Source: Pempheris klunzingeri (taxonomy: Eukaryota; Chordata; Actinopteri; Acropomatiformes; Pempheridae). From it: a DNA stretch of 64,000 nucleotides. Shown here piece after piece: positions 1 to 64,000 of the stretch. Under the pieces are notes generated by a model. The model did no database searches, had not been told where the DNA came from, and was given only the letters and a program-made list of their open reading frames with translations. The position numbers and the translations under genes were made by a program. The stretch is from NCBI RefSeq assembly GCF_042242105.1, contig NC_092026.1, forward strand, positions 20,312,001 to 20,376,000, in the 5' to 3' direction. Position 1 is the first letter of the stretch, and each line of letters begins with the position of its first letter.

Positions 1-483
1 CAATGTTAACATATAATATGTAAGAAAAAAAAAGATAACATGTTAACCATTAGACCCAAACCTGACTTTACTTATGTCACTTTTAAATGTTATTATTTTT
101 GTATAGCATCGGGGGAGACAAAAATAGGAATTTCCGAGCAGCACTTGAACGCAGCACTTTGCCTACCTCAGGCTCCCAGGTGAGACAGACGCGCCCTCTC
201 CCGCACAACACACACAGGTAAAAGAAAAAAAAACTGGATCCACCGGTTTCAGTACTGTAAGAACAGGGTATGAGCTTCATGAAAACCGACACAAGTCACG
301 AGGAGGTGCGGGAAGCCTCCGATCTCCAGCCTCAACTTCTCAGCACAGTGAGTGGAAACAGCCGACAGTAACAACCCCGGGAAGGACAGAAACTCCACTC
401 AACATTTTGACAAATCAGCGTTAACGTCGGTTAAACAACCGGATAACTAAACACTACAAACAAGGGCGGACATTTAGTCGACA

Positions 484-708
484 ATGGTGAGTGTACAGAT
501 TAATTCGTCTTTAAAAAAAACATAGCAAACTTTCGCGTTTATGCATCTTTCTGTCGCTTAACTTCGCGACAGGCGTAGACGTAGTTAGTTGATAATGTGG
601 GTCAACTTGGGTTAAAACGACAGTTAATGACGGTGGAGATTTTGTGATTGACAGGATCGATACAACAACCTGGATTTGGATTTGGATTGCGATGGAGGAG
701 GCGTAGCT
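484..708 (+). CDS. Gene 1 exons 1-2: start codon alone in exon 1, then a short acidic leader
   Basis: The ATG at 484-486 is followed directly by a GTGAGT donor, so the first coding exon contributes only the start codon. Exon 2 (655-708) reads in phase 0 as 18 residues, an N-terminal leader rich in Asp and Leu that ends in GGGVA before a GTGAGT donor. This start was chosen because the frame runs without a stop into the first A exon at 1632. No signal peptide is seen, so this end should face the cytosol. The 5' UTR probably begins within about 300-483; no TATA box is evident. Confidence 0.65.
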
Positions 709-3700
709 GTGAGTACATACATGTTTTTAATGCAACTTTAGCGAGCCAACGTGTGTTTACAGGTCTGCAGAGCTCGATTGACTGTTTTGTCTTTGCTAAA
801 GTCAGCCAACAACCATGTTTTGTGGTTGGTTGTGTTGGAGTTTATCGACCTGACCTTAATCTGTCTAAGTTTCTCCATGCATAAAAACACAGTGCAGCAG
901 TCCATAAGTATGTGGACAGTGTTGTTTTATGTTGTACTGGCTCTCTGCCCCAGTATAGATACATTACATAACATACAGTGAACAATGATTGACTTTCAGC
1001 TTTAATTTCAGTGTGCTGTTTACAAACTGTAGTCCTGTTAATATGGCTGTATTATCCAAACAGGTTGCCCCAAGGCAAACATGTGCCACTGGACCCCAAT
1101 TAAAGGGCTAGTTCGGATTATTTGCACTGGGGTTGTAGGAGGCACCTGTCCATTACAGTGCATTGCTGTCACTGCTCTACGTGTAATTTAACGCCCCAGT
1201 TTCTCCTCTTAATGTGATTCTCAAACAGGCAAATCACTAATAGGATCAGTTTTCTTGGAGCAATCATTCTGAATTTTTTACTGTCGCCAGAGTTTCAAGT
1301 CCAGACACGAAACCAGCTTCAAGTCCAGACTTGATATCTGGACATGATGCAGGACTGTGAGATGAGAATTAATAAATGCATCTTTTTGGCCAGGAGGTCA
1401 CCAGTGGATTGTCATAAGGAGACAGATTTATGCTGCTGACTCACAGGTTACGGCAGTGAATGTTTACCGTCTGTTACTCACCCATGTTGAATGAGGCCGG
1501 TTTGTCAGAACAGAAACAACAGCAAGAGATTAGCGTGTTGAGTTTTCTTCCTTTGTGTGTTTTAGATGCATATTAGTTGCTACGTTTGATTTTTCAGATT
1601 TAATTTTTCCTCTTTTTCACTCCACTTGCAGCAAAAAGCAGCGTTATTCGGTGGGATGTTCAAAAGGTCCCCCAAGCCTGCAGAATCATCTGTCCAAGCA
1701 CAGGTGATGAACTATACTATGAACTTTCCTTAAATTTACATCTACAACTTAAAGCTGCAGCAGGCAATTTTTTTAAATATTGTTTAGGGTGAAATAACAA
1801 ATTTCGACCATTGTATATCACTAACAATATTTAAGTGAAGGGTTCCTTTAAAAAAAAAATGTCTTTGAGTTCTCGTCTATTTTGTATTTAGTTTTTAAAA
1901 AAAACTTAACCTGGTCTGAATCGATCTACCAATCAGGATTGGTCAACGTGTAACTAGCCAATCACAGCAACTCTGTACAAAGAAGGGCTTCTGTGGCTAA
2001 CCTGTTGTTAGCCTGGGTATGCGAGCAACAGGTTAGCCATGGAAATGAGTGTATAAACGCCACTGTAGGCAATGGAGGTGTTGGAAATTTACCACGAGTT
2101 GCCATAGTGCTTGAAACTACGTGTATGTGCGACGTGCTCGGCGGTGGTTGCCACAGAAACCCTTGTTTGTACTGAGTCCAGTGTTAAAAATTCTAAATTC
2201 GACATCTTTTTTTATAAAGGAGCCCTGAATATGGTTAGTGACATGAAATGGTCAAAAATTAGTTACTTTAACGAAGATATACTGTTGTCTAGTGCAGCTT
2301 TAATAAGTGAGTTCACTGATTAAAGCCTATCTTATATTATGTTATTACTACAATATTTAACATTAATATTTAAGTTCTTTACCTGTAATCATATTGGTGG
2401 CATGTACAGCAATAAAATTATAAAATAACTTGAAAGAATATAATTTAATTATGGATTTATGATATTCGATTCTGCATCTACTCACATAGACTCTTTGTTG
2501 ACTTTACAGGACAGTTTATCAGCCAGCCGTGAACTTTCAAACAGCAGCGACAGTCTGCCCGACAACACCAAGGTGATGCTCAGAGAGTATTTTTGTAAAT
2601 TCTATGTTGTGTTTTATTTTTCAAACTTTGTTTAAACTCTCTGATCATCACTAATGTAAAATGCAGAAAAAACATTTATTTAACATGCAGGGTGACTTTT
2701 TTTTCTTTTAATATTCCAGGAGAAAGGAGCCGTGTTTAAAGGAATGTTCAAGAAGGCGACGACCAAACCTCCCAAAGAGGACCAGCCACAGGTTTGTAGA
2801 GTTTTTTTTTATTCTCTAAAAGTCTTTTGTAATCACTGTAAAAATTCTGACTAATAGAATGTTAAAGTATGTCTCTCTAAAGTTGTATGAAAATATGCAG
2901 ATGAGATATGACACTGATCTTTCTCTCTAATAGGCCACCCTCTCGTTGCAAAATCCTGAACTGTCTGTCAGTAATGACAGTTTAACGGACAAGTCATCAA
3001 AAGTGAGTTTTCTGGCTTTGTTTTCCCACACAGAGGTTCTTCACGTTATTCTGTGAAACTAAACCTTTCTCTTCACTTTTCTCCTCAGGAAAAATCAGGT
3101 GTGTTTGGTGGAATACTGAAACGATCTCCTAAACCAGGGCACGTCCGGAGGCCTTCACAGGTGAAACACTATCTTCTGTTACATGTTACATGACATGACA
3201 TAAAAAATGTGCCTCAATAAGAGGCTGACAGGTAATCTGGTGTGTTTCAGGATCTTTTGGCCAACGAGGTCACAGCCAGTAACGACAGTCTTTCTGAGAA
3301 AACCTCAACTAAAGTGAGTCTCAGCAGCGAAACCTTTTTTTTTTTCATTGTGAAAAACTTTCAAAAAGCACTAACGACTGAAAACATTTATAGTTTTTAA
3401 TTACTTGTCCCAGTGTGGTAACTGTCTGTGATGCGAGGGTTTTTTCCTCTCAGCTTTGTTGAAATAGAAATAAAGGGTTGAATCTCAAATTGGATTTATA
3501 CTATTGCAGTGGAAAACACATCACTTCATGTGCAACAAAAGCTGCAGTACCAAACAAACAATGGCTTTTGGGTTCAAAACGACTGGTAGGAACAAAAAGT
3601 TTTGGAACTGGTCCAGTATCGTTGATCGTTGGCAGCTGTGAACCGGATACAGCGGCTTTGATGTAATGCTTTGGGGCAATTGCTCCTCATCTAATTACAT

Positions 3701-6700
3701 CCAATAAAAGTGGTTGTTTTTGCCATTGACAGGCTCACATTGTAATTTGAAGTTTCTTAGAATATTACAGAAAGGATCCCTACAGAGATGGAAAATCTTT
3801 TTTGTTTAAACAGAAACAGTTGTTAGTTGATCTAGTTACTGTGATTTATAGAGATTGTTTTAACACAGAACTAGCCCTCTATAACACCAAAGTCACATAA
3901 CAACTCAGACAAACTAACCAATCGAAGCAGCGGTAGACGAGCAGCTCCCGTGTTCTGTGAGGTAACATTACTGTTTTAATCAATTGAGTCTGGTGGCTTT
4001 GAAACAAGAGATATAACAGCTGTTTCTGGTTAAACTAAATGGATTTTGCAGGTCTATCTCTGTAGGGGCCCTTTCCATAATGTTATCAGAAACTGACTAG
4101 CAAGCTGAGCCTGCCAGTGACAAAAACAAACACTCTTTGGCCTAAAGAGTTACATTACATCCATTGTGGCTCATTTATGACTGCCAGCAGAGGCAATCTA
4201 CTGGATCAGTTCCCATTTCAGGCCTAATATATGTTAAAATAGGGCCCAGGTATAAAAATGTTATCCTTTTAAGAGTAGAAACATATTTACAGTATCTGAC
4301 AATAGTTAAGTTCTCCCTTAGTGTTTATTACTAAGGGATTCTGGTGTTATTGAACCTACAGCAGGTGTGTAGGCCTCAACTCAGTGGATGGTGAGTTTTT
4401 GAAAGGTTGTTTTTTGTTTTTGAACACACGAGCTGAACTTGCATGCATCAGCAATTTGGATGCAGTGCGGGCCAGTGTGTGTAGCACTAAATTCCAACCC
4501 GACAGTCTGATTGCTGCATCAGTTCAAATCACATAACAATTACCTTTATTTATTTCAAGTAACATATATATAAGTATAAGTTATTATCTAAATTTTTTCT
4601 CTCAGGAGGCAGGCGGGATGTTCAGTGGGATGTTCAAAAAATCACCAAAGCCGTTGGGAGCAAGGACACAGTCTCAGGTGAGAGTTCTGCATCTCTTGTT
4701 TCAATTTTAGCTGCGTTACATTATCAGGAAATGATGATGATGATGTTGCTTCTCCCTTTCAGGATGACTTGTCTGCACCCAGCGAGCTCTCGGGCAGCAA
4801 AGACAAGCTCTCTGAGAATAACAGCACTAAGGTAAAGTTTGATATTCATCTGCTGCTCATGCTCATTACTCAGTTCTTCTTAACTCAAGGTACAGTCTTA
4901 TTACACCTCTGTTCCTCGTGCATTCACTCCATTGCCCGTTCATCTCATCTTAACTCTATATGACTGACACAGAGAGAGCAGCTTCAGTTCTCAGTTGAAA
5001 GGGCTCTCAGATGGCATATAGCATACCCTTAAACTGAAGTAGATTTATTTTTTAAGGTAAATTTAGGCAGCTACATTTGTTTTACTGCTCCCCGCCTCCA
5101 CAGCAGTAGCGTTAAATTGCTTAGCGCCTGTGTCAGGACTCCTGCCTGCTGCCCGCTGACCACAGTCTATGTAATACACTAATTCTGAGTAAGCACCTCA
5201 TACAACCCCACTACAAATAATCTGAACTATCTCCTTAGTGCTGATTGTGCAGGGTTAAACTTATTGAATGGAGAGTTTGGGAAATGTGTGTGTCTGTTTT
5301 TGTGTTTGTTGGGCAGAATGAGCTGAACCTGCAGGCGTTAGCATTTGGCAGAGGCTGCGTCCTATCCAGCAGCTTAAACCAGAGGAATACTGTAATAAAT
5401 TCCTCCATTTTCAGTTTTCACAAACAATTTCCATGACCTTTTTTTTTTTTTTTTTTTTTTTTTTTATAGGAGACAGGAGGGGTGTTCAGTGGGATGTTTA
5501 AAAAATCCCCAAAGCCTTTCGGAGCAAGGGCACAGTCTCAGGTGAGAGTTGTGTATCTCGCTTGTTTCACTTTCAGCAGTGTTGCATTACCAGGAGATGA
5601 TAATAATAGTCTGTTGGGGACGTTTGTTTCTTGCTTTCAGGATGATTTGTCTGCAGCCAGCGAGCTCTCGGGCAGCAAAGACAATCTTTCTGAGAAAAGC
5701 AACACTAAGGTTTGTTAAAGCAGGGGAATTCTTCAATAAATTCTTCCAATATGGGCAACATTTCACAGACCCTTTTCGTGTGACCTTTTTTTTTTGTTTC
5801 CAGGACACAGGAGGGGTGTTCAGTGGGATGTTTAAAAAACCCGCAAAGCCTTTGGGAGCGAGGACACAATCTCAGGTGAGAGTTATGGAGTTTTGCTGCC
5901 ATTAAACCATTTTACTATACATTATTCGGACAGGATTAATATTAACTAGTTGACATTTGTTTCTCACTTTCAGGATGATCTGTCTGCATCCAGCGAGCTC
6001 TCGGGCAGCAACGACAATCTTGAGAACACTAAGGTGAGGTTTGTTACAGCCAGCCGCCTCAATCCTGAAGTGACACGATACTGCAAGATCAGCCATGACA
6101 GTAAATGTAGTAATATTGAATTCTGGCTTCATATTATTTTCTCAGGACAAAGGAGGAATCTTTAGCGGTGTGTTCAGGAAAAAAGTTGTGAAATCTCAGT
6201 CTCAGGTAAGATTTTAGGGGCATTTTCAGGGGAATTCAGTGGGTTAGTTTTTTAGGCATTAACTTTAAACATTTCTGAATTTGGCACCTCCTCTTTGGTA
6301 GTATAGAAAAAACAGGAATCCTATCTAGGGACACTAAGAACAAAGGGATGAAAGCAACATGTTGACTGAGCTAGTTTTCACCAGCTAAACTAAAATCTAT
6401 ATCTTATAGCTTAGCCTTTTTTTGTAAATGGCGGTTTGATGCCAGTATTTCCCCCCCTGGCTCAGCGTTATGTGGAATTGTCTGACAATAACACCACCTG
6501 ATCATGTTTCACATCACAGACATTCATTTTCAGAGGCGTCTTCCTGGAGCCCTTTCATTTCTGAACATGTTGGCTAACCTGTAACCAGCAGTCTGTTTTG
6601 CACCTATACCTTTAGGTGTTTAAGAAACTTCTGGATATGAAGCTTCATAATGAGAATTTTTTTTTCGTCTCTGTTGTTACATTCTGACTGTGAGCTGTAT

Positions 6701-9700
6701 CCCTCTGTTCAGGATGATTTGTCTGCGGATGGTGAACTCTCTGCCAGCAGTGACGGTCTTGTCGAGAAGCCTTCAAAGGTGAGCGATGGACTCCGACCTG
6801 CTCTGCAACAACACCAAGAGAAACACATAGGAGATAAAATCAGTCTGTAACTTTTTCTCCTTTGACTTTTCTGTCAGGGTGACGTGGCAGCTAAGATCCT
6901 GAAGAATCCTTTCGCCTCCTCGTCACACGTAATTGTTATTTATCTCGCACTTATTCCTGCATCATATACTCTTGTCACGGTCATGGTTTGAGATTGATTG
7001 ATGGTATTGCAACAGGAAAAGGAAAAGACTGAACGCTCAGGGGACTCAAATGAGAACACCTCTACTACAGAAAAGCCCAAACACAAGCAGGTGGGTTGTT
7101 ATGCCAGAGCGACTCAGTCGTTCGATGTCAAGCCGTGAACATCAGCAGTAGGTTCAAAGATCTGCTGTGATGTTAAGGTGAGGGTTAGAGGATGGTAACG
7201 AGTGTCTTTGTGTTATTTCAGAATGGTTTTAGTGCGATGATGAAGAGCACGTTCTACACTGACAAACCGGTAAGAGGCGCCGAATTTTAATCTTGACATT
7301 TGCTGCATGTCATCAGTTCATATTTCCCATCACAGTCCTGTGAAACTAAATAGTATCTAATCCAAGGATGATGTAAAGCTGGTTCTACTACTACTATCGC
7401 TAGTGTTAGTATTTATTTTATATCTAATATTTTACACTATATATTGGCTCCATCTGCAGGAGAAGACCTCTGACTATGAGGAGACACTGGAGAATGGAGA
7501 GCCCAGCCACAAACAGGTCTGTAAGGTGTTTTTCCTCTTAAGTTTCAAACTGCAGTCTAATTTCTGTATGTTTCTGTTATTTTATGCTTTTTTTTTTCTC
7601 TCTATTTGTATTGTTTCATATTCAGAGTAAACTTGCTGGGGCGATGACAAAGTTTAATCTATTTCGATCTGCAAACAAAGTAAGAGAGGTTTAGATTGTA
7701 ATCTTGTGATAGTGCTCAAGAAATAAAGTTTCTTTTGATGAAGGAGAACAGAACGGTCCCATTTATTTTGTGTTTTTCATAAAAGAATGATTTCTGTCTC
7801 CTCTGCAGCATGACAAGCTGCCAGACTCAGATGAAGAAGATCCACCTGCGAGCGGCGAGAAGTCATCAGGCAACAAACAGGTGCTTTGACATTTAATTGT
7901 TCCTCTTTCACTGTTATTTTGTAAGTTTGACGTCAAATTTTTGACATTTAACTAGTTATTGTGGCTCAGCTGTCACGTGCCTTATTGAGAGGTAGAAAAG
8001 CCTCAAAAGTTTCGAAGTTTCAAGTGTTTGGTCCTGCTTAGGTAGAAAAGAGGAAAGTAATGAGTTAAGCTTTTGAGAAGCCTTTTAGCCCCAGGCTTTG
8101 TCTGCAGTCCATCTTAACTTGTCTCAGCTTGTCTTGCTGAGATCGTCATACCTTAAATCTTTCAAGTGACAAAGAAAAACTTCAGATATCTGTTATCAGC
8201 TTGTCTTGCAGACTTGTTTTTTACGCAGACCAGACAAAATTGTTTGTATGCAATATCTGTGTAACAAAGATCAGCAGCCAGACCCAAGTCGGCCCCAACA
8301 ACAACCTGTAGTCCCCCAGGGCAAAAACAATTCCTCAGAAAACTAACTTACATCAGTAGAGAACATGGTACACAATTTATAGTGATGTTAGCAATGTGCA
8401 TGCGTGGTCTCTGTCATTTTAAATGTCTTATCATTAGTCACTGCATTACTGAGTGAAAACAAGCGGCTCAGTTGGGTGTTAGCCTGTGATGCCCTTTGCT
8501 TTTAATAGTGGAGGCTAATAATACTAACAGGCCGTGTTATAAAACTAAATGACAATTCCACTCTCACCAATACTAGATTTATACAGTTAGCACTGATATT
8601 GATGTTTGGGAGTTTAAAAGATCCAATAATGATAGAATCAGATTTTAAAGTTGAACTGAACAAATTATTATTATTTTGTCCACCTTTTATTTATTTAATG
8701 TTTATAAATTACCTCGGAATTAGTTTGGCAGTTTCTGTACTGCAGTTTCTTCTTACTTATATACACCAATACTGATGCTGAACTTTGAGCAGACGCATAA
8801 ATCGCTGTGGGACTTGCTGTAGGGCTGGAGGAGGACACATGATCAACATATCTCCTTATGACATCACAAAGTGAGCCGAATCCAAACGCTCTGTTTTCAC
8901 AAACATTTACTGAAAGATGGAGCAGGAGAGGATGCTGTTAGTTTGGCGGTCTGTAGACACACCAGGGGACACACATTTATGTTAAAAAGGCTTTTAAAAA
9001 TACATTTTGCATAACATGGGACATTAATATTTGAAATGTTGAGGCATTCCCTGAAATCGTTGGATGATGTGTTTCTCCTTGTTAGAGCACAGCGGTAGGA
9101 GCCAAGTCCAAACTGAATCTATTTCGCCCTGCAAATAAAGTAACTATGCTGCTGATTGTGTTTGGTGATGGTGGAGGTGTTTGTGGTAGTGGTCATGATG
9201 ATGGTGATGATGTTTGTAGGGAGTTTTGGTTAATTTTAGGGAGTAGTAAAGGACCATATGAGTGATTGTGCTCATTATACCATATTTACTACAGACTACA
9301 CACACTTCACATCACCATTAACCATTCTACAAACAACCTTGATGTGATTTATGGGGTGTATCTTTCCTACTGTTCTAGGCATCTATTATTTTCCATTTAT
9401 TTTTGTACAATAAAACATCAATACAGGCTCTACGTCGACTGTGATGAAGAACAAAACTCAACCAAATTTCAAGAGTCTTCCACTTGATTTCCGTTCCCCT
9501 CAGAAATGAATGGAAACCAACGGCTGATTGGAATAGTAGACAAATAGTAAACTTCCTGTTCCTGTTTGCTCCTCACTCTGTCTGTCCACAAATGCCCCAG
9601 AAAGAAAGTGGTATGGTCCTTTACTTTTTGGTTAATAAAGTTTAACAACTAGCATTTTATGTCCTGTAATTCAGAAAGACACTGAGGACACAGAGGCGCC

Positions 9701-9783
9701 CAAGGAGAACGAGAAACAAGTGGAAGAGAAGCCGAAAGTGGTCAGTCTATTTTTCACACTCGACACTCGTGAGTCATCAGTGA

Positions 9784-9821
<38 letters not shown>

Positions 9822-12800
9822 CGGATCAACCTCTGTCAAAAATACCTTCTCTCCTCTGGCTCCTCCTCTTCCGTACCTCCACCACGTCCTCCTCATCCCT
9901 TTACCTCCCTTTAAATCCTGCCTGCTCGTTGTCAAACCCCCCTCTCCTCCTGCTCCACTACACTGTGTGACTGTGTGTGTGTGTGTGTGTGTGTCCTTGT
10001 CAGGTCAAAAGCAACATGATCCAGCAAGAGAGGAAGGAAAGAAGTGAAACTCTACTGGTTCAACGCAGACCAACTGAAGAGGTTTGCAATGATATGAACA
10101 CGACTCCACTCAGTGACATGTCGGCCCGGTAAGACTGTGGTGACTTCTGCTGCCTGTTATGTTGTGTTGTTAAAGCTGCGATCTGTCCACAGGAGGTGAA
10201 GGGGACATCCACGTACAACAGAGTAAAACCAAGAGGAGCTGAGGATAATCAGGTACAGCTAACACTTCTCAGATTGTGAGAATGATATGTGGGATATTTC
10301 TACCTAGTGAGTTTTGGAATTGGGGATTAATAAAGTATATTGATTGATTGATTGAATGATTACATTTATGTACTGTGCTATTACATTTCATACTTTGTAT
10401 ACACGCAAAAGGTATCATAAGGATGTCAGCTGTAGAAGAAATGTCTTCATTTTGTCGTCAGCAGGATTACAAGGACATGACCTCCACGGAGAAAAAAGCT
10501 AAATCTACAGAAACTCCTGCAGTCTCTGCCAGACCTTCAGAGGAGGTAGTTTGAGCCGTCGGTGTTTAGTGAATAGTGGCTGTTTGATTCAGTTTGGAGC
10601 TGATGTGTATCAACTGCTGGTTTATTATCTCTGTGATAAAACAAACTGCTCTGGTTTAATTTCAGGAGCTGAACAGAGCAGCGAGACGTGATGTGCAAAA
10701 GCAGAAGAGCCACCTGCAGGTACTGGCGTGTGCACACAGTGTAAAGGTTAGATTGTTAGATCGATGTGTCGGTTTTAGGATATTTTTGGACGACTGTTGG
10801 CTGCTCATTAGATATAGGTTATAAACTAAAGGCTTTAATGGAGGTCTCTTTGTGACCCCAGCTATTAAAAAGGTAAAACTTTAAAGTCCCCTTTAGTCAA
10901 AAATGTGTTCTGTTTATTGTTACGTTGAGGATGAACCTGCACTGTGCAGAGAGATGTTGGTGTAGAGTTCGACACTGTTCACATTCACTTTCATCTGCTG
11001 AGGAGGGAAATTTTCTCTTTTCTCACATTAAATCTGAGTTAAAGACGCGTGTGTACGACCAGGATTTGGAAGCTTGTTGTGGTTCAATATAAGTGTGTGT
11101 GTGGAAACTTGAAACCTGCAGTGCACGGACACTATTGATGAACTTTTCAGTGAAGTTGGAGACATCTTCTGTCTCTGAATGGAAACAGATCGGACACAAA
11201 ATATCATTCCAAGAGTTTTTTTGTTCATAAAAAACATGTTCAGAGGGAATATTAATAATACAATAATGGTACAACATTCCTTTCTAATTCGAAAGCTGTT
11301 ATTAAGTTATTTCCACTTAAAAGAAATCCAGCTCTGAGGAACCCTGAACAGTTGTCATTTCGGGCATAAAAATGGTCTAATTTGTAGATTGAATACGGTA
11401 ATATCACGCATTCAAATACTTTGCTGAAAAATACAGTAAGTTTGATTAAAATCTAATTTGTTTAATTTGCTGCAGAGCCACTCAGACGACAAAGGCCTCA
11501 AAAAAGACGAATCTGCTGAAGCCAAAGAGGGAGACGAGACAAACACTCCAGAAAGCAGGACAGTAAGTTGATCAGTGTGGGTCAGACCATATTATTTACT
11601 AATCCTCAGTATTGGTCAGACGGGTGTAGAGACTGATTATATGTGTGTATTTGTGAGTCTGAGTATGTTTTTTTTTTTTGCTGGTTTCTAAATCAGCTGT
11701 GTGTAATCTGAGTCATCATCTGCTGCAGATGAAAACAAACACAGAGAATATTTCCTGCAAGTATTCTGCCAGGATCTAATTGTTCTAGTTCCTGCTTCCT
11801 TCTTATCAGTTCTTTAATGCTGGAGCTATTCAAATGACATGTCGCACCTTCGGGCCATTTTCAGCGCGAGATCAGCATGTGAAAGCTCATGTTTATCACG
11901 TTACTCAAAAGGCAATTTAAGCCTTTAACATAGAGTTTTGGATTGTTTTTGCCGAAGTTCTATGACTACTGTAACATCCATGGAGCACAAGTGCAGTTAT
12001 TTCATTCAGGTTTAGGTTTTAAATCACCAACGGCTGCAATGAAATGTAGTTCCTCCAGTTATTGTTTTTCATGTGACCTAACTTTTGTTGTCATTGTGCC
12101 ATTTTTTTTTTTTTGAACAGACCAAGGTGAAAAAACACAAGCACCATAATCCATTTATGCCACGTGTTGCAGCCAAGGTATGATTTGTTTAGTGATTACA
12201 ACATTTCTCTTTTTTGCAACAATCTCAGTTGATCATACATGGTACTTAAAGTAAAACATTATACCCTCAGTTTGACAAATTAAAAATTAAAATTAAATTA
12301 AATGTCATTTCTATTTTAAATAGGAAACAATGTGTTAGTTTTTCCTTAGTACTTATTTAGGTCATTGTTACGTTTACACTCTGATTGTTGTTCACTTCAG
12401 GCTCCATCTGACGATGAAGGGCTAAACGAAGAAGAGGATTCTTCATCCAAAGAGGAAAAGAAAGACGAGGAAGGCAAAGACAAAACAGAGGAGGTTATTT
12501 TTTATCTTGTTTCCTTCCTGTTTGTTGATTAAACAGTTCATGGTTTCATTTTTACAATGATGGTCATCTGGAAGGTTTTAACGTAATTACTGCTAAAGAA
12601 ACATTTCAGAGTTTGACCTTTATCTTTCCTCAGAGTAACACTGAAATCCTGTTTTTTTTCCTCTTCTTTTTAGGCTAAAGTAAAGAAACCTAAAAGACAC
12701 AATCCCTTCATGCCTCGGGTCAAGGTAACATTCAAACATGTGACATAAAGGAACTTGTTTCCTCATGTGTGGACAATACTACTCAACAACACAGCCAAAA

Positions 12801-15694
12801 TGTCCTTTAACACAATGTCTAACTGCACTTTGCAACAAAGCTATAATATTACCAATGCTTTAAGTGTGTGTTTGGGTGTGTGAGTTTGTGTTCTTTGGTT
12901 TCAGGTTAATGCTATACAGAAGCGCACACAAGATGGAGACACAGAGGTAGAGAGAATAAAACGCCCACCAGACTCTTTTCTTTCTTTCCCTCTGAGCTTT
13001 GCATTTAAAGCATCTTCTAACCTTTTTCCCTCCCAGCCTGCCAGCCCTATTTGTCTGCCAGACTGAGGTGTTGTAGTCTTACTCATTGTGGTTCAGGATT
13101 ACAAAAGATCTGTTTCAGTCACCCGAAAACAACCTCTTTCTTTTGCTCGTCTCCAGGGTGTCCGCTCAGCTCCCAACAGAGACTATTACAGTTTTGTTGT
13201 CATCTTTTTTTCCTCCTCTCTCGACCTGGAAACCCACCCCCACACATTCTCTCTCTCCCCTGTGTGGTGTTTGTGCTTGTCCTTAGCGTGGAAGATGAGA
13301 CGGGTTTAGATTGCAATGTGCCCAGACTTGTTTCTCTGCTTCCTTTTTCAACGTGACCATGAGAGAGTTTGGCCCTTTTTTACTTCTGCAAAAACAGCAG
13401 AAATAAATTGGTACATTCAGAAACCCTCTGACCATCACTTCCTCGTCTTTATCTGAGCACATACAGCAGCGTAAAAAGTGAAACTGAGGATGTATGACAC
13501 ACAGCTCTTTGACCTACACTGTAAATTCAGACTTTTTGTCTTTACACAGGAGAGAAAAGTCTTTATATAGATTTCTGATTTTTTGTATTACTTTTTGTTA
13601 CAGAATGAAGGTGGAAACAGGACCTTGTTTGACCAGCTGGAAGACTTCCGTATTGACTCAACACAGCCTGAAGATGTACAGGTCAGTGTGTCTGAGGCTA
13701 AATATGTCACTATAGTAACATTTCAATATAATCTGATGCTTCACTATCAACTGCTTGGATAGCAGCCATAACCCATTCCAATCTAATGGTGTCTTTCAGG
13801 ATGTGGAGGATCTCATGGAGTGGTGGAACACAGTGGAGTGTAAATTACAAATTACATTTTTATTCTTAAACTCCCCTACACTATATGACCAAAAGTATGT
13901 GGACATCCCTGTTTAGATTTAGTTCACTGTTTTTCATGATTTAGGCCCGTTAGTTCCAATTAAAGGAAATCTGCTATTATATTTTGGACAATAATGTTCT
14001 TCCAACTTCATGGCAACAGTTTGGGAAAGACCCTTGTTTCAACATGACAGTCCTCCAGTCAGGTCCACAAATAAAAGGTTTTCTTTTCCATTATTCACCA
14101 TACTTTTTGTTGCTGAATGGGAGCAAATCCCCACAGCCAGGTTCTAAAATCAGGTGGAAACGCCTGAAACCAGGAGAGCAGAGGCCGTTAAAGGGATGTT
14201 TGGGTGTCCAGATACTTTTGTCCTTATAATATACATGACATTATGAGAAAACTAAAAGTTGCTCTCTCTTACTTTTGCTTCCTCAGCGTGGGAAGACACG
14301 CTTAAAGATGAAGACATGACAGAAAAAGAGGAGGCCAAGTAAGTGAAGGCTCAGATATGTGTTACTGCCTCGAATCTTTGGTCTCTCTAAAGCTCTGTTC
14401 ATCATGAGTGTTTGTCCCTCTTATTTCAACTAGTCCAGTTTAAGGACGTAACCCCGGTGTTCAGAGCTTCACAAAGCTTGTTTATTGTTTTTTTATTTAT
14501 ATCTATTTATTAATGTCTACTTAAAGTATTTATCACCACTATTACTATCTCTCTATCTCTCTATGTGTAGAGGTAGCTACTTTTTTATATTTGCCTGTAA
14601 GCAAAAACGCTCAATTGTTTTGGAGAGGAAGCTGGATATCTCAAAACTCTGGCGTATAAAACCACTACAGTCTGCATGGCCTCAGATACAGTGACTTATC
14701 TCTGTGTAATCACTCTTTACTTCCTCCTTTCAGGGCGTTTGCTGTGACAGCAGAGAAGGTCCAGAAGGGCATCCGTGTCTTCAACAAACTGTTCTCGGAG
14801 CGAGCCGAGAGCCTCTGGCAGCACGTCATCGACCTCAACGGCATCGCAGATGGCCTCGACAAGTTCAGCAAGAACACAAAGATCGCTCAAATCACTGGCG
14901 GCTCCACCAGTGCCGTCGGAGGCGTGGCCACCATTGTCGGCCTCGCTCTGGCCCCGGTCACCATGGGAACCTCCCTGATTGTGACGGCGGTGGGGTTGGG
15001 TGTTGCCACGGCGGGCGGTCTGACATCTGCAGGTGCCGGCATCTCCAACCAGGTCAACAACTCAATGGACCGCAAGGCGGTGGAGAAGATTGTGCAGGAT
15101 TATCAGGACAAGATGGTCGACCTCAACAAGTGCCTGACGTTCATCAAGCAGGGTATCGAGAACCTGAAGAGGTTCGACCTCATCAAGATGAAGAAACACG
15201 CCTACAACCGTGACTTCCCTGTGCTCAGCAGCAGCTTTTACGAGGATGGAGCCATGGTAGGAAAGGCGATCCTCATCAACGCTAATGAGATCATGCGCGT
15301 GGTGCAGATCGCCAACGTGGCAGGCAGCACAGCAGCCAGAGCGGTGCAGATCGCCAGCATGGCCACTGGTGTGCTCACTGGACTCTTTGTTGGCATGGAC
15401 ATCTACTTTGTGGCCAAAGACTCCAAAGAACTCAAGAAGGGGGCCAAGTCAGAGTTTGCTGCCAAAATCAGGGAGGTGGCTTTGCAGCTGCACGATGGCC
15501 TGGTGGAGCTCAACAGCATACGAGAGGAGCTGCAGTCCACCACGCCAGAAAACAACGCCGCCAGTGACACCTCAGCTCAGGACAGTGACAAGAAAGAGAA
15601 AAATGACAAAGACAAAGAGAGCTCAGACGAAGATGAAATTGACCGCATTAAAAAAGCCATCAAAAAGGACCTTGAGAACAGAGAATATGTTTGA
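484..15694 (+). CDS. Gene 1: multi-exon apolipoprotein L-like protein with an A/B exon-array N-terminus
   Basis: Gene model of 37 coding exons, predicted 1072 aa. Exons: 484-486, 655-708, 1632-1703, 2510-2572, 2720-2791, 2934-3002, 3089-3160, 3251-3313, 4606-4677, 4763-4831, 5470-5541, 5641-5709, 5804-5875, 5974-6033, 6146-6205, 6713-6778, 6878-6928, 7016-7090, 7222-7269, 7460-7516, 7626-7679, 7809-7880, 9086-9139, 9675-9740, 10004-10081, 10193-10252, 10465-10545, 10666-10719, 11476-11562, 12121-12177, 12401-12493, 12674-12724, 12905-12946, 13604-13681, 13800-13839, 14287-14338, 14734-15694. Each has GT-AG borders, and the lengths total 3219 nt including the stop. Exons 2-34 are all symmetric phase 0. 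The C-terminal third is an ApoL domain; the rest is disordered-looking repeats. ApoL proteins associate with membranes and lipids, but the role of the array is unknown. Weakest points are the start exon and the choice of donor after residue 495. Expressed alternatives that skip exons would stay in frame. Confidence 0.85.
1632..6778 (+). CDS. Gene 1 exons 3-16: classic A/B exon array (7 A + 7 B)
   Basis: These fourteen exons of 60-72 nt encode residues 20-336. A exons start at 1632, 2720, 3089, 4606, 5470, 5804 and 6146. Each encodes a Gly-Phe-basic motif such as GGMFSGMFKKSPKP, variants GALFGGMFKR-like and GVFKGMFKK. B exons start at 2510, 2934, 3251, 4763, 5641, 5974 and 6713, and each encodes a Ser/Asp/Glu/Asn-rich segment of the type LSASSELSGSNDNL. 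Every exon starts with GAx or another full codon after AG and ends on a full codon before GT, so each is a frame-neutral cassette. A exons are basic and hydrophobic, B exons acidic with many potential CK2-type serine sites. No folded domain is recognisable. Confidence 0.9.
3780..4270. repeat. Dispersed repeat family, copy in gene 1
   Basis: Shares blocks such as ATAACAGCTGTTTCTGGTTA and GGGCCCAGGTATAAAAATG with copies near 34010-34185, 38220-38400 and 55380-55575. No ORF and no clear ends. Confidence 0.45.
5439..5465 (+). repeat. 27-T tract at the exon 11 acceptor of gene 1
   Basis: An uninterrupted T run ends four nt before the exon (TATAG|GAG). A similar 24-T run at 40562-40585 precedes the gene 2 exon at 40590. 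Both act as unusually long polypyrimidine tracts. Confidence 0.9.
6878..9740 (+). CDS. Gene 1 exons 17-24: diverged A/B exons with NPF and NLFR motifs
   Basis: These eight exons (residues 337-495) keep the alternation but with different motifs. Exon 17 (6878-6928) contains NPF at residues 346-348. Exon 19 (7222-7269) has GFSAMMKSTF. Exons 21 (7626-7679) and 23 (9086-9139) are close repeats with FNLFRSANK and LNLFRPANK and the same length of 54 nt. The intervening exons 18, 20, 22 and 24 are Glu/Lys/Ser-rich linkers, mostly ending in KQ. The end of exon 24 is set at the GTCAGT donor after 9740; an alternative donor three nt upstream would also be in frame. Confidence 0.8.
9245..9625. mobile_element. 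MITE with 14-bp perfect inverted ends
   Basis: AGTAAAGGACCATA at 9245-9258 is repeated exactly in inverted form at 9612-9625. A 10-bp direct repeat TTTTGGTTAA lies just outside (9224-9233 and 9626-9635), a possible target duplication if the left end extends to 9234. About 380 bp, with no transposase. It lies in the intron between exons 23 and 24 of gene 1. Confidence 0.65.
10004..11562 (+). CDS. Gene 1 exons 25-29: RPTEE-type module block
   Basis: Exons 25 (10004-10081) and 27 (10465-10545) end in related sequences, LLVQRRPTEE and TPAVSARPSEE. Each is followed by a shorter basic exon, 26 (10193-10252) and 28 (10666-10719, starting ELNRAARR), then the charged exon 29 (11476-11562). Gene 2 has the same pair of module types at its N-terminus (23766-24168), which supports these small exons as real coding sequence. 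The acceptor of exon 27 is a CAGCAG tandem, so the protein may vary by one Gln. Function unknown. Confidence 0.78.
12121..13681 (+). CDS. Gene 1 exons 30-34: twin NPFMPR exons and linkers
   Basis: Exons 30 (12121-12177) and 32 (12674-12724) each contain a Lys/His-rich run followed by HNPFMPRV; the NPF tripeptides are at residues 625-627 and 675-677. They are separated by the strongly acidic exon 31 (12401-12493). NPF is the known ligand of EH domains (Eps15, intersectin, EHD families), but these copies are followed by basic rather than the acidic residues favoured by EHD proteins, so binding is uncertain. Exon 33 (12905-12946) and exon 34 (13604-13681, containing LFDQLEDFRID) connect to the LMEWW exon. 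Exon 33 is the shortest and least certain of the group. Confidence 0.78.
13800..14338 (+). CDS. Gene 1 exons 35-36: LMEWW linker exons before the ApoL domain
   Basis: Exon 35 (13800-13839, 40 nt, phase 0 to 1) encodes DVEDLMEWWNTVE. Exon 36 (14287-14338, 52 nt, phase 1 to 2) continues with an acidic WEDTLKDED segment. Gene 2 has exons of exactly the same lengths and phases (41465-41504 and 41675-41726) encoding DELMEWWKTVKGWTEW. The conservation of length, phase and Trp pair in an otherwise fast-changing region suggests a constrained motif. A Tc1-like element sits in the intron between them. Confidence 0.88.
13877..14233. mobile_element. Non-autonomous Tc1-like element in gene 1
   Basis: The left end TACACTATATGACCAAAAGT continues ATGTGGACA; the right end is the inverted partner, reading TGTCCAGATACTTTTGTCCT then TATAATATA. 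Flanking TA dinucleotides fit Tc1/mariner insertion. The interior lacks an intact transposase. It sits 37 nt after the exon 35 donor. Confidence 0.75.
14734..15694 (+). CDS. Gene 1 exon 37: apolipoprotein L domain and C-terminus
   Basis: This terminal exon encodes residues 753-1072. The region from about 758 to 1020 matches the ApoL family layout: an amphipathic helical start (around FNKLFSERAESLW), then a Gly/Ala-rich hydrophobic hairpin at about 808-858 (including ATIVGLALAPVTMGTSLIVT), then helices around MDRKAVEKIVQDYQDK. A third hydrophobic stretch lies at about 948-980 (GVLTGLFVGMDIYFVAKDS). Family members insert into or associate with membranes. The last 50 residues are an acidic/Lys tail ending DLENREYV. 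The exon opens by completing a split Lys codon (AA|G) from exon 36. Unlike gene 2, the ApoL domain has no internal intron. Confidence 0.93.
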
Positions 15695-16965
15695 CTTAAC
15701 TTAAAAACTGGAGAAGGCCTTAACTTAAATCTTCCCTTTGACACCTTAATAATAAAGCACAGTTTAAGATTCGTCAGGTTCCCAGTTCAACACACTGTTG
15801 CGTTGTTAGCATCTCTGAGGTGCTCGGTGCTGATTTCTTAAAATGGAAAAGTACAATCAGGGCTGTTTTAAATGTCCAAAGAGGAGCCTTCACTCTCGAT
15901 GAAATACACTAGTTTCTAAAACTTCTGGAACGGCATTTACACTACTGGGAGGAAGTGAGTGTCTGCGGTAGACAAAGTATCATATCTGCTTCTCATGTGA
16001 AACTACCATGTTGTCTTTAAGAAAATGGGATTCAGATTTAACTAACTTGTGTATTTGGATAGAACAGTTTTAGATTAATTAAAGAAATAGCTTTAAAGTA
16101 TTTTATTGACAGTAAAATGTTGCTTAGAGTTGAATGAAAGTTCGCTGGTTTATATTGAAGCACAGGGACGTTTACTGACCAGGTGTAGAGCTTGTGTAGA
16201 CTGTTGGGGACTCGTGCCTTTTATTATTTATTATGCCATAGAAATGCAGCATCGTGCGGCGTAGCATTAGTTTCCCCACATCCTGCCAGGTGTCAGAGCT
16301 GATGTGGGATGTTTTAGAGTTGTACAAGTCGTGTCGATGATGCTCGTCTCATTTTGATGAACAATTGTAAGAGTCTTTGTTTTAGATTATTTTTTACAAA
16401 AAAGCCAATGAAATGACTAAATTATGGGGAGAAAGAACCAGGGGTTGGGGTCGCACCAGCTGCTCAGTCTTAACAGGAAATCATATCAAGGATCAAGTGA
16501 TGTGTTTTATTTACGCGGTTCGTATTTATTCAGTTGATGATGAGTGGGAATGATATGTGGTTCTGCTAGCCTAACACAAGACATAAGACATAAAAAACTG
16601 TCTAGGTGAACGTGTAGAAGTAATGTCTCTGGTCTTATTAGATGCTCTAATGGTTTTCAGCTTTAAAAATGGTCCTGTATTAGACAACTGCAAAAACCGG
16701 GCAGGACTATGTCAAAAGAACTGTTTGCCATTTCCCTTTATTTTATAATACTAATTAATAATTTCAAGACTGTTATTTCAACGTCAATATGCAGTCTGTT
16801 CTGTAAGCTCTGATGATGTTAGCTCTGCGGTCTGTTTAATGAACCTTATATTTATTTTTCAGCCTTGCTCTGGGTGGAGGCGTTCATTCAGTGATGCCTT
16901 TTTATGTGCAATATATTGTAGATCTCCATGTGGAATAAATGTAAATGTAAAATTGATAATTAAAG
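15695..16965 (+). other. Gene 1 3' UTR with two poly(A) signals
   Basis: No long ORF follows the stop codon. AATAAA occurs at 15751-15756 and again at 16934-16939, so short and long 3' UTR forms are possible. The long form would end near 16960. The limits are inferred from the signals only. Confidence 0.5.
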
Positions 16966-18880
16966 GTCAGAAAAAACATTTTCTGTCAATCTGTGTCTTT
17001 TGTTAAGTCAATATTCAAGCAAGCAAACTCTCTGCCGACTACTGTGCACTTCCTGAATTGGTATTTACTCAGTTAATCGCCAAGATAAACTCAGCGTCCT
17101 TCAGCCCAGTTCACTTTTCGTCAGAGGTTTCCACAATGAATGTAGCTGGGAATGTCTCTGTAATTCAGTCATACTTAACATTTTTGGCATGATACAGAAT
17201 TCTTTTAGTAGTTTAATCTTGTATAAATGCAGTTACTGAGACAAGGCTTCAATTTACAGTTAATATTTTGTGACAACATTCAGGAGTTTGCTCTTTTTTT
17301 TGCCCCCAAAAAGAATAGCATTCAGCCAACAACACACAAAACCTGTGCAGTAACTCACCTGTTTTGTGTTACAGCGGCAGTAAATGAAAAATGAATTCAT
17401 AAAAACATTTAAACACAATGAATTTATTTATTTATTGAAAAGTCCATTAAGAAAAAAAAATGCGTGTATTTCACTGTTTTTAATTACAAATGAATAAATA
17501 AGGATAAGATGTGAAGATGTCTGTATTATATTCGGATCAACATTTTGATAGATAATGATTTAACAATTAATAAAATTGACAATGAAATACAGATTAATAT
17601 CAGAAAATCGTATGCTTGGTAGCTGTAGTTAGTAATAACAGAAAAAACAACACAAGGGGAGTGACTTCAGACTCATCCCAAGATGATTAATGCACTTTTC
17701 TTCTCTATTTTTGGAACAACTTCCATCACTGTTGGGTTTATATTCTCCTGAAACTGATGAGTCAGACTGACACCAGTGGTGAAAACTTGTTTCTGCCACT
17801 CCCACAGACACAGGTAGACCTGCAGCAGGCTACGCCCCGCTCCCAGGTGAGTCCACAGAGTCAGGAAGGAGACAAAGCCCTCAGATCTCCCTTCTAACTG
17901 CCAGGTGAGATGTTTGAGCCCTGATGCTGCCTTTCATGTTTCGGACATTTACAATGTGGAGAATTGTTGACTGAGTTGTTTTATGTGTAAAGGAGGTCTG
18001 TTTATTATGTAAGAGGTGACTCCACTGTGAAGCTTTCAGGGTGTGTTTGGGTTTGTTTACGATGCTTTGTTCTACCTGTACATGATGTTGCCATTGGGTG
18101 GTGTCAGAAATACTTATATTACCCACGGTGGAGGTTAATACTCTTGAGAAACATCAAGAGGTGGGCAGGTAGAGATTACATGAGTAGTCAATGATGGATA
18201 GGACGGGAGCTGCTTTAACAGCTGATGCTGAATCAGATGTGAATATTATTGTTTTACAATTTATTTAGGCTACATAGATAATAATGCACTGCTTTAGTCT
18301 GCATTTATGTGTCTTTACATTTCATGACTGTCTTGCATTTGCTTTGTCTTCAAAGTTACATTGAAAATGGTTGTGTACTTTGATATATTCTTAGATTAAA
18401 CAGGACGTTGACACTAAATATAAAAAATATTTTAATACCAGCGCCAATATGATACCTGTTATTTGCTACTGAAACTAAGATGGTGAATTATTATTAATCA
18501 TTATTATTATTATTATTATTATGCTGAATATATATACAATTTCTAAAACCTCTTGTAAAAAACTGATATATGTACATTTATTTAAAATACTGAAAACCAT
18601 TTTTATGCTGTCTTAACAAAAGCTGCATGCAAATACATGCATCTATAATCTCACCAAACAATAAAATAAAATATAGCTTAATTTACCTAAAAATGAATGT
18701 GTGTCAAAGGTGCTCAGTGTACATAATACAGATTCTAAATGAAAATAACGTGGCAATGCATGATCGTGCAGTCCTGTACTATGATATAATTAGAAGCCAT
18801 TTTTATTTATTTTTATATTTCACTGTGAGGTAAATAAATAGCGTGTATGACCCCCCCAAAATAAATAAATAAATAAATAA
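16966..18880. other. Intergenic DNA between gene 1 and gene 2
   Basis: AT-rich sequence with simple repeats: a short TTA run near 18495-18520 and an AAAT run near 18860-18883. Several short ORFs exist, but none has conserved-looking protein sequence or splice context. No gene is supported here. Confidence 0.6.
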
Positions 18881-18889
18881 ATACAGCAA

Positions 18890-19117
18890 ATCTCTTGAGG
18901 CTGATGAGACTTTGGAGACTGCTGAGATTTGGGAGCTTCGTTGGTGCTCCTGAACGCCTCACGGGTGCAGATGTTGTTGAGGCTGCGGGTGTGGTGAAGT
19001 TTTAAAATGTCCTGGGAATGTGGTGACAGTGAGCGCCGTCACTTTAACCTTTTCTTTTGGTGATTTTTGACTCAAAGTGGAGCTGAAGTTTCTCTGAATC
19101 ACCTTCAAATCTTCTCG
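18890..19117 (+). other. Candidate non-coding first exon of gene 2
   Basis: The first coding exon of gene 2 at 21244 starts with an AG acceptor five nt before the ATG, so an upstream 5' UTR exon must exist. The best donor is CTTCTCG|GTAGGT at 19117, downstream of relatively GC-rich sequence at about 18890-19110. The start is unknown. This is inference from splice signals alone. Confidence 0.35.
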
Positions 19118-20300
19118 GTAGGTGAAAGTCTGTCACCGTGGTTCAGTTTTACGGTTGTAAACGTTTGTATTTGATGCTTTAATGTCCGTTTGGATGACTG
19201 TTGCACTACAAACTGTTTGCTAGCTCTTGTCAGCTAATAGTTTTCAGCTTGTAGCTTTATGCTAATTTTCAGAAACTCAGAGCTGATTTCAGTTTTAGGA
19301 AATGTGTGTGTTTTAGTGTGGTAGTTCTCCAAATGGTTCACACAGAAAGTGACCACTGGGACTGTAACATGTATTTCCTCCTGTAGTAATATCTAACGCT
19401 ATTTTAATTAGTAGACTTTTCTAGTTGTAAAAGAATTAAAGGCTATGTTAGCTTGGATAAATAGTACACAAGCTATTGTTGTACTCAAGAGTTGTATTTG
19501 TTTCTGTGCCTCATTATCATTCATAACTTTTCACTGTGGTGGTAATAGTTACTGCACAGGTTAGGATTTTGCAAGTAAACTAAACTTAGTATTTATTGAT
19601 TTTATATCTTTTATACTTTTTATGGGTTTATGTGCTTTAAATTTCGTTGTATTTATTTACAATGACAATAAAGGAATCTAATCTAAAGTAATGATGCAAA
19701 GTGGATTATCCTGCTGATACAGGAGTACTTTTGAATGCAGTACTTTTACTGTATTTGTTTGTAGTATTTAGGACTGTAAGTAGCAACCCAAAGTACTATC
19801 AGCTATGTTAAAATGGCTATAAAGTTTAAAGTTATTTTCTGGGTTAAATGATCATTTAATGTCAATAAAAGCAGTCAAAATACTGAAAATTGAGCAAAAA
19901 CAAATTGTGAAATCCAAAATGAGTATTTCTTATATCTACAGTAGTTCAAATGCCAAATATTCATTTTACTGTGACAGAAGACTAAAATAATTTTCTAATT
20001 ATTAAACTAACAAAATAAGTTCAGTTTAGTTAAATCTGTAGTGGTGTTTCTTCTTTTAATGAAGTTAAGGATCTGAATGCTTCTTCCACCACTGATAAGT
20101 GGTGTTTTTAGTTTTTAATACTTTGCTCACTTGAGTCAGAGTAAAGAGACAATAAAAAGAGGGCCACAAATTACCCACAAAACATTGAGATAAATTGAGT
20201 GACTCAGACCTACTGAAGTAGTTTTTTCTGACTAACAAAGGGTAAAAGTAAGCATGTTCTCTCTACCTGTAAAATGGTGAAATTGACAGAAAAGAGTACA

Positions 20301-20934
20301 TACACTACTCACATAAAGTTAGGGATATTCAGCTTTCAGGTGAAATTTCAGGATGAACCTAAAATGCATTCTAACCTTTCCAGGTGAACTTAATGTGACC
20401 TTCTCTAAACCTTTGAGTGCACATGTCCAACTGTTCAGTGTTTCAGTACTTTTTGCACAAGTTGCTGTTCTCTAACAAGAAGCTTAACAGCAACATTCAC
20501 AACAGGTTTGATCCATGAATCCACCAATACATTTCCTGCTTCAGTTAGAATTGGTATTTAAACAGTCCTCCTCATCGTGCTGTTCACATTCTGACATCAT
20601 GAGACCAAGACGACACCTAACAGTTGATCAGCAGCACCTCAACACTGGAGGCTTCAAACAGGAAGTCCTCAGACGGAGGTGTTCACTGAGCTTAGAGGGT
20701 CACAGAGTGTCATCAGGAGGTTGGAACAGTGATACAGAGACTGGAAGAGTCACAGAAAGGAGAGGAGTGGACGTCCTTTGGCCACATCCCAATTTATTGA
20801 GACACTGAAATTTTTTGTTGTGGTATACCCACCACTGTTGTTAGATTTTCTTTCAATAAATTGTTTAAGATGAAGAAATGACCATTGCATGCTTCTACTT
20901 AAATGCCCTACTTTCATGATATAATATCACTGTA
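20301..20934 (+). mobile_element. Decayed Tc1/mariner-like element
   Basis: The element begins with TACACTACTCACATAAAG and ends ...ATCACTGTA, flanked by TA-type sequence. Its interior holds a broken transposase-like reading: a segment like MRPRRHLTVDQQ near 20600, then, in another frame, residues resembling the Tc1 DNA-binding linker (an RLEQ, YRDW and SGRP-like series) near 20710-20790. Stops and frame changes show that it is inactive. The layout matches an abundant teleost non-autonomous family. Confidence 0.65.
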
Positions 20935-21248
20935 GCATTAACTTTTGAATCTGTGGTGAATCTGTGGAAAGAAAGCTCGCTGATTTTATGCTGTGTTCAC
21001 GTCATATTGGTTGGTTCATGAAGATGTTCAAGACCTGCGAGCTTTGCAAGTTGTAATTAAAGGTAGATGTTATCATTGTTGTGTTGAGTACACCTTTTCC
21101 TGTTCTTGCATGTCAACAGGTATGCTGTGAAGAGCTAGTGGAAGTTTGTCTCTTACTTCCGTCTGATCTAGTTTACATTCAAACAGCCATTCAAAATGGA
21201 GATGCTCCGATCACAAACCACCATCTTTTTGTCACTCTTACAGGCAGG

Positions 21249-21582
21249 ATGGAGGCGTGTATGTTAAAGCCAGAAGTAAAAAAGAAACCAAAGCCGGTGA
21301 GAACTTTTACAGTCCGCATTAAAACCCTAATCTAATGCACACCACGCTCTGACTACTCCTCAGCACTGATTCTTTACAGCTGTGTTTCCTTTATCCACTG
21401 GTCTGCATGTTTTAGATGTTTCCCTGCTCAAACACATCTGAATCAAATCAATCGCTCACTGTCAGGCTTGTGCAGCTGATCATGTAAATAATATGTAGGG
21501 CAGTGGGCCCCCAGGACCATGGGTGGAAAACACTCTTGTGCAGTATAGAACTACAAAACTGTACTCGGCAGAGTGCAAATAT

Positions 21583-21614
<32 letters not shown>

Positions 21615-24168
21615 CAGCGCCGATTCGTAACAAATGTAATTTCAAGACACAAGACCAAACTCTTCAATTAAAATAGACCCAACTATTCAAGAATTCAAAA
21701 TTAAGGATTCAAGAATCCCCACATCAGGCGAAAATGGCGAGGAAAAACTCCCCTTAAACGGGAAGAAACCTCAGATAGAACCATCCGACCTTCAGTGATG
21801 TGTTACGCCAAACCTAAACCTAAACTAACCGCTACAGGAAAACACTACCTTCAACACAACAGCTGTTAACAACAGCTCCTTTACAGTCACGATGGTGGCA
21901 CAGATGACAGAAACAGGGATTTATCTTTCTCCTATCGTATGTGCCTTTAGTCAAGGCCAAAATATGGCCTGCAACAGACTTGGTAAGGTTTGTTGTTAGC
22001 TGAGCCGAATGCCTTTTGCTCAGTTATGTCTGACTACTGGCTCCTCAGTCCTCTTAACCGACTGGTAGAGGCCACAAGTCGTCAAAAACTGCTTCAGTCT
22101 AAGACGATATAAAATAGTCAATAAAATAGGTTTCTCAAAAATTGTGAATCCCTGCAACCTTGAGAGGTTTTTCAGCACGGAGGCATTCATGTGCACTAAA
22201 AAGCATCAGGCTGATTGGTTCAGTAGCTTGAGAGATTAGATGCAGACAGACAGATGCACGCACACATGACCAGACAGTCTCATAATGTCACATGCTCTCT
22301 TTTCACAGCCGAAGCCTCCCCCAAAACCTGCAGAGGTAATGAACTCAAACCTTTGGTTTGCGGAGTTAATGATGTGTTTGGTGAAATGTGGGAGCCGTGA
22401 CATCGGCAGGTGTTTTTTAAGTATGACTTCATGATGTCAAAGCAAAGCTGCATACTTGAGTAAACTGTCTTTACAGATAAAAAGAAATATCCCAGAGAAA
22501 CTGGACAAACCAACTCCTCTGGTGCCGCAACGACCCACAGACGCTGTGAGTCCACCATGAACTTTATTCATTGTTTATTTATGTGTACAGAACATTAAAC
22601 TATACCCTGATGATTGACCTGGAGGAGAAAAACTGGAGGATAATCCATCAAATCCACATAGTTTGGTCATTTTTACATATACAGAATATTGATACAAGCT
22701 GGCGTCTGTTATTAGCAGTGATAGAAGCACTCAGATCTTTTATGTAATTAAAAGTAGAAATACTCTGTTTCAAGTAAAAGCTGTGTATTCAAATGTTTAG
22801 TTAAGTAAAAGTACAGAAGTGCAGACATCAAAAAATACTTAAATTACCAAAATGAAAAGTACTCATTATGCACCCTATACATTATATTACTGGATCACAA
22901 GAATTGATGCATTAATGTGTTCATCATGTTAACATAGGTGCTGGTATAGGTCATTTTAACTACTTTATATTCTTTCTCTGCAGGTTAGCTTGTAAGTTTA
23001 CGTCCAGGAATGGATAAAGTTCTGAAAATATACATCAAAATATTATATTTTACATCATTAATCTGAATCTGAAAGATTTTTGTGTTTTCTCTGCAGGAAC
23101 TGAGTCAGACACAATACCGGATGAAAAGAGCAAACAACGAGGTATTTACTGTTTATGTCAATGTTTTTCTTTTAGTTGCCATTAGTTATGTTCTATTACG
23201 TGTCTGTTTTTCTGTATAGCAGACCGTTGATATGGATGCTGTTTTGATAGCGGGAGCAATAAATAGATTTTGAGTCAATGAAATCGTTTCTAATTCAGTA
23301 TATTGTGGCAGATTGTTGATTTCTTAAGTACAAAGCCATACAGTAAGCGGGATATCTTACATTGAGCAACGGCCATTATTGCAAAACAAACCCCTTCAGG
23401 ATGATTGAAGATGTGACACTCTTCAGGTTGAGCCAGTGAGAAAGAAAGAACGACAGCCAGACATTTTAAAATTTAAAAACCAAAATAGCTGGGCATGTGT
23501 TGGCCTCATGTTTGAGACATATAAGATGCTTCTATGAAAGAGCTATTTTAATTCCAGCCAGGGACCTTTGTTGCACGTCATAACCCACAGAGTCTCGGCT
23601 GACATCACACCGAGTATTACACTGTGTCAAGACCACAGGCTTATCAGTCTTGTTTTGTAGCCTCACGTCTCATGCAACAGATTCGCTCTTATTTTAATCT
23701 ATCATTATTGTCCAAATAGTCTGATACCATTCAGGTGTTTTATCACCTTTCTCCATGTGTGTCAGGCTAATGGGAACTTGATACAAGAGACAAAAGAGAA
23801 ACTGTTTGGAACTCCTGTGGTTCCAACCAGACCCACAGAAAAGGTACAATACACCCAAATATGACAATATAAAATATCACTCGGTGCAGAATTCAACCTC
23901 TGGACATGAAATGTTTCACATGTTTGAAGCTGTGCATGGAATGGATAATTGAATGTTGTGTGCACATGTGGGTTCGTTTCATGTCCAGTGTGAGAACAGT
24001 TTACAGTAAAGAATCGCCCAGAGCTACACAAGGTTTCATATTGCCGTTCAGAATATCTTTTGTTATTGTTCCTCCCTGGACTTTTTGTCTGTCTGTGTGT
24101 ATGTGTAGGAACTGAACGTTACAACCAGATACAGCCAACGCAGGTTGGCACAGGCTGAGGACACACAG

Positions 24169-24220
<52 letters not shown>

Positions 24221-26701
24221 CCAGCTGTCGTCTTCCCTCTTGCTTACAGAGTCAAATAAGAGTCAATGTCCTTCCTCTACCTCATCAGAGCTCCAGAGAA
24301 GTTGCTGAAGTTCCCAAAGATGAAGCAGACTTCAGACAGGTAGTTGACCTGTTTTACAAACCGGATTTATAAACAGTATATATCCCTATACAATCTATAT
24401 TGACACTTGCTGTGTTGTTGGGCTCTCAGACAAGACTGTCTGGAATGTTTCAGCGGAGCCAAAAAGAGAAAACGCCTTCGTTCACTGTAAGCAATGCTTC
24501 TGCAGCTCCTCTCTGCTCTGTCATTTCCAAAGTGGACACACAATCCTTCAAATATCATTATATGATTATTATTATCATGCAGGGCATGATATCATCTGAC
24601 GTCAGTATGCATATTTGATCAATGGTAAATAATACAAAAGCATCATAGGACAATTTGAACTGTGAAATATCAGTGTAACAGTGAGGCAAAGCCTACATTG
24701 TCCTCATGTGACACAGACCTGTTACTTTGACAACAGTGCCTTCTTTAGTGCGTGCGTTGCGTCTTAGAGATGGCTCTGCTCTTAGAAGTACCGTGTAAAT
24801 AAAGAATATTCATTCATTCATTCATAAAGGCTTAGTTGGATTTAGGCTTATTTCTTAAATTACTCAAATCAATTGTCAAAATAGTTGCTGATTAATTTCA
24901 TAGATGAAAATCTATTAATTATTGCAGCTCTAATAAACAGCTGACAGTTATGTCAGCAGGTGAGAGTGTGTGTGTGTGTGGGTGGGTGGGTGTGTACACG
25001 CATGGCACGTTTAGTGTGTGTTTAGACCTACAGTAGGTGTGTGTCAGCATGTATAAGCTGCTGCTCATGAGTCACTGGATGTTGTTAATTGTTCAGAGAA
25101 TACGCATTGCCATCAGATAAAACTTTTATATTTATCAAATACAAGAACACACATGTACAATGGGATAAATATGATTATATATAAAAATATAAAATGTCCT
25201 CAGCACGGCAGTATGCCAGCAGTTGATGAGCATTTGTCTGATGTTTTTTTTTTGTCCTCCTCAGAGTTACTTGACTGACGACTGTGACAATGAGGAAAAA
25301 GCTGATGATATCCCAGCCAAACAGGCTCCTGGCAGCAAACCGGTGTGTTAGAGTGTGTGTGTGTGTGTTCTGGCTCCTCTCAGGGATACATGTCAGACTA
25401 TAGACCAGTTAACTGGGGACGGCTTGTCCAGTTGGGGCCAAAAGCTGGGAAACACCTGATTTTTAGGTCAGCAGTTAAGGTTAGGGTTAGAGGGTCAGGG
25501 GAAGTCTCCAGGAAATGAACATAAGACTGTATTGTCCTCATAAGTAACATAAGTAAATATTTGTGTGTGTTTCACTGTTGATGTTATCAGCTTGCTTGTG
25601 ATACGTGACTATGATTGACAGGCTGCTCTCAAGGGAGTTAGGAAAGGGTTACATTTCAAGTCGTCACCAAAGGTATGAAACACCGTCTGATTGGGTGTTT
25701 TCCGCCTGTGTTGGCTGCAGGGTTTATTTTATTTCACACTGTCTTCTAGTGACGTTTTACATCGAAGTATTACTGCTTGTGTGGTGGTGGTGGTGGTGGT
25801 GTCAATGGTGGTGGTAACAGCATTAAAACCATCGACTGCATGAAAGAAATGGATGTAGCTTCCGGGTCTGAAAAGGGACGCATATGCGGAAATGTTTTAA
25901 ACATCTGTTTTTTTTCTGATGGCCAACGGGGCAAGTCTGCAGGTTGCAATGCAGTACAGTTTTGTTTAGTAAGCTATGGTCCCATTTAGAGTAAAATAGA
26001 CCATAAAGCAGGGTATGCTGTAGGACAAGACTACCTTGTATATAACCAATCAGGGGCGACCTTCATCACTTCTGGCTCCAAAAGACCAAGATGATGACAC
26101 CGTTAAAACCAAACAAACCAATGGGTGACCTCACAGTGGCTACATCCACTTCTTATATACAGTCTATGATTAAAACATGCTGTCTGTCTGTGGTAAAAAG
26201 ATGTCTCCTGGATGAATCCTTTATTATGATACATATTTTGATTTATTTTTATTTTTTTTCTGATTGTTCCATTAAAGTAAAGAAGTCTGTGGCTGCACTG
26301 GTTGCCCCCAAACTTGACTCAACTTTCATTCATTTAATTCATTCTGCACTGTAATTTGTCAGACTCAACTTTCTTACTGCTTTGTATGTTTTTCACATTT
26401 TTTTAAGGGAAAAATCTAAATCCCAAATAGCTAGTCTGACTATCAGGGACCTTCTTGGTTTTGGGGTTTAGATGCTGAGCATCTCTGGGTTGTGTCCAGC
26501 CTGGGTTCTTTCTTCTCCTGTCTGGTTGGATCAATTAAAAAAAGAAAGAATTCAGGATGATCATATTGTGCTGAAGGCTGTTGACTCTCCTCTAAGGCCA
26601 GCAGAGAGCCGAGTCCCGACCCCAGAACAGAGGACGCAGACTCAGAAAAGGAACAATCTGCAGAAAAAAACAAGCGGGAAAAGAATCCAGAGTCCAAACA
26701 G
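21249..26701 (+). CDS. Gene 2 N-terminal exons 1-11: basic leader and RPTE-type modules
   Basis: The start ATG (21249) lies five nt into its exon, and the frame is open through the exon to a GTGAGA donor. Residues 1-25 are Lys/Pro-rich (KKKPKP then PKPPPKPAE). Exons at 22477 and 23766 end in TPLVPQRPTDA and TPVVPTRPTEK. Each is followed by a short exon starting EL (23097, 24109), matching the block at 10004-10719 in gene 1. The exon at 24430 has an A-like LSGMFQRSQ. The exon at 26597 is accepted at CTCTAAG so that it stays in phase 0 and ends ESKQ; an upstream acceptor would change the frame. Exon 22309-22335 is only nine codons. Confidence 0.72.
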
Positions 26702-29700
26702 GTAAGAGATTAACAACAATAACTCCTGACTGCCTCTGCTCATGTTAACAAACCAGGTCTGCCTTTTCCAAACAACATCATGATTCAATCACTGCTGTGT
26801 GCTAAATAAGTGATTGAAAACGGAATATTCAAAAAGTAAATGTATTCTTTGCAAAATAAGATTACTTTAAAAGCTGTCAAATGAAAACCAGCAAGCACAC
26901 TTTTCTTTTCTTTTTAATGAACAAAGAAAAACTCTACATTGAAACATTATTCTGTGTTTTTAGTAGACTTTTGTGTAGACTTCAAATGCCAGCTAACTTA
27001 AAGGAAGCTTGTCATTAGATGTTCACATTTTATTTTTTTCTCCACCTTTCGTTCAGGACATAGGATCTCTGTTTTCTGGAATGTTCCGTAAAACTCCCAA
27101 AGAGACGATGCCGTCTCCTTCAGTGGCGGTAACGTCAACGCCTCTTCTCATTTTCTGATCATAAATGTTCACTTTGTGTCTCATGTTGCCTCTTACGAGT
27201 TGTTTTCTTCCTTACCAGGTCAGGAAAGCAGACAGCGATCCTGAAGATACAGAAGGAGCAGAAGAGAAAAGTTCTGAACGATCTCACGTGCGTCTTGTTT
27301 TAGTAGCTTTAGAAGGTGTACTTCAATCTAATGACCGATCCACATGTAAAATGTTTTTAATGACTATTAGTCGCCTGTCTCACATAGCAGTAACATCAAT
27401 CAGTGCTTAATCACATCATCAAAGGATCTCCAACCTGCTTCAAGTCAATTTTTTTTCTATCCTGCACTTGTGAAGCTTAATCTCACCGTACAGATGTTGT
27501 ACTTAAAAATTCAGCCACATTTTTAGTGGACTGTGAACAGATGCATCCACTTCTGAGATGTTTTGTGCACCGTCCTTAAAGTTGGCCGGGAATCTGTTTT
27601 GTGTTTCCGTATTCGTATTATCACAAACATATAATTTAAAAAAAGAAAAGTGTTCATCATTACATGTTGCACCGCACATTTCTTTACAGGAAAAGGGAGG
27701 CTTCTTCTCTGGCATCCTTAAAAAACCCCATAAAACAACAGATGAGACACCTGCACAGGTGAGTGACAAAAATGGCTTGAAAATCCAAAAAAGTTAAAAG
27801 TTAATGTGTCTCTCTTTTTGTGTGAGTTTTTAAAATTATATCATGTTGGTGTTTCAGGAGAATCTGAGTGCTTCTAGCGAGCTGTCTGCCAGCACTGACA
27901 GTCTGTCTGAAAAAAACAAGGTGAGCAGCTTTGTGTCATAGAACCTGCTGCTGTGATAGCACAGATTAAGTCTAACATCTTTAATTACAGTGTACACACA
28001 GACTAGTAGATTATCCTGCAATTGGGCCCCTCACTGACCTAACCTTCACCAAAACACACCTTCCATAACTGAGCATGTGCCTGCTATTCTTGTGCCTCTT
28101 TCAGGAGAAAGGAGGGATATTCAGCGGGATGTTCAGGAAGTCTCCGAAACCAACAGAAGCTGCTCAAACTGACGAGGTGATGTAGCCACTAAAACATGAC
28201 AGATTTATGTGTTACAACAGGAGTAGCTTAATTCATTATGTAACTATGCAAACAACACCATACAGGTCATATGATAAGTTTAATCCAGTGGGCTGATGAT
28301 GATACTGAGCTAGTTTACTTTGTGTTTTAGGACCAACACTCTCTACAAGGTAGTCTGTCAGGCAGTAATGACAATCTGTCTGAAAACTCAAAGGTGAGAT
28401 CAGAAGTTTTCACCTGTCAAGGATTTAACTGCATCACAATCATTATCATTATGTGATAGTCTCTCATTGTGTGAATTCATTTGTCTGATGTCACCAGGAG
28501 AAAGGAGGGTTTTTCAGCGGGATCCTCCGAAAGTCTCCAAAGATTCCTGCAGAGGGAATACCTGAGCAGGTGAGAACTTTTTTACACATACTTTGGACGC
28601 TCTAATCATAGCTGAAAATGTGCGGCAGCCTGTCACAGACTTTCAGACATCTATGTTTTTAGCCTATAAGAAAAAGTGAATTCAGGTGAACATAGAGGAT
28701 CAAATATCAGAGAGTAAACTTTATTCTGAGGAGGAAAGAAAGTGGCCAAGTGACTAACAAAATTAAAAGTCAACAGATCTGTTTCCTAGTTTGTCTCTCA
28801 GCATCATTTTTTTAACAACAGACTGAAACCCTGTCTGGTCACTTAATGTGTATCATGTCCAAAATTGGGTTTTTTTTCCTTAGATTTTGCCATGCGACAA
28901 ACTGTTAGTACTCTACACAGAAGTCTCCATATAATGTGAAGTGAATATTGAATGATTGAATTGAGTGATTGAGACACAACCCAACTCCTCATTTGAAGCA
29001 CTGAAGCTTTGTTCCTCGACTAGAAACTCAATGTATCACAGTTTATTGTTAATGCAGGCCTGAATAAAAAGATTCATAACATTTTAACACAATCATTATT
29101 TTGTTCCTGTCATTTTTAACCGGAGGAAGAGAGTTTGAATAAGTGCTTTGTTGTGGTCTGTTTTACACTTCTTCTTCCTGGGTATTACAGCATATCATTT
29201 AACACTGGATATACTGTAATATAACATTAGTTAGCTGCTGAGTAACGTGTTGATCCAGCTTTAGCCCACATGCTGTACAATGTTCTTGAACCTTTGAAAA
29301 ACCATACCTGCTCCACCAAATAGAATGAAACTTGTGATGAACTGTGTGAATCTGGCAGAGGTTTTCATTTATTTCATCTTTGTTTCAGGATAAACAGTCA
29401 CTGCAGTTGGACCCATCAGACAGTAATGACACTCTGCCTGAGAACAACACCACTAAAGTAAGGAACCCGCAATTACTGGGATGAAGAAGGGGCTGAATCT
29501 TATATTTATTTTGAAAAGTGCAAGTTGAGCCCAATCTGTGATGTAAATAAGCTTTGATGGAAAAAATGAAATAGAATATAGATCTGGGTCAGGAAAAAAG
29601 CTAAAGACCCACCCTAGAGGCTCCCAAGACAATCATAATGCCTTCAGCAAAGAAAAAAAAAAGTAACATAATCCTGCCCCTTCTCTTGCCCCTTTTTTTA

Positions 29701-32700
29701 CCCCATCTTGCAAATTCATTGAGAACTTTTAGTGGGCACAAAGCATTCTCACAAATCAACCATTACCTCAAACACACAAAGAAGAGGTTCTGACTGTGAG
29801 TTGTTTTTTTATGTAGCTGGAGAAAGGAAGTATTTTCAGTGGCATGTTCAAGAAATCTCCCAAACTTTCAGAAGCCCCACGACTGGAAGAGGTAAAACAT
29901 TTACACACCTAATGTCACTTTTCATGCCTTGAATCTTTGTCACTTTGTCTTAGTATAGACATCAGTGGACGCTAAGGCTGCTGAAGTCTTACTGGACTCT
30001 GAAGTACATCTATTTAAATGCCCCATTAAAAAATGCATTTTGCATAATACAGGACCTTTTCACTTTTATCTTCAACTTAGATAATAGCATACTTTTTTAC
30101 TCCAATGTTAGTGCTTGTGTTTGGCATTTATTTCTTTTTGTTTTTCTGTGGTGTGTGGTTTGTTCGTGTAGCTTCTATCTGTCCATCATCCAGTCAAGGA
30201 CTTCATCATTTCTTTACTGTATAAATCTGTTGAAAATAGTCCCAAATAAATCTGTTTGCTTTCTTGCAACAGTGGGTCTTCTCTCCAAATGTTCTACAAA
30301 GAAATTCCCTAAATAGGTTTTTTTAATGCACCATTTGATAGATTTTAATGAAAATATATGTTAGGTGTTTTGTTGGGAAATCTAAATAACCGACCAGCTG
30401 CTTGTAAATGCAGATTGTAGAGTAATCACATTATGCAGCACATGTACACACATTCCTCTTACTCCTTTCTTTAACCCTTCGGAGTCTAGGACCGCCACAC
30501 GGCGTCAAAGTCACATGTCGCACGTTTGAAAACGTAAAGCTGTGACACAAGCACGCAGGTGCTCAATTCAAAGACTGTTGGAAAGCGGACACTTCAAACT
30601 TTTTACAAGTGTTTGAATTTTGTCAATCGGCCTATTAAGACTAAATTTATGAAGAGCCGAAGTCGCGCACTACAGCTCTTCTACGAGTTAGAAGATGCTG
30701 AATCTGGGGAAGAACGTTCTGATTCTGAGGAAGACTCCTTTCAGAGGATGAAGTGGATGCTGCGCGTGAAGACGAAAGAGAGGAGGTGTCCGCGCAGACC
30801 CCCACTCCTCCAAAGATCCAACTAGTTCCTACTCGGATTTTGTGTTTCTTTTGCACTTTTACATACAGTGTGTCCATATATTATGTCAAAATAAATAAAT
30901 ACTTGTAGAATCACATAGGTGAGGTTGTGCTGAAAAGAAAGACACAAAGAAAGGCAAGCTAAGCAGTTTTAATGGGAAACACAAAGGTAAAATGAAATGT
31001 AGTAAAAAACGCCGTTTTACCCCAGACTCTGAAGGGTTAACCTGCTGTGTTTCAGTGACTGGTTTCAGTGCCAGTGTTCATGTTCAGCCTTCTTGCACAG
31101 GTTGAGTAACATTTTTGTCATGTTCAGGGAGCAGAGATGTTACACAGCCGCGAGCTCTCTGCCAGCACTGACAGCCTGAACAAGGTGAGCCTTCATGATA
31201 GATGTGACAGTTCCTCCCCACTGAAACTACATGAGTCACCATGACTAACATAACAAAACAAGCATGAGCTGAAATATCTACATCTTCATAGGTGGAACCT
31301 TCCTAATTCTGAAATTAAAGGAAACAAGTCGTCAGTTTGCTTGAACATTTTTTTTCTGTTTCTCTGTAGGAGCAGGGCAGTTTGTTCAGTGGACTCCTCA
31401 AAAAGACTCCCAAAACACCTGGAGAGGTACAGCTTCTCAAACACAAATGTGGTTTCCAGCTGTCACAACGCTGGTTTGTGGGGTGTCGTTTTCTCTCCAT
31501 TTGAATTTTGGCACACAAAATGACACATGACGTTAGACCCAGCAGGCTGTAATGTTTTGTATGTATTTCAGCTTAAAGTTATTTTTAGAGAATGTAAATC
31601 TCTTTCCCCTCCCTCTCACTCAATAATATGGTGCGTTGTTTGTATTTGGAGATGATTATGAGATATATTATACTCCTTGTGATGGAAATCTCTGATGGAA
31701 AGATAGAAAACACAAAAGAACAGATGCTACTTATGCCACAAAATCAGAAATATTAACATTCTGCTTGACAGCGGATGGGGTGTGGATGGGTGAAATAATA
31801 CATCATTAATGGGGAAATTATCATCAGTGATCACAGCAGAAACGATATGTGTGTCTCTCCATTAAGAGAGATTTGTGCACATTTAAGCTCGAAGCACAGC
31901 AGTGTCAAGGATTATTTAAATCTCCAGACATGCCGACAAGATTCATGATTCTGCTTCTCCTGAGATTTTTGTCTGTCCTGTCAAGTCTTTTACAAGAGTT
32001 TCTAGTTTTACTGCTTTAGTGTTTCACAATATTGGACATGACAATTACTGAAAGCATTTTGTGTAATCTTAAAAGTAAATGCATCAATATAACTCACAAC
32101 AAAGAAATTAAATGAAAAGCTCATGCTGCTCCACATAATTTAAAAGGCAATATAGCCTACAGGGACCAATAGTGTTGGAAATGTCCCTTTTCTCAATAAA
32201 TCAGACTAAACAATAGATTTGGGTGGGTGGCAGGTGGATGATTTATGCATGCATGTGGATTTGGATCTTGTCAAGGCCAATCCGGGCATCACTACTCTGC
32301 TGTGCCTTTTCCAACACTTACAAGCTGTAAATAGATGATCTAGGTTGCTGCTTGATTATCAGCTAATAGAGATTCAGCGTCATTCCTACCACCTCGTCTG
32401 TAGCCTGTGTAGTTCTGAGTGTTTTTATCTTTTCTCAGGAGAGGCAGTCAGAAGACGACAAGCTCTCAGGCAGCAGAGAAGCTCTGTATGAGAACAGCAC
32501 CAAGGTTGGGTTTTTTTTTAATGCATTTACATTTAGAAACATTCCTGAATAACTTAAAGAGAGAGCCCTCATCTCCTGAATGTGCATGTTGTAGGAAAAA
32601 GGAGGAATATTTAGTGGAATGTTCAAGAAGGCTCCCAAACAAGCAGAAGCTGCTCAACACGAGGAGGTAAAAATATAATTATCGATCTGTTTCTATGAAA

Positions 32701-35700
32701 TATAACTCTTTACCCTTGTATTTCTACCTTTTTTTTAAAAAATAATATTTAAGTTGAAGGAACGTAAGGAATAGAGAAACATACAAATACAATGCAAATG
32801 GAAATGATTGTGCCCTCTCTCCGCCCCTTCCCAACAAAAAAATGAATGAATAAATAAATAATGAAACAAAACAAAATATTACAGTAGCATAATGTCACTG
32901 ATAACAATTACAAGATGGACTAAAAAGTAAAAAATAAAAGTAATCTCATAAATATTAAGCTCAGATACATCAAGTACAAAAGTACCATGTTCAGATGAAG
33001 TATAAGTTGTAACTTCTATTTATATAAGTCACACTTTGTGATATCATGTCATTCTTTTTATCAACAGACAAGTCCCATATATCCCATTAACAAATAAACA
33101 AATAATACACGTGGTGTTGCTGGGAGGCACTGCAAGTCAGTCAAAATAAGATGAGGGGCTGCCTGGTAGAGTAAAATGTATTTTTATTCTCAGCATTTGA
33201 GCGATGCTTAGAAGTCCTTTATGATAACATTTAAACTGTAAATCCTCATTATCGGTTTGTAGCAAGACATCAGAAGCTTGTTTCCAGATTTCTATGCAAA
33301 TCCAGAGGAAAATTATGAATAAAGTGGTCAGTTGAAAATCTAAATCAAATTCAGTATATCCCATGATAGTCTATTACATTGTGTTTATAAATTGAAAACT
33401 TACCCACATTAATATTTTATTATTTATCATTTGTTCCATTGTAAAATAGAAATATCACTCACATTACTAGAAACATTTATCAACTTTATTTTAATATTCC
33501 CAGCTAATATTGACTTGTTACCACCTAATCGCATTTTACAGGTCCAGTCTCCCGACAACAAGCTTTCATCCAGTAACGAGAGTTTATCTGAGAACAAACC
33601 GGTCAGTGAGTCAAAATCCAAGATGATAAATGGCTTTTCAACAAAAAACAGCAGTTTGATAAATATTTTTTAATCCCCAAATGCTTTTCTATTCTGTTTC
33701 TTGTGTCCATCAGGAGAAAGGGTTGTTCAGCGGACTCCTCAAAAAGACTAAAGCGTCTGGAGAAAGGACAGACTCACCGGTGAGTGAGTGTTTTCTGGAT
33801 GTGCACTGTTTCTGTGCCTCTATACAATTTCACCTGTTTTATATAACATCAGTTTTCTGTTTCAGGACAGAGAAGCTCAGAAAGAGCTGTTGGCCAGCAA
33901 CGACGACTTGTCTGAGAATAATAACGCTAAGGTGAGCAGTGTAGCACAACAAAAACTTAAACGAAGAGTTTGAATTTTTTTGAAGTGGGGTTGTATGAGG
34001 TACTTATCACTCATCAGTGTATTACAGTGATGATGCAGAGTAACACAAACAAACTAACTGATCAAGGTAGTGATAGACCTTAATCAGTGTCGTTTAAAAG
34101 GTAAAATTACTGTTTTTGTCAATGGAATCTGCTCTAGGTTATACACAGCCTATGGAAGTATGTCCTACAACCCCACTTTAAAAAATCCATACTATCCCTT
34201 TTAAATATCTCGAAACAGCTTTTTCTGATACCAAATTTTTTTCCAGGAGAAAAATATTTTCAGCAACATGTTTAAGAAGCCGCAGATACCAGCAGATGGC
34301 GCTGCAGTGGACAAGGTGCTGTCATTTGATTAAACTGATAAAATTAAATTAAATTATGGAGGACGGAGCAAATGTTTATCTACTGTTTTGTGGTTTGAAT
34401 TCAGGAGCTTGTGGTGAGCAGTGAAAATCGATTATCTGGTAGCTGTGAGAATCTGTCTGACGCCACCATCCCAAAGGTACCTCAGTCTTTCTTTGTCTGT
34501 CTCACTGTGGCCGCTGTCCTCATGTCAACATGAACTGAAACCTGATCACAGGGATCACATTGTGTTATCTGATGATATCTTTGTGTTTGTCCTGTCTTTG
34601 TTCCTCCTGCATTTGGCTTTATTTAAATCTGCACGTAATAAGAATAATAAAGAATAATAGATATGAAGTGCATCACACAAGACAAATGAATAAAAACAAG
34701 CAAAATGTTTAATGAACGACATTAAACTAACCAACACCTTTGTTTATTTCCTGAGGTGTTTCCATTAATCATCATTATAATTTCAACATGCCATAAATAC
34801 ACTGTGGAGTTTTACTTTTGTTTCTGAATGTTTTCTTTTTTATTTTCGATGAATAACAAATGTCTGTGTTTTAGGAGAAAAAAGGAGGCCTGGCTGGCAT
34901 CTTCAAAAGATCAGCCAGCGTCGAGAACCTGTTTGACGAGGTCAGTGTGGGCAGCGCTCGCTGCAGGTTTAAGGCACCTTGGGGAGGCACGTGACAGTAA
35001 TTCTCCTTAGTAATGACAGTCTGTTTGAAAACAGCAGCACTAAGGTACTGTGTTGTTTAAATGGTGTTTTTCATCCAAAAATTGGATCGTCAGCACTATG
35101 AAATATTAATAAATGTTTGCTGGTTCTTTAAGAACATTAAAATAATGTTACATTTTATAATATTACTTACTTCGTTTAGTTTTTTTTTTTATTCATCCTT
35201 TACCGAAAAATCTATAAAATTTCAACATGCTAGACCTGTTTTTATTTTACTCTTGATTCTAACACATTAAAGAGTCGCCTGGTGTAGTTTCACTTGTACA
35301 GATTATGTCTGTGTTTAATGTTTTTCAGGAGAAAAGTATTTTTGGTGGCATGTTTAAGAAGACTCATAAACCAGCAGAGGGGAGTACAACAGATGAGGTG
35401 CAGTAATGAGCCGTTCACACAAAGTTTGCAGAGTATCACACCACTGTCCTGTTCTTTGTATTTGTTTTATTTTCTGTTGTGTGTGTTCAGGAATTAAACA
35501 CAGACAACGATAAGAAGTTATCTGTCAGTTGTGAAAATCTGTTAGAAGCAACCACGTCAAAGGTATGATGCTGTCCAACGACCACAGTCTCTCTCTGCTG
35601 TTGATTATTGATTATTAACTCTTATGTGAACGTTTCTCATGTTTCAGGAGAAGACTGGAGGTCTGGCAGGGATCTTCAAAAAGTCTCCCAAACCAGCGCC

Positions 35701-38700
35701 GCGCTCCATTGCCACTCAGGTAACCAAATAATCTAATTTAATGTTGTTTTATTTTGTTTTTGTGGTAATTTGTATGGCTACCAGTAATTCAGTTGTCTGT
35801 AAAAGCCCTGATTTACATTTGCAAGCTAATCATATTGTGAAATAACGTTTTGTAAGTTAACACAAATATTACTGCCCACAAAATGTTAAGGTTCCTTTTT
35901 GTTCTCCAGGATCCACTCACAAAGCAGCTGTCCACCAGCTATGACAGCCTCACAGAGGTGAGAGCTACTCAAAGTTTGACCATGCTTCCAACACTACAGT
36001 GCTGTAGTGTATTTTCATGTGTATTTTTCTGCCAGCAAAAATGTTTAATGTTTTTGAGCACATTCAGAACACAAAGCCAAGGTTGATGACCAAAAACATC
36101 CCATCTGGAGAAACAAAGGCTTTTGTTTTATCCTCTAGAACAGGGGTGCCCAATACGTCGATGGCGATCGACCGGTCGATCGCGAAGGCAGTGCGGGTAG
36201 ATTGCGTGACATTAAAAAAAATAGATTTTAGTCCATCATCTGTCATCCCTAAGTAGGACTAAGCGGTTTAGAAAATGAATGAAGGAACGTATGTAATGAA
36301 TCGCGTTTGCGACTTGATTGACGTACAGGGCGGACAGTCTGAGATCTCTTCTCTGCTACGGGTCCCCGGCAGGGACATGCGCGGTCAAACGCACTAGCTA
36401 CTGCAAGACTCCAGCTTTAGCCTTCCAGTTTATATCTACTAAAGAAAGGATGTTCTGGGATAGGGAACAGGATAGGAAGGGATATTTGACTCCGTTCAGA
36501 GTAAGTGGAGTAACAATAAAAATTAACCCAGGAAAAAGAAGCAACTGTGTCAAACCAAATTAGGAATTCATTAACAAACTCAAAAGTAATTTACTTACAT
36601 CAGCCACCAAACAACAAAAAACAAGCTTTCCTTAAAAAGTGGAAAAAGTCAGTCTAGATTTTAAAACCGTTCAAACGACAAGTCGGAGTCAAAATGACTG
36701 ATTCCGGTAAACAACAGCTCGAGTACATTAAAGACTCAGCACACATGCAGCCTGAGCGCTGTGTAGCCTCGTCTGTTTCCACCAGGCTCCTAATCTTAAC
36801 CACCCACAGCTGGTAGGAAGGAGGAGGGGCAACAAAGGGGTAGAAACATTACAGCCACAACCCTCTGCACACCAATGTCTAGTGAAATTTTGCAATATTT
36901 AAGCCAAGCCAAGCTGTCTTCTTTCTCTGGATTCTCTCCAGCAAACATTTAAATTACATTTTAAATTCCACTATTTGCAGTTTTTACTTTTAAACATCTA
37001 AGTGGATTTTTAACCCTCAGACTTTAGACTTTAAGGACAATAACCTCACCCAAAGGTTTCAGTGATAATAACTCATAACACTAAAATAAAACAAGAATTA
37101 ACTTTCTTTTAAATTTCAAAGGATGGTCTTGGTAAATGGTCGACTAGTAACGAGAATCTTCTTGAAGCCACCACAAAGGTAAGTCTTGTAGACTATTATT
37201 CTGTTTGAGTTTTTCGTATCTTTTTCATATTCTTTTTAGATTATCTGTATCATCGTATTTTCACCTTTTTTGTGTATATGAATGGGTAATGTTTTATCTC
37301 TTTAACAGGATAAAAAAGGAGGATTTGGTGGGATTTTCAGGAGGACGCCCAAAACAGCTGAACATCAGGTACAATTTTATCAGCACTGAAAAGCATGAAA
37401 TGTATTTACCAACACACGTTTAAGTTGTATTGTCAGTTATAGTTAGAAAAATAGACCTACAGCAGTTGTAGAGTGAAGTAGGGCTAATCAGGAATGTGTT
37501 TTTTGAATAATTTTCTATCTAGAAGTGTTAACAGTGAAGCAACTGAAGACTAAATAAATACATATCTGAATACATAAATATGTTCAATTATTTGATTAGC
37601 ATGTTATTATATTTGGCAGTTTTGCTTTCTGTCTCCAACACAGATTTGACATTTTGAAAACTGAAAAAACCAAATGTGTAGTGCTATAATAGGCATGCAT
37701 ATGAAGAATTAAGGTTTCAAGCCAGGTAGACGACCCCTATATCCTGTGCAGTTGTTAGGCAGGTATCCCAGCAGCTAAGTCTCTGTCTTCATTCACAGGA
37801 AAATGAGGACATGCAGGCACCAGAGGGAGGCGGGCTGAGACGCAGGAGAACCATCAAGAGAAAAAGACGGGTGAGTTGTTGTTCACTTTAAAGAAGCATC
37901 CAGAGACGTGGCAGGAAACCGCAGGAGTGAGAACCAAAGTGTCTTTCAACAACTAGACCACAAGGTCGTCTGTATATCATCAGATGTCTCTGTATACAGG
38001 GTGCCAACATGAATCAGCAAGTTAAGTTTAAGGCTTTTTAAGAGTTTTTAATACCCCAGTTTAGTTTAAGGCCAATTTTGTCATAAGAATAGACATCAGA
38101 TTTAAAGACAATTAAAGCTGCAAGCAGCGTTGGAGGGCCCTCGCACCTCCGTGCACGTCGTGGCGTGCGGCGGCTCCGTCCTGTTGCTGGAACATCAGTG
38201 CTTCTCTTCTACAGCTGACTCAATCAGATATAACAGCTGTTTGTGGTTAAACCAAAAGGATCCTCCAGGTCTCTCTCTGTAGGGATCCTTTCCATGATGC
38301 TGTCACACACTTAGAATAACACTCTGAGCCTGTCAGTGGATCAAACAAGCACTTTTAGTGGACCTACTGTGATCAGGTGCAGTTGGCAGTCGACTGAGGC
38401 AAACTGGACCAATTTTTTATTTTTTTTTTAAAGTTCCACTTTAATGTCTGACTGAGCTGCAGTGAAACGAGGAAAGCTTCAGTGTGACTGCAGGATTAGT
38501 TGGTTCTGTCATGAGGAAACCAGCTGGAGGTTCCTGCAGGGAGACTCTGACCCATGTGACAACGTGACACCTCTTCGCTTCACACCGTCGCATACTAAGA
38601 GCAGAAGATGGGCCGCATCACATGACACATGCGTACATCCTGATCACACACCTGAACACAACACAAGCTGATTTTTAATGCTGCAGTAGGAAATATTACA

Positions 38701-41700
38701 TTATAATTCTGGTTGAAATAACCCATTTTGTCACTTGCATGTTTTTCATCCACGAATTTCAATAGGGTCCTCGCACCGCCTGGTGCTCGGGCCCTAATAA
38801 CTGGAAAGGAACATTTTTCCAAATATGTTTATTGATGTGAAAAAAATATGCTTTTCCTTAATGATATTGATCACCGCAACTGTCTTACTGCCAGAGAGAA
38901 ATTAGGCGATATCAGCAGTCTGTTGTCAGAATGAATCCAGTCAGTCTATTTGTGTGGTTTGGACTGATGATCACCGCTTTTGGACAACTATTAAACGTTA
39001 ATCTTTCCTACACGTAATTTAGTGTTCCTTGTATCTGTATTCTGCCATTCAGACAGACTCCACGTGGTCCGCAGGGGTAACACACACACACAAACAGTAA
39101 AAAAACCTAAAAAACTGTCCGTGGCACATCTGCTCCACAAGTGGTCCACATACGTGATGTGTTCACTGCATGGATTCTTATAATCCATCAACAACAGGAG
39201 CTGAACCACAACAGGATAAGAGACATTCAACTTCAACTCTGAACTGATGGGGCAAAGATTAAAAAGTTCACACTTAGAGTGGATTTTAGACCAGGGTGAC
39301 AGCATTCAATAAATAAATAACTAACAGAACAAACAGAACAGAATTTAAGAGCATGTAATAATAAGGTCTCTTATTTGCTGACTCGCAGCCACACAGTGCG
39401 TGGTATCAAATTATATTTTTGACAGTAGTGACACCGTCATAGTGACAGGAGCTGAACCTAAATGTCTTTTCTTGTTTGGTTTCTCAGGTTGTGTCGTTCC
39501 GAGTCAAACAGACTCTTCCCAGGATGCCCAAGGTAAGTAGTGATCTCCTGTAGTTGTTCTAGAGAGATCTGAAACCTGGCACAGATTAGGACATCAACAT
39601 GCTGAACACTTTCCCATTTTTATTTTTGACTGATTGAAAGGCTTGTAAAAAGCTTCATGTAAAGTTTACCTGTGAATACTGTGATACCTGAGGATCAGTC
39701 CCAGAGGTTATTAGAAGTCGTCCTGGGTATTTTTATGCTGCAGCTACACATATTCTATCTGTACAAATGTACCTGGTCCTGTTTTTAATTCATATTTCTG
39801 TTACTTGTTTATTGGTTTCATTCATTTGAATGAAACGCCTGCACTGAGTTAATGACAATAATTGTTCTTTTTTTCCTCCACAGAGTTCAGACGACAAGAT
39901 GCCTCTTATTGAAGAGACTGTTGAGCTGCAGGAGCTGAGCTCAGCACAGGTTTGCACGATGATATTATAAAGAAAAAACAGAAAAAAGCATGTTGGTGGG
40001 GTTCACAGAAGTCCAATCTATGACTCTAATCAGGCCGAATCTTAACTAAATATCTGTTCAGTATTATCTTGTTGTCATTTATGAACTTTTACTCAGTCCA
40101 TCCTGCTGCCTTAAGATGAATTGAAGAGGAAAAGTCAGTCTTAGATTTACACAATAAAATCTGCGATATGAATAAAACTGGAACAAGAGAATTTGGAGAT
40201 TCATAAACACACTTGTGAAAAGTTTATTACCGTACACAAAAATAGAAATGTATAGAAATAGAAATATAAAATTGCATTTAGCTCCATATTGTTAGAGCAT
40301 AACTGACATGAAAATGAAAATGTTAGAAATGCTGTTTAGTGATTTTGAAGCTTTACAAACATATCAGGTTTATCATGTAATTAGACACGTGACTAGTGAG
40401 AATCTGCATAAAACAGTATGATGATAACTATGCATCTTTATAGTATTATGCGTATTTTTAGTAATATTATAGGTAGTCTGACATAATCTGCAGTCTTTAG
40501 CAAGTTAGCAGTTAGCTGTGTTTGATGTGAGAACAGAGTCGTGTCAATAGTGAATGACTGATTTTTTTTTTTTTTTTTTTTTTTTGCAGGAAAGCACAGT
40601 AGAGGTCCAGTCTGTGGAGATGGCAGCTTTTCCTACTGAACAAAACTGTCTTGAATCTCAGGAGGTGTGTTTTAGGCAGAGACTGAATATAAGAAGTAAA
40701 CGTGGGGCCACTGCAACGGCCACTAGTTTGTGGAGCCAGTGGAGTTGCCCCCTGCTGGACATTAGAAAGAATGCAGGTTTAAGGCTCTTCAGCATCGACT
40801 TCACTGTTCAGACCCCGAAGCTACATCCTCTTCTTTTATACAGTCGATGGCTTTAGCGCACTTTGTCAGACCACATGGCTTTCAAGGTCATCACATCACT
40901 CTACTTGTCACACTACGCACCTTTCACATCACAAGGTCTTTCATCAGGAAAAGTCCCAGATAATCTGTTTGGTCTCCAAACTATGTTTTATCATGTAAAC
41001 ACATGAAAACAAGAACTACATTTTCCACCCTTTCTGGGCCCCAGAGGTCTGCAGAGCTGTCTTGTAGCAGTTGTTGTCGAGTTGCATGTGGTTTCTGGCT
41101 GAAGCTCTGGTGCTCTACCATACGTCCTTCTGGATGCCTCCACTCCCCTCCAACCCGTGTCTGTTCTCATTGGCTGTAGTCCGCCACCGACACAACCAGA
41201 TATTTATCCTGTCTGATATCTGTTGAGCTTCTGCGAGCTCTCTGATTCTTGGAAAAGTTCACGTGTAGCTAATTTGCAAATGCAGATTTTCCTCTGACCT
41301 GGGAGCTTTAAACTCTTGGCGAGTGGAAAATCAGGGCTACAATCCTGTTGTGTGAATTCAATTCAATTAGGTGTGAAAGGACCCTTGATGATCGTGTGTT
41401 TGAATGTTTTACTGCATATAAAGAGCTAAGGCTGTTCTCTTAAGTCTTTTCTCTCTGTTTTCAGGAAAATGACGAGTTGATGGAGTGGTGGAAAACAGTC
41501 AAAGGTTTGTGTGTGTGTGTGTGCGTTGGATTTGTTTGTTGTGCCTCTGCACCTCAGAAAATATGGATTTATTTTTATTTACACACACAAAATTCATCTT
41601 TCTTTTAATGGAAAGGTCATAAAAAAGTTTCCTGTATTCTCTGCATGTACTAATTATATTATTTCTGTGTTCAGGTTGGACTGAGTGGAACGAGACATCT

Positions 41701-44700
41701 AATTTCCAGGAGGAGGATGAAGAAATGTACGCATACACTCTTTTCTTTTATCTCTTTTCATTTAAATGTACCCAGAATACATTATTTTGGCATTTTTTTC
41801 TGTTTCCTTGTCAAGATTATGTGCATGCCTTGAAAGGTCTTTAAAGCAATGAATTCATTTTCCTAAAAAAAGCCGTTAGAGGGTATTAAATATAGTTTAT
41901 AAAAGTATTATGATATTAGATTGTAGCAGACACTTCTAGCTACAATAGCTAAGAGGCTCATTATTAAATTAATTGATCATTTTGAGGGCAGTACAAGTAA
42001 ATAAAGGGTAAAATTTTTAAAAATGGAACATCCCCATTTTTTGTATTAAATGTTTTCTGAAACTTTGTGTTTAAATATGCAAAAGAGGCACTAATTTGCA
42101 TATATTTCTGGTACAGTGGAGCAGACATCTGAACATTAGATAAAGCAGATTCAAAATTTGTGTTTCATTTTGTTGACATGTGAGAGCCACACAGAGTTTT
42201 TGGAAATCTTTTTCATAAATCATAAACCAGAAAATGCTTTCAACAACCTTAAAAACAACTTTGGCCGTGTTTTTAAGAATACAATGTTCTAGAAATCAGG
42301 CTATGATAAACAATCCCCCCATAAAAGATATGAATTTAGGAGAAAGACACATTATGGAAGCAAAGGAGCCCAAAATGTCAGTGTCCAGTGACCATGGCAT
42401 GAAAAAAAACAATGTTTTTGCCTGTAGTGTCTCCGCTTAATTGGTTAATGCATCCGTTCATCCATCCTCTGCTGTTTATCCTGCTTAGTCCTACAGGCAT
42501 CTAACTTTAAACTCAACAAATACACCATGTTGTGAGTTTAGAGCCTTTACAGCTCTCGTCCGTCTCTCAGGGCCATGGAGCAGGCTGCTGATCGAGTCTA
42601 CATGGCCGCCCGTCTGTTTGTGCGTCTTTTCAACCAGCGGGGGGCGTCCTTACAGCATCGCCTCCTGGAGCTTTTGGCGTTGGCCGACGCCGCAGATCAG
42701 TTCCACAAGAAAACGGTGAGCGCCGCTGTGGGCGGAGGGGTGGCGAGTGTCGCAGGCAGCGTGGCAACGATCACGGGGCTCATCCTGGCGCCTTTCACTT
42801 TTGGCGCCTCTATCATTGTCACGGCGGTGGGGATCGGTGTGGCGACGGCGGGCAGCATCACCTCCGCAACGGCCAATATCACCGATACTGTCCACTCCAA
42901 CATGGACCGCAAGAAGCTGGAGAAGATGATTCAGGGCTACCAGGAGGAGATCAAAGACATCAGGGAGTGTTTGGAGTTCGTGCAGGTGAGGAAATGTCTG
43001 ATCTGAGTTTTAGAAATTTAGCTTAATCTCACACAGACTTTAGCGTCTGTCTCATTACTGCTGGATACAGCATCACTATGTCTCCACTAGACCTGGACAA
43101 AGTAACTAGACCAGAATAATGTTTGAATATTAGAATAGATATTATGTTATCCCCAGTTTTGTTATAGAAAATAAATTTCAATTCGCAGGAAAACCTTCAT
43201 CCTTAGTAGTACCCTGTAAATTTATTAAATGAAAAAGGTCTCTCCTTTCTGACAAAGTTCTTACTCTGTTTTTTGTCTCTGTGCGTCTTGTAGGCAGGTA
43301 TGGACACCCTGCAGGAGTGGGACTTTGAGAAATACTCTGAGAGTGCTGCCAAAAAGGCTCTGAACCACAACCTCAAGCATGTGATGAAGGAGGGCGGCCG
43401 GGCCGGAAAAGCCCTGATGATCAACACCGATAAGCTCATCAGCACTGTGCAGGTTTTAGGCGCTGCAGGCGGCGCCGCCAAAGCCGCCCAGGCCATCAGC
43501 GTCACCACAGGGGTCATGTCGGCCCTCTTCCTGGCCCTGGATGTCTTCTTCCTCGCCAAAGATTCCCACGAGCTTCGCAAGGGTGCCAAAACTAAGTTCG
43601 CCACCAAGATCAGGGACGTATGTAAAGAACTCCAAGACGGCCTCCTGGAACTGAACAAAGTGAAGACGCAGCTGCAGAAGACGATGGACGGCATCGAGGT
43701 GGAGGAGTACGAGGAGATCGAAGAGGTGGAGGTGGAGGTGGAGGAAGATTTTGAGTCCGATCCGAAGAAGCTGGCTGAGCTGGAGCAGGAGCTGGACCTC
43801 ATGGAGGAGAAACTAGACAAGAAGGTGGAGGAGGAGCAGAAGAAAAGTAAAGAGATGGATGAAAATTTGAGAGGCAAGAAGGAGAAAAAGGAGGAGAAGG
43901 GCATGAAGGAAAAAGGAGAGCCTGAGGAAACAAAGAAGGAGGAGGAAACGGGAGAAAAGAATGCAAAGACGGAGGGAAAGAAGGAAAGTAAGAAGGGAAA
44001 GGGTGAGGGAGAGAGCAAGTTTGAGCCAAAGTTAGAGAAGCTTTCTGATGAGGAAAAAGAGCTGAAAGCTGAGACTGTCAAAGCAGCCAAAGAGGAAGTT
44101 TTAAAAGAACAATCTCAGAAAGGAAGGAAGAGGGACAAAGAAACCGAGAACCGAATTACAGCTGCAAAAGAAAAATATGAGAGCCAGCAAGACGAGGCAA
44201 AAGAAGACAGCGGTGCAAATAGAAAGACAGACGAGAAGGAGAAAGATAAAAAAGGAAAAGAGCCGGAGGAAATGAGGGACAGATCAGGCAAGTCAAAACG
44301 AGAGGACCTGAGCGGGAAAGCAAATTCTGAGAGAGTCAAGACGGAGAGAGAAAGCAAAAGGAGCAAGAGCAGCAGAGAGGATGAGACTGTGACAAATGGA
44401 GAGAACAAGGGGGAAAGTGGGAGTACGAGGAGGCACAGCAGCAGGAGCGACAATGAGAGACCCCACAGGAGTGAAAGAGGGAGCAAGCATGACAGGAAAG
44501 ACGCAGATAAGGAAAGAGGCAGCAGCAGACAAAGTGACAGGGCGGAGAGCTGGAGGAGGACAGAGGAGGAGAGAGGAAGGAGGGACTGGAGAGCCGAGAT
44601 GGCAAAAAGCAGAGAAGGGGGAGAATCTAAGAGGGAGACGGAGAGGGGGGCGAAAAGGGAGGATCACGGGAAAAGCGACGCAAGGACGGAGTCGCACCGA

Positions 44701-44970
44701 AGTCACGAAGCGGCATCGAGGAGGGAGCATCACCCCGACCGCAGGGAGAGAGGAGAGGACAAACGAGGGAGCAGGATCGAGAGCGCGAGGAGGAAGTTTG
44801 AGAGAGCAGGAGGTGAGGAGGGGGAGGAGGAGAGGGGGAAGAGGAAAGAGGACGGACAGAGTCAGAGGAGGGACAGAGAGAGGAAAGGAAGCGACAGAGA
44901 GCACAAACCCAGCCACAGAGGATCTCGACCACAGTCTAAGGCGCTGCTGGAAGACGGACTCTACATCTAG
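21249..44970 (+). CDS. Gene 2: multi-exon apolipoprotein L-like protein with A/B exon array and charged tail
   Basis: Gene model of 44 coding exons, predicted 1587 aa. Exons: 21249-21296, 22309-22335, 22477-22545, 23097-23141, 23766-23843, 24109-24168, 24289-24339, 24430-24486, 25265-25342, 25622-25672, 26597-26701, 27057-27128, 27219-27287, 27690-27758, 27858-27920, 28105-28176, 28331-28393, 28498-28569, 29389-29457, 29817-29891, 31128-31184, 31370-31426, 32439-32504, 32595-32666, 33542-33601, 33714-33779, 33866-33931, 34247-34315, 34405-34476, 34875-34940, 35329-35397, 35491-35562, 35648-35719, 35910-35957, 37122-37178, 37309-37368, 37799-37870, 39488-39532, 39884-39949, 40590-40664, 41465-41504, 41675-41726, 42571-42985, 43294-44970. 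Lengths total 4764 nt. All exons before 41465 are phase 0-0. It is a paralogue of gene 1 in tandem, same strand, about 5.5 kb downstream of gene 1's stop. Confidence 0.84.
21580..21800. mobile_element. Abundant teleost retroelement tail (CAAT repeats plus TTTATTTATACAGCGCC)
   Basis: Tandem CAAT units lead into TTTATTTATACAGCGCC and later AGGAAAAACTCCCCTTAAAC with GGGAAGAAACCT, an arrangement recognised from many fish genomes. It lies in the first coding intron of gene 2. Confidence 0.6.
22700..22935. repeat. Fish MITE-type repeat (AGTAAAAGTAC-rich)
   Basis: Contains AGAAGCACTCAGATCTTTTA, AAGTAAAAGTACAGAAG and AAAAGTACTCATTATGCA, hallmark pieces of a common teleost dispersed repeat. A reverse-complement relative occupies about 46345-46505. 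Confidence 0.55.
24169..24220. repeat. (CA)n microsatellite next to a gene 2 donor
   Basis: A run of about 25 AC units begins inside the donor region of exon 24109-24168 (GTACACACAC...). Other (CA/TG)n runs are at about 9785-9819, 45974-46000, 48130-48160 and 53168-53211. Confidence 0.9.
25822..26176. mobile_element. MITE with 8-bp target duplication, hAT-like size class
   Basis: ATTAAAAC at 25822-25829 is repeated exactly at 26169-26176. Between them, inverted ends of 30 nt match at 25 positions (left CATCGACTGCATGAAAGAAA, then TGGATGTAGC). The 339-bp interior has no transposase. It lies in the gene 2 intron between exons 25622 and 26597. Confidence 0.72.
27057..37368 (+). CDS. Gene 2 A/B exon array (exons 12-36, residues 224-774)
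   Basis: Twenty-five exons of 48-75 nt alternate between A type and B type. A exons start at 27057, 27690, 28105, 28498, 29817, 31370, 32595, 33714, 34247, 34875, 35329, 35648 and 37309; examples are GGIFSGMFRKSPKP, GSLFSGLLKKTPK and GGLAGIFKRSAS. B exons include those at 27858 (LSASSELSASTDSLSEKNK), 28331, 29389, 31128, 32439, 33542, 33866, 34405, 35491, 35910 and 37122. Spacing is often only 100-250 nt, but several introns reach about 1 kb through repeats. Alternation fails twice: a B exon after 34940 has decayed, and an A exon is absent between 35957 and 37122. Confidence 0.88.
30471..31040. mobile_element. Non-autonomous piggyBac-like element
   Basis: TTAA occurs at both ends (30471-30474 and 31037-31040), and the ends are inverted: TTAACCCTTCGGAGTCT at the left, and TTAACCCTTCAGAGTCT when the right end is reversed. 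A short open frame at 30559-30825 reads like the acidic N-terminal region of piggyBac transposases (ESGEERSDSEEDS), but the catalytic part is missing. Length 570 bp, within a gene 2 intron. Confidence 0.8.
35009..35044 (+). pseudogene. Decayed B-type exon in gene 2
   Basis: Sequence ending just before a GTACTG donor reads SNDSLFENSSTK, the standard end of a B exon, and lies between two A exons where a B exon is expected. No in-phase AG acceptor precedes it: the nearest AGs (about 35000 and 35010) would join out of phase, and reading through from the preceding exon meets a stop. Splicing 34940 directly to 35329 keeps the frame, so this unit is probably skipped. Confidence 0.6.
36141..36420. 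mobile_element. hAT-like element fragment
   Basis: Starts with CAGGGGTGCCCAATACGTCG followed by GATCGACCGGTCGATCGCG, the characteristic end of a fish hAT family. No matching right inverted end was found, so the right limit is approximate. Confidence 0.55.
37799..41726 (+). CDS. Gene 2 exons 37-42: basic patch, acidic linkers and LMEWW motif
   Basis: Exon 37799-37870 encodes a strongly basic end (LRRRRTIKRKRR, residues 787-798) that resembles a nuclear-localisation or phosphoinositide-binding patch. Exons 39488, 39884 and 40590 encode linkers, the last two acidic. Exon 40590 is preceded directly by a run of 24 T. Exon 41465-41504 encodes ENDELMEWWKTVK, and 41675-41726 continues GWTEWNETSNFQEED; both match gene 1 exons 35-36 in length and phase. 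Confidence 0.82.
38111..38800. mobile_element. Teleost dispersed element (GCTGCAAGCAGCG to GGGCCCTAATAA)
   Basis: Begins ATTAAAGCTGCAAGCAGCG, with GGGCCCTCGCACC soon after, and ends GGTGCTCGGGCCCTAATAA, as seen in a very common fish element. Its middle (38220-38400) carries another dispersed repeat also found in gene 1. Confidence 0.6.
40680..40856. repeat. Related MITE fragment after exon 40590-40664
   Basis: AATATAAGAAGTAAACGTGG at the left and TTATACAGTCGATGG at the right resemble the ends of the 25830-26168 element, with a diverged, shorter interior. Confidence 0.45.
42571..43689 (+). CDS. Gene 2 ApoL domain (two exons)
   Basis: Residues about 893-1162, encoded by 42571-42985 and the start of 43294-44970. 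The hydrophobic hairpin lies at about 940-990 (VATITGLILAPFTFGASIIV is its centre), followed by NMDRKKLEKMIQGYQEEI. The second exon carries the third hydrophobic region (VMSALFLALDVFFLAKDS, about 1103-1121) and the final amphipathic helix. These align position by position with gene 1, including the LAPxTxG turn, the NMDRK/SMDRK start of the next helix and AKDSxELxKGAK. The phase-0 intron 42986-43293 interrupts the domain just after the LEFVQ position, where gene 1 has none. Confidence 0.93.
43690..44970 (+). CDS. Gene 2 charged C-terminal tail
   Basis: About 425 residues after the ApoL domain are dominated by Glu, Lys, Arg, Asp and Ser. The first part is Glu/Lys-rich and likely helical or coiled (EEVEVEVEEDFESDPKKL at its start). 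The second part is Arg/Ser/Glu/Asp-rich, similar in composition to RS/RE-rich nuclear proteins. The protein ends LLEDGLYI before TAG at 44968-44970. Gene 1 has only about 50 residues here. The coding strand is extremely purine-rich, which also creates long open frames on the opposite strand. No folded domain is seen. Confidence 0.85.
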   Translation, partial: GIEVEEYEEIEEVEVEVEEDFESDPKKLAELEQELDLMEEKLDKKVEEEQKKSKEMDENLRGKKEKKEEKGMKEKGEPEETKKEEETGEKNAKTEGKKESKKGKGEGESKFEPKLEKLSDEEKELKAETVKAAKEEVLKEQSQKGRKRDKETENRITAAKEKYESQQDEAKEDSGANRKTDEKEKDKKGKEPEEMRDRSGKSKREDLSGKANSERVKTERESKRSKSSREDETVTNGENKGESGSTRRHSSRSDNERPHRSERGSKHDRKDADKERGSSRQSDRAESWRRTEEERGRRDWRAEMAKSREGGESKRETERGAKREDHGKSDARTESHRSHEAASRREHHPDRRERGEDKRGSRIESARRKFERAGGEEGEEERGKRKEDGQSQRRDRERKGSDREHKPSHRGSRPQSKALLEDGLYI

Positions 44971-45880
44971 TCTGACACTACAAAGGTTTTTCTCCACAGC
45001 CAGAATGGACGAGAGGAATCACAGCAAACCGTAATCTGTCAGTGTGCATACGTCATGTTAACACGCACACCCTCTAATCATCAGTGATTGGCCAGTGACC
45101 AGTCTCACCCAGTGTCATCTGGGATTCAGCTCCATCCCCTCTGTGACCCTTAAGGATAAGCGGTATAGATAACGGATGGATGGATATTGTGACGCTTTCG
45201 TGTGTTGGGGCGATAAGCTGCATTTACGGACTTCTGTGACACTTCATCTTATCGGACACGACCACTAGGAGTCGCCCAACGTTCACATCTTACAGTCGTA
45301 GTTTTAACATGTTTTTGTAGCCCAAAGCTGAAGATCTGTTTTTTTTTCGCAAAGCATTTATAAAGACATTTGTACAGCAGATGAACCTTTTAAACATATA
45401 TTTAAAACTCTGTCATGTGTATTTCGACACGGTGTCTGTTACTGTCTGCGGTTCTGGTGTTTCAGGGTGAAACTAAACATTTAAGTTCATGTTGTGCTTT
45501 TCATACAGACACATACTGTGTGTGTTTTATATCCCTAAACACTAAACAGACCAGTGTGAGTGTGACCGTGCTGAGGAGAAAATGATCTCAGGTAGTTCTA
45601 AAACCTTCCCTGTCAAATGTACCTGGATGGTAGAATAATCATAACTAACATTTAGGTCGTTTAAATAATGAGATTTTTTGTTTTTCTTAAAATGACAGAA
45701 CATTTTCACCCAGTGCACTTTAACCTGTCACCACTTAATGTTTCTGGAATAATGTTCACTGATTCATTGTTTTGTCTTATTTTTCTATATGTTCCATGTA
45801 TGTGTTTTTATATGGGAATAGGTATTATTTTCTATGGTGCTGGTTTCTTACTTAAATAAATTATTATACTGATGATACTG
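44971..45880 (+). other. Gene 2 3' UTR
   Basis: Downstream of the stop, an AATAAA at 45855-45860 is a reasonable poly(A) signal. The UTR contains a fish repeat tail (about 45080-45186). End point inferred. Confidence 0.45.
45080..45186 (+). repeat. LINE/SINE-tail fragment in the gene 2 3' UTR
   Basis: The segment ends with GGATAAGCGGTATAGATAAC followed by GGATGGATGGAT, the familiar 3' end of an abundant teleost retroelement. A partial reverse-orientation relative (ATCCATCCTCTGCTGTTTAT) lies near 42450-42510. Confidence 0.55.
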
Positions 45881-48130
45881 CTCTGACTCTTAATTTCTAA
45901 CAATACTTTTATCTTTTCCACTCTTGACTGCATCACCATTTTAATGGAAGAAGTCGACAGTTTTACATCTAAAACACACACACACACACACACACACACA
46001 TTCAAACGTGACCAATCTTTGCACATACTGGATGCTGTTTTTTTGATTTTATGAATTCAGGTGACAGATGAGCGAGGGAGTTCATTAAAGGTGCAGCAAG
46101 TATCAGGATACCCGAGTTCATCTGACTGGTCAGTAAATTCCCTTTAACACAACCTATTGTAGCATTAATATTCATTACACAGCAACTCATTTATGCTTTG
46201 AAACATTTAAGTTGATGTCTCCTGCTTGTCAGTATCCTTCATTACATTTACAGTACTGCACTTTTTAGGTGCTTTACTTGATATCACCACTTTCAATCTC
46301 ACTGTTTTGTTACATTGCAAGTTAAATATCAGCTGCAACGTGAGACTTTGAATAACTTTTAATACTTTGATACATTTATTTACTGATAATATTTACCTAC
46401 TGTTACTTAAGCCACATTTGAGTGCGCAACTTTTTCTTGTAACAGTATTTTTACAGTGTGATATTAGTACTTTTGCATCAGTAAAGGATTCAGATACTTT
46501 CTCCATTGCTGAGTAAAAATGCATTTTCCAAATAAGACTTTCACAAGAAAAGACCAAAGTAAAGCTAATAACTCAGTAAAAGTGATCAAAGTTTTCTGTT
46601 TGATTAAATGTGAACAAAAGTGCGAAAAACAAAAAGTGTAAATATAAGTGTCAAACTTTACACACCAGACAGGCCGGAGGTGAAATGCAACAGAAAAACA
46701 GTGGAGTGGATTCACAGTGGTGTGTTTGAGCTTCACTGTAATCAGTTATTATTATTGTTATTTATCAGTACACACTGTGGAAAGTGTGTGCAGGACGTCT
46801 CATTGAAGATTAATGTGTTAATTTGACACTCCAAAACACTTCAGCTAAACTTTGGAAGATAGAACAGAAGAATAAGAAGGAACAAAGGCTCCATATAACA
46901 AAGGTCACACTAATATAATCTTATTCTTTTTTTTACACATTATTATTACTACATACAACCTGGTGGACGACACTGAAACAAGAGGCATTTATGCTGCGTT
47001 CACTCTCAGGTGTCACAGGATTTTATGACGATGTACAATACCAGACTAATATCATCATATTTTCTGCAGATTCATATCTCACACGTTCACAGGTTTCAGG
47101 TGGTGATGGTGTTACAGAATGAGGAAGAGCTAGAAATAGAACAAAATGTCTGGATGATGATGTGGAGCAGAGAACAGCCACTCTATTGTTTTATTTTCTC
47201 TGTTTGTCTGCCATTGTTGGTAGTTTGATGACGGTAAAGCAGCTCGTGACCACAGTTTGTGCACTCCCCCTAAAATTTTTTTGAATGCGCTTTGATTTCG
47301 CATGTTCTCCTTCTCTTAACGACCTAATTATCTCTACATATTAATGTTATGAGGACGAGCGAAGGGAAACCAATGAACCAAGGAAAAAGACATGAGGGAA
47401 ACTGAAGTTTAAGAATAAAACAGGAATCATTTGATTGTAGACCAAAAATCTGCTGCTTTCAAAGGCCACAAAAACAACAGAAATCAAGCTTCTCGATAGA
47501 AAATGAAAGCAGGTCTACCTATACAACTAATGTTAAACTAAAAACAGAGAAACACGCATGTAAGAAATAACAGTTCCTTCTAAATGTAAGATTTTAACAA
47601 GAGTCTGCAGCCACGCTGTGAGGCTAACATGCTAACATGCTAACATGCTAACAAGCTCTAAACACACACGACGAATGACTCTCAGATATTTGACTCAAAA
47701 CTACGAATGTGAACCTCCTAGAGGGGAAAGTGTGAGAGTCAGTAGGGTTCATCCTCCTCAGGCCCACATTTCATGACAAATAGGACATCCTGGACAAGAG
47801 AAGAGATGTTGACACAAAACAAATACAAAAAACTCCAAAGCTCTCCATGAATGTAATGACATTGTCATGTGTCTCTTAACTCTTAAAACCTTTGTCAGGG
47901 AAACGTAACAATAAAGATTGTATTTTTCAATACGGCTGTGAATGAGCTCTTTATGACTCCATTCACTCCCATTAAATCTTTAACATGAATTCATTAAAAT
48001 CAATACGTTTTCATCCAATAATCTGGAAAAAAAAAAAAAAGCTTCTGTAGTTGTACCAGTGTAACTTTGCTTAAAACAAACTTTTACTCTTGTTCTCTTT
48101 CTTACTGTTTGTTCAGTCTGTCTCTACGAT

Positions 48131-48161
<31 letters not shown>

Positions 48162-51000
48162 CCGGCCTGTTAAAGGTGTGTGTTAACAAAACAGTCCTGA
48201 CCTGCAGAACAAACAGAATTACTAAGAGAGTGGATCGATGTGGAGACACCTGCAGTCTGTTTGATGAGGGATCTCTGCAGGTAAACTGGTTTAAACTAAA
48301 CGTCCTTTCCTTTACGTCCTGCTTCATAGTTTCTTAGCGGTTAAGGTGAGAATGACGTGAACAAGCTCATTTGATATCTAAAACACTTTAACTTAAAATT
48401 GATCCTGTCACCGAAGTAAAATCCCTGCTGTCACCTGATTAGCATAAACCACTTTGATTAGAATCATTTTTTTGTTTTATTTTAGAAAATAGTAGTATTT
48501 AATCAATAGACAAAGAGCCTCTAGTCTGACGTCAATCTGCTGCTGGAAATTCCCCTTTCAAACCTTCAGCTGCTATAGTCTTGTATTGTGACGTCACGCA
48601 CGCCTTTCAAAATGGACGGTTTAACCCTGTCGGCCATTTTGGCACCTCGGTGGAGCCAAGAAAACAGACTATTTTCATTTTAGGTCAAGTCCTCCGTGTG
48701 TCGTTTCCAGCACTGTGAATCTCATCTCCTTTAGACCAACGACAAATGAAACAAACGGAAAGCTTTCACAGCTTCCCCTCCAATGTTTGGTGTTTCAAAC
48801 AGAACTTTCAAACATATAAATAGAACTAACAGAAAATATAACTGAAGATTGAATTGACTTTTCTGAGGTTTGGTGTTGTGTTGTTGGGACTCGTGACCTC
48901 AGTGTGTCTGACTGCAGCTTAAGCATTAAACTGAGGAGTTTACAGCTTCAGTATTTGACGTTTTGCTCCACTCTCAGACATTGTGACTTTAATTTTGGCA
49001 GTGATTCACATATAAATGTGTCACTCCATTTAAAATGTTACCCTTTTATTGTGTTTGCATTTCCACAATATAATAACCTGGAGTGCATTTTGCTTCTTGC
49101 AGCTATGGACAAGTGGAGTTTCACTTGGAGATTTAGTTTCAGGAGAAGCACAAAGTGGTTCTTTCTGTCCATTTTACCTCCTCAGTAACTGCTAAAGGTG
49201 CCTTCAGGTCAACCGGTCTGTGCTGATAAATCCTGCGCTGACCTTTTCTTTTACAATAACTAAGATAATTGAAGTTTCTCCCTGATTTGACCAAAACAGT
49301 GCTCCTCTTGTTTGCAAAGAAAAGTTTTTTTCCAGAGTTTCCTCCTGTTGTTGAGCAACTACAAGAACGGACGACAACAAAAGAAATTTGATCCGTCTGG
49401 GTTTCAGCAGAGAGTTAAAAGAGTCACATGAGGGGTTAAATTTAGTTTCAAGCGGGCTTCTCACCTCTGACAGCAGTATAATCCAGTGCCAACACTGATT
49501 GTTGACACTGTATTATACTGCTGTATTATACTGCTGTGTACTTACACATTTAACTCATCTCACCTCATTTGGCACCATATAAAGTAAGATTACAAACTGT
49601 AGAAAGCTCAGTGACTCCACTCATTTCATTTCCTTTTCAGTTTGAAGTGCATCAAAGTTTGTAGATTTTGTTATATAAAAGAAAAGGTAAACAGTTATGG
49701 TAAAAATTTACTGATTAGTAACCGAGAACTTCAGGTAACAGAAGAAAACTTCCTTACTCAGAAACGGAAGATGGAAAGGCCAAGAAACTAGTTTGACAGG
49801 AACATTGGATCACAGAGTGATTGTGTCTTTTTGCACAATGCTGACAAACAGTCCAGTTTCAGTCACCGTGTTGTGTAGCTGTGGCTTTATGCAAGTAGCC
49901 GGTGACAGCGGAAGATTTATTCTGTTGGGCAATGATGGATCACATGACGCCATGAGTAATAACAACCACGATGTGAACTAAAGCTCCTCATTAAAGGCCC
50001 AAAGAGAGACGCTGTAAAATACTGAAAAACTACAATTCTGCATTTTGTTTTACTTTATTTTTACTTCTGCTCTCAGGTCTGCAGGTTTAGCTTCTTTTAA
50101 TGAGCTTGAGTTAACTTATTACTGACCCGTAACTGCACTGTATTTCTTGTCTATGTGTTTGTTTGTGTGTATTATTATTGGTACAATAATATAAATCAGT
50201 ATTAGTATTTGTCTGTTTGTATTCAAATACTTTTTCTTTAGTTAAAACAAAAAACAGCAACATGCAGGATGATGTCAGACAACTACACAGTTCATCCAGC
50301 ATAATGATAATGATAATAATAATAATAATTTGGGGGAAAAGCCACATAATTAAACCTAATAAAAACAAGTTAATTAATCAAATGAAATAGTCATGTTGTA
50401 TTTTCCATATTTGGGGTTATTAAAGGGGTCTTCCACTCAGAAAAGTGCTTATTCTTAAAAAAAAAAAAAAAAAAAAAGGTTTTCAGGTCTGCAGCTAAAT
50501 AATCTAGGGCAGGTGATATTTTCTGTTTTAATTTATTCATCCCATTTTGTTCATGTTATTCTGAAGCATTTATTCACCTCTGAATGTACTCTGTGTCTTT
50601 ACAAAGAAACTTTATGTAATTCGTATATATCTAAAACATAAGGGCATCACCTGAAATCTCTGTTCTCATACACTTTATACATGTGCAGATAATTGAATGA
50701 TTAGTTTCTATATTTTTAGATTTTAAAATGTATTTATATTCAGTCTATACAGGTTTTTTTTGTTTTCTGCTTTGTTTATATGAAAGCAGATTAAGATCCG
50801 ATATTACTTTGTAAGTAGATAAATACCTGTCATTCTCAGGATCTGTAGCTTTTGAATAATTCTTAAGGGACGATGTTTGTGGGGTCAGTGAACCCTTCCG
50901 AGTGTGGATTTCCCCTCCACAGTGACGAGGCTTGTTTCTGAGAAGCTGCCTCATGAGGTTCAAACCTTCCAGGCAGGTAATCAGTCAGGTGTTGCGAAGC
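45881..51000. other. Intergenic DNA between gene 2 and the DOMON gene
   Basis: About 5 kb with no supported gene. It contains a (CA)n run at 45974, an AGTAAAAGTAC-type repeat at 46345, four copies of GCTAACAT at about 47623-47655, another (CA)n run at 48130, an ATA-rich run near 50305-50330 and a poly(A) run at 50457-50478. The small ORFs lack splice context and compositional signs of coding. Confidence 0.6.
46345..46505 (-). repeat. Second copy of the AGTAAAAGTAC-type repeat
   Basis: On the minus strand this region reads GTATCTGAATCCTTTACTGA-like sequence reversed against the copy at 22700, with TTTACAGTGTGATATTAGTA. Intergenic. Confidence 0.5.
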
Positions 51001-51089
51001 CACGCCCACATCCAGGATGCTACAGAAAGCTCCTCCCACCACCTGCATCACCAAACATCAGCATCAACACTGATGTTTGCTGACTTAAA

Positions 51090-51183
51090 TCTTTCCCGCA
51101 GGGATCAGACGCACTCAGAGGAGCAGAAACTGCTGAACAAAGAACATTCCTGCTGATCCACGTCTGACTTTTTACAGCTTCAG
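51090..51183 (+). other. Candidate non-coding first exon of the DOMON gene
   Basis: An upstream exon is required because the start-codon exon is preceded by a CCTCAG acceptor at 51863. The best donor is CTTCAG|GTACGT at 51183. Upstream, CCACGCCCAC (about 51000) and CTCCTCCCACC are GC/KLF-box-like. The transcription start is not determinable. Confidence 0.4.
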
Positions 51184-51897
51184 GTACGTCAGACAGAAAC
51201 TTTTATATTTGGATTCTCCTGAATGATTAATGTGTTTTTAAATATTTACTGTTTACTGGTTTTATTACATAGAAGAATTTGAAGTAATTTGAAGTAATAT
51301 GAACTAGATGATCTTTATTTCAAAATATACAAAACATGATGATTTAAGAGAGTTAATTCTCCATGAAATAGCTTGAATAAATATTCTGCTGGCAGGATGA
51401 TCTGAAATTTGAAAGGTTTTTAAGTTTGTAAACTTTGGCTGGAAAAGAGGAAAGATGGATAATTTAATAAGTATTTATTCACTGTTACAGTCAGTAATGA
51501 ACTACATATTATAGTACATACAGTCCTATAATCATTTTACAATCACGGAAGTAAACAAGTAAATGATGAGATGGTTTTCTATCATTTTTAACCTTTTTTT
51601 GACGTAATTTTTGAAAGACAGACAAACTAAACTCTAATCCACTAATCGGATTCTGTTTTTCTATAATTCAACATGTTTTCACCGAACAAAATGTGTTTTT
51701 TTCCCAACAGAATTACAATCAACTTTGTTATACTTGTGCTTAGATTAATATTTTCATATGACTCTTCACTTCACAGTCATTGGGTATGCATGTGCTAACG
51801 ATAGCTTTAATATCTGTAGGACTTTTGTAAGATTTGGTGACTAAAGTGCTCTCCAATCCTCAGTATTTGCTCCTTCTGTCGGACCCTGCTGTTAAGA

Positions 51898-53165
51898 ATG
51901 GAACGAGGATTGATCCTGTTGGTCGCTGCATTGATTGTTTTCATGGCACCGGGTGTCCGGGGAACGGCTCATTTGTCATTTGCCAACAATGAGACACAGG
52001 TTGGGTTTCTTTCACTTCAATCTTCTCAGTGTAAATACCACCTCCACCTTTGTACTTCAAACACATAACTCTAATATTTGTTCAACGATCACTATTCAAA
52101 TCTTACCAGCTAAAATTAGTTTTAGATTTGAAAGTAAAATAAACTGCTTACAAACCGGCATTTCGAGTTTTAGCTTCAGCTTCTGGCTTGTTTTAGTGTT
52201 TTTTATTCTTTATATTTTGAAGGTTTATTAACAATTCCAGACATATCTTAAATGTAATGCAAAGTAAGACCTAACAAATACATGGGTTTATGTACTGTAC
52301 TTTATTTTATGTACTATGACTTCTCTTCTTCTATGACGTTTTTATTGAGAAATGTTTTTCAGATTGTTGTGTTGCACATGTTCTATGTTCCTTCAACATT
52401 AGCTCATGTTGCACATTTAACATGGCTCCTGTTTTAAAGGGCTCTAATACTGCACTCTCATGCAGTTGGAAAACTCGCAGTGGACATTTTTTTTTCTTTA
52501 AAATGGCTAAAATTGATGCAGCGGAGGCTGAGATATTCAGACTTTTAGTCCCTCATACTGGTCAAGATCTAAAAAGTGCTGGATCCTACACTTCCCATAA
52601 TGCAACTCAATAGCAGCTCAGCTTTCTCATCACATGGAAAAATGGTGGCATCCCCCTTTAACTCAGCAACATTGTCCAAGTAACTCAGTCAACCTGCTCC
52701 TTGGAGCTGCCACACACCAAAACATGCAGAATCAGCGAGTCGTAGTGACTCATGTCAGTGACCTCTGCTGCTCTAGAGGGCAACAAGTGCATAAAATGCT
52801 AGATTTCAGCTTTAAAGGCCAAAAAATTCCATTTGGGGTGTCCTCAAAAACTTCTTAGTTGTAGTTTTGCCACAAAGTGTTGTCACAACAGATGTTTTAT
52901 GGCATTAAATGTGCACCCTTGTGACTTATAAATGACTGTATGTGTGTGTGTGAAACAGGTGAACATCACTCGGGCTGGTTGTGGAGACACTAAACTGTGT
53001 GTGGATACGCCAGATGGCTGCAATCTGTCTGGAAACGGCAACTGTCTGTTTGCGTCTGTGATCGCCAGCACCCCAGTGGCTCCCAACGGCACCGAGCTGA
53101 AGATCGAGCTCAGGGGGGACTCTGAGGGATACGTCGCACTGGGGCTCACTGTGGATGCTTCACAG

Positions 53166-53215
<50 letters not shown>

Positions 53216-56200
53216 TACACACAATTACAAAAGTTAAAAACAGTAAAATGGTGTCCAATTTCAAACCACTTCCTTCCCTCTAACATCCAGTAAAGTGTAA
53301 ATAGCAGCATTGATCTAAGACAGTTTCATGATACCTGAATTTACAGGTTAATGATGGCAAATATTGTACCAGGTTAATGATTAAAACGTCAATTTGTATA
53401 AAACGCCTGGTTAACAACACATCCAAGCTCCCAGTATTGATGTAGTTCACTCATGACTCATAACCACCTGAAGGCAAACATCTGTTAAATATGCCGCGGC
53501 CAGGAGACATTTATTGGTGAAGGCTGTGAAGAACGCACTGTGTCCCTCATGATTTAGGCAAATTAGGGTAATTTTATCTGCCATTACCTGGAGGAGCATT
53601 TATCCTTTTAGGTTCAGTTTGGTTTTTAATGTTTAAAATGATTAATTGTAGTCCAGTTTTTATTAGTTTATTCGATTTTTAATGATAATATCTGAGGTAT
53701 TTCTCAGGGATTTATTTTATCTTAGGTAGTTTTTTTTTTAATTGTTCAGTATTGTTTCCGTTATTTCTCATTTCTTTTTTTAAAGTCTAGTTTTTATTTT
53801 TATTTGTTTTTTTACCACAGCTACTTACTTTATTTAGTTGACTATAATAATCTCAGTTATGAATAAAATAGCATAGAACATAGAATAAAACTGGTGTCTT
53901 CTTACTGGATACTACAGTGACGTCGTAGTTAAGCACTTATATCATGCTTAGATAGCATTTAATCAATATAACAAAGCATGTGTAACATTTTGGGTAGTAA
54001 AAGGTTAAACATGGACAGAATAATTACAAACTTGTTAGTTCTTGTGTTCACATACAATTTGATTTACGGAGGGATTTAGTTTTCCATATAAAGTCACTAC
54101 AGTGTTGCTCCTAGTGTCTGTGGAGGAAAAACACCAACGAAAAATATGTTGTCACATGAAACATATTGTGCAAGATGGAAGAGTCTCCAGAAGTATGTGA
54201 GACCTGACATGAACACATGCAAACAAGGAAGTTTGAGGCAATACGCAATCATCTCAGGTGAACAAGAAATATGAAGAGCTGGAAACTCAACTATTGTCTG
54301 GACTGTTTCATCACTTTATTGTCTTACTTTGAGCCGTAACAAAGAGGCCGTGTGCTGCTGGAATTTGTCTGTGTCTCCACTTTCAAGGGAGCATCTCATC
54401 CTTTCCCCATATTTTCTTTCCCCAGGGCAACACCATGCTTTTCATCTGTGCTCAGAACAGCTCCGACAATGGGACGTTCTTCTTCCGCACAAGAGACAGA
54501 AACAACACGGACAATAAGCTCACTCCATCTGAGACGGTGAGGCCTCTACTTTACTGTCATTACATACGTATTGAAAATGTGCTTGTTTATGTTTCATTCA
54601 TCAAAGGATGAACAGAAAATCTAATACAAGCACTTGCAAGAACGTCACAGTTCTTGTCACAGTGATCAAAATAAATGCAGTTTAGTTATTGTGCTTATTG
54701 ATCGTATGCTTACCTGACCTAAAAACACATTTTCCTACTTTTCAGACATTATTTTCTGTTACAAATTCATGCTGAAATGAACTTGAAGTCTAGGACATGG
54801 ATGACAAATTACAAGAAGACAAATCAACATAAAATGTCTTAATAAGGTCTCTTTTTGAGGGATGAGCACATTTCTTCCAAAACATTTTGTTTTGATTACG
54901 GACACATTGCTCCAAAATCACCCATAGGTGTTCAGTTAGGTTGAGATCAGGTGATGGTGTAGGCAAAGCATGTAATTCCTATTATTCTAACTCTAAATCT
55001 CTAACTCTTTCTGCATAATTTGTAACCCATATTGAGGTCAAATGCCAAATAATACATCATTGTCCCATACTAACATGTACAAGTGAGCCTTGATCTGACA
55101 TTTGTCAGTCAGCTTCTGAACAGAAACCCTTATTAACTCAGTTAGGAGCAATTGTTGGGGTCAGCAAACGGCTTTAAAAGATAACCATGGTATTTTTTTC
55201 ATCTTTTTTTTACACAATTTGGATCATTGTGGCACTCTATTAAAATCCACCTGATCCTATTGACAAAATCAGTCATTTTTGGCTCTCATTGCATGGGGAG
55301 TGGGTGGTTTTCTGCTGCCTTGACTGGTTAGTTGAGTTGATGTGTGTTATGTAAATACTGTCCTGGATCTGAACTCACTGTTTAAAATAGTCACACAATA
55401 ACACAAGCAAACCAACTACAGAAGATGACTTGTTTCATACAGTGTATGGTTTACCACTTTCTTGATCAAAGTAAAATTACTGCTTTTGAAACAAACGTTT
55501 TTGTAGCTACCATCATTTCAAACCGTAAATATGTAAAAACAGGGCCCAGGTTTAAAAATATCGGGGTTATCCTGTAAAAACTAAAAAAAAAAATTTATAG
55601 CAGACATAACAAAACATAGCATTGGCACACAACATAATCTTAAATTACATGAATACAGTCGTTTCTAAACTTTCTTAACTTACTAAAACAAATTGAAACC
55701 AGGGCGTCAAATCATGCCGAGAACATTATATCTGAAAAAACTGGTCAGAATGTAAAGTTTGTAATGTGATCTATTTGCAGATAAACATGCCTAACTACAA
55801 AATGATCCTTCAAATGGTTCCCACAGACAGAGCGCTCACACTATTTGACCAAACATTCTGTTTGTGAATATATTTTCTGTTACATCTTTGCTTTGCTGAA
55901 CTTTGCTGTACTTCAGTCGTATTTGACCTCATCACATCTGACCTTTCTCAGAGAGTGACAGAAATCCGAGGCATGGTGAAAGACAACGTGATCAAGTGTG
56001 AGTTTAACGTCCCGAACATTAACGCCACCAACAGCAGGACCAGCCATGTTACCACCTTCAACCTCCTCGTTGGGAGGGGAAGTGTAGACGGAAGTGAGTG
56101 GACACACACGAACACACACGTACATATCATTTTGGTTTGATTTCTCTGGTAATATTTGCTCTCTTTCTGATTTGAAAGATTTCTGATGAACTGTAAATCA

Positions 56201-56743
56201 ATGTAATGCAATTTATTGTGAATTAAAGCTACTCACCCTCACAGCTGGTCAGTGAGGACATGTCTGACCTCTCACGTCTCATGTTATCGCTCAGATACTC
56301 TCGGCGCCTTCAACGTCTCCCTGAACAGCGGCCCTCTGAACCTCGCCGACCCGGCCAGCAACGTCGCCACCACACCAAAACCCACCACTGCGATGGCCAG
56401 CACTGTCGCTATGACGACAGCATCCAGTGCAGCTCTGCAGCCTTATGGTAAACAACACACTGCCATTATTTTCAGCTCGGCTTTTGGGTGTTCTTGGGTG
56501 GAGTGAACAGCGGTTGAACGATACATTTAGTATAAACACAAACGTGACTGCTATGAATAGACAAAATCAGGTGGATTCATTAAAACAAACGTCCACACCT
56601 ACCTGAGCTTACAGGAATTATTTGATGGTTGAGTTCATGTCCAGAAATAAGGAGGTACAGAGACAACGCTCGATTTTAGGAGTCATTTGGATTCCTTTAA
56701 CATCCGAGAGAGAAACTGAATTGTGATTGTAAATTAATCATAA

Positions 56744-56834
<91 letters not shown>

Positions 56835-57666
56835 GTGTGTGTGTGTATTGAATTTGGTTCCAATTATGGGAAAAATGGACACAGCGAGTCAGCTGAAAAC
56901 AATGACACCTTTAGCAGCTGTTCTGGAGCTTTTGACCACATCAAATGACCATCAGTTTTTTTTGTAAACTACTGCTGCCCCGGCCAAGAACTCATTATAT
57001 ACCCAATATTTACTTAGACTTTCGGCTGTGGCTAAGTCAAGTCATATAAAACTGTAAAAATTACAGGCCTGTAAAATAAGTGTTAAAGAGAAGGAAAATA
57101 AAGTAAAAGTATTTTTAAAAAGTACTATTTATTCATGAAGTTAGCTGTGGAGTGATACATGTTTTTCTGGCCAGCTGAGACACAATGGAGATAAATGGGA
57201 TTTCATGTGTGGTGCTCAAAATATTGCCAAATAACATTTTTAAAAAAAACCCACTGACCAAAAAAAGTTTGAAATACTCTTCATAAATAACTCTCTACTG
57301 AAGGAATAGTTCCAGTAAAACTGTTAACATGTTCAGAGGGTCATGCAGAGAGCATCAGGGACAGTTTATGGACAGAGACGTGGCCGCTGAGATGTTTCAC
57401 TGCTGTCGGCACCATTGGGGTAAAAGCATAAATCTCTGAGACGAGATCTCAAAACCTGGACAAATAAAAGCCAGATGCTGCTGAGAAAATATTTGTAAAT
57501 AAGGTAAGTGGCGACAAACGCTGCACTGAGCTGCCATGTCATTAAAGAATCAACAGAAGAGCTTAATGAGCAAACAGTCTCTGATAAATGCCTTTTGTCT
57601 GTTTCGTCTCCAGCTGTGCTGCTCCTGCTGAGTGTCCTCACGCTGTCCGTCACGCTGACACCCTGA
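51898..57666 (+). CDS. Small DOMON-domain, predicted GPI-anchored surface protein (FRRS1-related)
   Basis: Exons 51898-51999, 52959-53165, 54426-54536, 55952-56093, 56295-56447 and 57614-57666 total 768 nt, predicting 255 aa. The N-terminus is a signal peptide (RGLILLVAALIVFMAPG). The body looks like the DOMON domain of ferric-chelate reductase 1-like proteins: a Cys-rich opening (AGCGDTKLCVDTPDGC), GDSEGYVALGL, then an FICAQN strand and RVTEIRG. It has many N-glycosylation sequons (NIT, NGT, NSS, NNT, NAT). A Ser/Thr/Ala-rich stalk precedes a C-terminal hydrophobic tail (VLLLLSVLTLSVTLTP) that fits a GPI signal. The Reeler and cytochrome b561 parts of full-length FRRS1 are absent, so reductase activity is not expected. 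DOMON domains can bind heme or sugars; the ligand here is unknown. Confidence 0.82.
54780..55150. repeat. Transposon-derived repeat in the DOMON gene
   Basis: Contains CACCCATAGGTGTTCAGTTA followed by GGTTGAGATCAGGTGA, a sequence typical of teleost Tc1-related non-autonomous elements. Ends not defined. Confidence 0.45.
56745..56847. repeat. Compound (TG)n(TA)n(TG)n(TA)n(TG)n microsatellite
   Basis: About 100 nt of alternating purine-pyrimidine sequence in the last intron of the DOMON gene. Confidence 0.92.
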
Positions 57667-58180
57667 AGGTCCCAGAGGAAGCTGAGGGCAGCCGGACTCA
57701 GTGAACACAGCTCATGGTTAACTGAGTGTATAAAATGTTTTTACTGAACTTATTTAGGCACGCTTGAAGTATCTTCTGCACTACATCAGTACCTGAGATG
57801 TACTACAAATTAATATTCATAAGGCATTTATAAACACTGGTTTTACTGACCAGATACTTCTTGATCTTTCCACATAGGAGTTGAACTACAACTATTTTGC
57901 ACTTAAGTAAAATTAACAACCTAAACCCGTCCATCCAGCGCCACAAGCAGTGTTTGCGAACTCAAATTTACAGACTTTTGTCTCAAGTTTGAGATGTTTA
58001 CCAGAACATCTGGTACAAACAAACAGCCAACGTCCTTTGAAGGAAACCCAAACCAAGCCAGGATGGTCATTATGTTTTAATATCTACCTGTAAATGTACT
58101 GTGACTGTAAAATATTTTTTGAAGGGACGGCTAAAAAAGGTCCATCTAATGTAATAATAAAGTTTAAACTGGTTTCCTTG
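57667..58180 (+). other. DOMON gene 3' UTR
   Basis: AATAAA at 58156-58161 is the likely poly(A) signal. No coding sequence. Confidence 0.5.
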
Positions 58181-59924
58181 TTTGTGGCGTCACATCATTG
58201 ACTCACAAGATGGCTTTTTACTCCATATACTGAATCCTATGTGAAATGGTAAATGGACTTGTGTAGCAGCCCCTTTCTAGTCTTTTCAACCACTTCATTC
58301 ACACCATCAGGACGAAACTTATCACTCGCATTCACAATTTGGGTTTCAGTGTCTTGCCCAAGGACACGTCTACATATGGACAACCTGTTCTACCTATGGG
58401 ACACACTTTCTGTCATGGTGCACACAACAAAACCAGCTCATCAGATTACACACCCTTAACAGACTCATCTTACACAAGAAAAAAAAAAAGAAAGAAAGAA
58501 GCATCACCATCGAGAAGCTGAAGTTGGGAATGTTTCATTTGGCATTTTTGTTTGGAGAAAATTGGTTAAAGCCACAAAACACAGCAAAATCTCTGCTCCT
58601 GATTCCAAAACAATAGTCCTAAATTAACTAAGTCATGCTTCAAGAGATTTGGCCAAGACCCAGAAATCTGACAGGGTCACAGGTTTCAGACCAAAGTCTC
58701 AGTGTGACTGCTGTGACCCCCAATTACACGCCAACCAATCAGAGTGCGGCATAAAAATAACCCAGAACTCAACACAGGGATGACAAGTTTTTAATAAAGC
58801 GATTAAACAAGGCTTGTTCTTTGTTTCTGCAGAACATGACTGCAGCGCAGACGGACGATACAAGTTACTCAAGGTTTTTATGTACACTGAATTACTGCGA
58901 CACACCAGCAACGAGTCAACCTGACATGCCTTGAAATTTATATTCAACAGTCTGACACAGATTAGCACAAATAATCTACTTCACCCACCTCGCACAGTCT
59001 GTTATCACACAATGTGTCGACACTTTATCTACTTATGTAAACTATAACTTCGATTATATATTCTGCTGTCTTTCACCATTAGTTTGAGCAGTTATGACAA
59101 ACAAGTTTTTGCTGTGATCTGGAAATTCACTAACATTGCTAAAAATGTTCAACAGACCCACAGCTACCATTGTATTTGGAGGTAAAACTGAAAGTGAGTA
59201 CACACCTGTGGGAAGTACTGCAAGTCAGTTTAACTAAACAAAAGTGTCTGGAAGCTATGATGGTTGTTTACACTTTCCATGATCAGCACCCCCCACGGCC
59301 CTGAGGCATGCAGGTAAGATCACGTGTCTGATCTCTCAACACAGCATAAACTCTTCCCCCCTCAGGTAGCAAGCTGCAGCATCAGAGCTAAAACCTCCTC
59401 ACGCCACAAGAACGGTTTCCTCATGTGTGCAGCTGCCGCCAGACAAGACCAGAGACCCCCACTGACACGGACCCTCACCCGCTTGACCTGCAGTTCATTT
59501 TTTACTTCTGCTTCCTTATTTTTCCCTCTGTTGTGCGCACGCATAACAAATCCCTTGTAATCTAAAAAAGTTGGCTGCAATAAAGTTATTTCTGGTTCTG
59601 ATTATATTGTAATCAAACAGACCACCTTTTCTTCATCTCCAAATACATTTTAAAAAGCCTGGTTTTTAGTGACACTGCTGCATTAAGAGATCTTCTGATT
59701 ACGGTGTTCAGAAAACTGGTGTCCAAAGCTACAAAAAGCCAATTCCACGCCGTAATGAACTGTGGTTGAACTGGTTTATCCTGTACACTCAAGAAATTTC
59801 CATTAAATGCTGAACTGACTGACTGGAAGGTTTAGGCCAGTTTACTCGGTTTCATTTTAACTACAAAACCCACATTTCCATGCAGTTAATGGAAAAAATA
59901 GAAAGGTGCTTTCCATTTTAATAT
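58181..59924. other. Intergenic DNA between two convergent genes
   Basis: No supported gene. The segment 59290-59600 has a GCATGCAG|GTAAGA donor-like site, a CCCCTCAG acceptor-like site and AATAAA near 59579, so it could be an unrecognised non-coding transcript end, but coding potential is weak. Confidence 0.45.
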
Positions 59925-60422
59925 TTTATTGCAATTTATTCCTTTACAGTTTAACTGAAACCGAATAGTATAAAAAACTGACAGTGACATACAGACACAC
60001 AAGGTCAAAGAAACTCACAGATGAGGAAAACAAACACACTGAACCTAAAAACGGTCTTTTGTAGCAGAGTTTTCATCCTCGCGTTAAGACATGTCCGTCG
60101 AGCTGTCGTCTCTGAGAACATTAACAGTCCATGTTTCTGCCTTCTCCTGAAGACCAGTAACGACGCGGTAAAAACACAAACCCAAACCTACAGCTAGTCA
60201 TTCCTCTTACAATAATACGGGACAACTGGCCAAAATAACAAAAAAAAAAAAAAAAAAAAAACTGGCTTTAGGGACAATGGAACAACAGAGAGTGTGTGTG
60301 CACCATGCTTGTGTGTGTGTGTGCACGTTTGATTTTTGTATCTACAATATGAGTGTTAAAACAGGAGTCCGAGTTCCTACTGGAAACTGTGTGTACGCTG
60401 CGTGCGTGGAGGAGGGCTGTGT
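59925..60422 (-). other. hnrnpc: hnrnpc 3' UTR
   Basis: Follows the stop (minus-strand TAG at 60423-60425). A minus-strand AATAAA at 59925-59930 is the likely poly(A) signal. A 20-A run (plus strand) lies near 60240-60260. Confidence 0.6.
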
Positions 60423-63761
<3,339 letters not shown>

Positions 63762-64000
63762 CTGGAAAAATAAACAATCAGACCTCAGATCAATAAAGGC
63801 TTTAATGATCAGATTTTTTTTCTAACAGTGTAGCAATTATTTCTGTTTCAAATATCATTTTGAAAATGATTATCAAAAGACACTGAATCACACTAGAACG
63901 TACTGCTGGAGGCACAACACAATCTTTGTTACAATTTGTTCATTTAAAATCTCCCTTCATTCAAACATGTTTTGCTTATTGTTGCCTCACTTGGATGTTT

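Follow-up and report, generated by a model that had tools for sequence, protein, structure and literature searches.

Background

Long runs of small symmetric exons are found in elastin, titin PEVK and the schistosome micro-exon genes, and elastin alternates two module types. MARCKS-type effector domains are Lys-rich segments with Phe and Ser, which bind acidic lipids and are switched off by phosphorylation, and NPF/DPF motifs are borne by the endocytic adaptors and accessory proteins Eps15, epsin and Dab2. The NPF motif is bound by EH domains; MICAL-L1 and Rabenosyn-5 are NPF ligands of EHD1, and EHD proteins favour acidic flanks of NPF (PMC13282721, in excerpt). Apolipoproteins L (APOLs) have been reviewed as membrane-remodelling hairpin proteins, of which murine APOL7C acts at phagosomes (PMC11726835, in excerpt). 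Human APOL1 has seven exons (PMC12248677, in excerpt), and in zebrafish APOL has been taken as a single gene (excerpts of PMC4854397 and PMC4492502). Among the matches listed in the literature on apolipoprotein L in fish (titles and abstract openings, with few subscription papers), no arrays like those described below were found.

The DNA analysed, hereafter the window, is a stretch of 64,000 nucleotides from the fish Pempheris klunzingeri (assembly GCF_042242105.1, contig NC_092026.1, positions 20,312,001 to 20,376,000). It harbors two adjoining + strand genes, each with an N-terminal train of mini-exons and a C-terminal Pfam ApoL domain.

Organization of the Two Genes

The exon models of these genes and of a second pair on C23 (c23g1 and c23g2) were built by hand, with inferred start codons. 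In these models, gene 1 spans 484-15694 (37 coding exons, 1072 aa) and gene 2 spans 21249-44970 (44 coding exons, 1587 aa), each with a single unbroken frame and GT-AG introns throughout (36/36 and 43/43, respectively). Upstream of a 40-nt exon encoding LMEWW, which is common to gene 1, gene 2 and c23g1 and is represented by LLAWW in c23g2, every internal exon is a multiple of three in length and of phase 0-0 (33/33 in gene 1, 39/39 in gene 2). The mini-exons measure 27 to 105 nt (median exon 66 nt); hence, the original prediction of dozens of 48-105 nt exons, all of phase 0-0, was right about the phase but too narrow in size, since four exons are shorter (27, 42, 45 and 45 nt). The predicted span, 1632..37368, runs from the first to the last module of the A type, but both genes reach beyond it.

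Two types of module dominate the trains. The strict A exons (n=21; seven in gene 1, 14 in gene 2) encode the hydrophobic/basic motif GGxFSGMFKKSPKP, and the strict B exons (n=18; seven and 11) encode the acidic Ser-rich motif ELSxSxDSLSEN. The features of gene 1 are as follows:

484-486, +: ATG, last codon of exon 1, putative start (open frame, splice sites); next exon at 655-708 (DRYNNLDLDLDCDGGGVA)
1632-1703, 2720-2791, 3089-3160, 4606-4677, 5470-5541, 5804-5875, 6146-6205, +: A exons of the strict array (1632..6778)
2510-2572, 2934-3002, 3251-3313, 4763-4831, 5641-5709, 5974-6033, 6713-6778, +: B exons of the strict array (1632..6778)
6878-6928 (KNPF), 7222-7269, 7626-7679 (NLF), 9086-9139 (NLF), +: basic-type modules (6878..9740)
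7016-7090 (net charge 0), 7460-7516, 7809-7880, 9675-9740, +: acidic-type modules (6878..9740)
10004..13681, +: further phase-0 mini-exons (exon model, motif count)
12121-12177, 12674-12724, +: two HNPFMPR modules with an acidic exon, 12401-12493, between them (exon model, motif count)
13800-13839, +: LMEWW exon, ending in phase 1 (exon model)
14287-14338, +: exon after LMEWW, ending in phase 2 (exon model)
14734..15694, +: ApoL domain in one exon (Pfam ApoL, E 1.3e-36)

Those of gene 2 are:

21249-21296, 22309-22335, 22477-22545, 23097-23141, 23766-23843, 24109-24168, 24289-24339, +: putative start and N-terminal Pro/basic mini-exons (exon model)
24430-24486, 27057-27128, 27690-27758, 28105-28176, 28498-28569, 29817-29891, 31370-31426, +: A exons 1-7 of the array (24430..37368)
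32595-32666, 33714-33779, 34247-34315, 34875-34940, 35329-35397, 35648-35719, 37309-37368, +: A exons 8-14 of the array (24430..37368)
27858-27920, 28331-28393, 29389-29457, 31128-31184, 32439-32504, 33542-33601, +: B exons 1-6
33866-33931, 34405-34476, 35491-35562, 35910-35957, 37122-37178, +: B exons 7-11
25265-25342, 25622-25672, 26597-26701, 27219-27287, +: looser modules
35009..35044, +: probable relic B module (SNDSLFENSSTK), read by eye, without an in-frame splice acceptor
37799-37870, 39488-39532, 39884-39949, 40590-40664, +: linker exons (exon model)
41465-41504, then 41675-41726, +: LMEWW exon and the next exon (exon model)
42571-42985, 43294-44970, +: the two exons of the ApoL domain (Pfam match, E 8.9e-22 and 1.6e-8)

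The alternation of A and B predicted for both genes is strict over 14 exons of gene 1, after which it is carried on by other motifs (6878..9740); in gene 2 it is broken twice, by AA at 34875/35329 and by BB at 35910/37122. The probable relic lies between the A exons 34875 and 35329, and its score in the profile scan was not above the threshold. At the level of charge, the predicted alternation is retained in both arrays (lag-1 -0.83 in gene 1 and -0.70 in gene 2; 0/20,000 exon-order shuffles each), in an array-only test picked after the result for the whole N-terminal parts was known (0 of 20,000 shuffles for gene 1, 3187 for gene 2, 747 for c23g1 and 6292 for c23g2). The same array-only test was modest in c23g1 (539/20,000) and not significant in c23g2 (2027/20,000).

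All mini-exons are open in frame 0 (72/72), vs. 44/72 in frame 1 and 12/72 in frame 2, and the control, random intron segments of matched lengths, was open in 1469 of 5000 cases. An A profile trained on gene 1 gave 13 matches in the gene 2 region, recovering 12/14 A exons; the reciprocal profile recovered 7/7 A exons of gene 1, and the B profiles recovered 7/11 (gene 2) and 6/7 (gene 1) B exons across genes, the profile columns being derived in each case from alignments of both genes together. None of these profiles matched the reverse strand or the + strand of the window at 46-64 kb, and ten dinucleotide shuffles per profile test gave no matches, bar two single ones for B trained on gene 2. 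When a spliced A-B-A query was run against the 646-Mb genome, all eight scored places were inside the window. Overall, the array architecture of genes 1 and 2 is well supported by sequence.

The ApoL Domain

Both genes proved to be ApoL paralogues as predicted: PF05461 was matched above its cut-off of 25.9 bits by gene 1 (127 bits) and by both gene 2 exons (78.3 and 34.8 bits). The ApoL part of gene 2 carries a long C-terminal tail rich in Lys/Glu/Arg, and a hydrophobic Gly/Ala-rich stretch of the ApoL region is conserved across gene 1, gene 2, c23g1 and c23g2. The AlphaFold2 model of the gene 1 domain, built from two sequences, was unusable (pLDDT 41) and too poor for recognizing a hairpin.

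The gene 1 domain gave four weak matches in the PDB, to alpha-helical pore-forming toxin components (best E 0.14), and a partial match to MakA (NCBIfam, E 9.5e-7) scored 28 bits vs. a cut-off of 320. Both are taken as a probable resemblance of one hydrophobic stretch. The A and B profiles had no PDB match up to E 10. In two collections not meant for fish, the ApoL query gave 19 pattern matches (viral_contigs) and 97 (genome_contigs, prokaryotic), none of them confirmed.

The C23 Pair and Other ApoL Loci

About 11 ApoL loci are present in the genome (a reading of 13 matches), and in four of these the N-terminal part is encoded by a train of mini-exons. The second pair, on C23, possesses phase-0 trains as well (31/31 and 15/15 exons, leaving aside the start exons and a single exon of 1140 nt) but with different motifs, e.g., KVNPFK modules bearing NPF in c23g2 and modules with DPF, [DE]LF, NPF and basic motifs in c23g1. 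A scan of C23 with the A and B profiles returned no A and two weak B-like exons (in c23g2), and scans of regions at C9, C17 (two places, 3.9 and 11.56 Mb) and C3 returned neither A nor B. The check for other mini-exons upstream covered C3 (by eye) and C17 at 11.56 Mb, where a few phase-0 candidates, some of them Pro-rich, and no array were found.

The ApoL regions of gene 2 and c23g2 are identical at 255/323 positions (79%) and those of gene 1 and c23g1 at 142/282, with 37-41% in the cross pairs. A DOMON neighbour exon of the window has a match adjoining the C23 pair (E 7e-11), and for another neighbouring exon the best match elsewhere is at C23:5122551. The C23 pair is a block duplicate of the window pair, in which the ApoL domain is conserved but the array has changed in both motif and module number. 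A further match, of 43 residues, was returned on C17 (E 1.4e-4) by local tblastn with the open reading frames of 46-64 kb.

Motif Content and Proposed Function of the Tails

The arrays fall on the disordered side of the charge-hydropathy boundary. The lists of motifs and the helical-moment measure were picked after the sequence had been read, so the shuffle counts below are descriptive. In the N-terminal parts, NPF occurs four times in c23g2 (expected 0.03) and three times in gene 1 (expected 0.08; 0/2000 shuffles each), and twice in c23g1 (expected 0.14; 13/2000 shuffles), which also contains four DPF (expected 0.35) and nine [DE]LF motifs (expected 0.48; 0/2000 shuffles each). The N-terminal part of gene 2 has none of the three; FxDxF, another AP-2 motif, is absent from all four tails. 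PxxP counts are close to those expected for gene 1 and c23g2, and so are the counts of RxxS-type sites in these two genes and in gene 2. None of the 21 strict A modules contains NPF, so the A/B arrays of genes 1 and 2 cannot be accounted for by EH binding; a profile comparison of A with NPF modules was likewise weak (E 0.003, probability 10%).

The helical moment exceeds the within-peptide shuffle mean in 19/21 A modules (mean z +0.82) and in 5/18 B modules (mean z -0.22). [ST]P occurs 16 times in A, in 14/21 modules (expected 5.7; 0/2000 shuffles). Two further candidates were rejected: LIR-like [WFY]xx[LIV] motifs in A (7/21 modules vs. 3.4 expected, 102/2000 shuffles) are unconvincing, and a CK2 switch in B meets CK2-like sites below expectation (13 vs. 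19.2 from shuffles).

A tentative reading, somewhat short of an even chance, is that the arrays are disordered multivalent tails tethering the ApoL membrane domain to membranes or adaptors of the endocytic type. An N-terminal exon pair, A with its acidic Ser-rich spacer B, would have been multiplied as phase-0 units, so that each array forms a disordered tail of alternating charge in which A modules may act as short amphipathic or adaptor-docking motifs. In c23g2, the modules in the A position would be NPF ligands of EH-domain proteins (NPF followed by Lys, as in KVNPFK, is a poor fit to EHD proteins), and DPF, [DE]LF and NPF in c23g1 would dock to AP-2 and EH domains. The A modules of genes 1 and 2 look like phosphorylatable basic-hydrophobic membrane contacts, with Ser/Thr-Pro beside Lys-Lys. 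Many weak contacts could keep the ApoL domain at endosome- or phagosome-type membranes, which it would remodel or permeabilise, while module number and type, and perhaps exon choice, would determine avidity and address.

The original prediction of a multivalent scaffold on a membrane-active domain thus agrees with the ApoL domain and with the multi-module arrays on the disordered side, but A is not the sole motif. The later part of gene 1 and the C23 pair have modules with NPF, DPF or [DE]LF as well as basic ones, and these point towards the network of endocytic adaptors more than to a scaffold of a general kind. A broader proposal is more doubtful: that this fish ApoL branch comprises endocytic-network effectors, each a membrane-permeabilising or -remodelling ApoL domain addressed by a multivalent tail that is encoded by exons and able to evolve. 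After the block duplication, the tail would have changed between NPF/DPF adaptor motifs and a new FSGMFKK-type motif for a membrane or partner, with module number and splicing for tuning. As to splicing, the 0-0 phase would only permit exon skipping in frame.

Alternative Explanations

The arrays could be products of unselected or weakly selected exon-intron duplication, i.e., spacers extending a disordered tail and alike mainly via recent copying. Recent copies do exist: the neighbouring A exons 5470 and 5804 of gene 1 are nearly alike (pS 0.12, pN 0.09), and one of 16 compared intron pairs is still similar (53/64 aligned bases). In low-divergence exon pairs, pN/pS is mildly below one (0.77 for A, 29/210 pairs; 0.86 for B, 39/153 pairs), and modules have been lost as well as gained. 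However, the nine-column core of A, compared over all pairs among the 21 exons, has a pN of 0.283 vs. a pS of 0.849, and its ratio of 0.33 vs. 0.88 in the A tail indicates better conservation of the core. The 72/72 in-frame mini-exons with GT-AG introns, the alternation maintained in genes 1 and 2, and the endocytic-type motifs, which far exceed expectation in all genes but gene 2, also speak against this explanation, which is considered unlikely. The similar neighbouring copies in gene 1, the one alike intron pair, the relic module and the very different C23 arrays do suggest that repeat number is evolvable, in line with the tunable number originally predicted.

Alternatively, the basic and acidic blocks may form a condensing polyampholyte, a phase-separating scaffold anchored to membranes by the ApoL part. 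The exon-by-exon charge alternation of genes 1 and 2 would be expected of it, along with the balance of K+R and D+E (124/125 and 141/145 in the two window genes) and the disordered character of the tails; yet the charge blocks are as short as the exons, those of gene 2 are weak (mostly +1 and -2), and a pure charge-pattern model needs no conserved FSGMF core, leaving this explanation improbable.

A small chance is likewise given to an immune arms race, in which the array would serve as a decoy or recognition surface with quick gain and loss of modules under pathogen selection. The 79% identity of the ApoL regions of gene 2 and its C23 copy, with arrays differing in motif and number, is compatible with it. 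In stickleback, a putative peak of balancing selection contains two adjoining APOL genes (PMC2829049, in excerpt), whose orthology to the window genes is an assumption, and a copy-number signal extending over introns is seen at a 27-kb APOL2 (PMC4159527, in excerpt); quick evolution of primate APOL is cited in the reference titles of the stickleback literature. Still, SHARPIN, which is listed for the stickleback interval, has matches on C21 at 9.94 Mb and on C15 at 10.58 Mb, neither of them near the window, and a stickleback link via SHARPIN synteny is unsupported by these positions.

That many called exons are absent from the mRNA, the arrays being pseudo-exons or a product of chance, is highly improbable: the exons were called by hand from sequence alone, but the cross-gene profile test with its controls, the 72/72 open frames with GT-AG introns and the like build at the independent C23 locus weigh against such an artefact.

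Comparison with Known Systems

APOL biology rests mainly on primate and mouse genes; against the single APOL assumed for zebrafish, some 11 ApoL loci are counted here. Should ApoL be addressed to endosomes or phagosomes by the tails, these could be used to find out directly what determines the membrane on which an ApoL acts. The arrays may also be a clear example of a multivalent tail of linear motifs that evolves via exon-pair duplication while its partner domain stays fixed, and they raise the question of whether the reported copy-number and diversity signals of fish APOL could partly reflect changes within arrays.

With the apolipoprotein L family (PF05461; human APOL1-6), genes 1 and 2 share the C-terminal ApoL domain with its Gly/Ala-rich hydrophobic stretch. 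The predicted contrast with mammalian APOL genes holds for human APOL1: instead of seven exons, there are 37 and 44 coding exons, of which 33 and 39 phase-0 mini-exons plus the LMEWW exon precede the domain. Elastin, titin PEVK and the schistosome micro-exon genes encode other proteins with no membrane domain, and elastin differs in exon phase as well. The A modules resemble MARCKS effector domains in composition and moment, as putative contacts to acidic lipid that phosphorylation might switch off; unlike MARCKS, they are short, occur in up to 14 copies per gene and are separated by acidic spacers. Gene 1 and the C23 genes share with the endocytic NPF/DPF proteins disordered-type tails and repeated NPF, DPF or [DE]LF. 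In contrast to those proteins, Pfam detects no folded adaptor domain in c23g1 (the scan, with one 28-residue exon left out of the query, returned ApoL only), gene 2 is devoid of NPF, DPF and [DE]LF, and the tails are fused to ApoL.

Mini-Exon Arrays of the Window Genes

Exon models of two adjacent ApoL genes were assembled manually, guided by the open frame, the splice sites and the similarity of the modules to one another; the start codons were inferred in the same manual way:

484-15694, + strand: gene 1, hand-built model of 37 coding exons and 1072 residues
21249-44970, + strand: gene 2, hand-built model of 44 coding exons and 1587 residues

In both, a Pfam search located a C-terminal ApoL domain. 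All internal exons preceding the LMEWW exon (which lies between the array and this domain) are phase 0-0 with a length divisible by three (33/33 in gene 1, 39/39 in gene 2), and all introns are GT-AG (36/36 and 43/43). All 72 mini-exons of the two genes are open in frame 0, as compared to 44/72 and 12/72 in the other frames and 1469/5000 random intron segments serving as the control. The arrays of phase-0 mini-exons that the original prediction had placed in these genes are real, and the phenomenon reaches beyond what was initially noted.

Motif A is found in 21 exons (consensus EKGGxFSGMFKKxPK, from 20/21 aligned exons, the most divergent, 24430-24486, being omitted), and motif B in 18 exons, its core resembling ELSxSxDSLSEN (from 16/18, omitting 35910-35957 and 37122-37178). 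Profiles trained on one gene recovered 12/14 and 7/7 A modules and 7/11 and 6/7 B modules of the other, a test partly non-independent since the profile columns derive from joint alignments of both genes. The same profiles gave no matches on the reverse strand, on the + strand of the window at 46-64 kb or in ten dinucleotide shuffles per test, except for two single matches of the B profile trained on gene 2. A profile scan free of splice-site information revealed no extra module above threshold, all matches (39/39) falling inside called exons. The alternation of hydrophobic/basic with acidic exons was borne out as well: the lag-1 correlation of net charge is -0.83 in gene 1 and -0.70 in gene 2, unmatched in 20,000 exon-order shuffles of each (0/20,000). 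Matches of a spliced A-B-A query of gene 2 to the 646-Mb genome were confined to the window (8/8 scored places), as a lower bound. Judging by its size and the genes it contains, this genome is probably that of a teleost.

Selection and Module Turnover

Pooled over all 210 A exon pairs, pN was 0.283 vs. pS 0.849 in the nine-column A core, and 0.622 vs. 0.705 in the A tail; being uncorrected proportions from a protein-guided alignment, these values display the contrast rather than the exact strength of selection. Among the 29 low-divergence A pairs and the 39 such B pairs, whole-exon pN/pS was 0.77 and 0.86, respectively.

Gene 1 harbors recent copies of A (4606, 5470, 5804); in this stretch, 1/16 same-type intron pairs exceeded the score cut, with 53/64 aligned bases alike. 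Some modules appear to have disappeared from gene 2, which contains a probable relic B lacking an in-frame acceptor (35009-35044, a hand inference) and two consecutive B exons (35910, 37122). One A module may have been lost within the long intron between the latter (36120-37100). A palindrome-like stretch resembling a transposon end is also located in this intron (~36160-36185).

A Second Gene Pair and Its Motifs

The genome yielded 13 PF05461 matches, on C15 (harboring the window), C23, C17, C9 and C3, interpreted here as roughly 11 genes. A pair of ApoL genes on C23 follows the same order as in the window; both models are hand-built:

c23g1, C23: 37 exons, 1400 residues
c23g2, C23: 20 exons, 667 residues

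In the ApoL region, gene 2 pairs with c23g2 (255/323 identical) and gene 1 with c23g1 (142/282), the remaining pairs sharing 37-41%. The last exon of gene 2 adds, at 43730-44967, a tail of ~400 Lys/Glu/Arg-rich residues, encoded by a purine-rich strand (skews about 0.2), whereas c23g2 ends shortly past the ApoL domain. Two further genes of the window are relevant here:

51898-57667, + strand: DOMON-like gene (Pfam E 1.2e-5, below its cut-off)
60430-63760, minus strand: gene presumably resembling hnRNP C/RALY

An exon of the former matches a site close to the two C23 genes, at 35% over 79 residues (E 7e-11). For an exon of the hnRNP C-like gene, the best other genome match is C23:5122551 (90% over 39 residues), ~57 kb from c23g1; the one exon of this gene searched against Pfam gave no relevant match. 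Together with the ApoL-region pairing, these matches suggest, at the sequence level, a block duplication with some rearrangement, which would probably have arisen in the whole-genome duplication of teleosts.

The internal mini-exons on C23 are phase 0 as well (31/31 in c23g1, 15/15 in c23g2). Four c23g2 modules, all aligned, share GxxxGxxxKVNPFK, and two c23g2 exons score weakly as B in the profile scan. A 1140-nt exon of c23g1 (L011, C23:5062000-5063139) is rich in DPF and [DE]LF, with NPF, resembling an endocytic adaptor tail. Downstream of it come Pro-rich exons, then basic modules interspersed with acidic ones; three c23g1 modules end in CKP. Charge alternation is modest in c23g1 (539/20,000 shuffles) and not significant in c23g2 (2027/20,000).

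Counted over whole N-terminal parts against residue shuffles, in tests picked after the sequences had been read, NPF is well above expectation in c23g2 (4, expected 0.03) and gene 1 (3, expected 0.08), as are DPF (4, expected 0.35) and [DE]LF (9, expected 0.48) in c23g1; gene 2 is instead enriched in [ST]P[KR] (8, expected 1.78) and PxxP (12, expected 4.23). An NPF-module query of the genome matched C23 exclusively (3/3), again a lower bound. Profile comparison aligned GxFxGMxxK of the A and NPF modules; a common origin is suggested rather than shown, since the probability is 10% despite an E of 0.003.

Putative Mechanism

The tails are long and of disordered type; they consist of short modules that recur and share a conserved hydrophobic-basic core, and they are joined to a membrane-family (ApoL) domain. 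Such tails could direct ApoL to membranes and trafficking proteins through avidity. According to PMC13282721, EH domains bind NPF, and EHD1, whose EH domain is more positively charged than EH-2 of Eps15, favours acidic flanks; therefore, Eps15-type EH domains are the more likely partners predicted for the NPFK modules. No NPF occurs in the strict A modules. In tests again picked after the sequences had been read, the helical moment of these modules exceeds shuffle means in 19/21, and Ser/Thr-Pro occurs at 16 sites (expected 5.7); together with Lys-Lys, these features are consistent with A modules acting as phospho-switchable membrane contacts. Endosomal or phagosomal membranes are the likely predicted site of action, by analogy, because APOLs are reviewed as hairpin proteins remodelling membranes and murine APOL7C is described as acting at phagosomes (PMC11726835).

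Relation to Known ApoL Genes

Shorter ApoL genes with a few phase-0 exons, partly Pro-rich, are located on C3 (L022, C3:4796800-4798100) and C17 (C17:11560000-11563700), the C3 gene possessing an LLDWW exon; they may correspond to the short form from which the arrays arose. In other fish, whose APOL genes are at most putative orthologues of the window genes, two neighbouring stickleback APOL genes lie inside a putative balancing-selection peak (PMC2829049), a 27-kb stickleback APOL2 has a copy-number signal in its introns (PMC4159527), and a cod linkage block includes three APOL3 (PMC5374575). Overall, judged from sequence, the array-bearing ApoL genes appear to be a novel form within a known family, with the mechanism put forward as a proposal.
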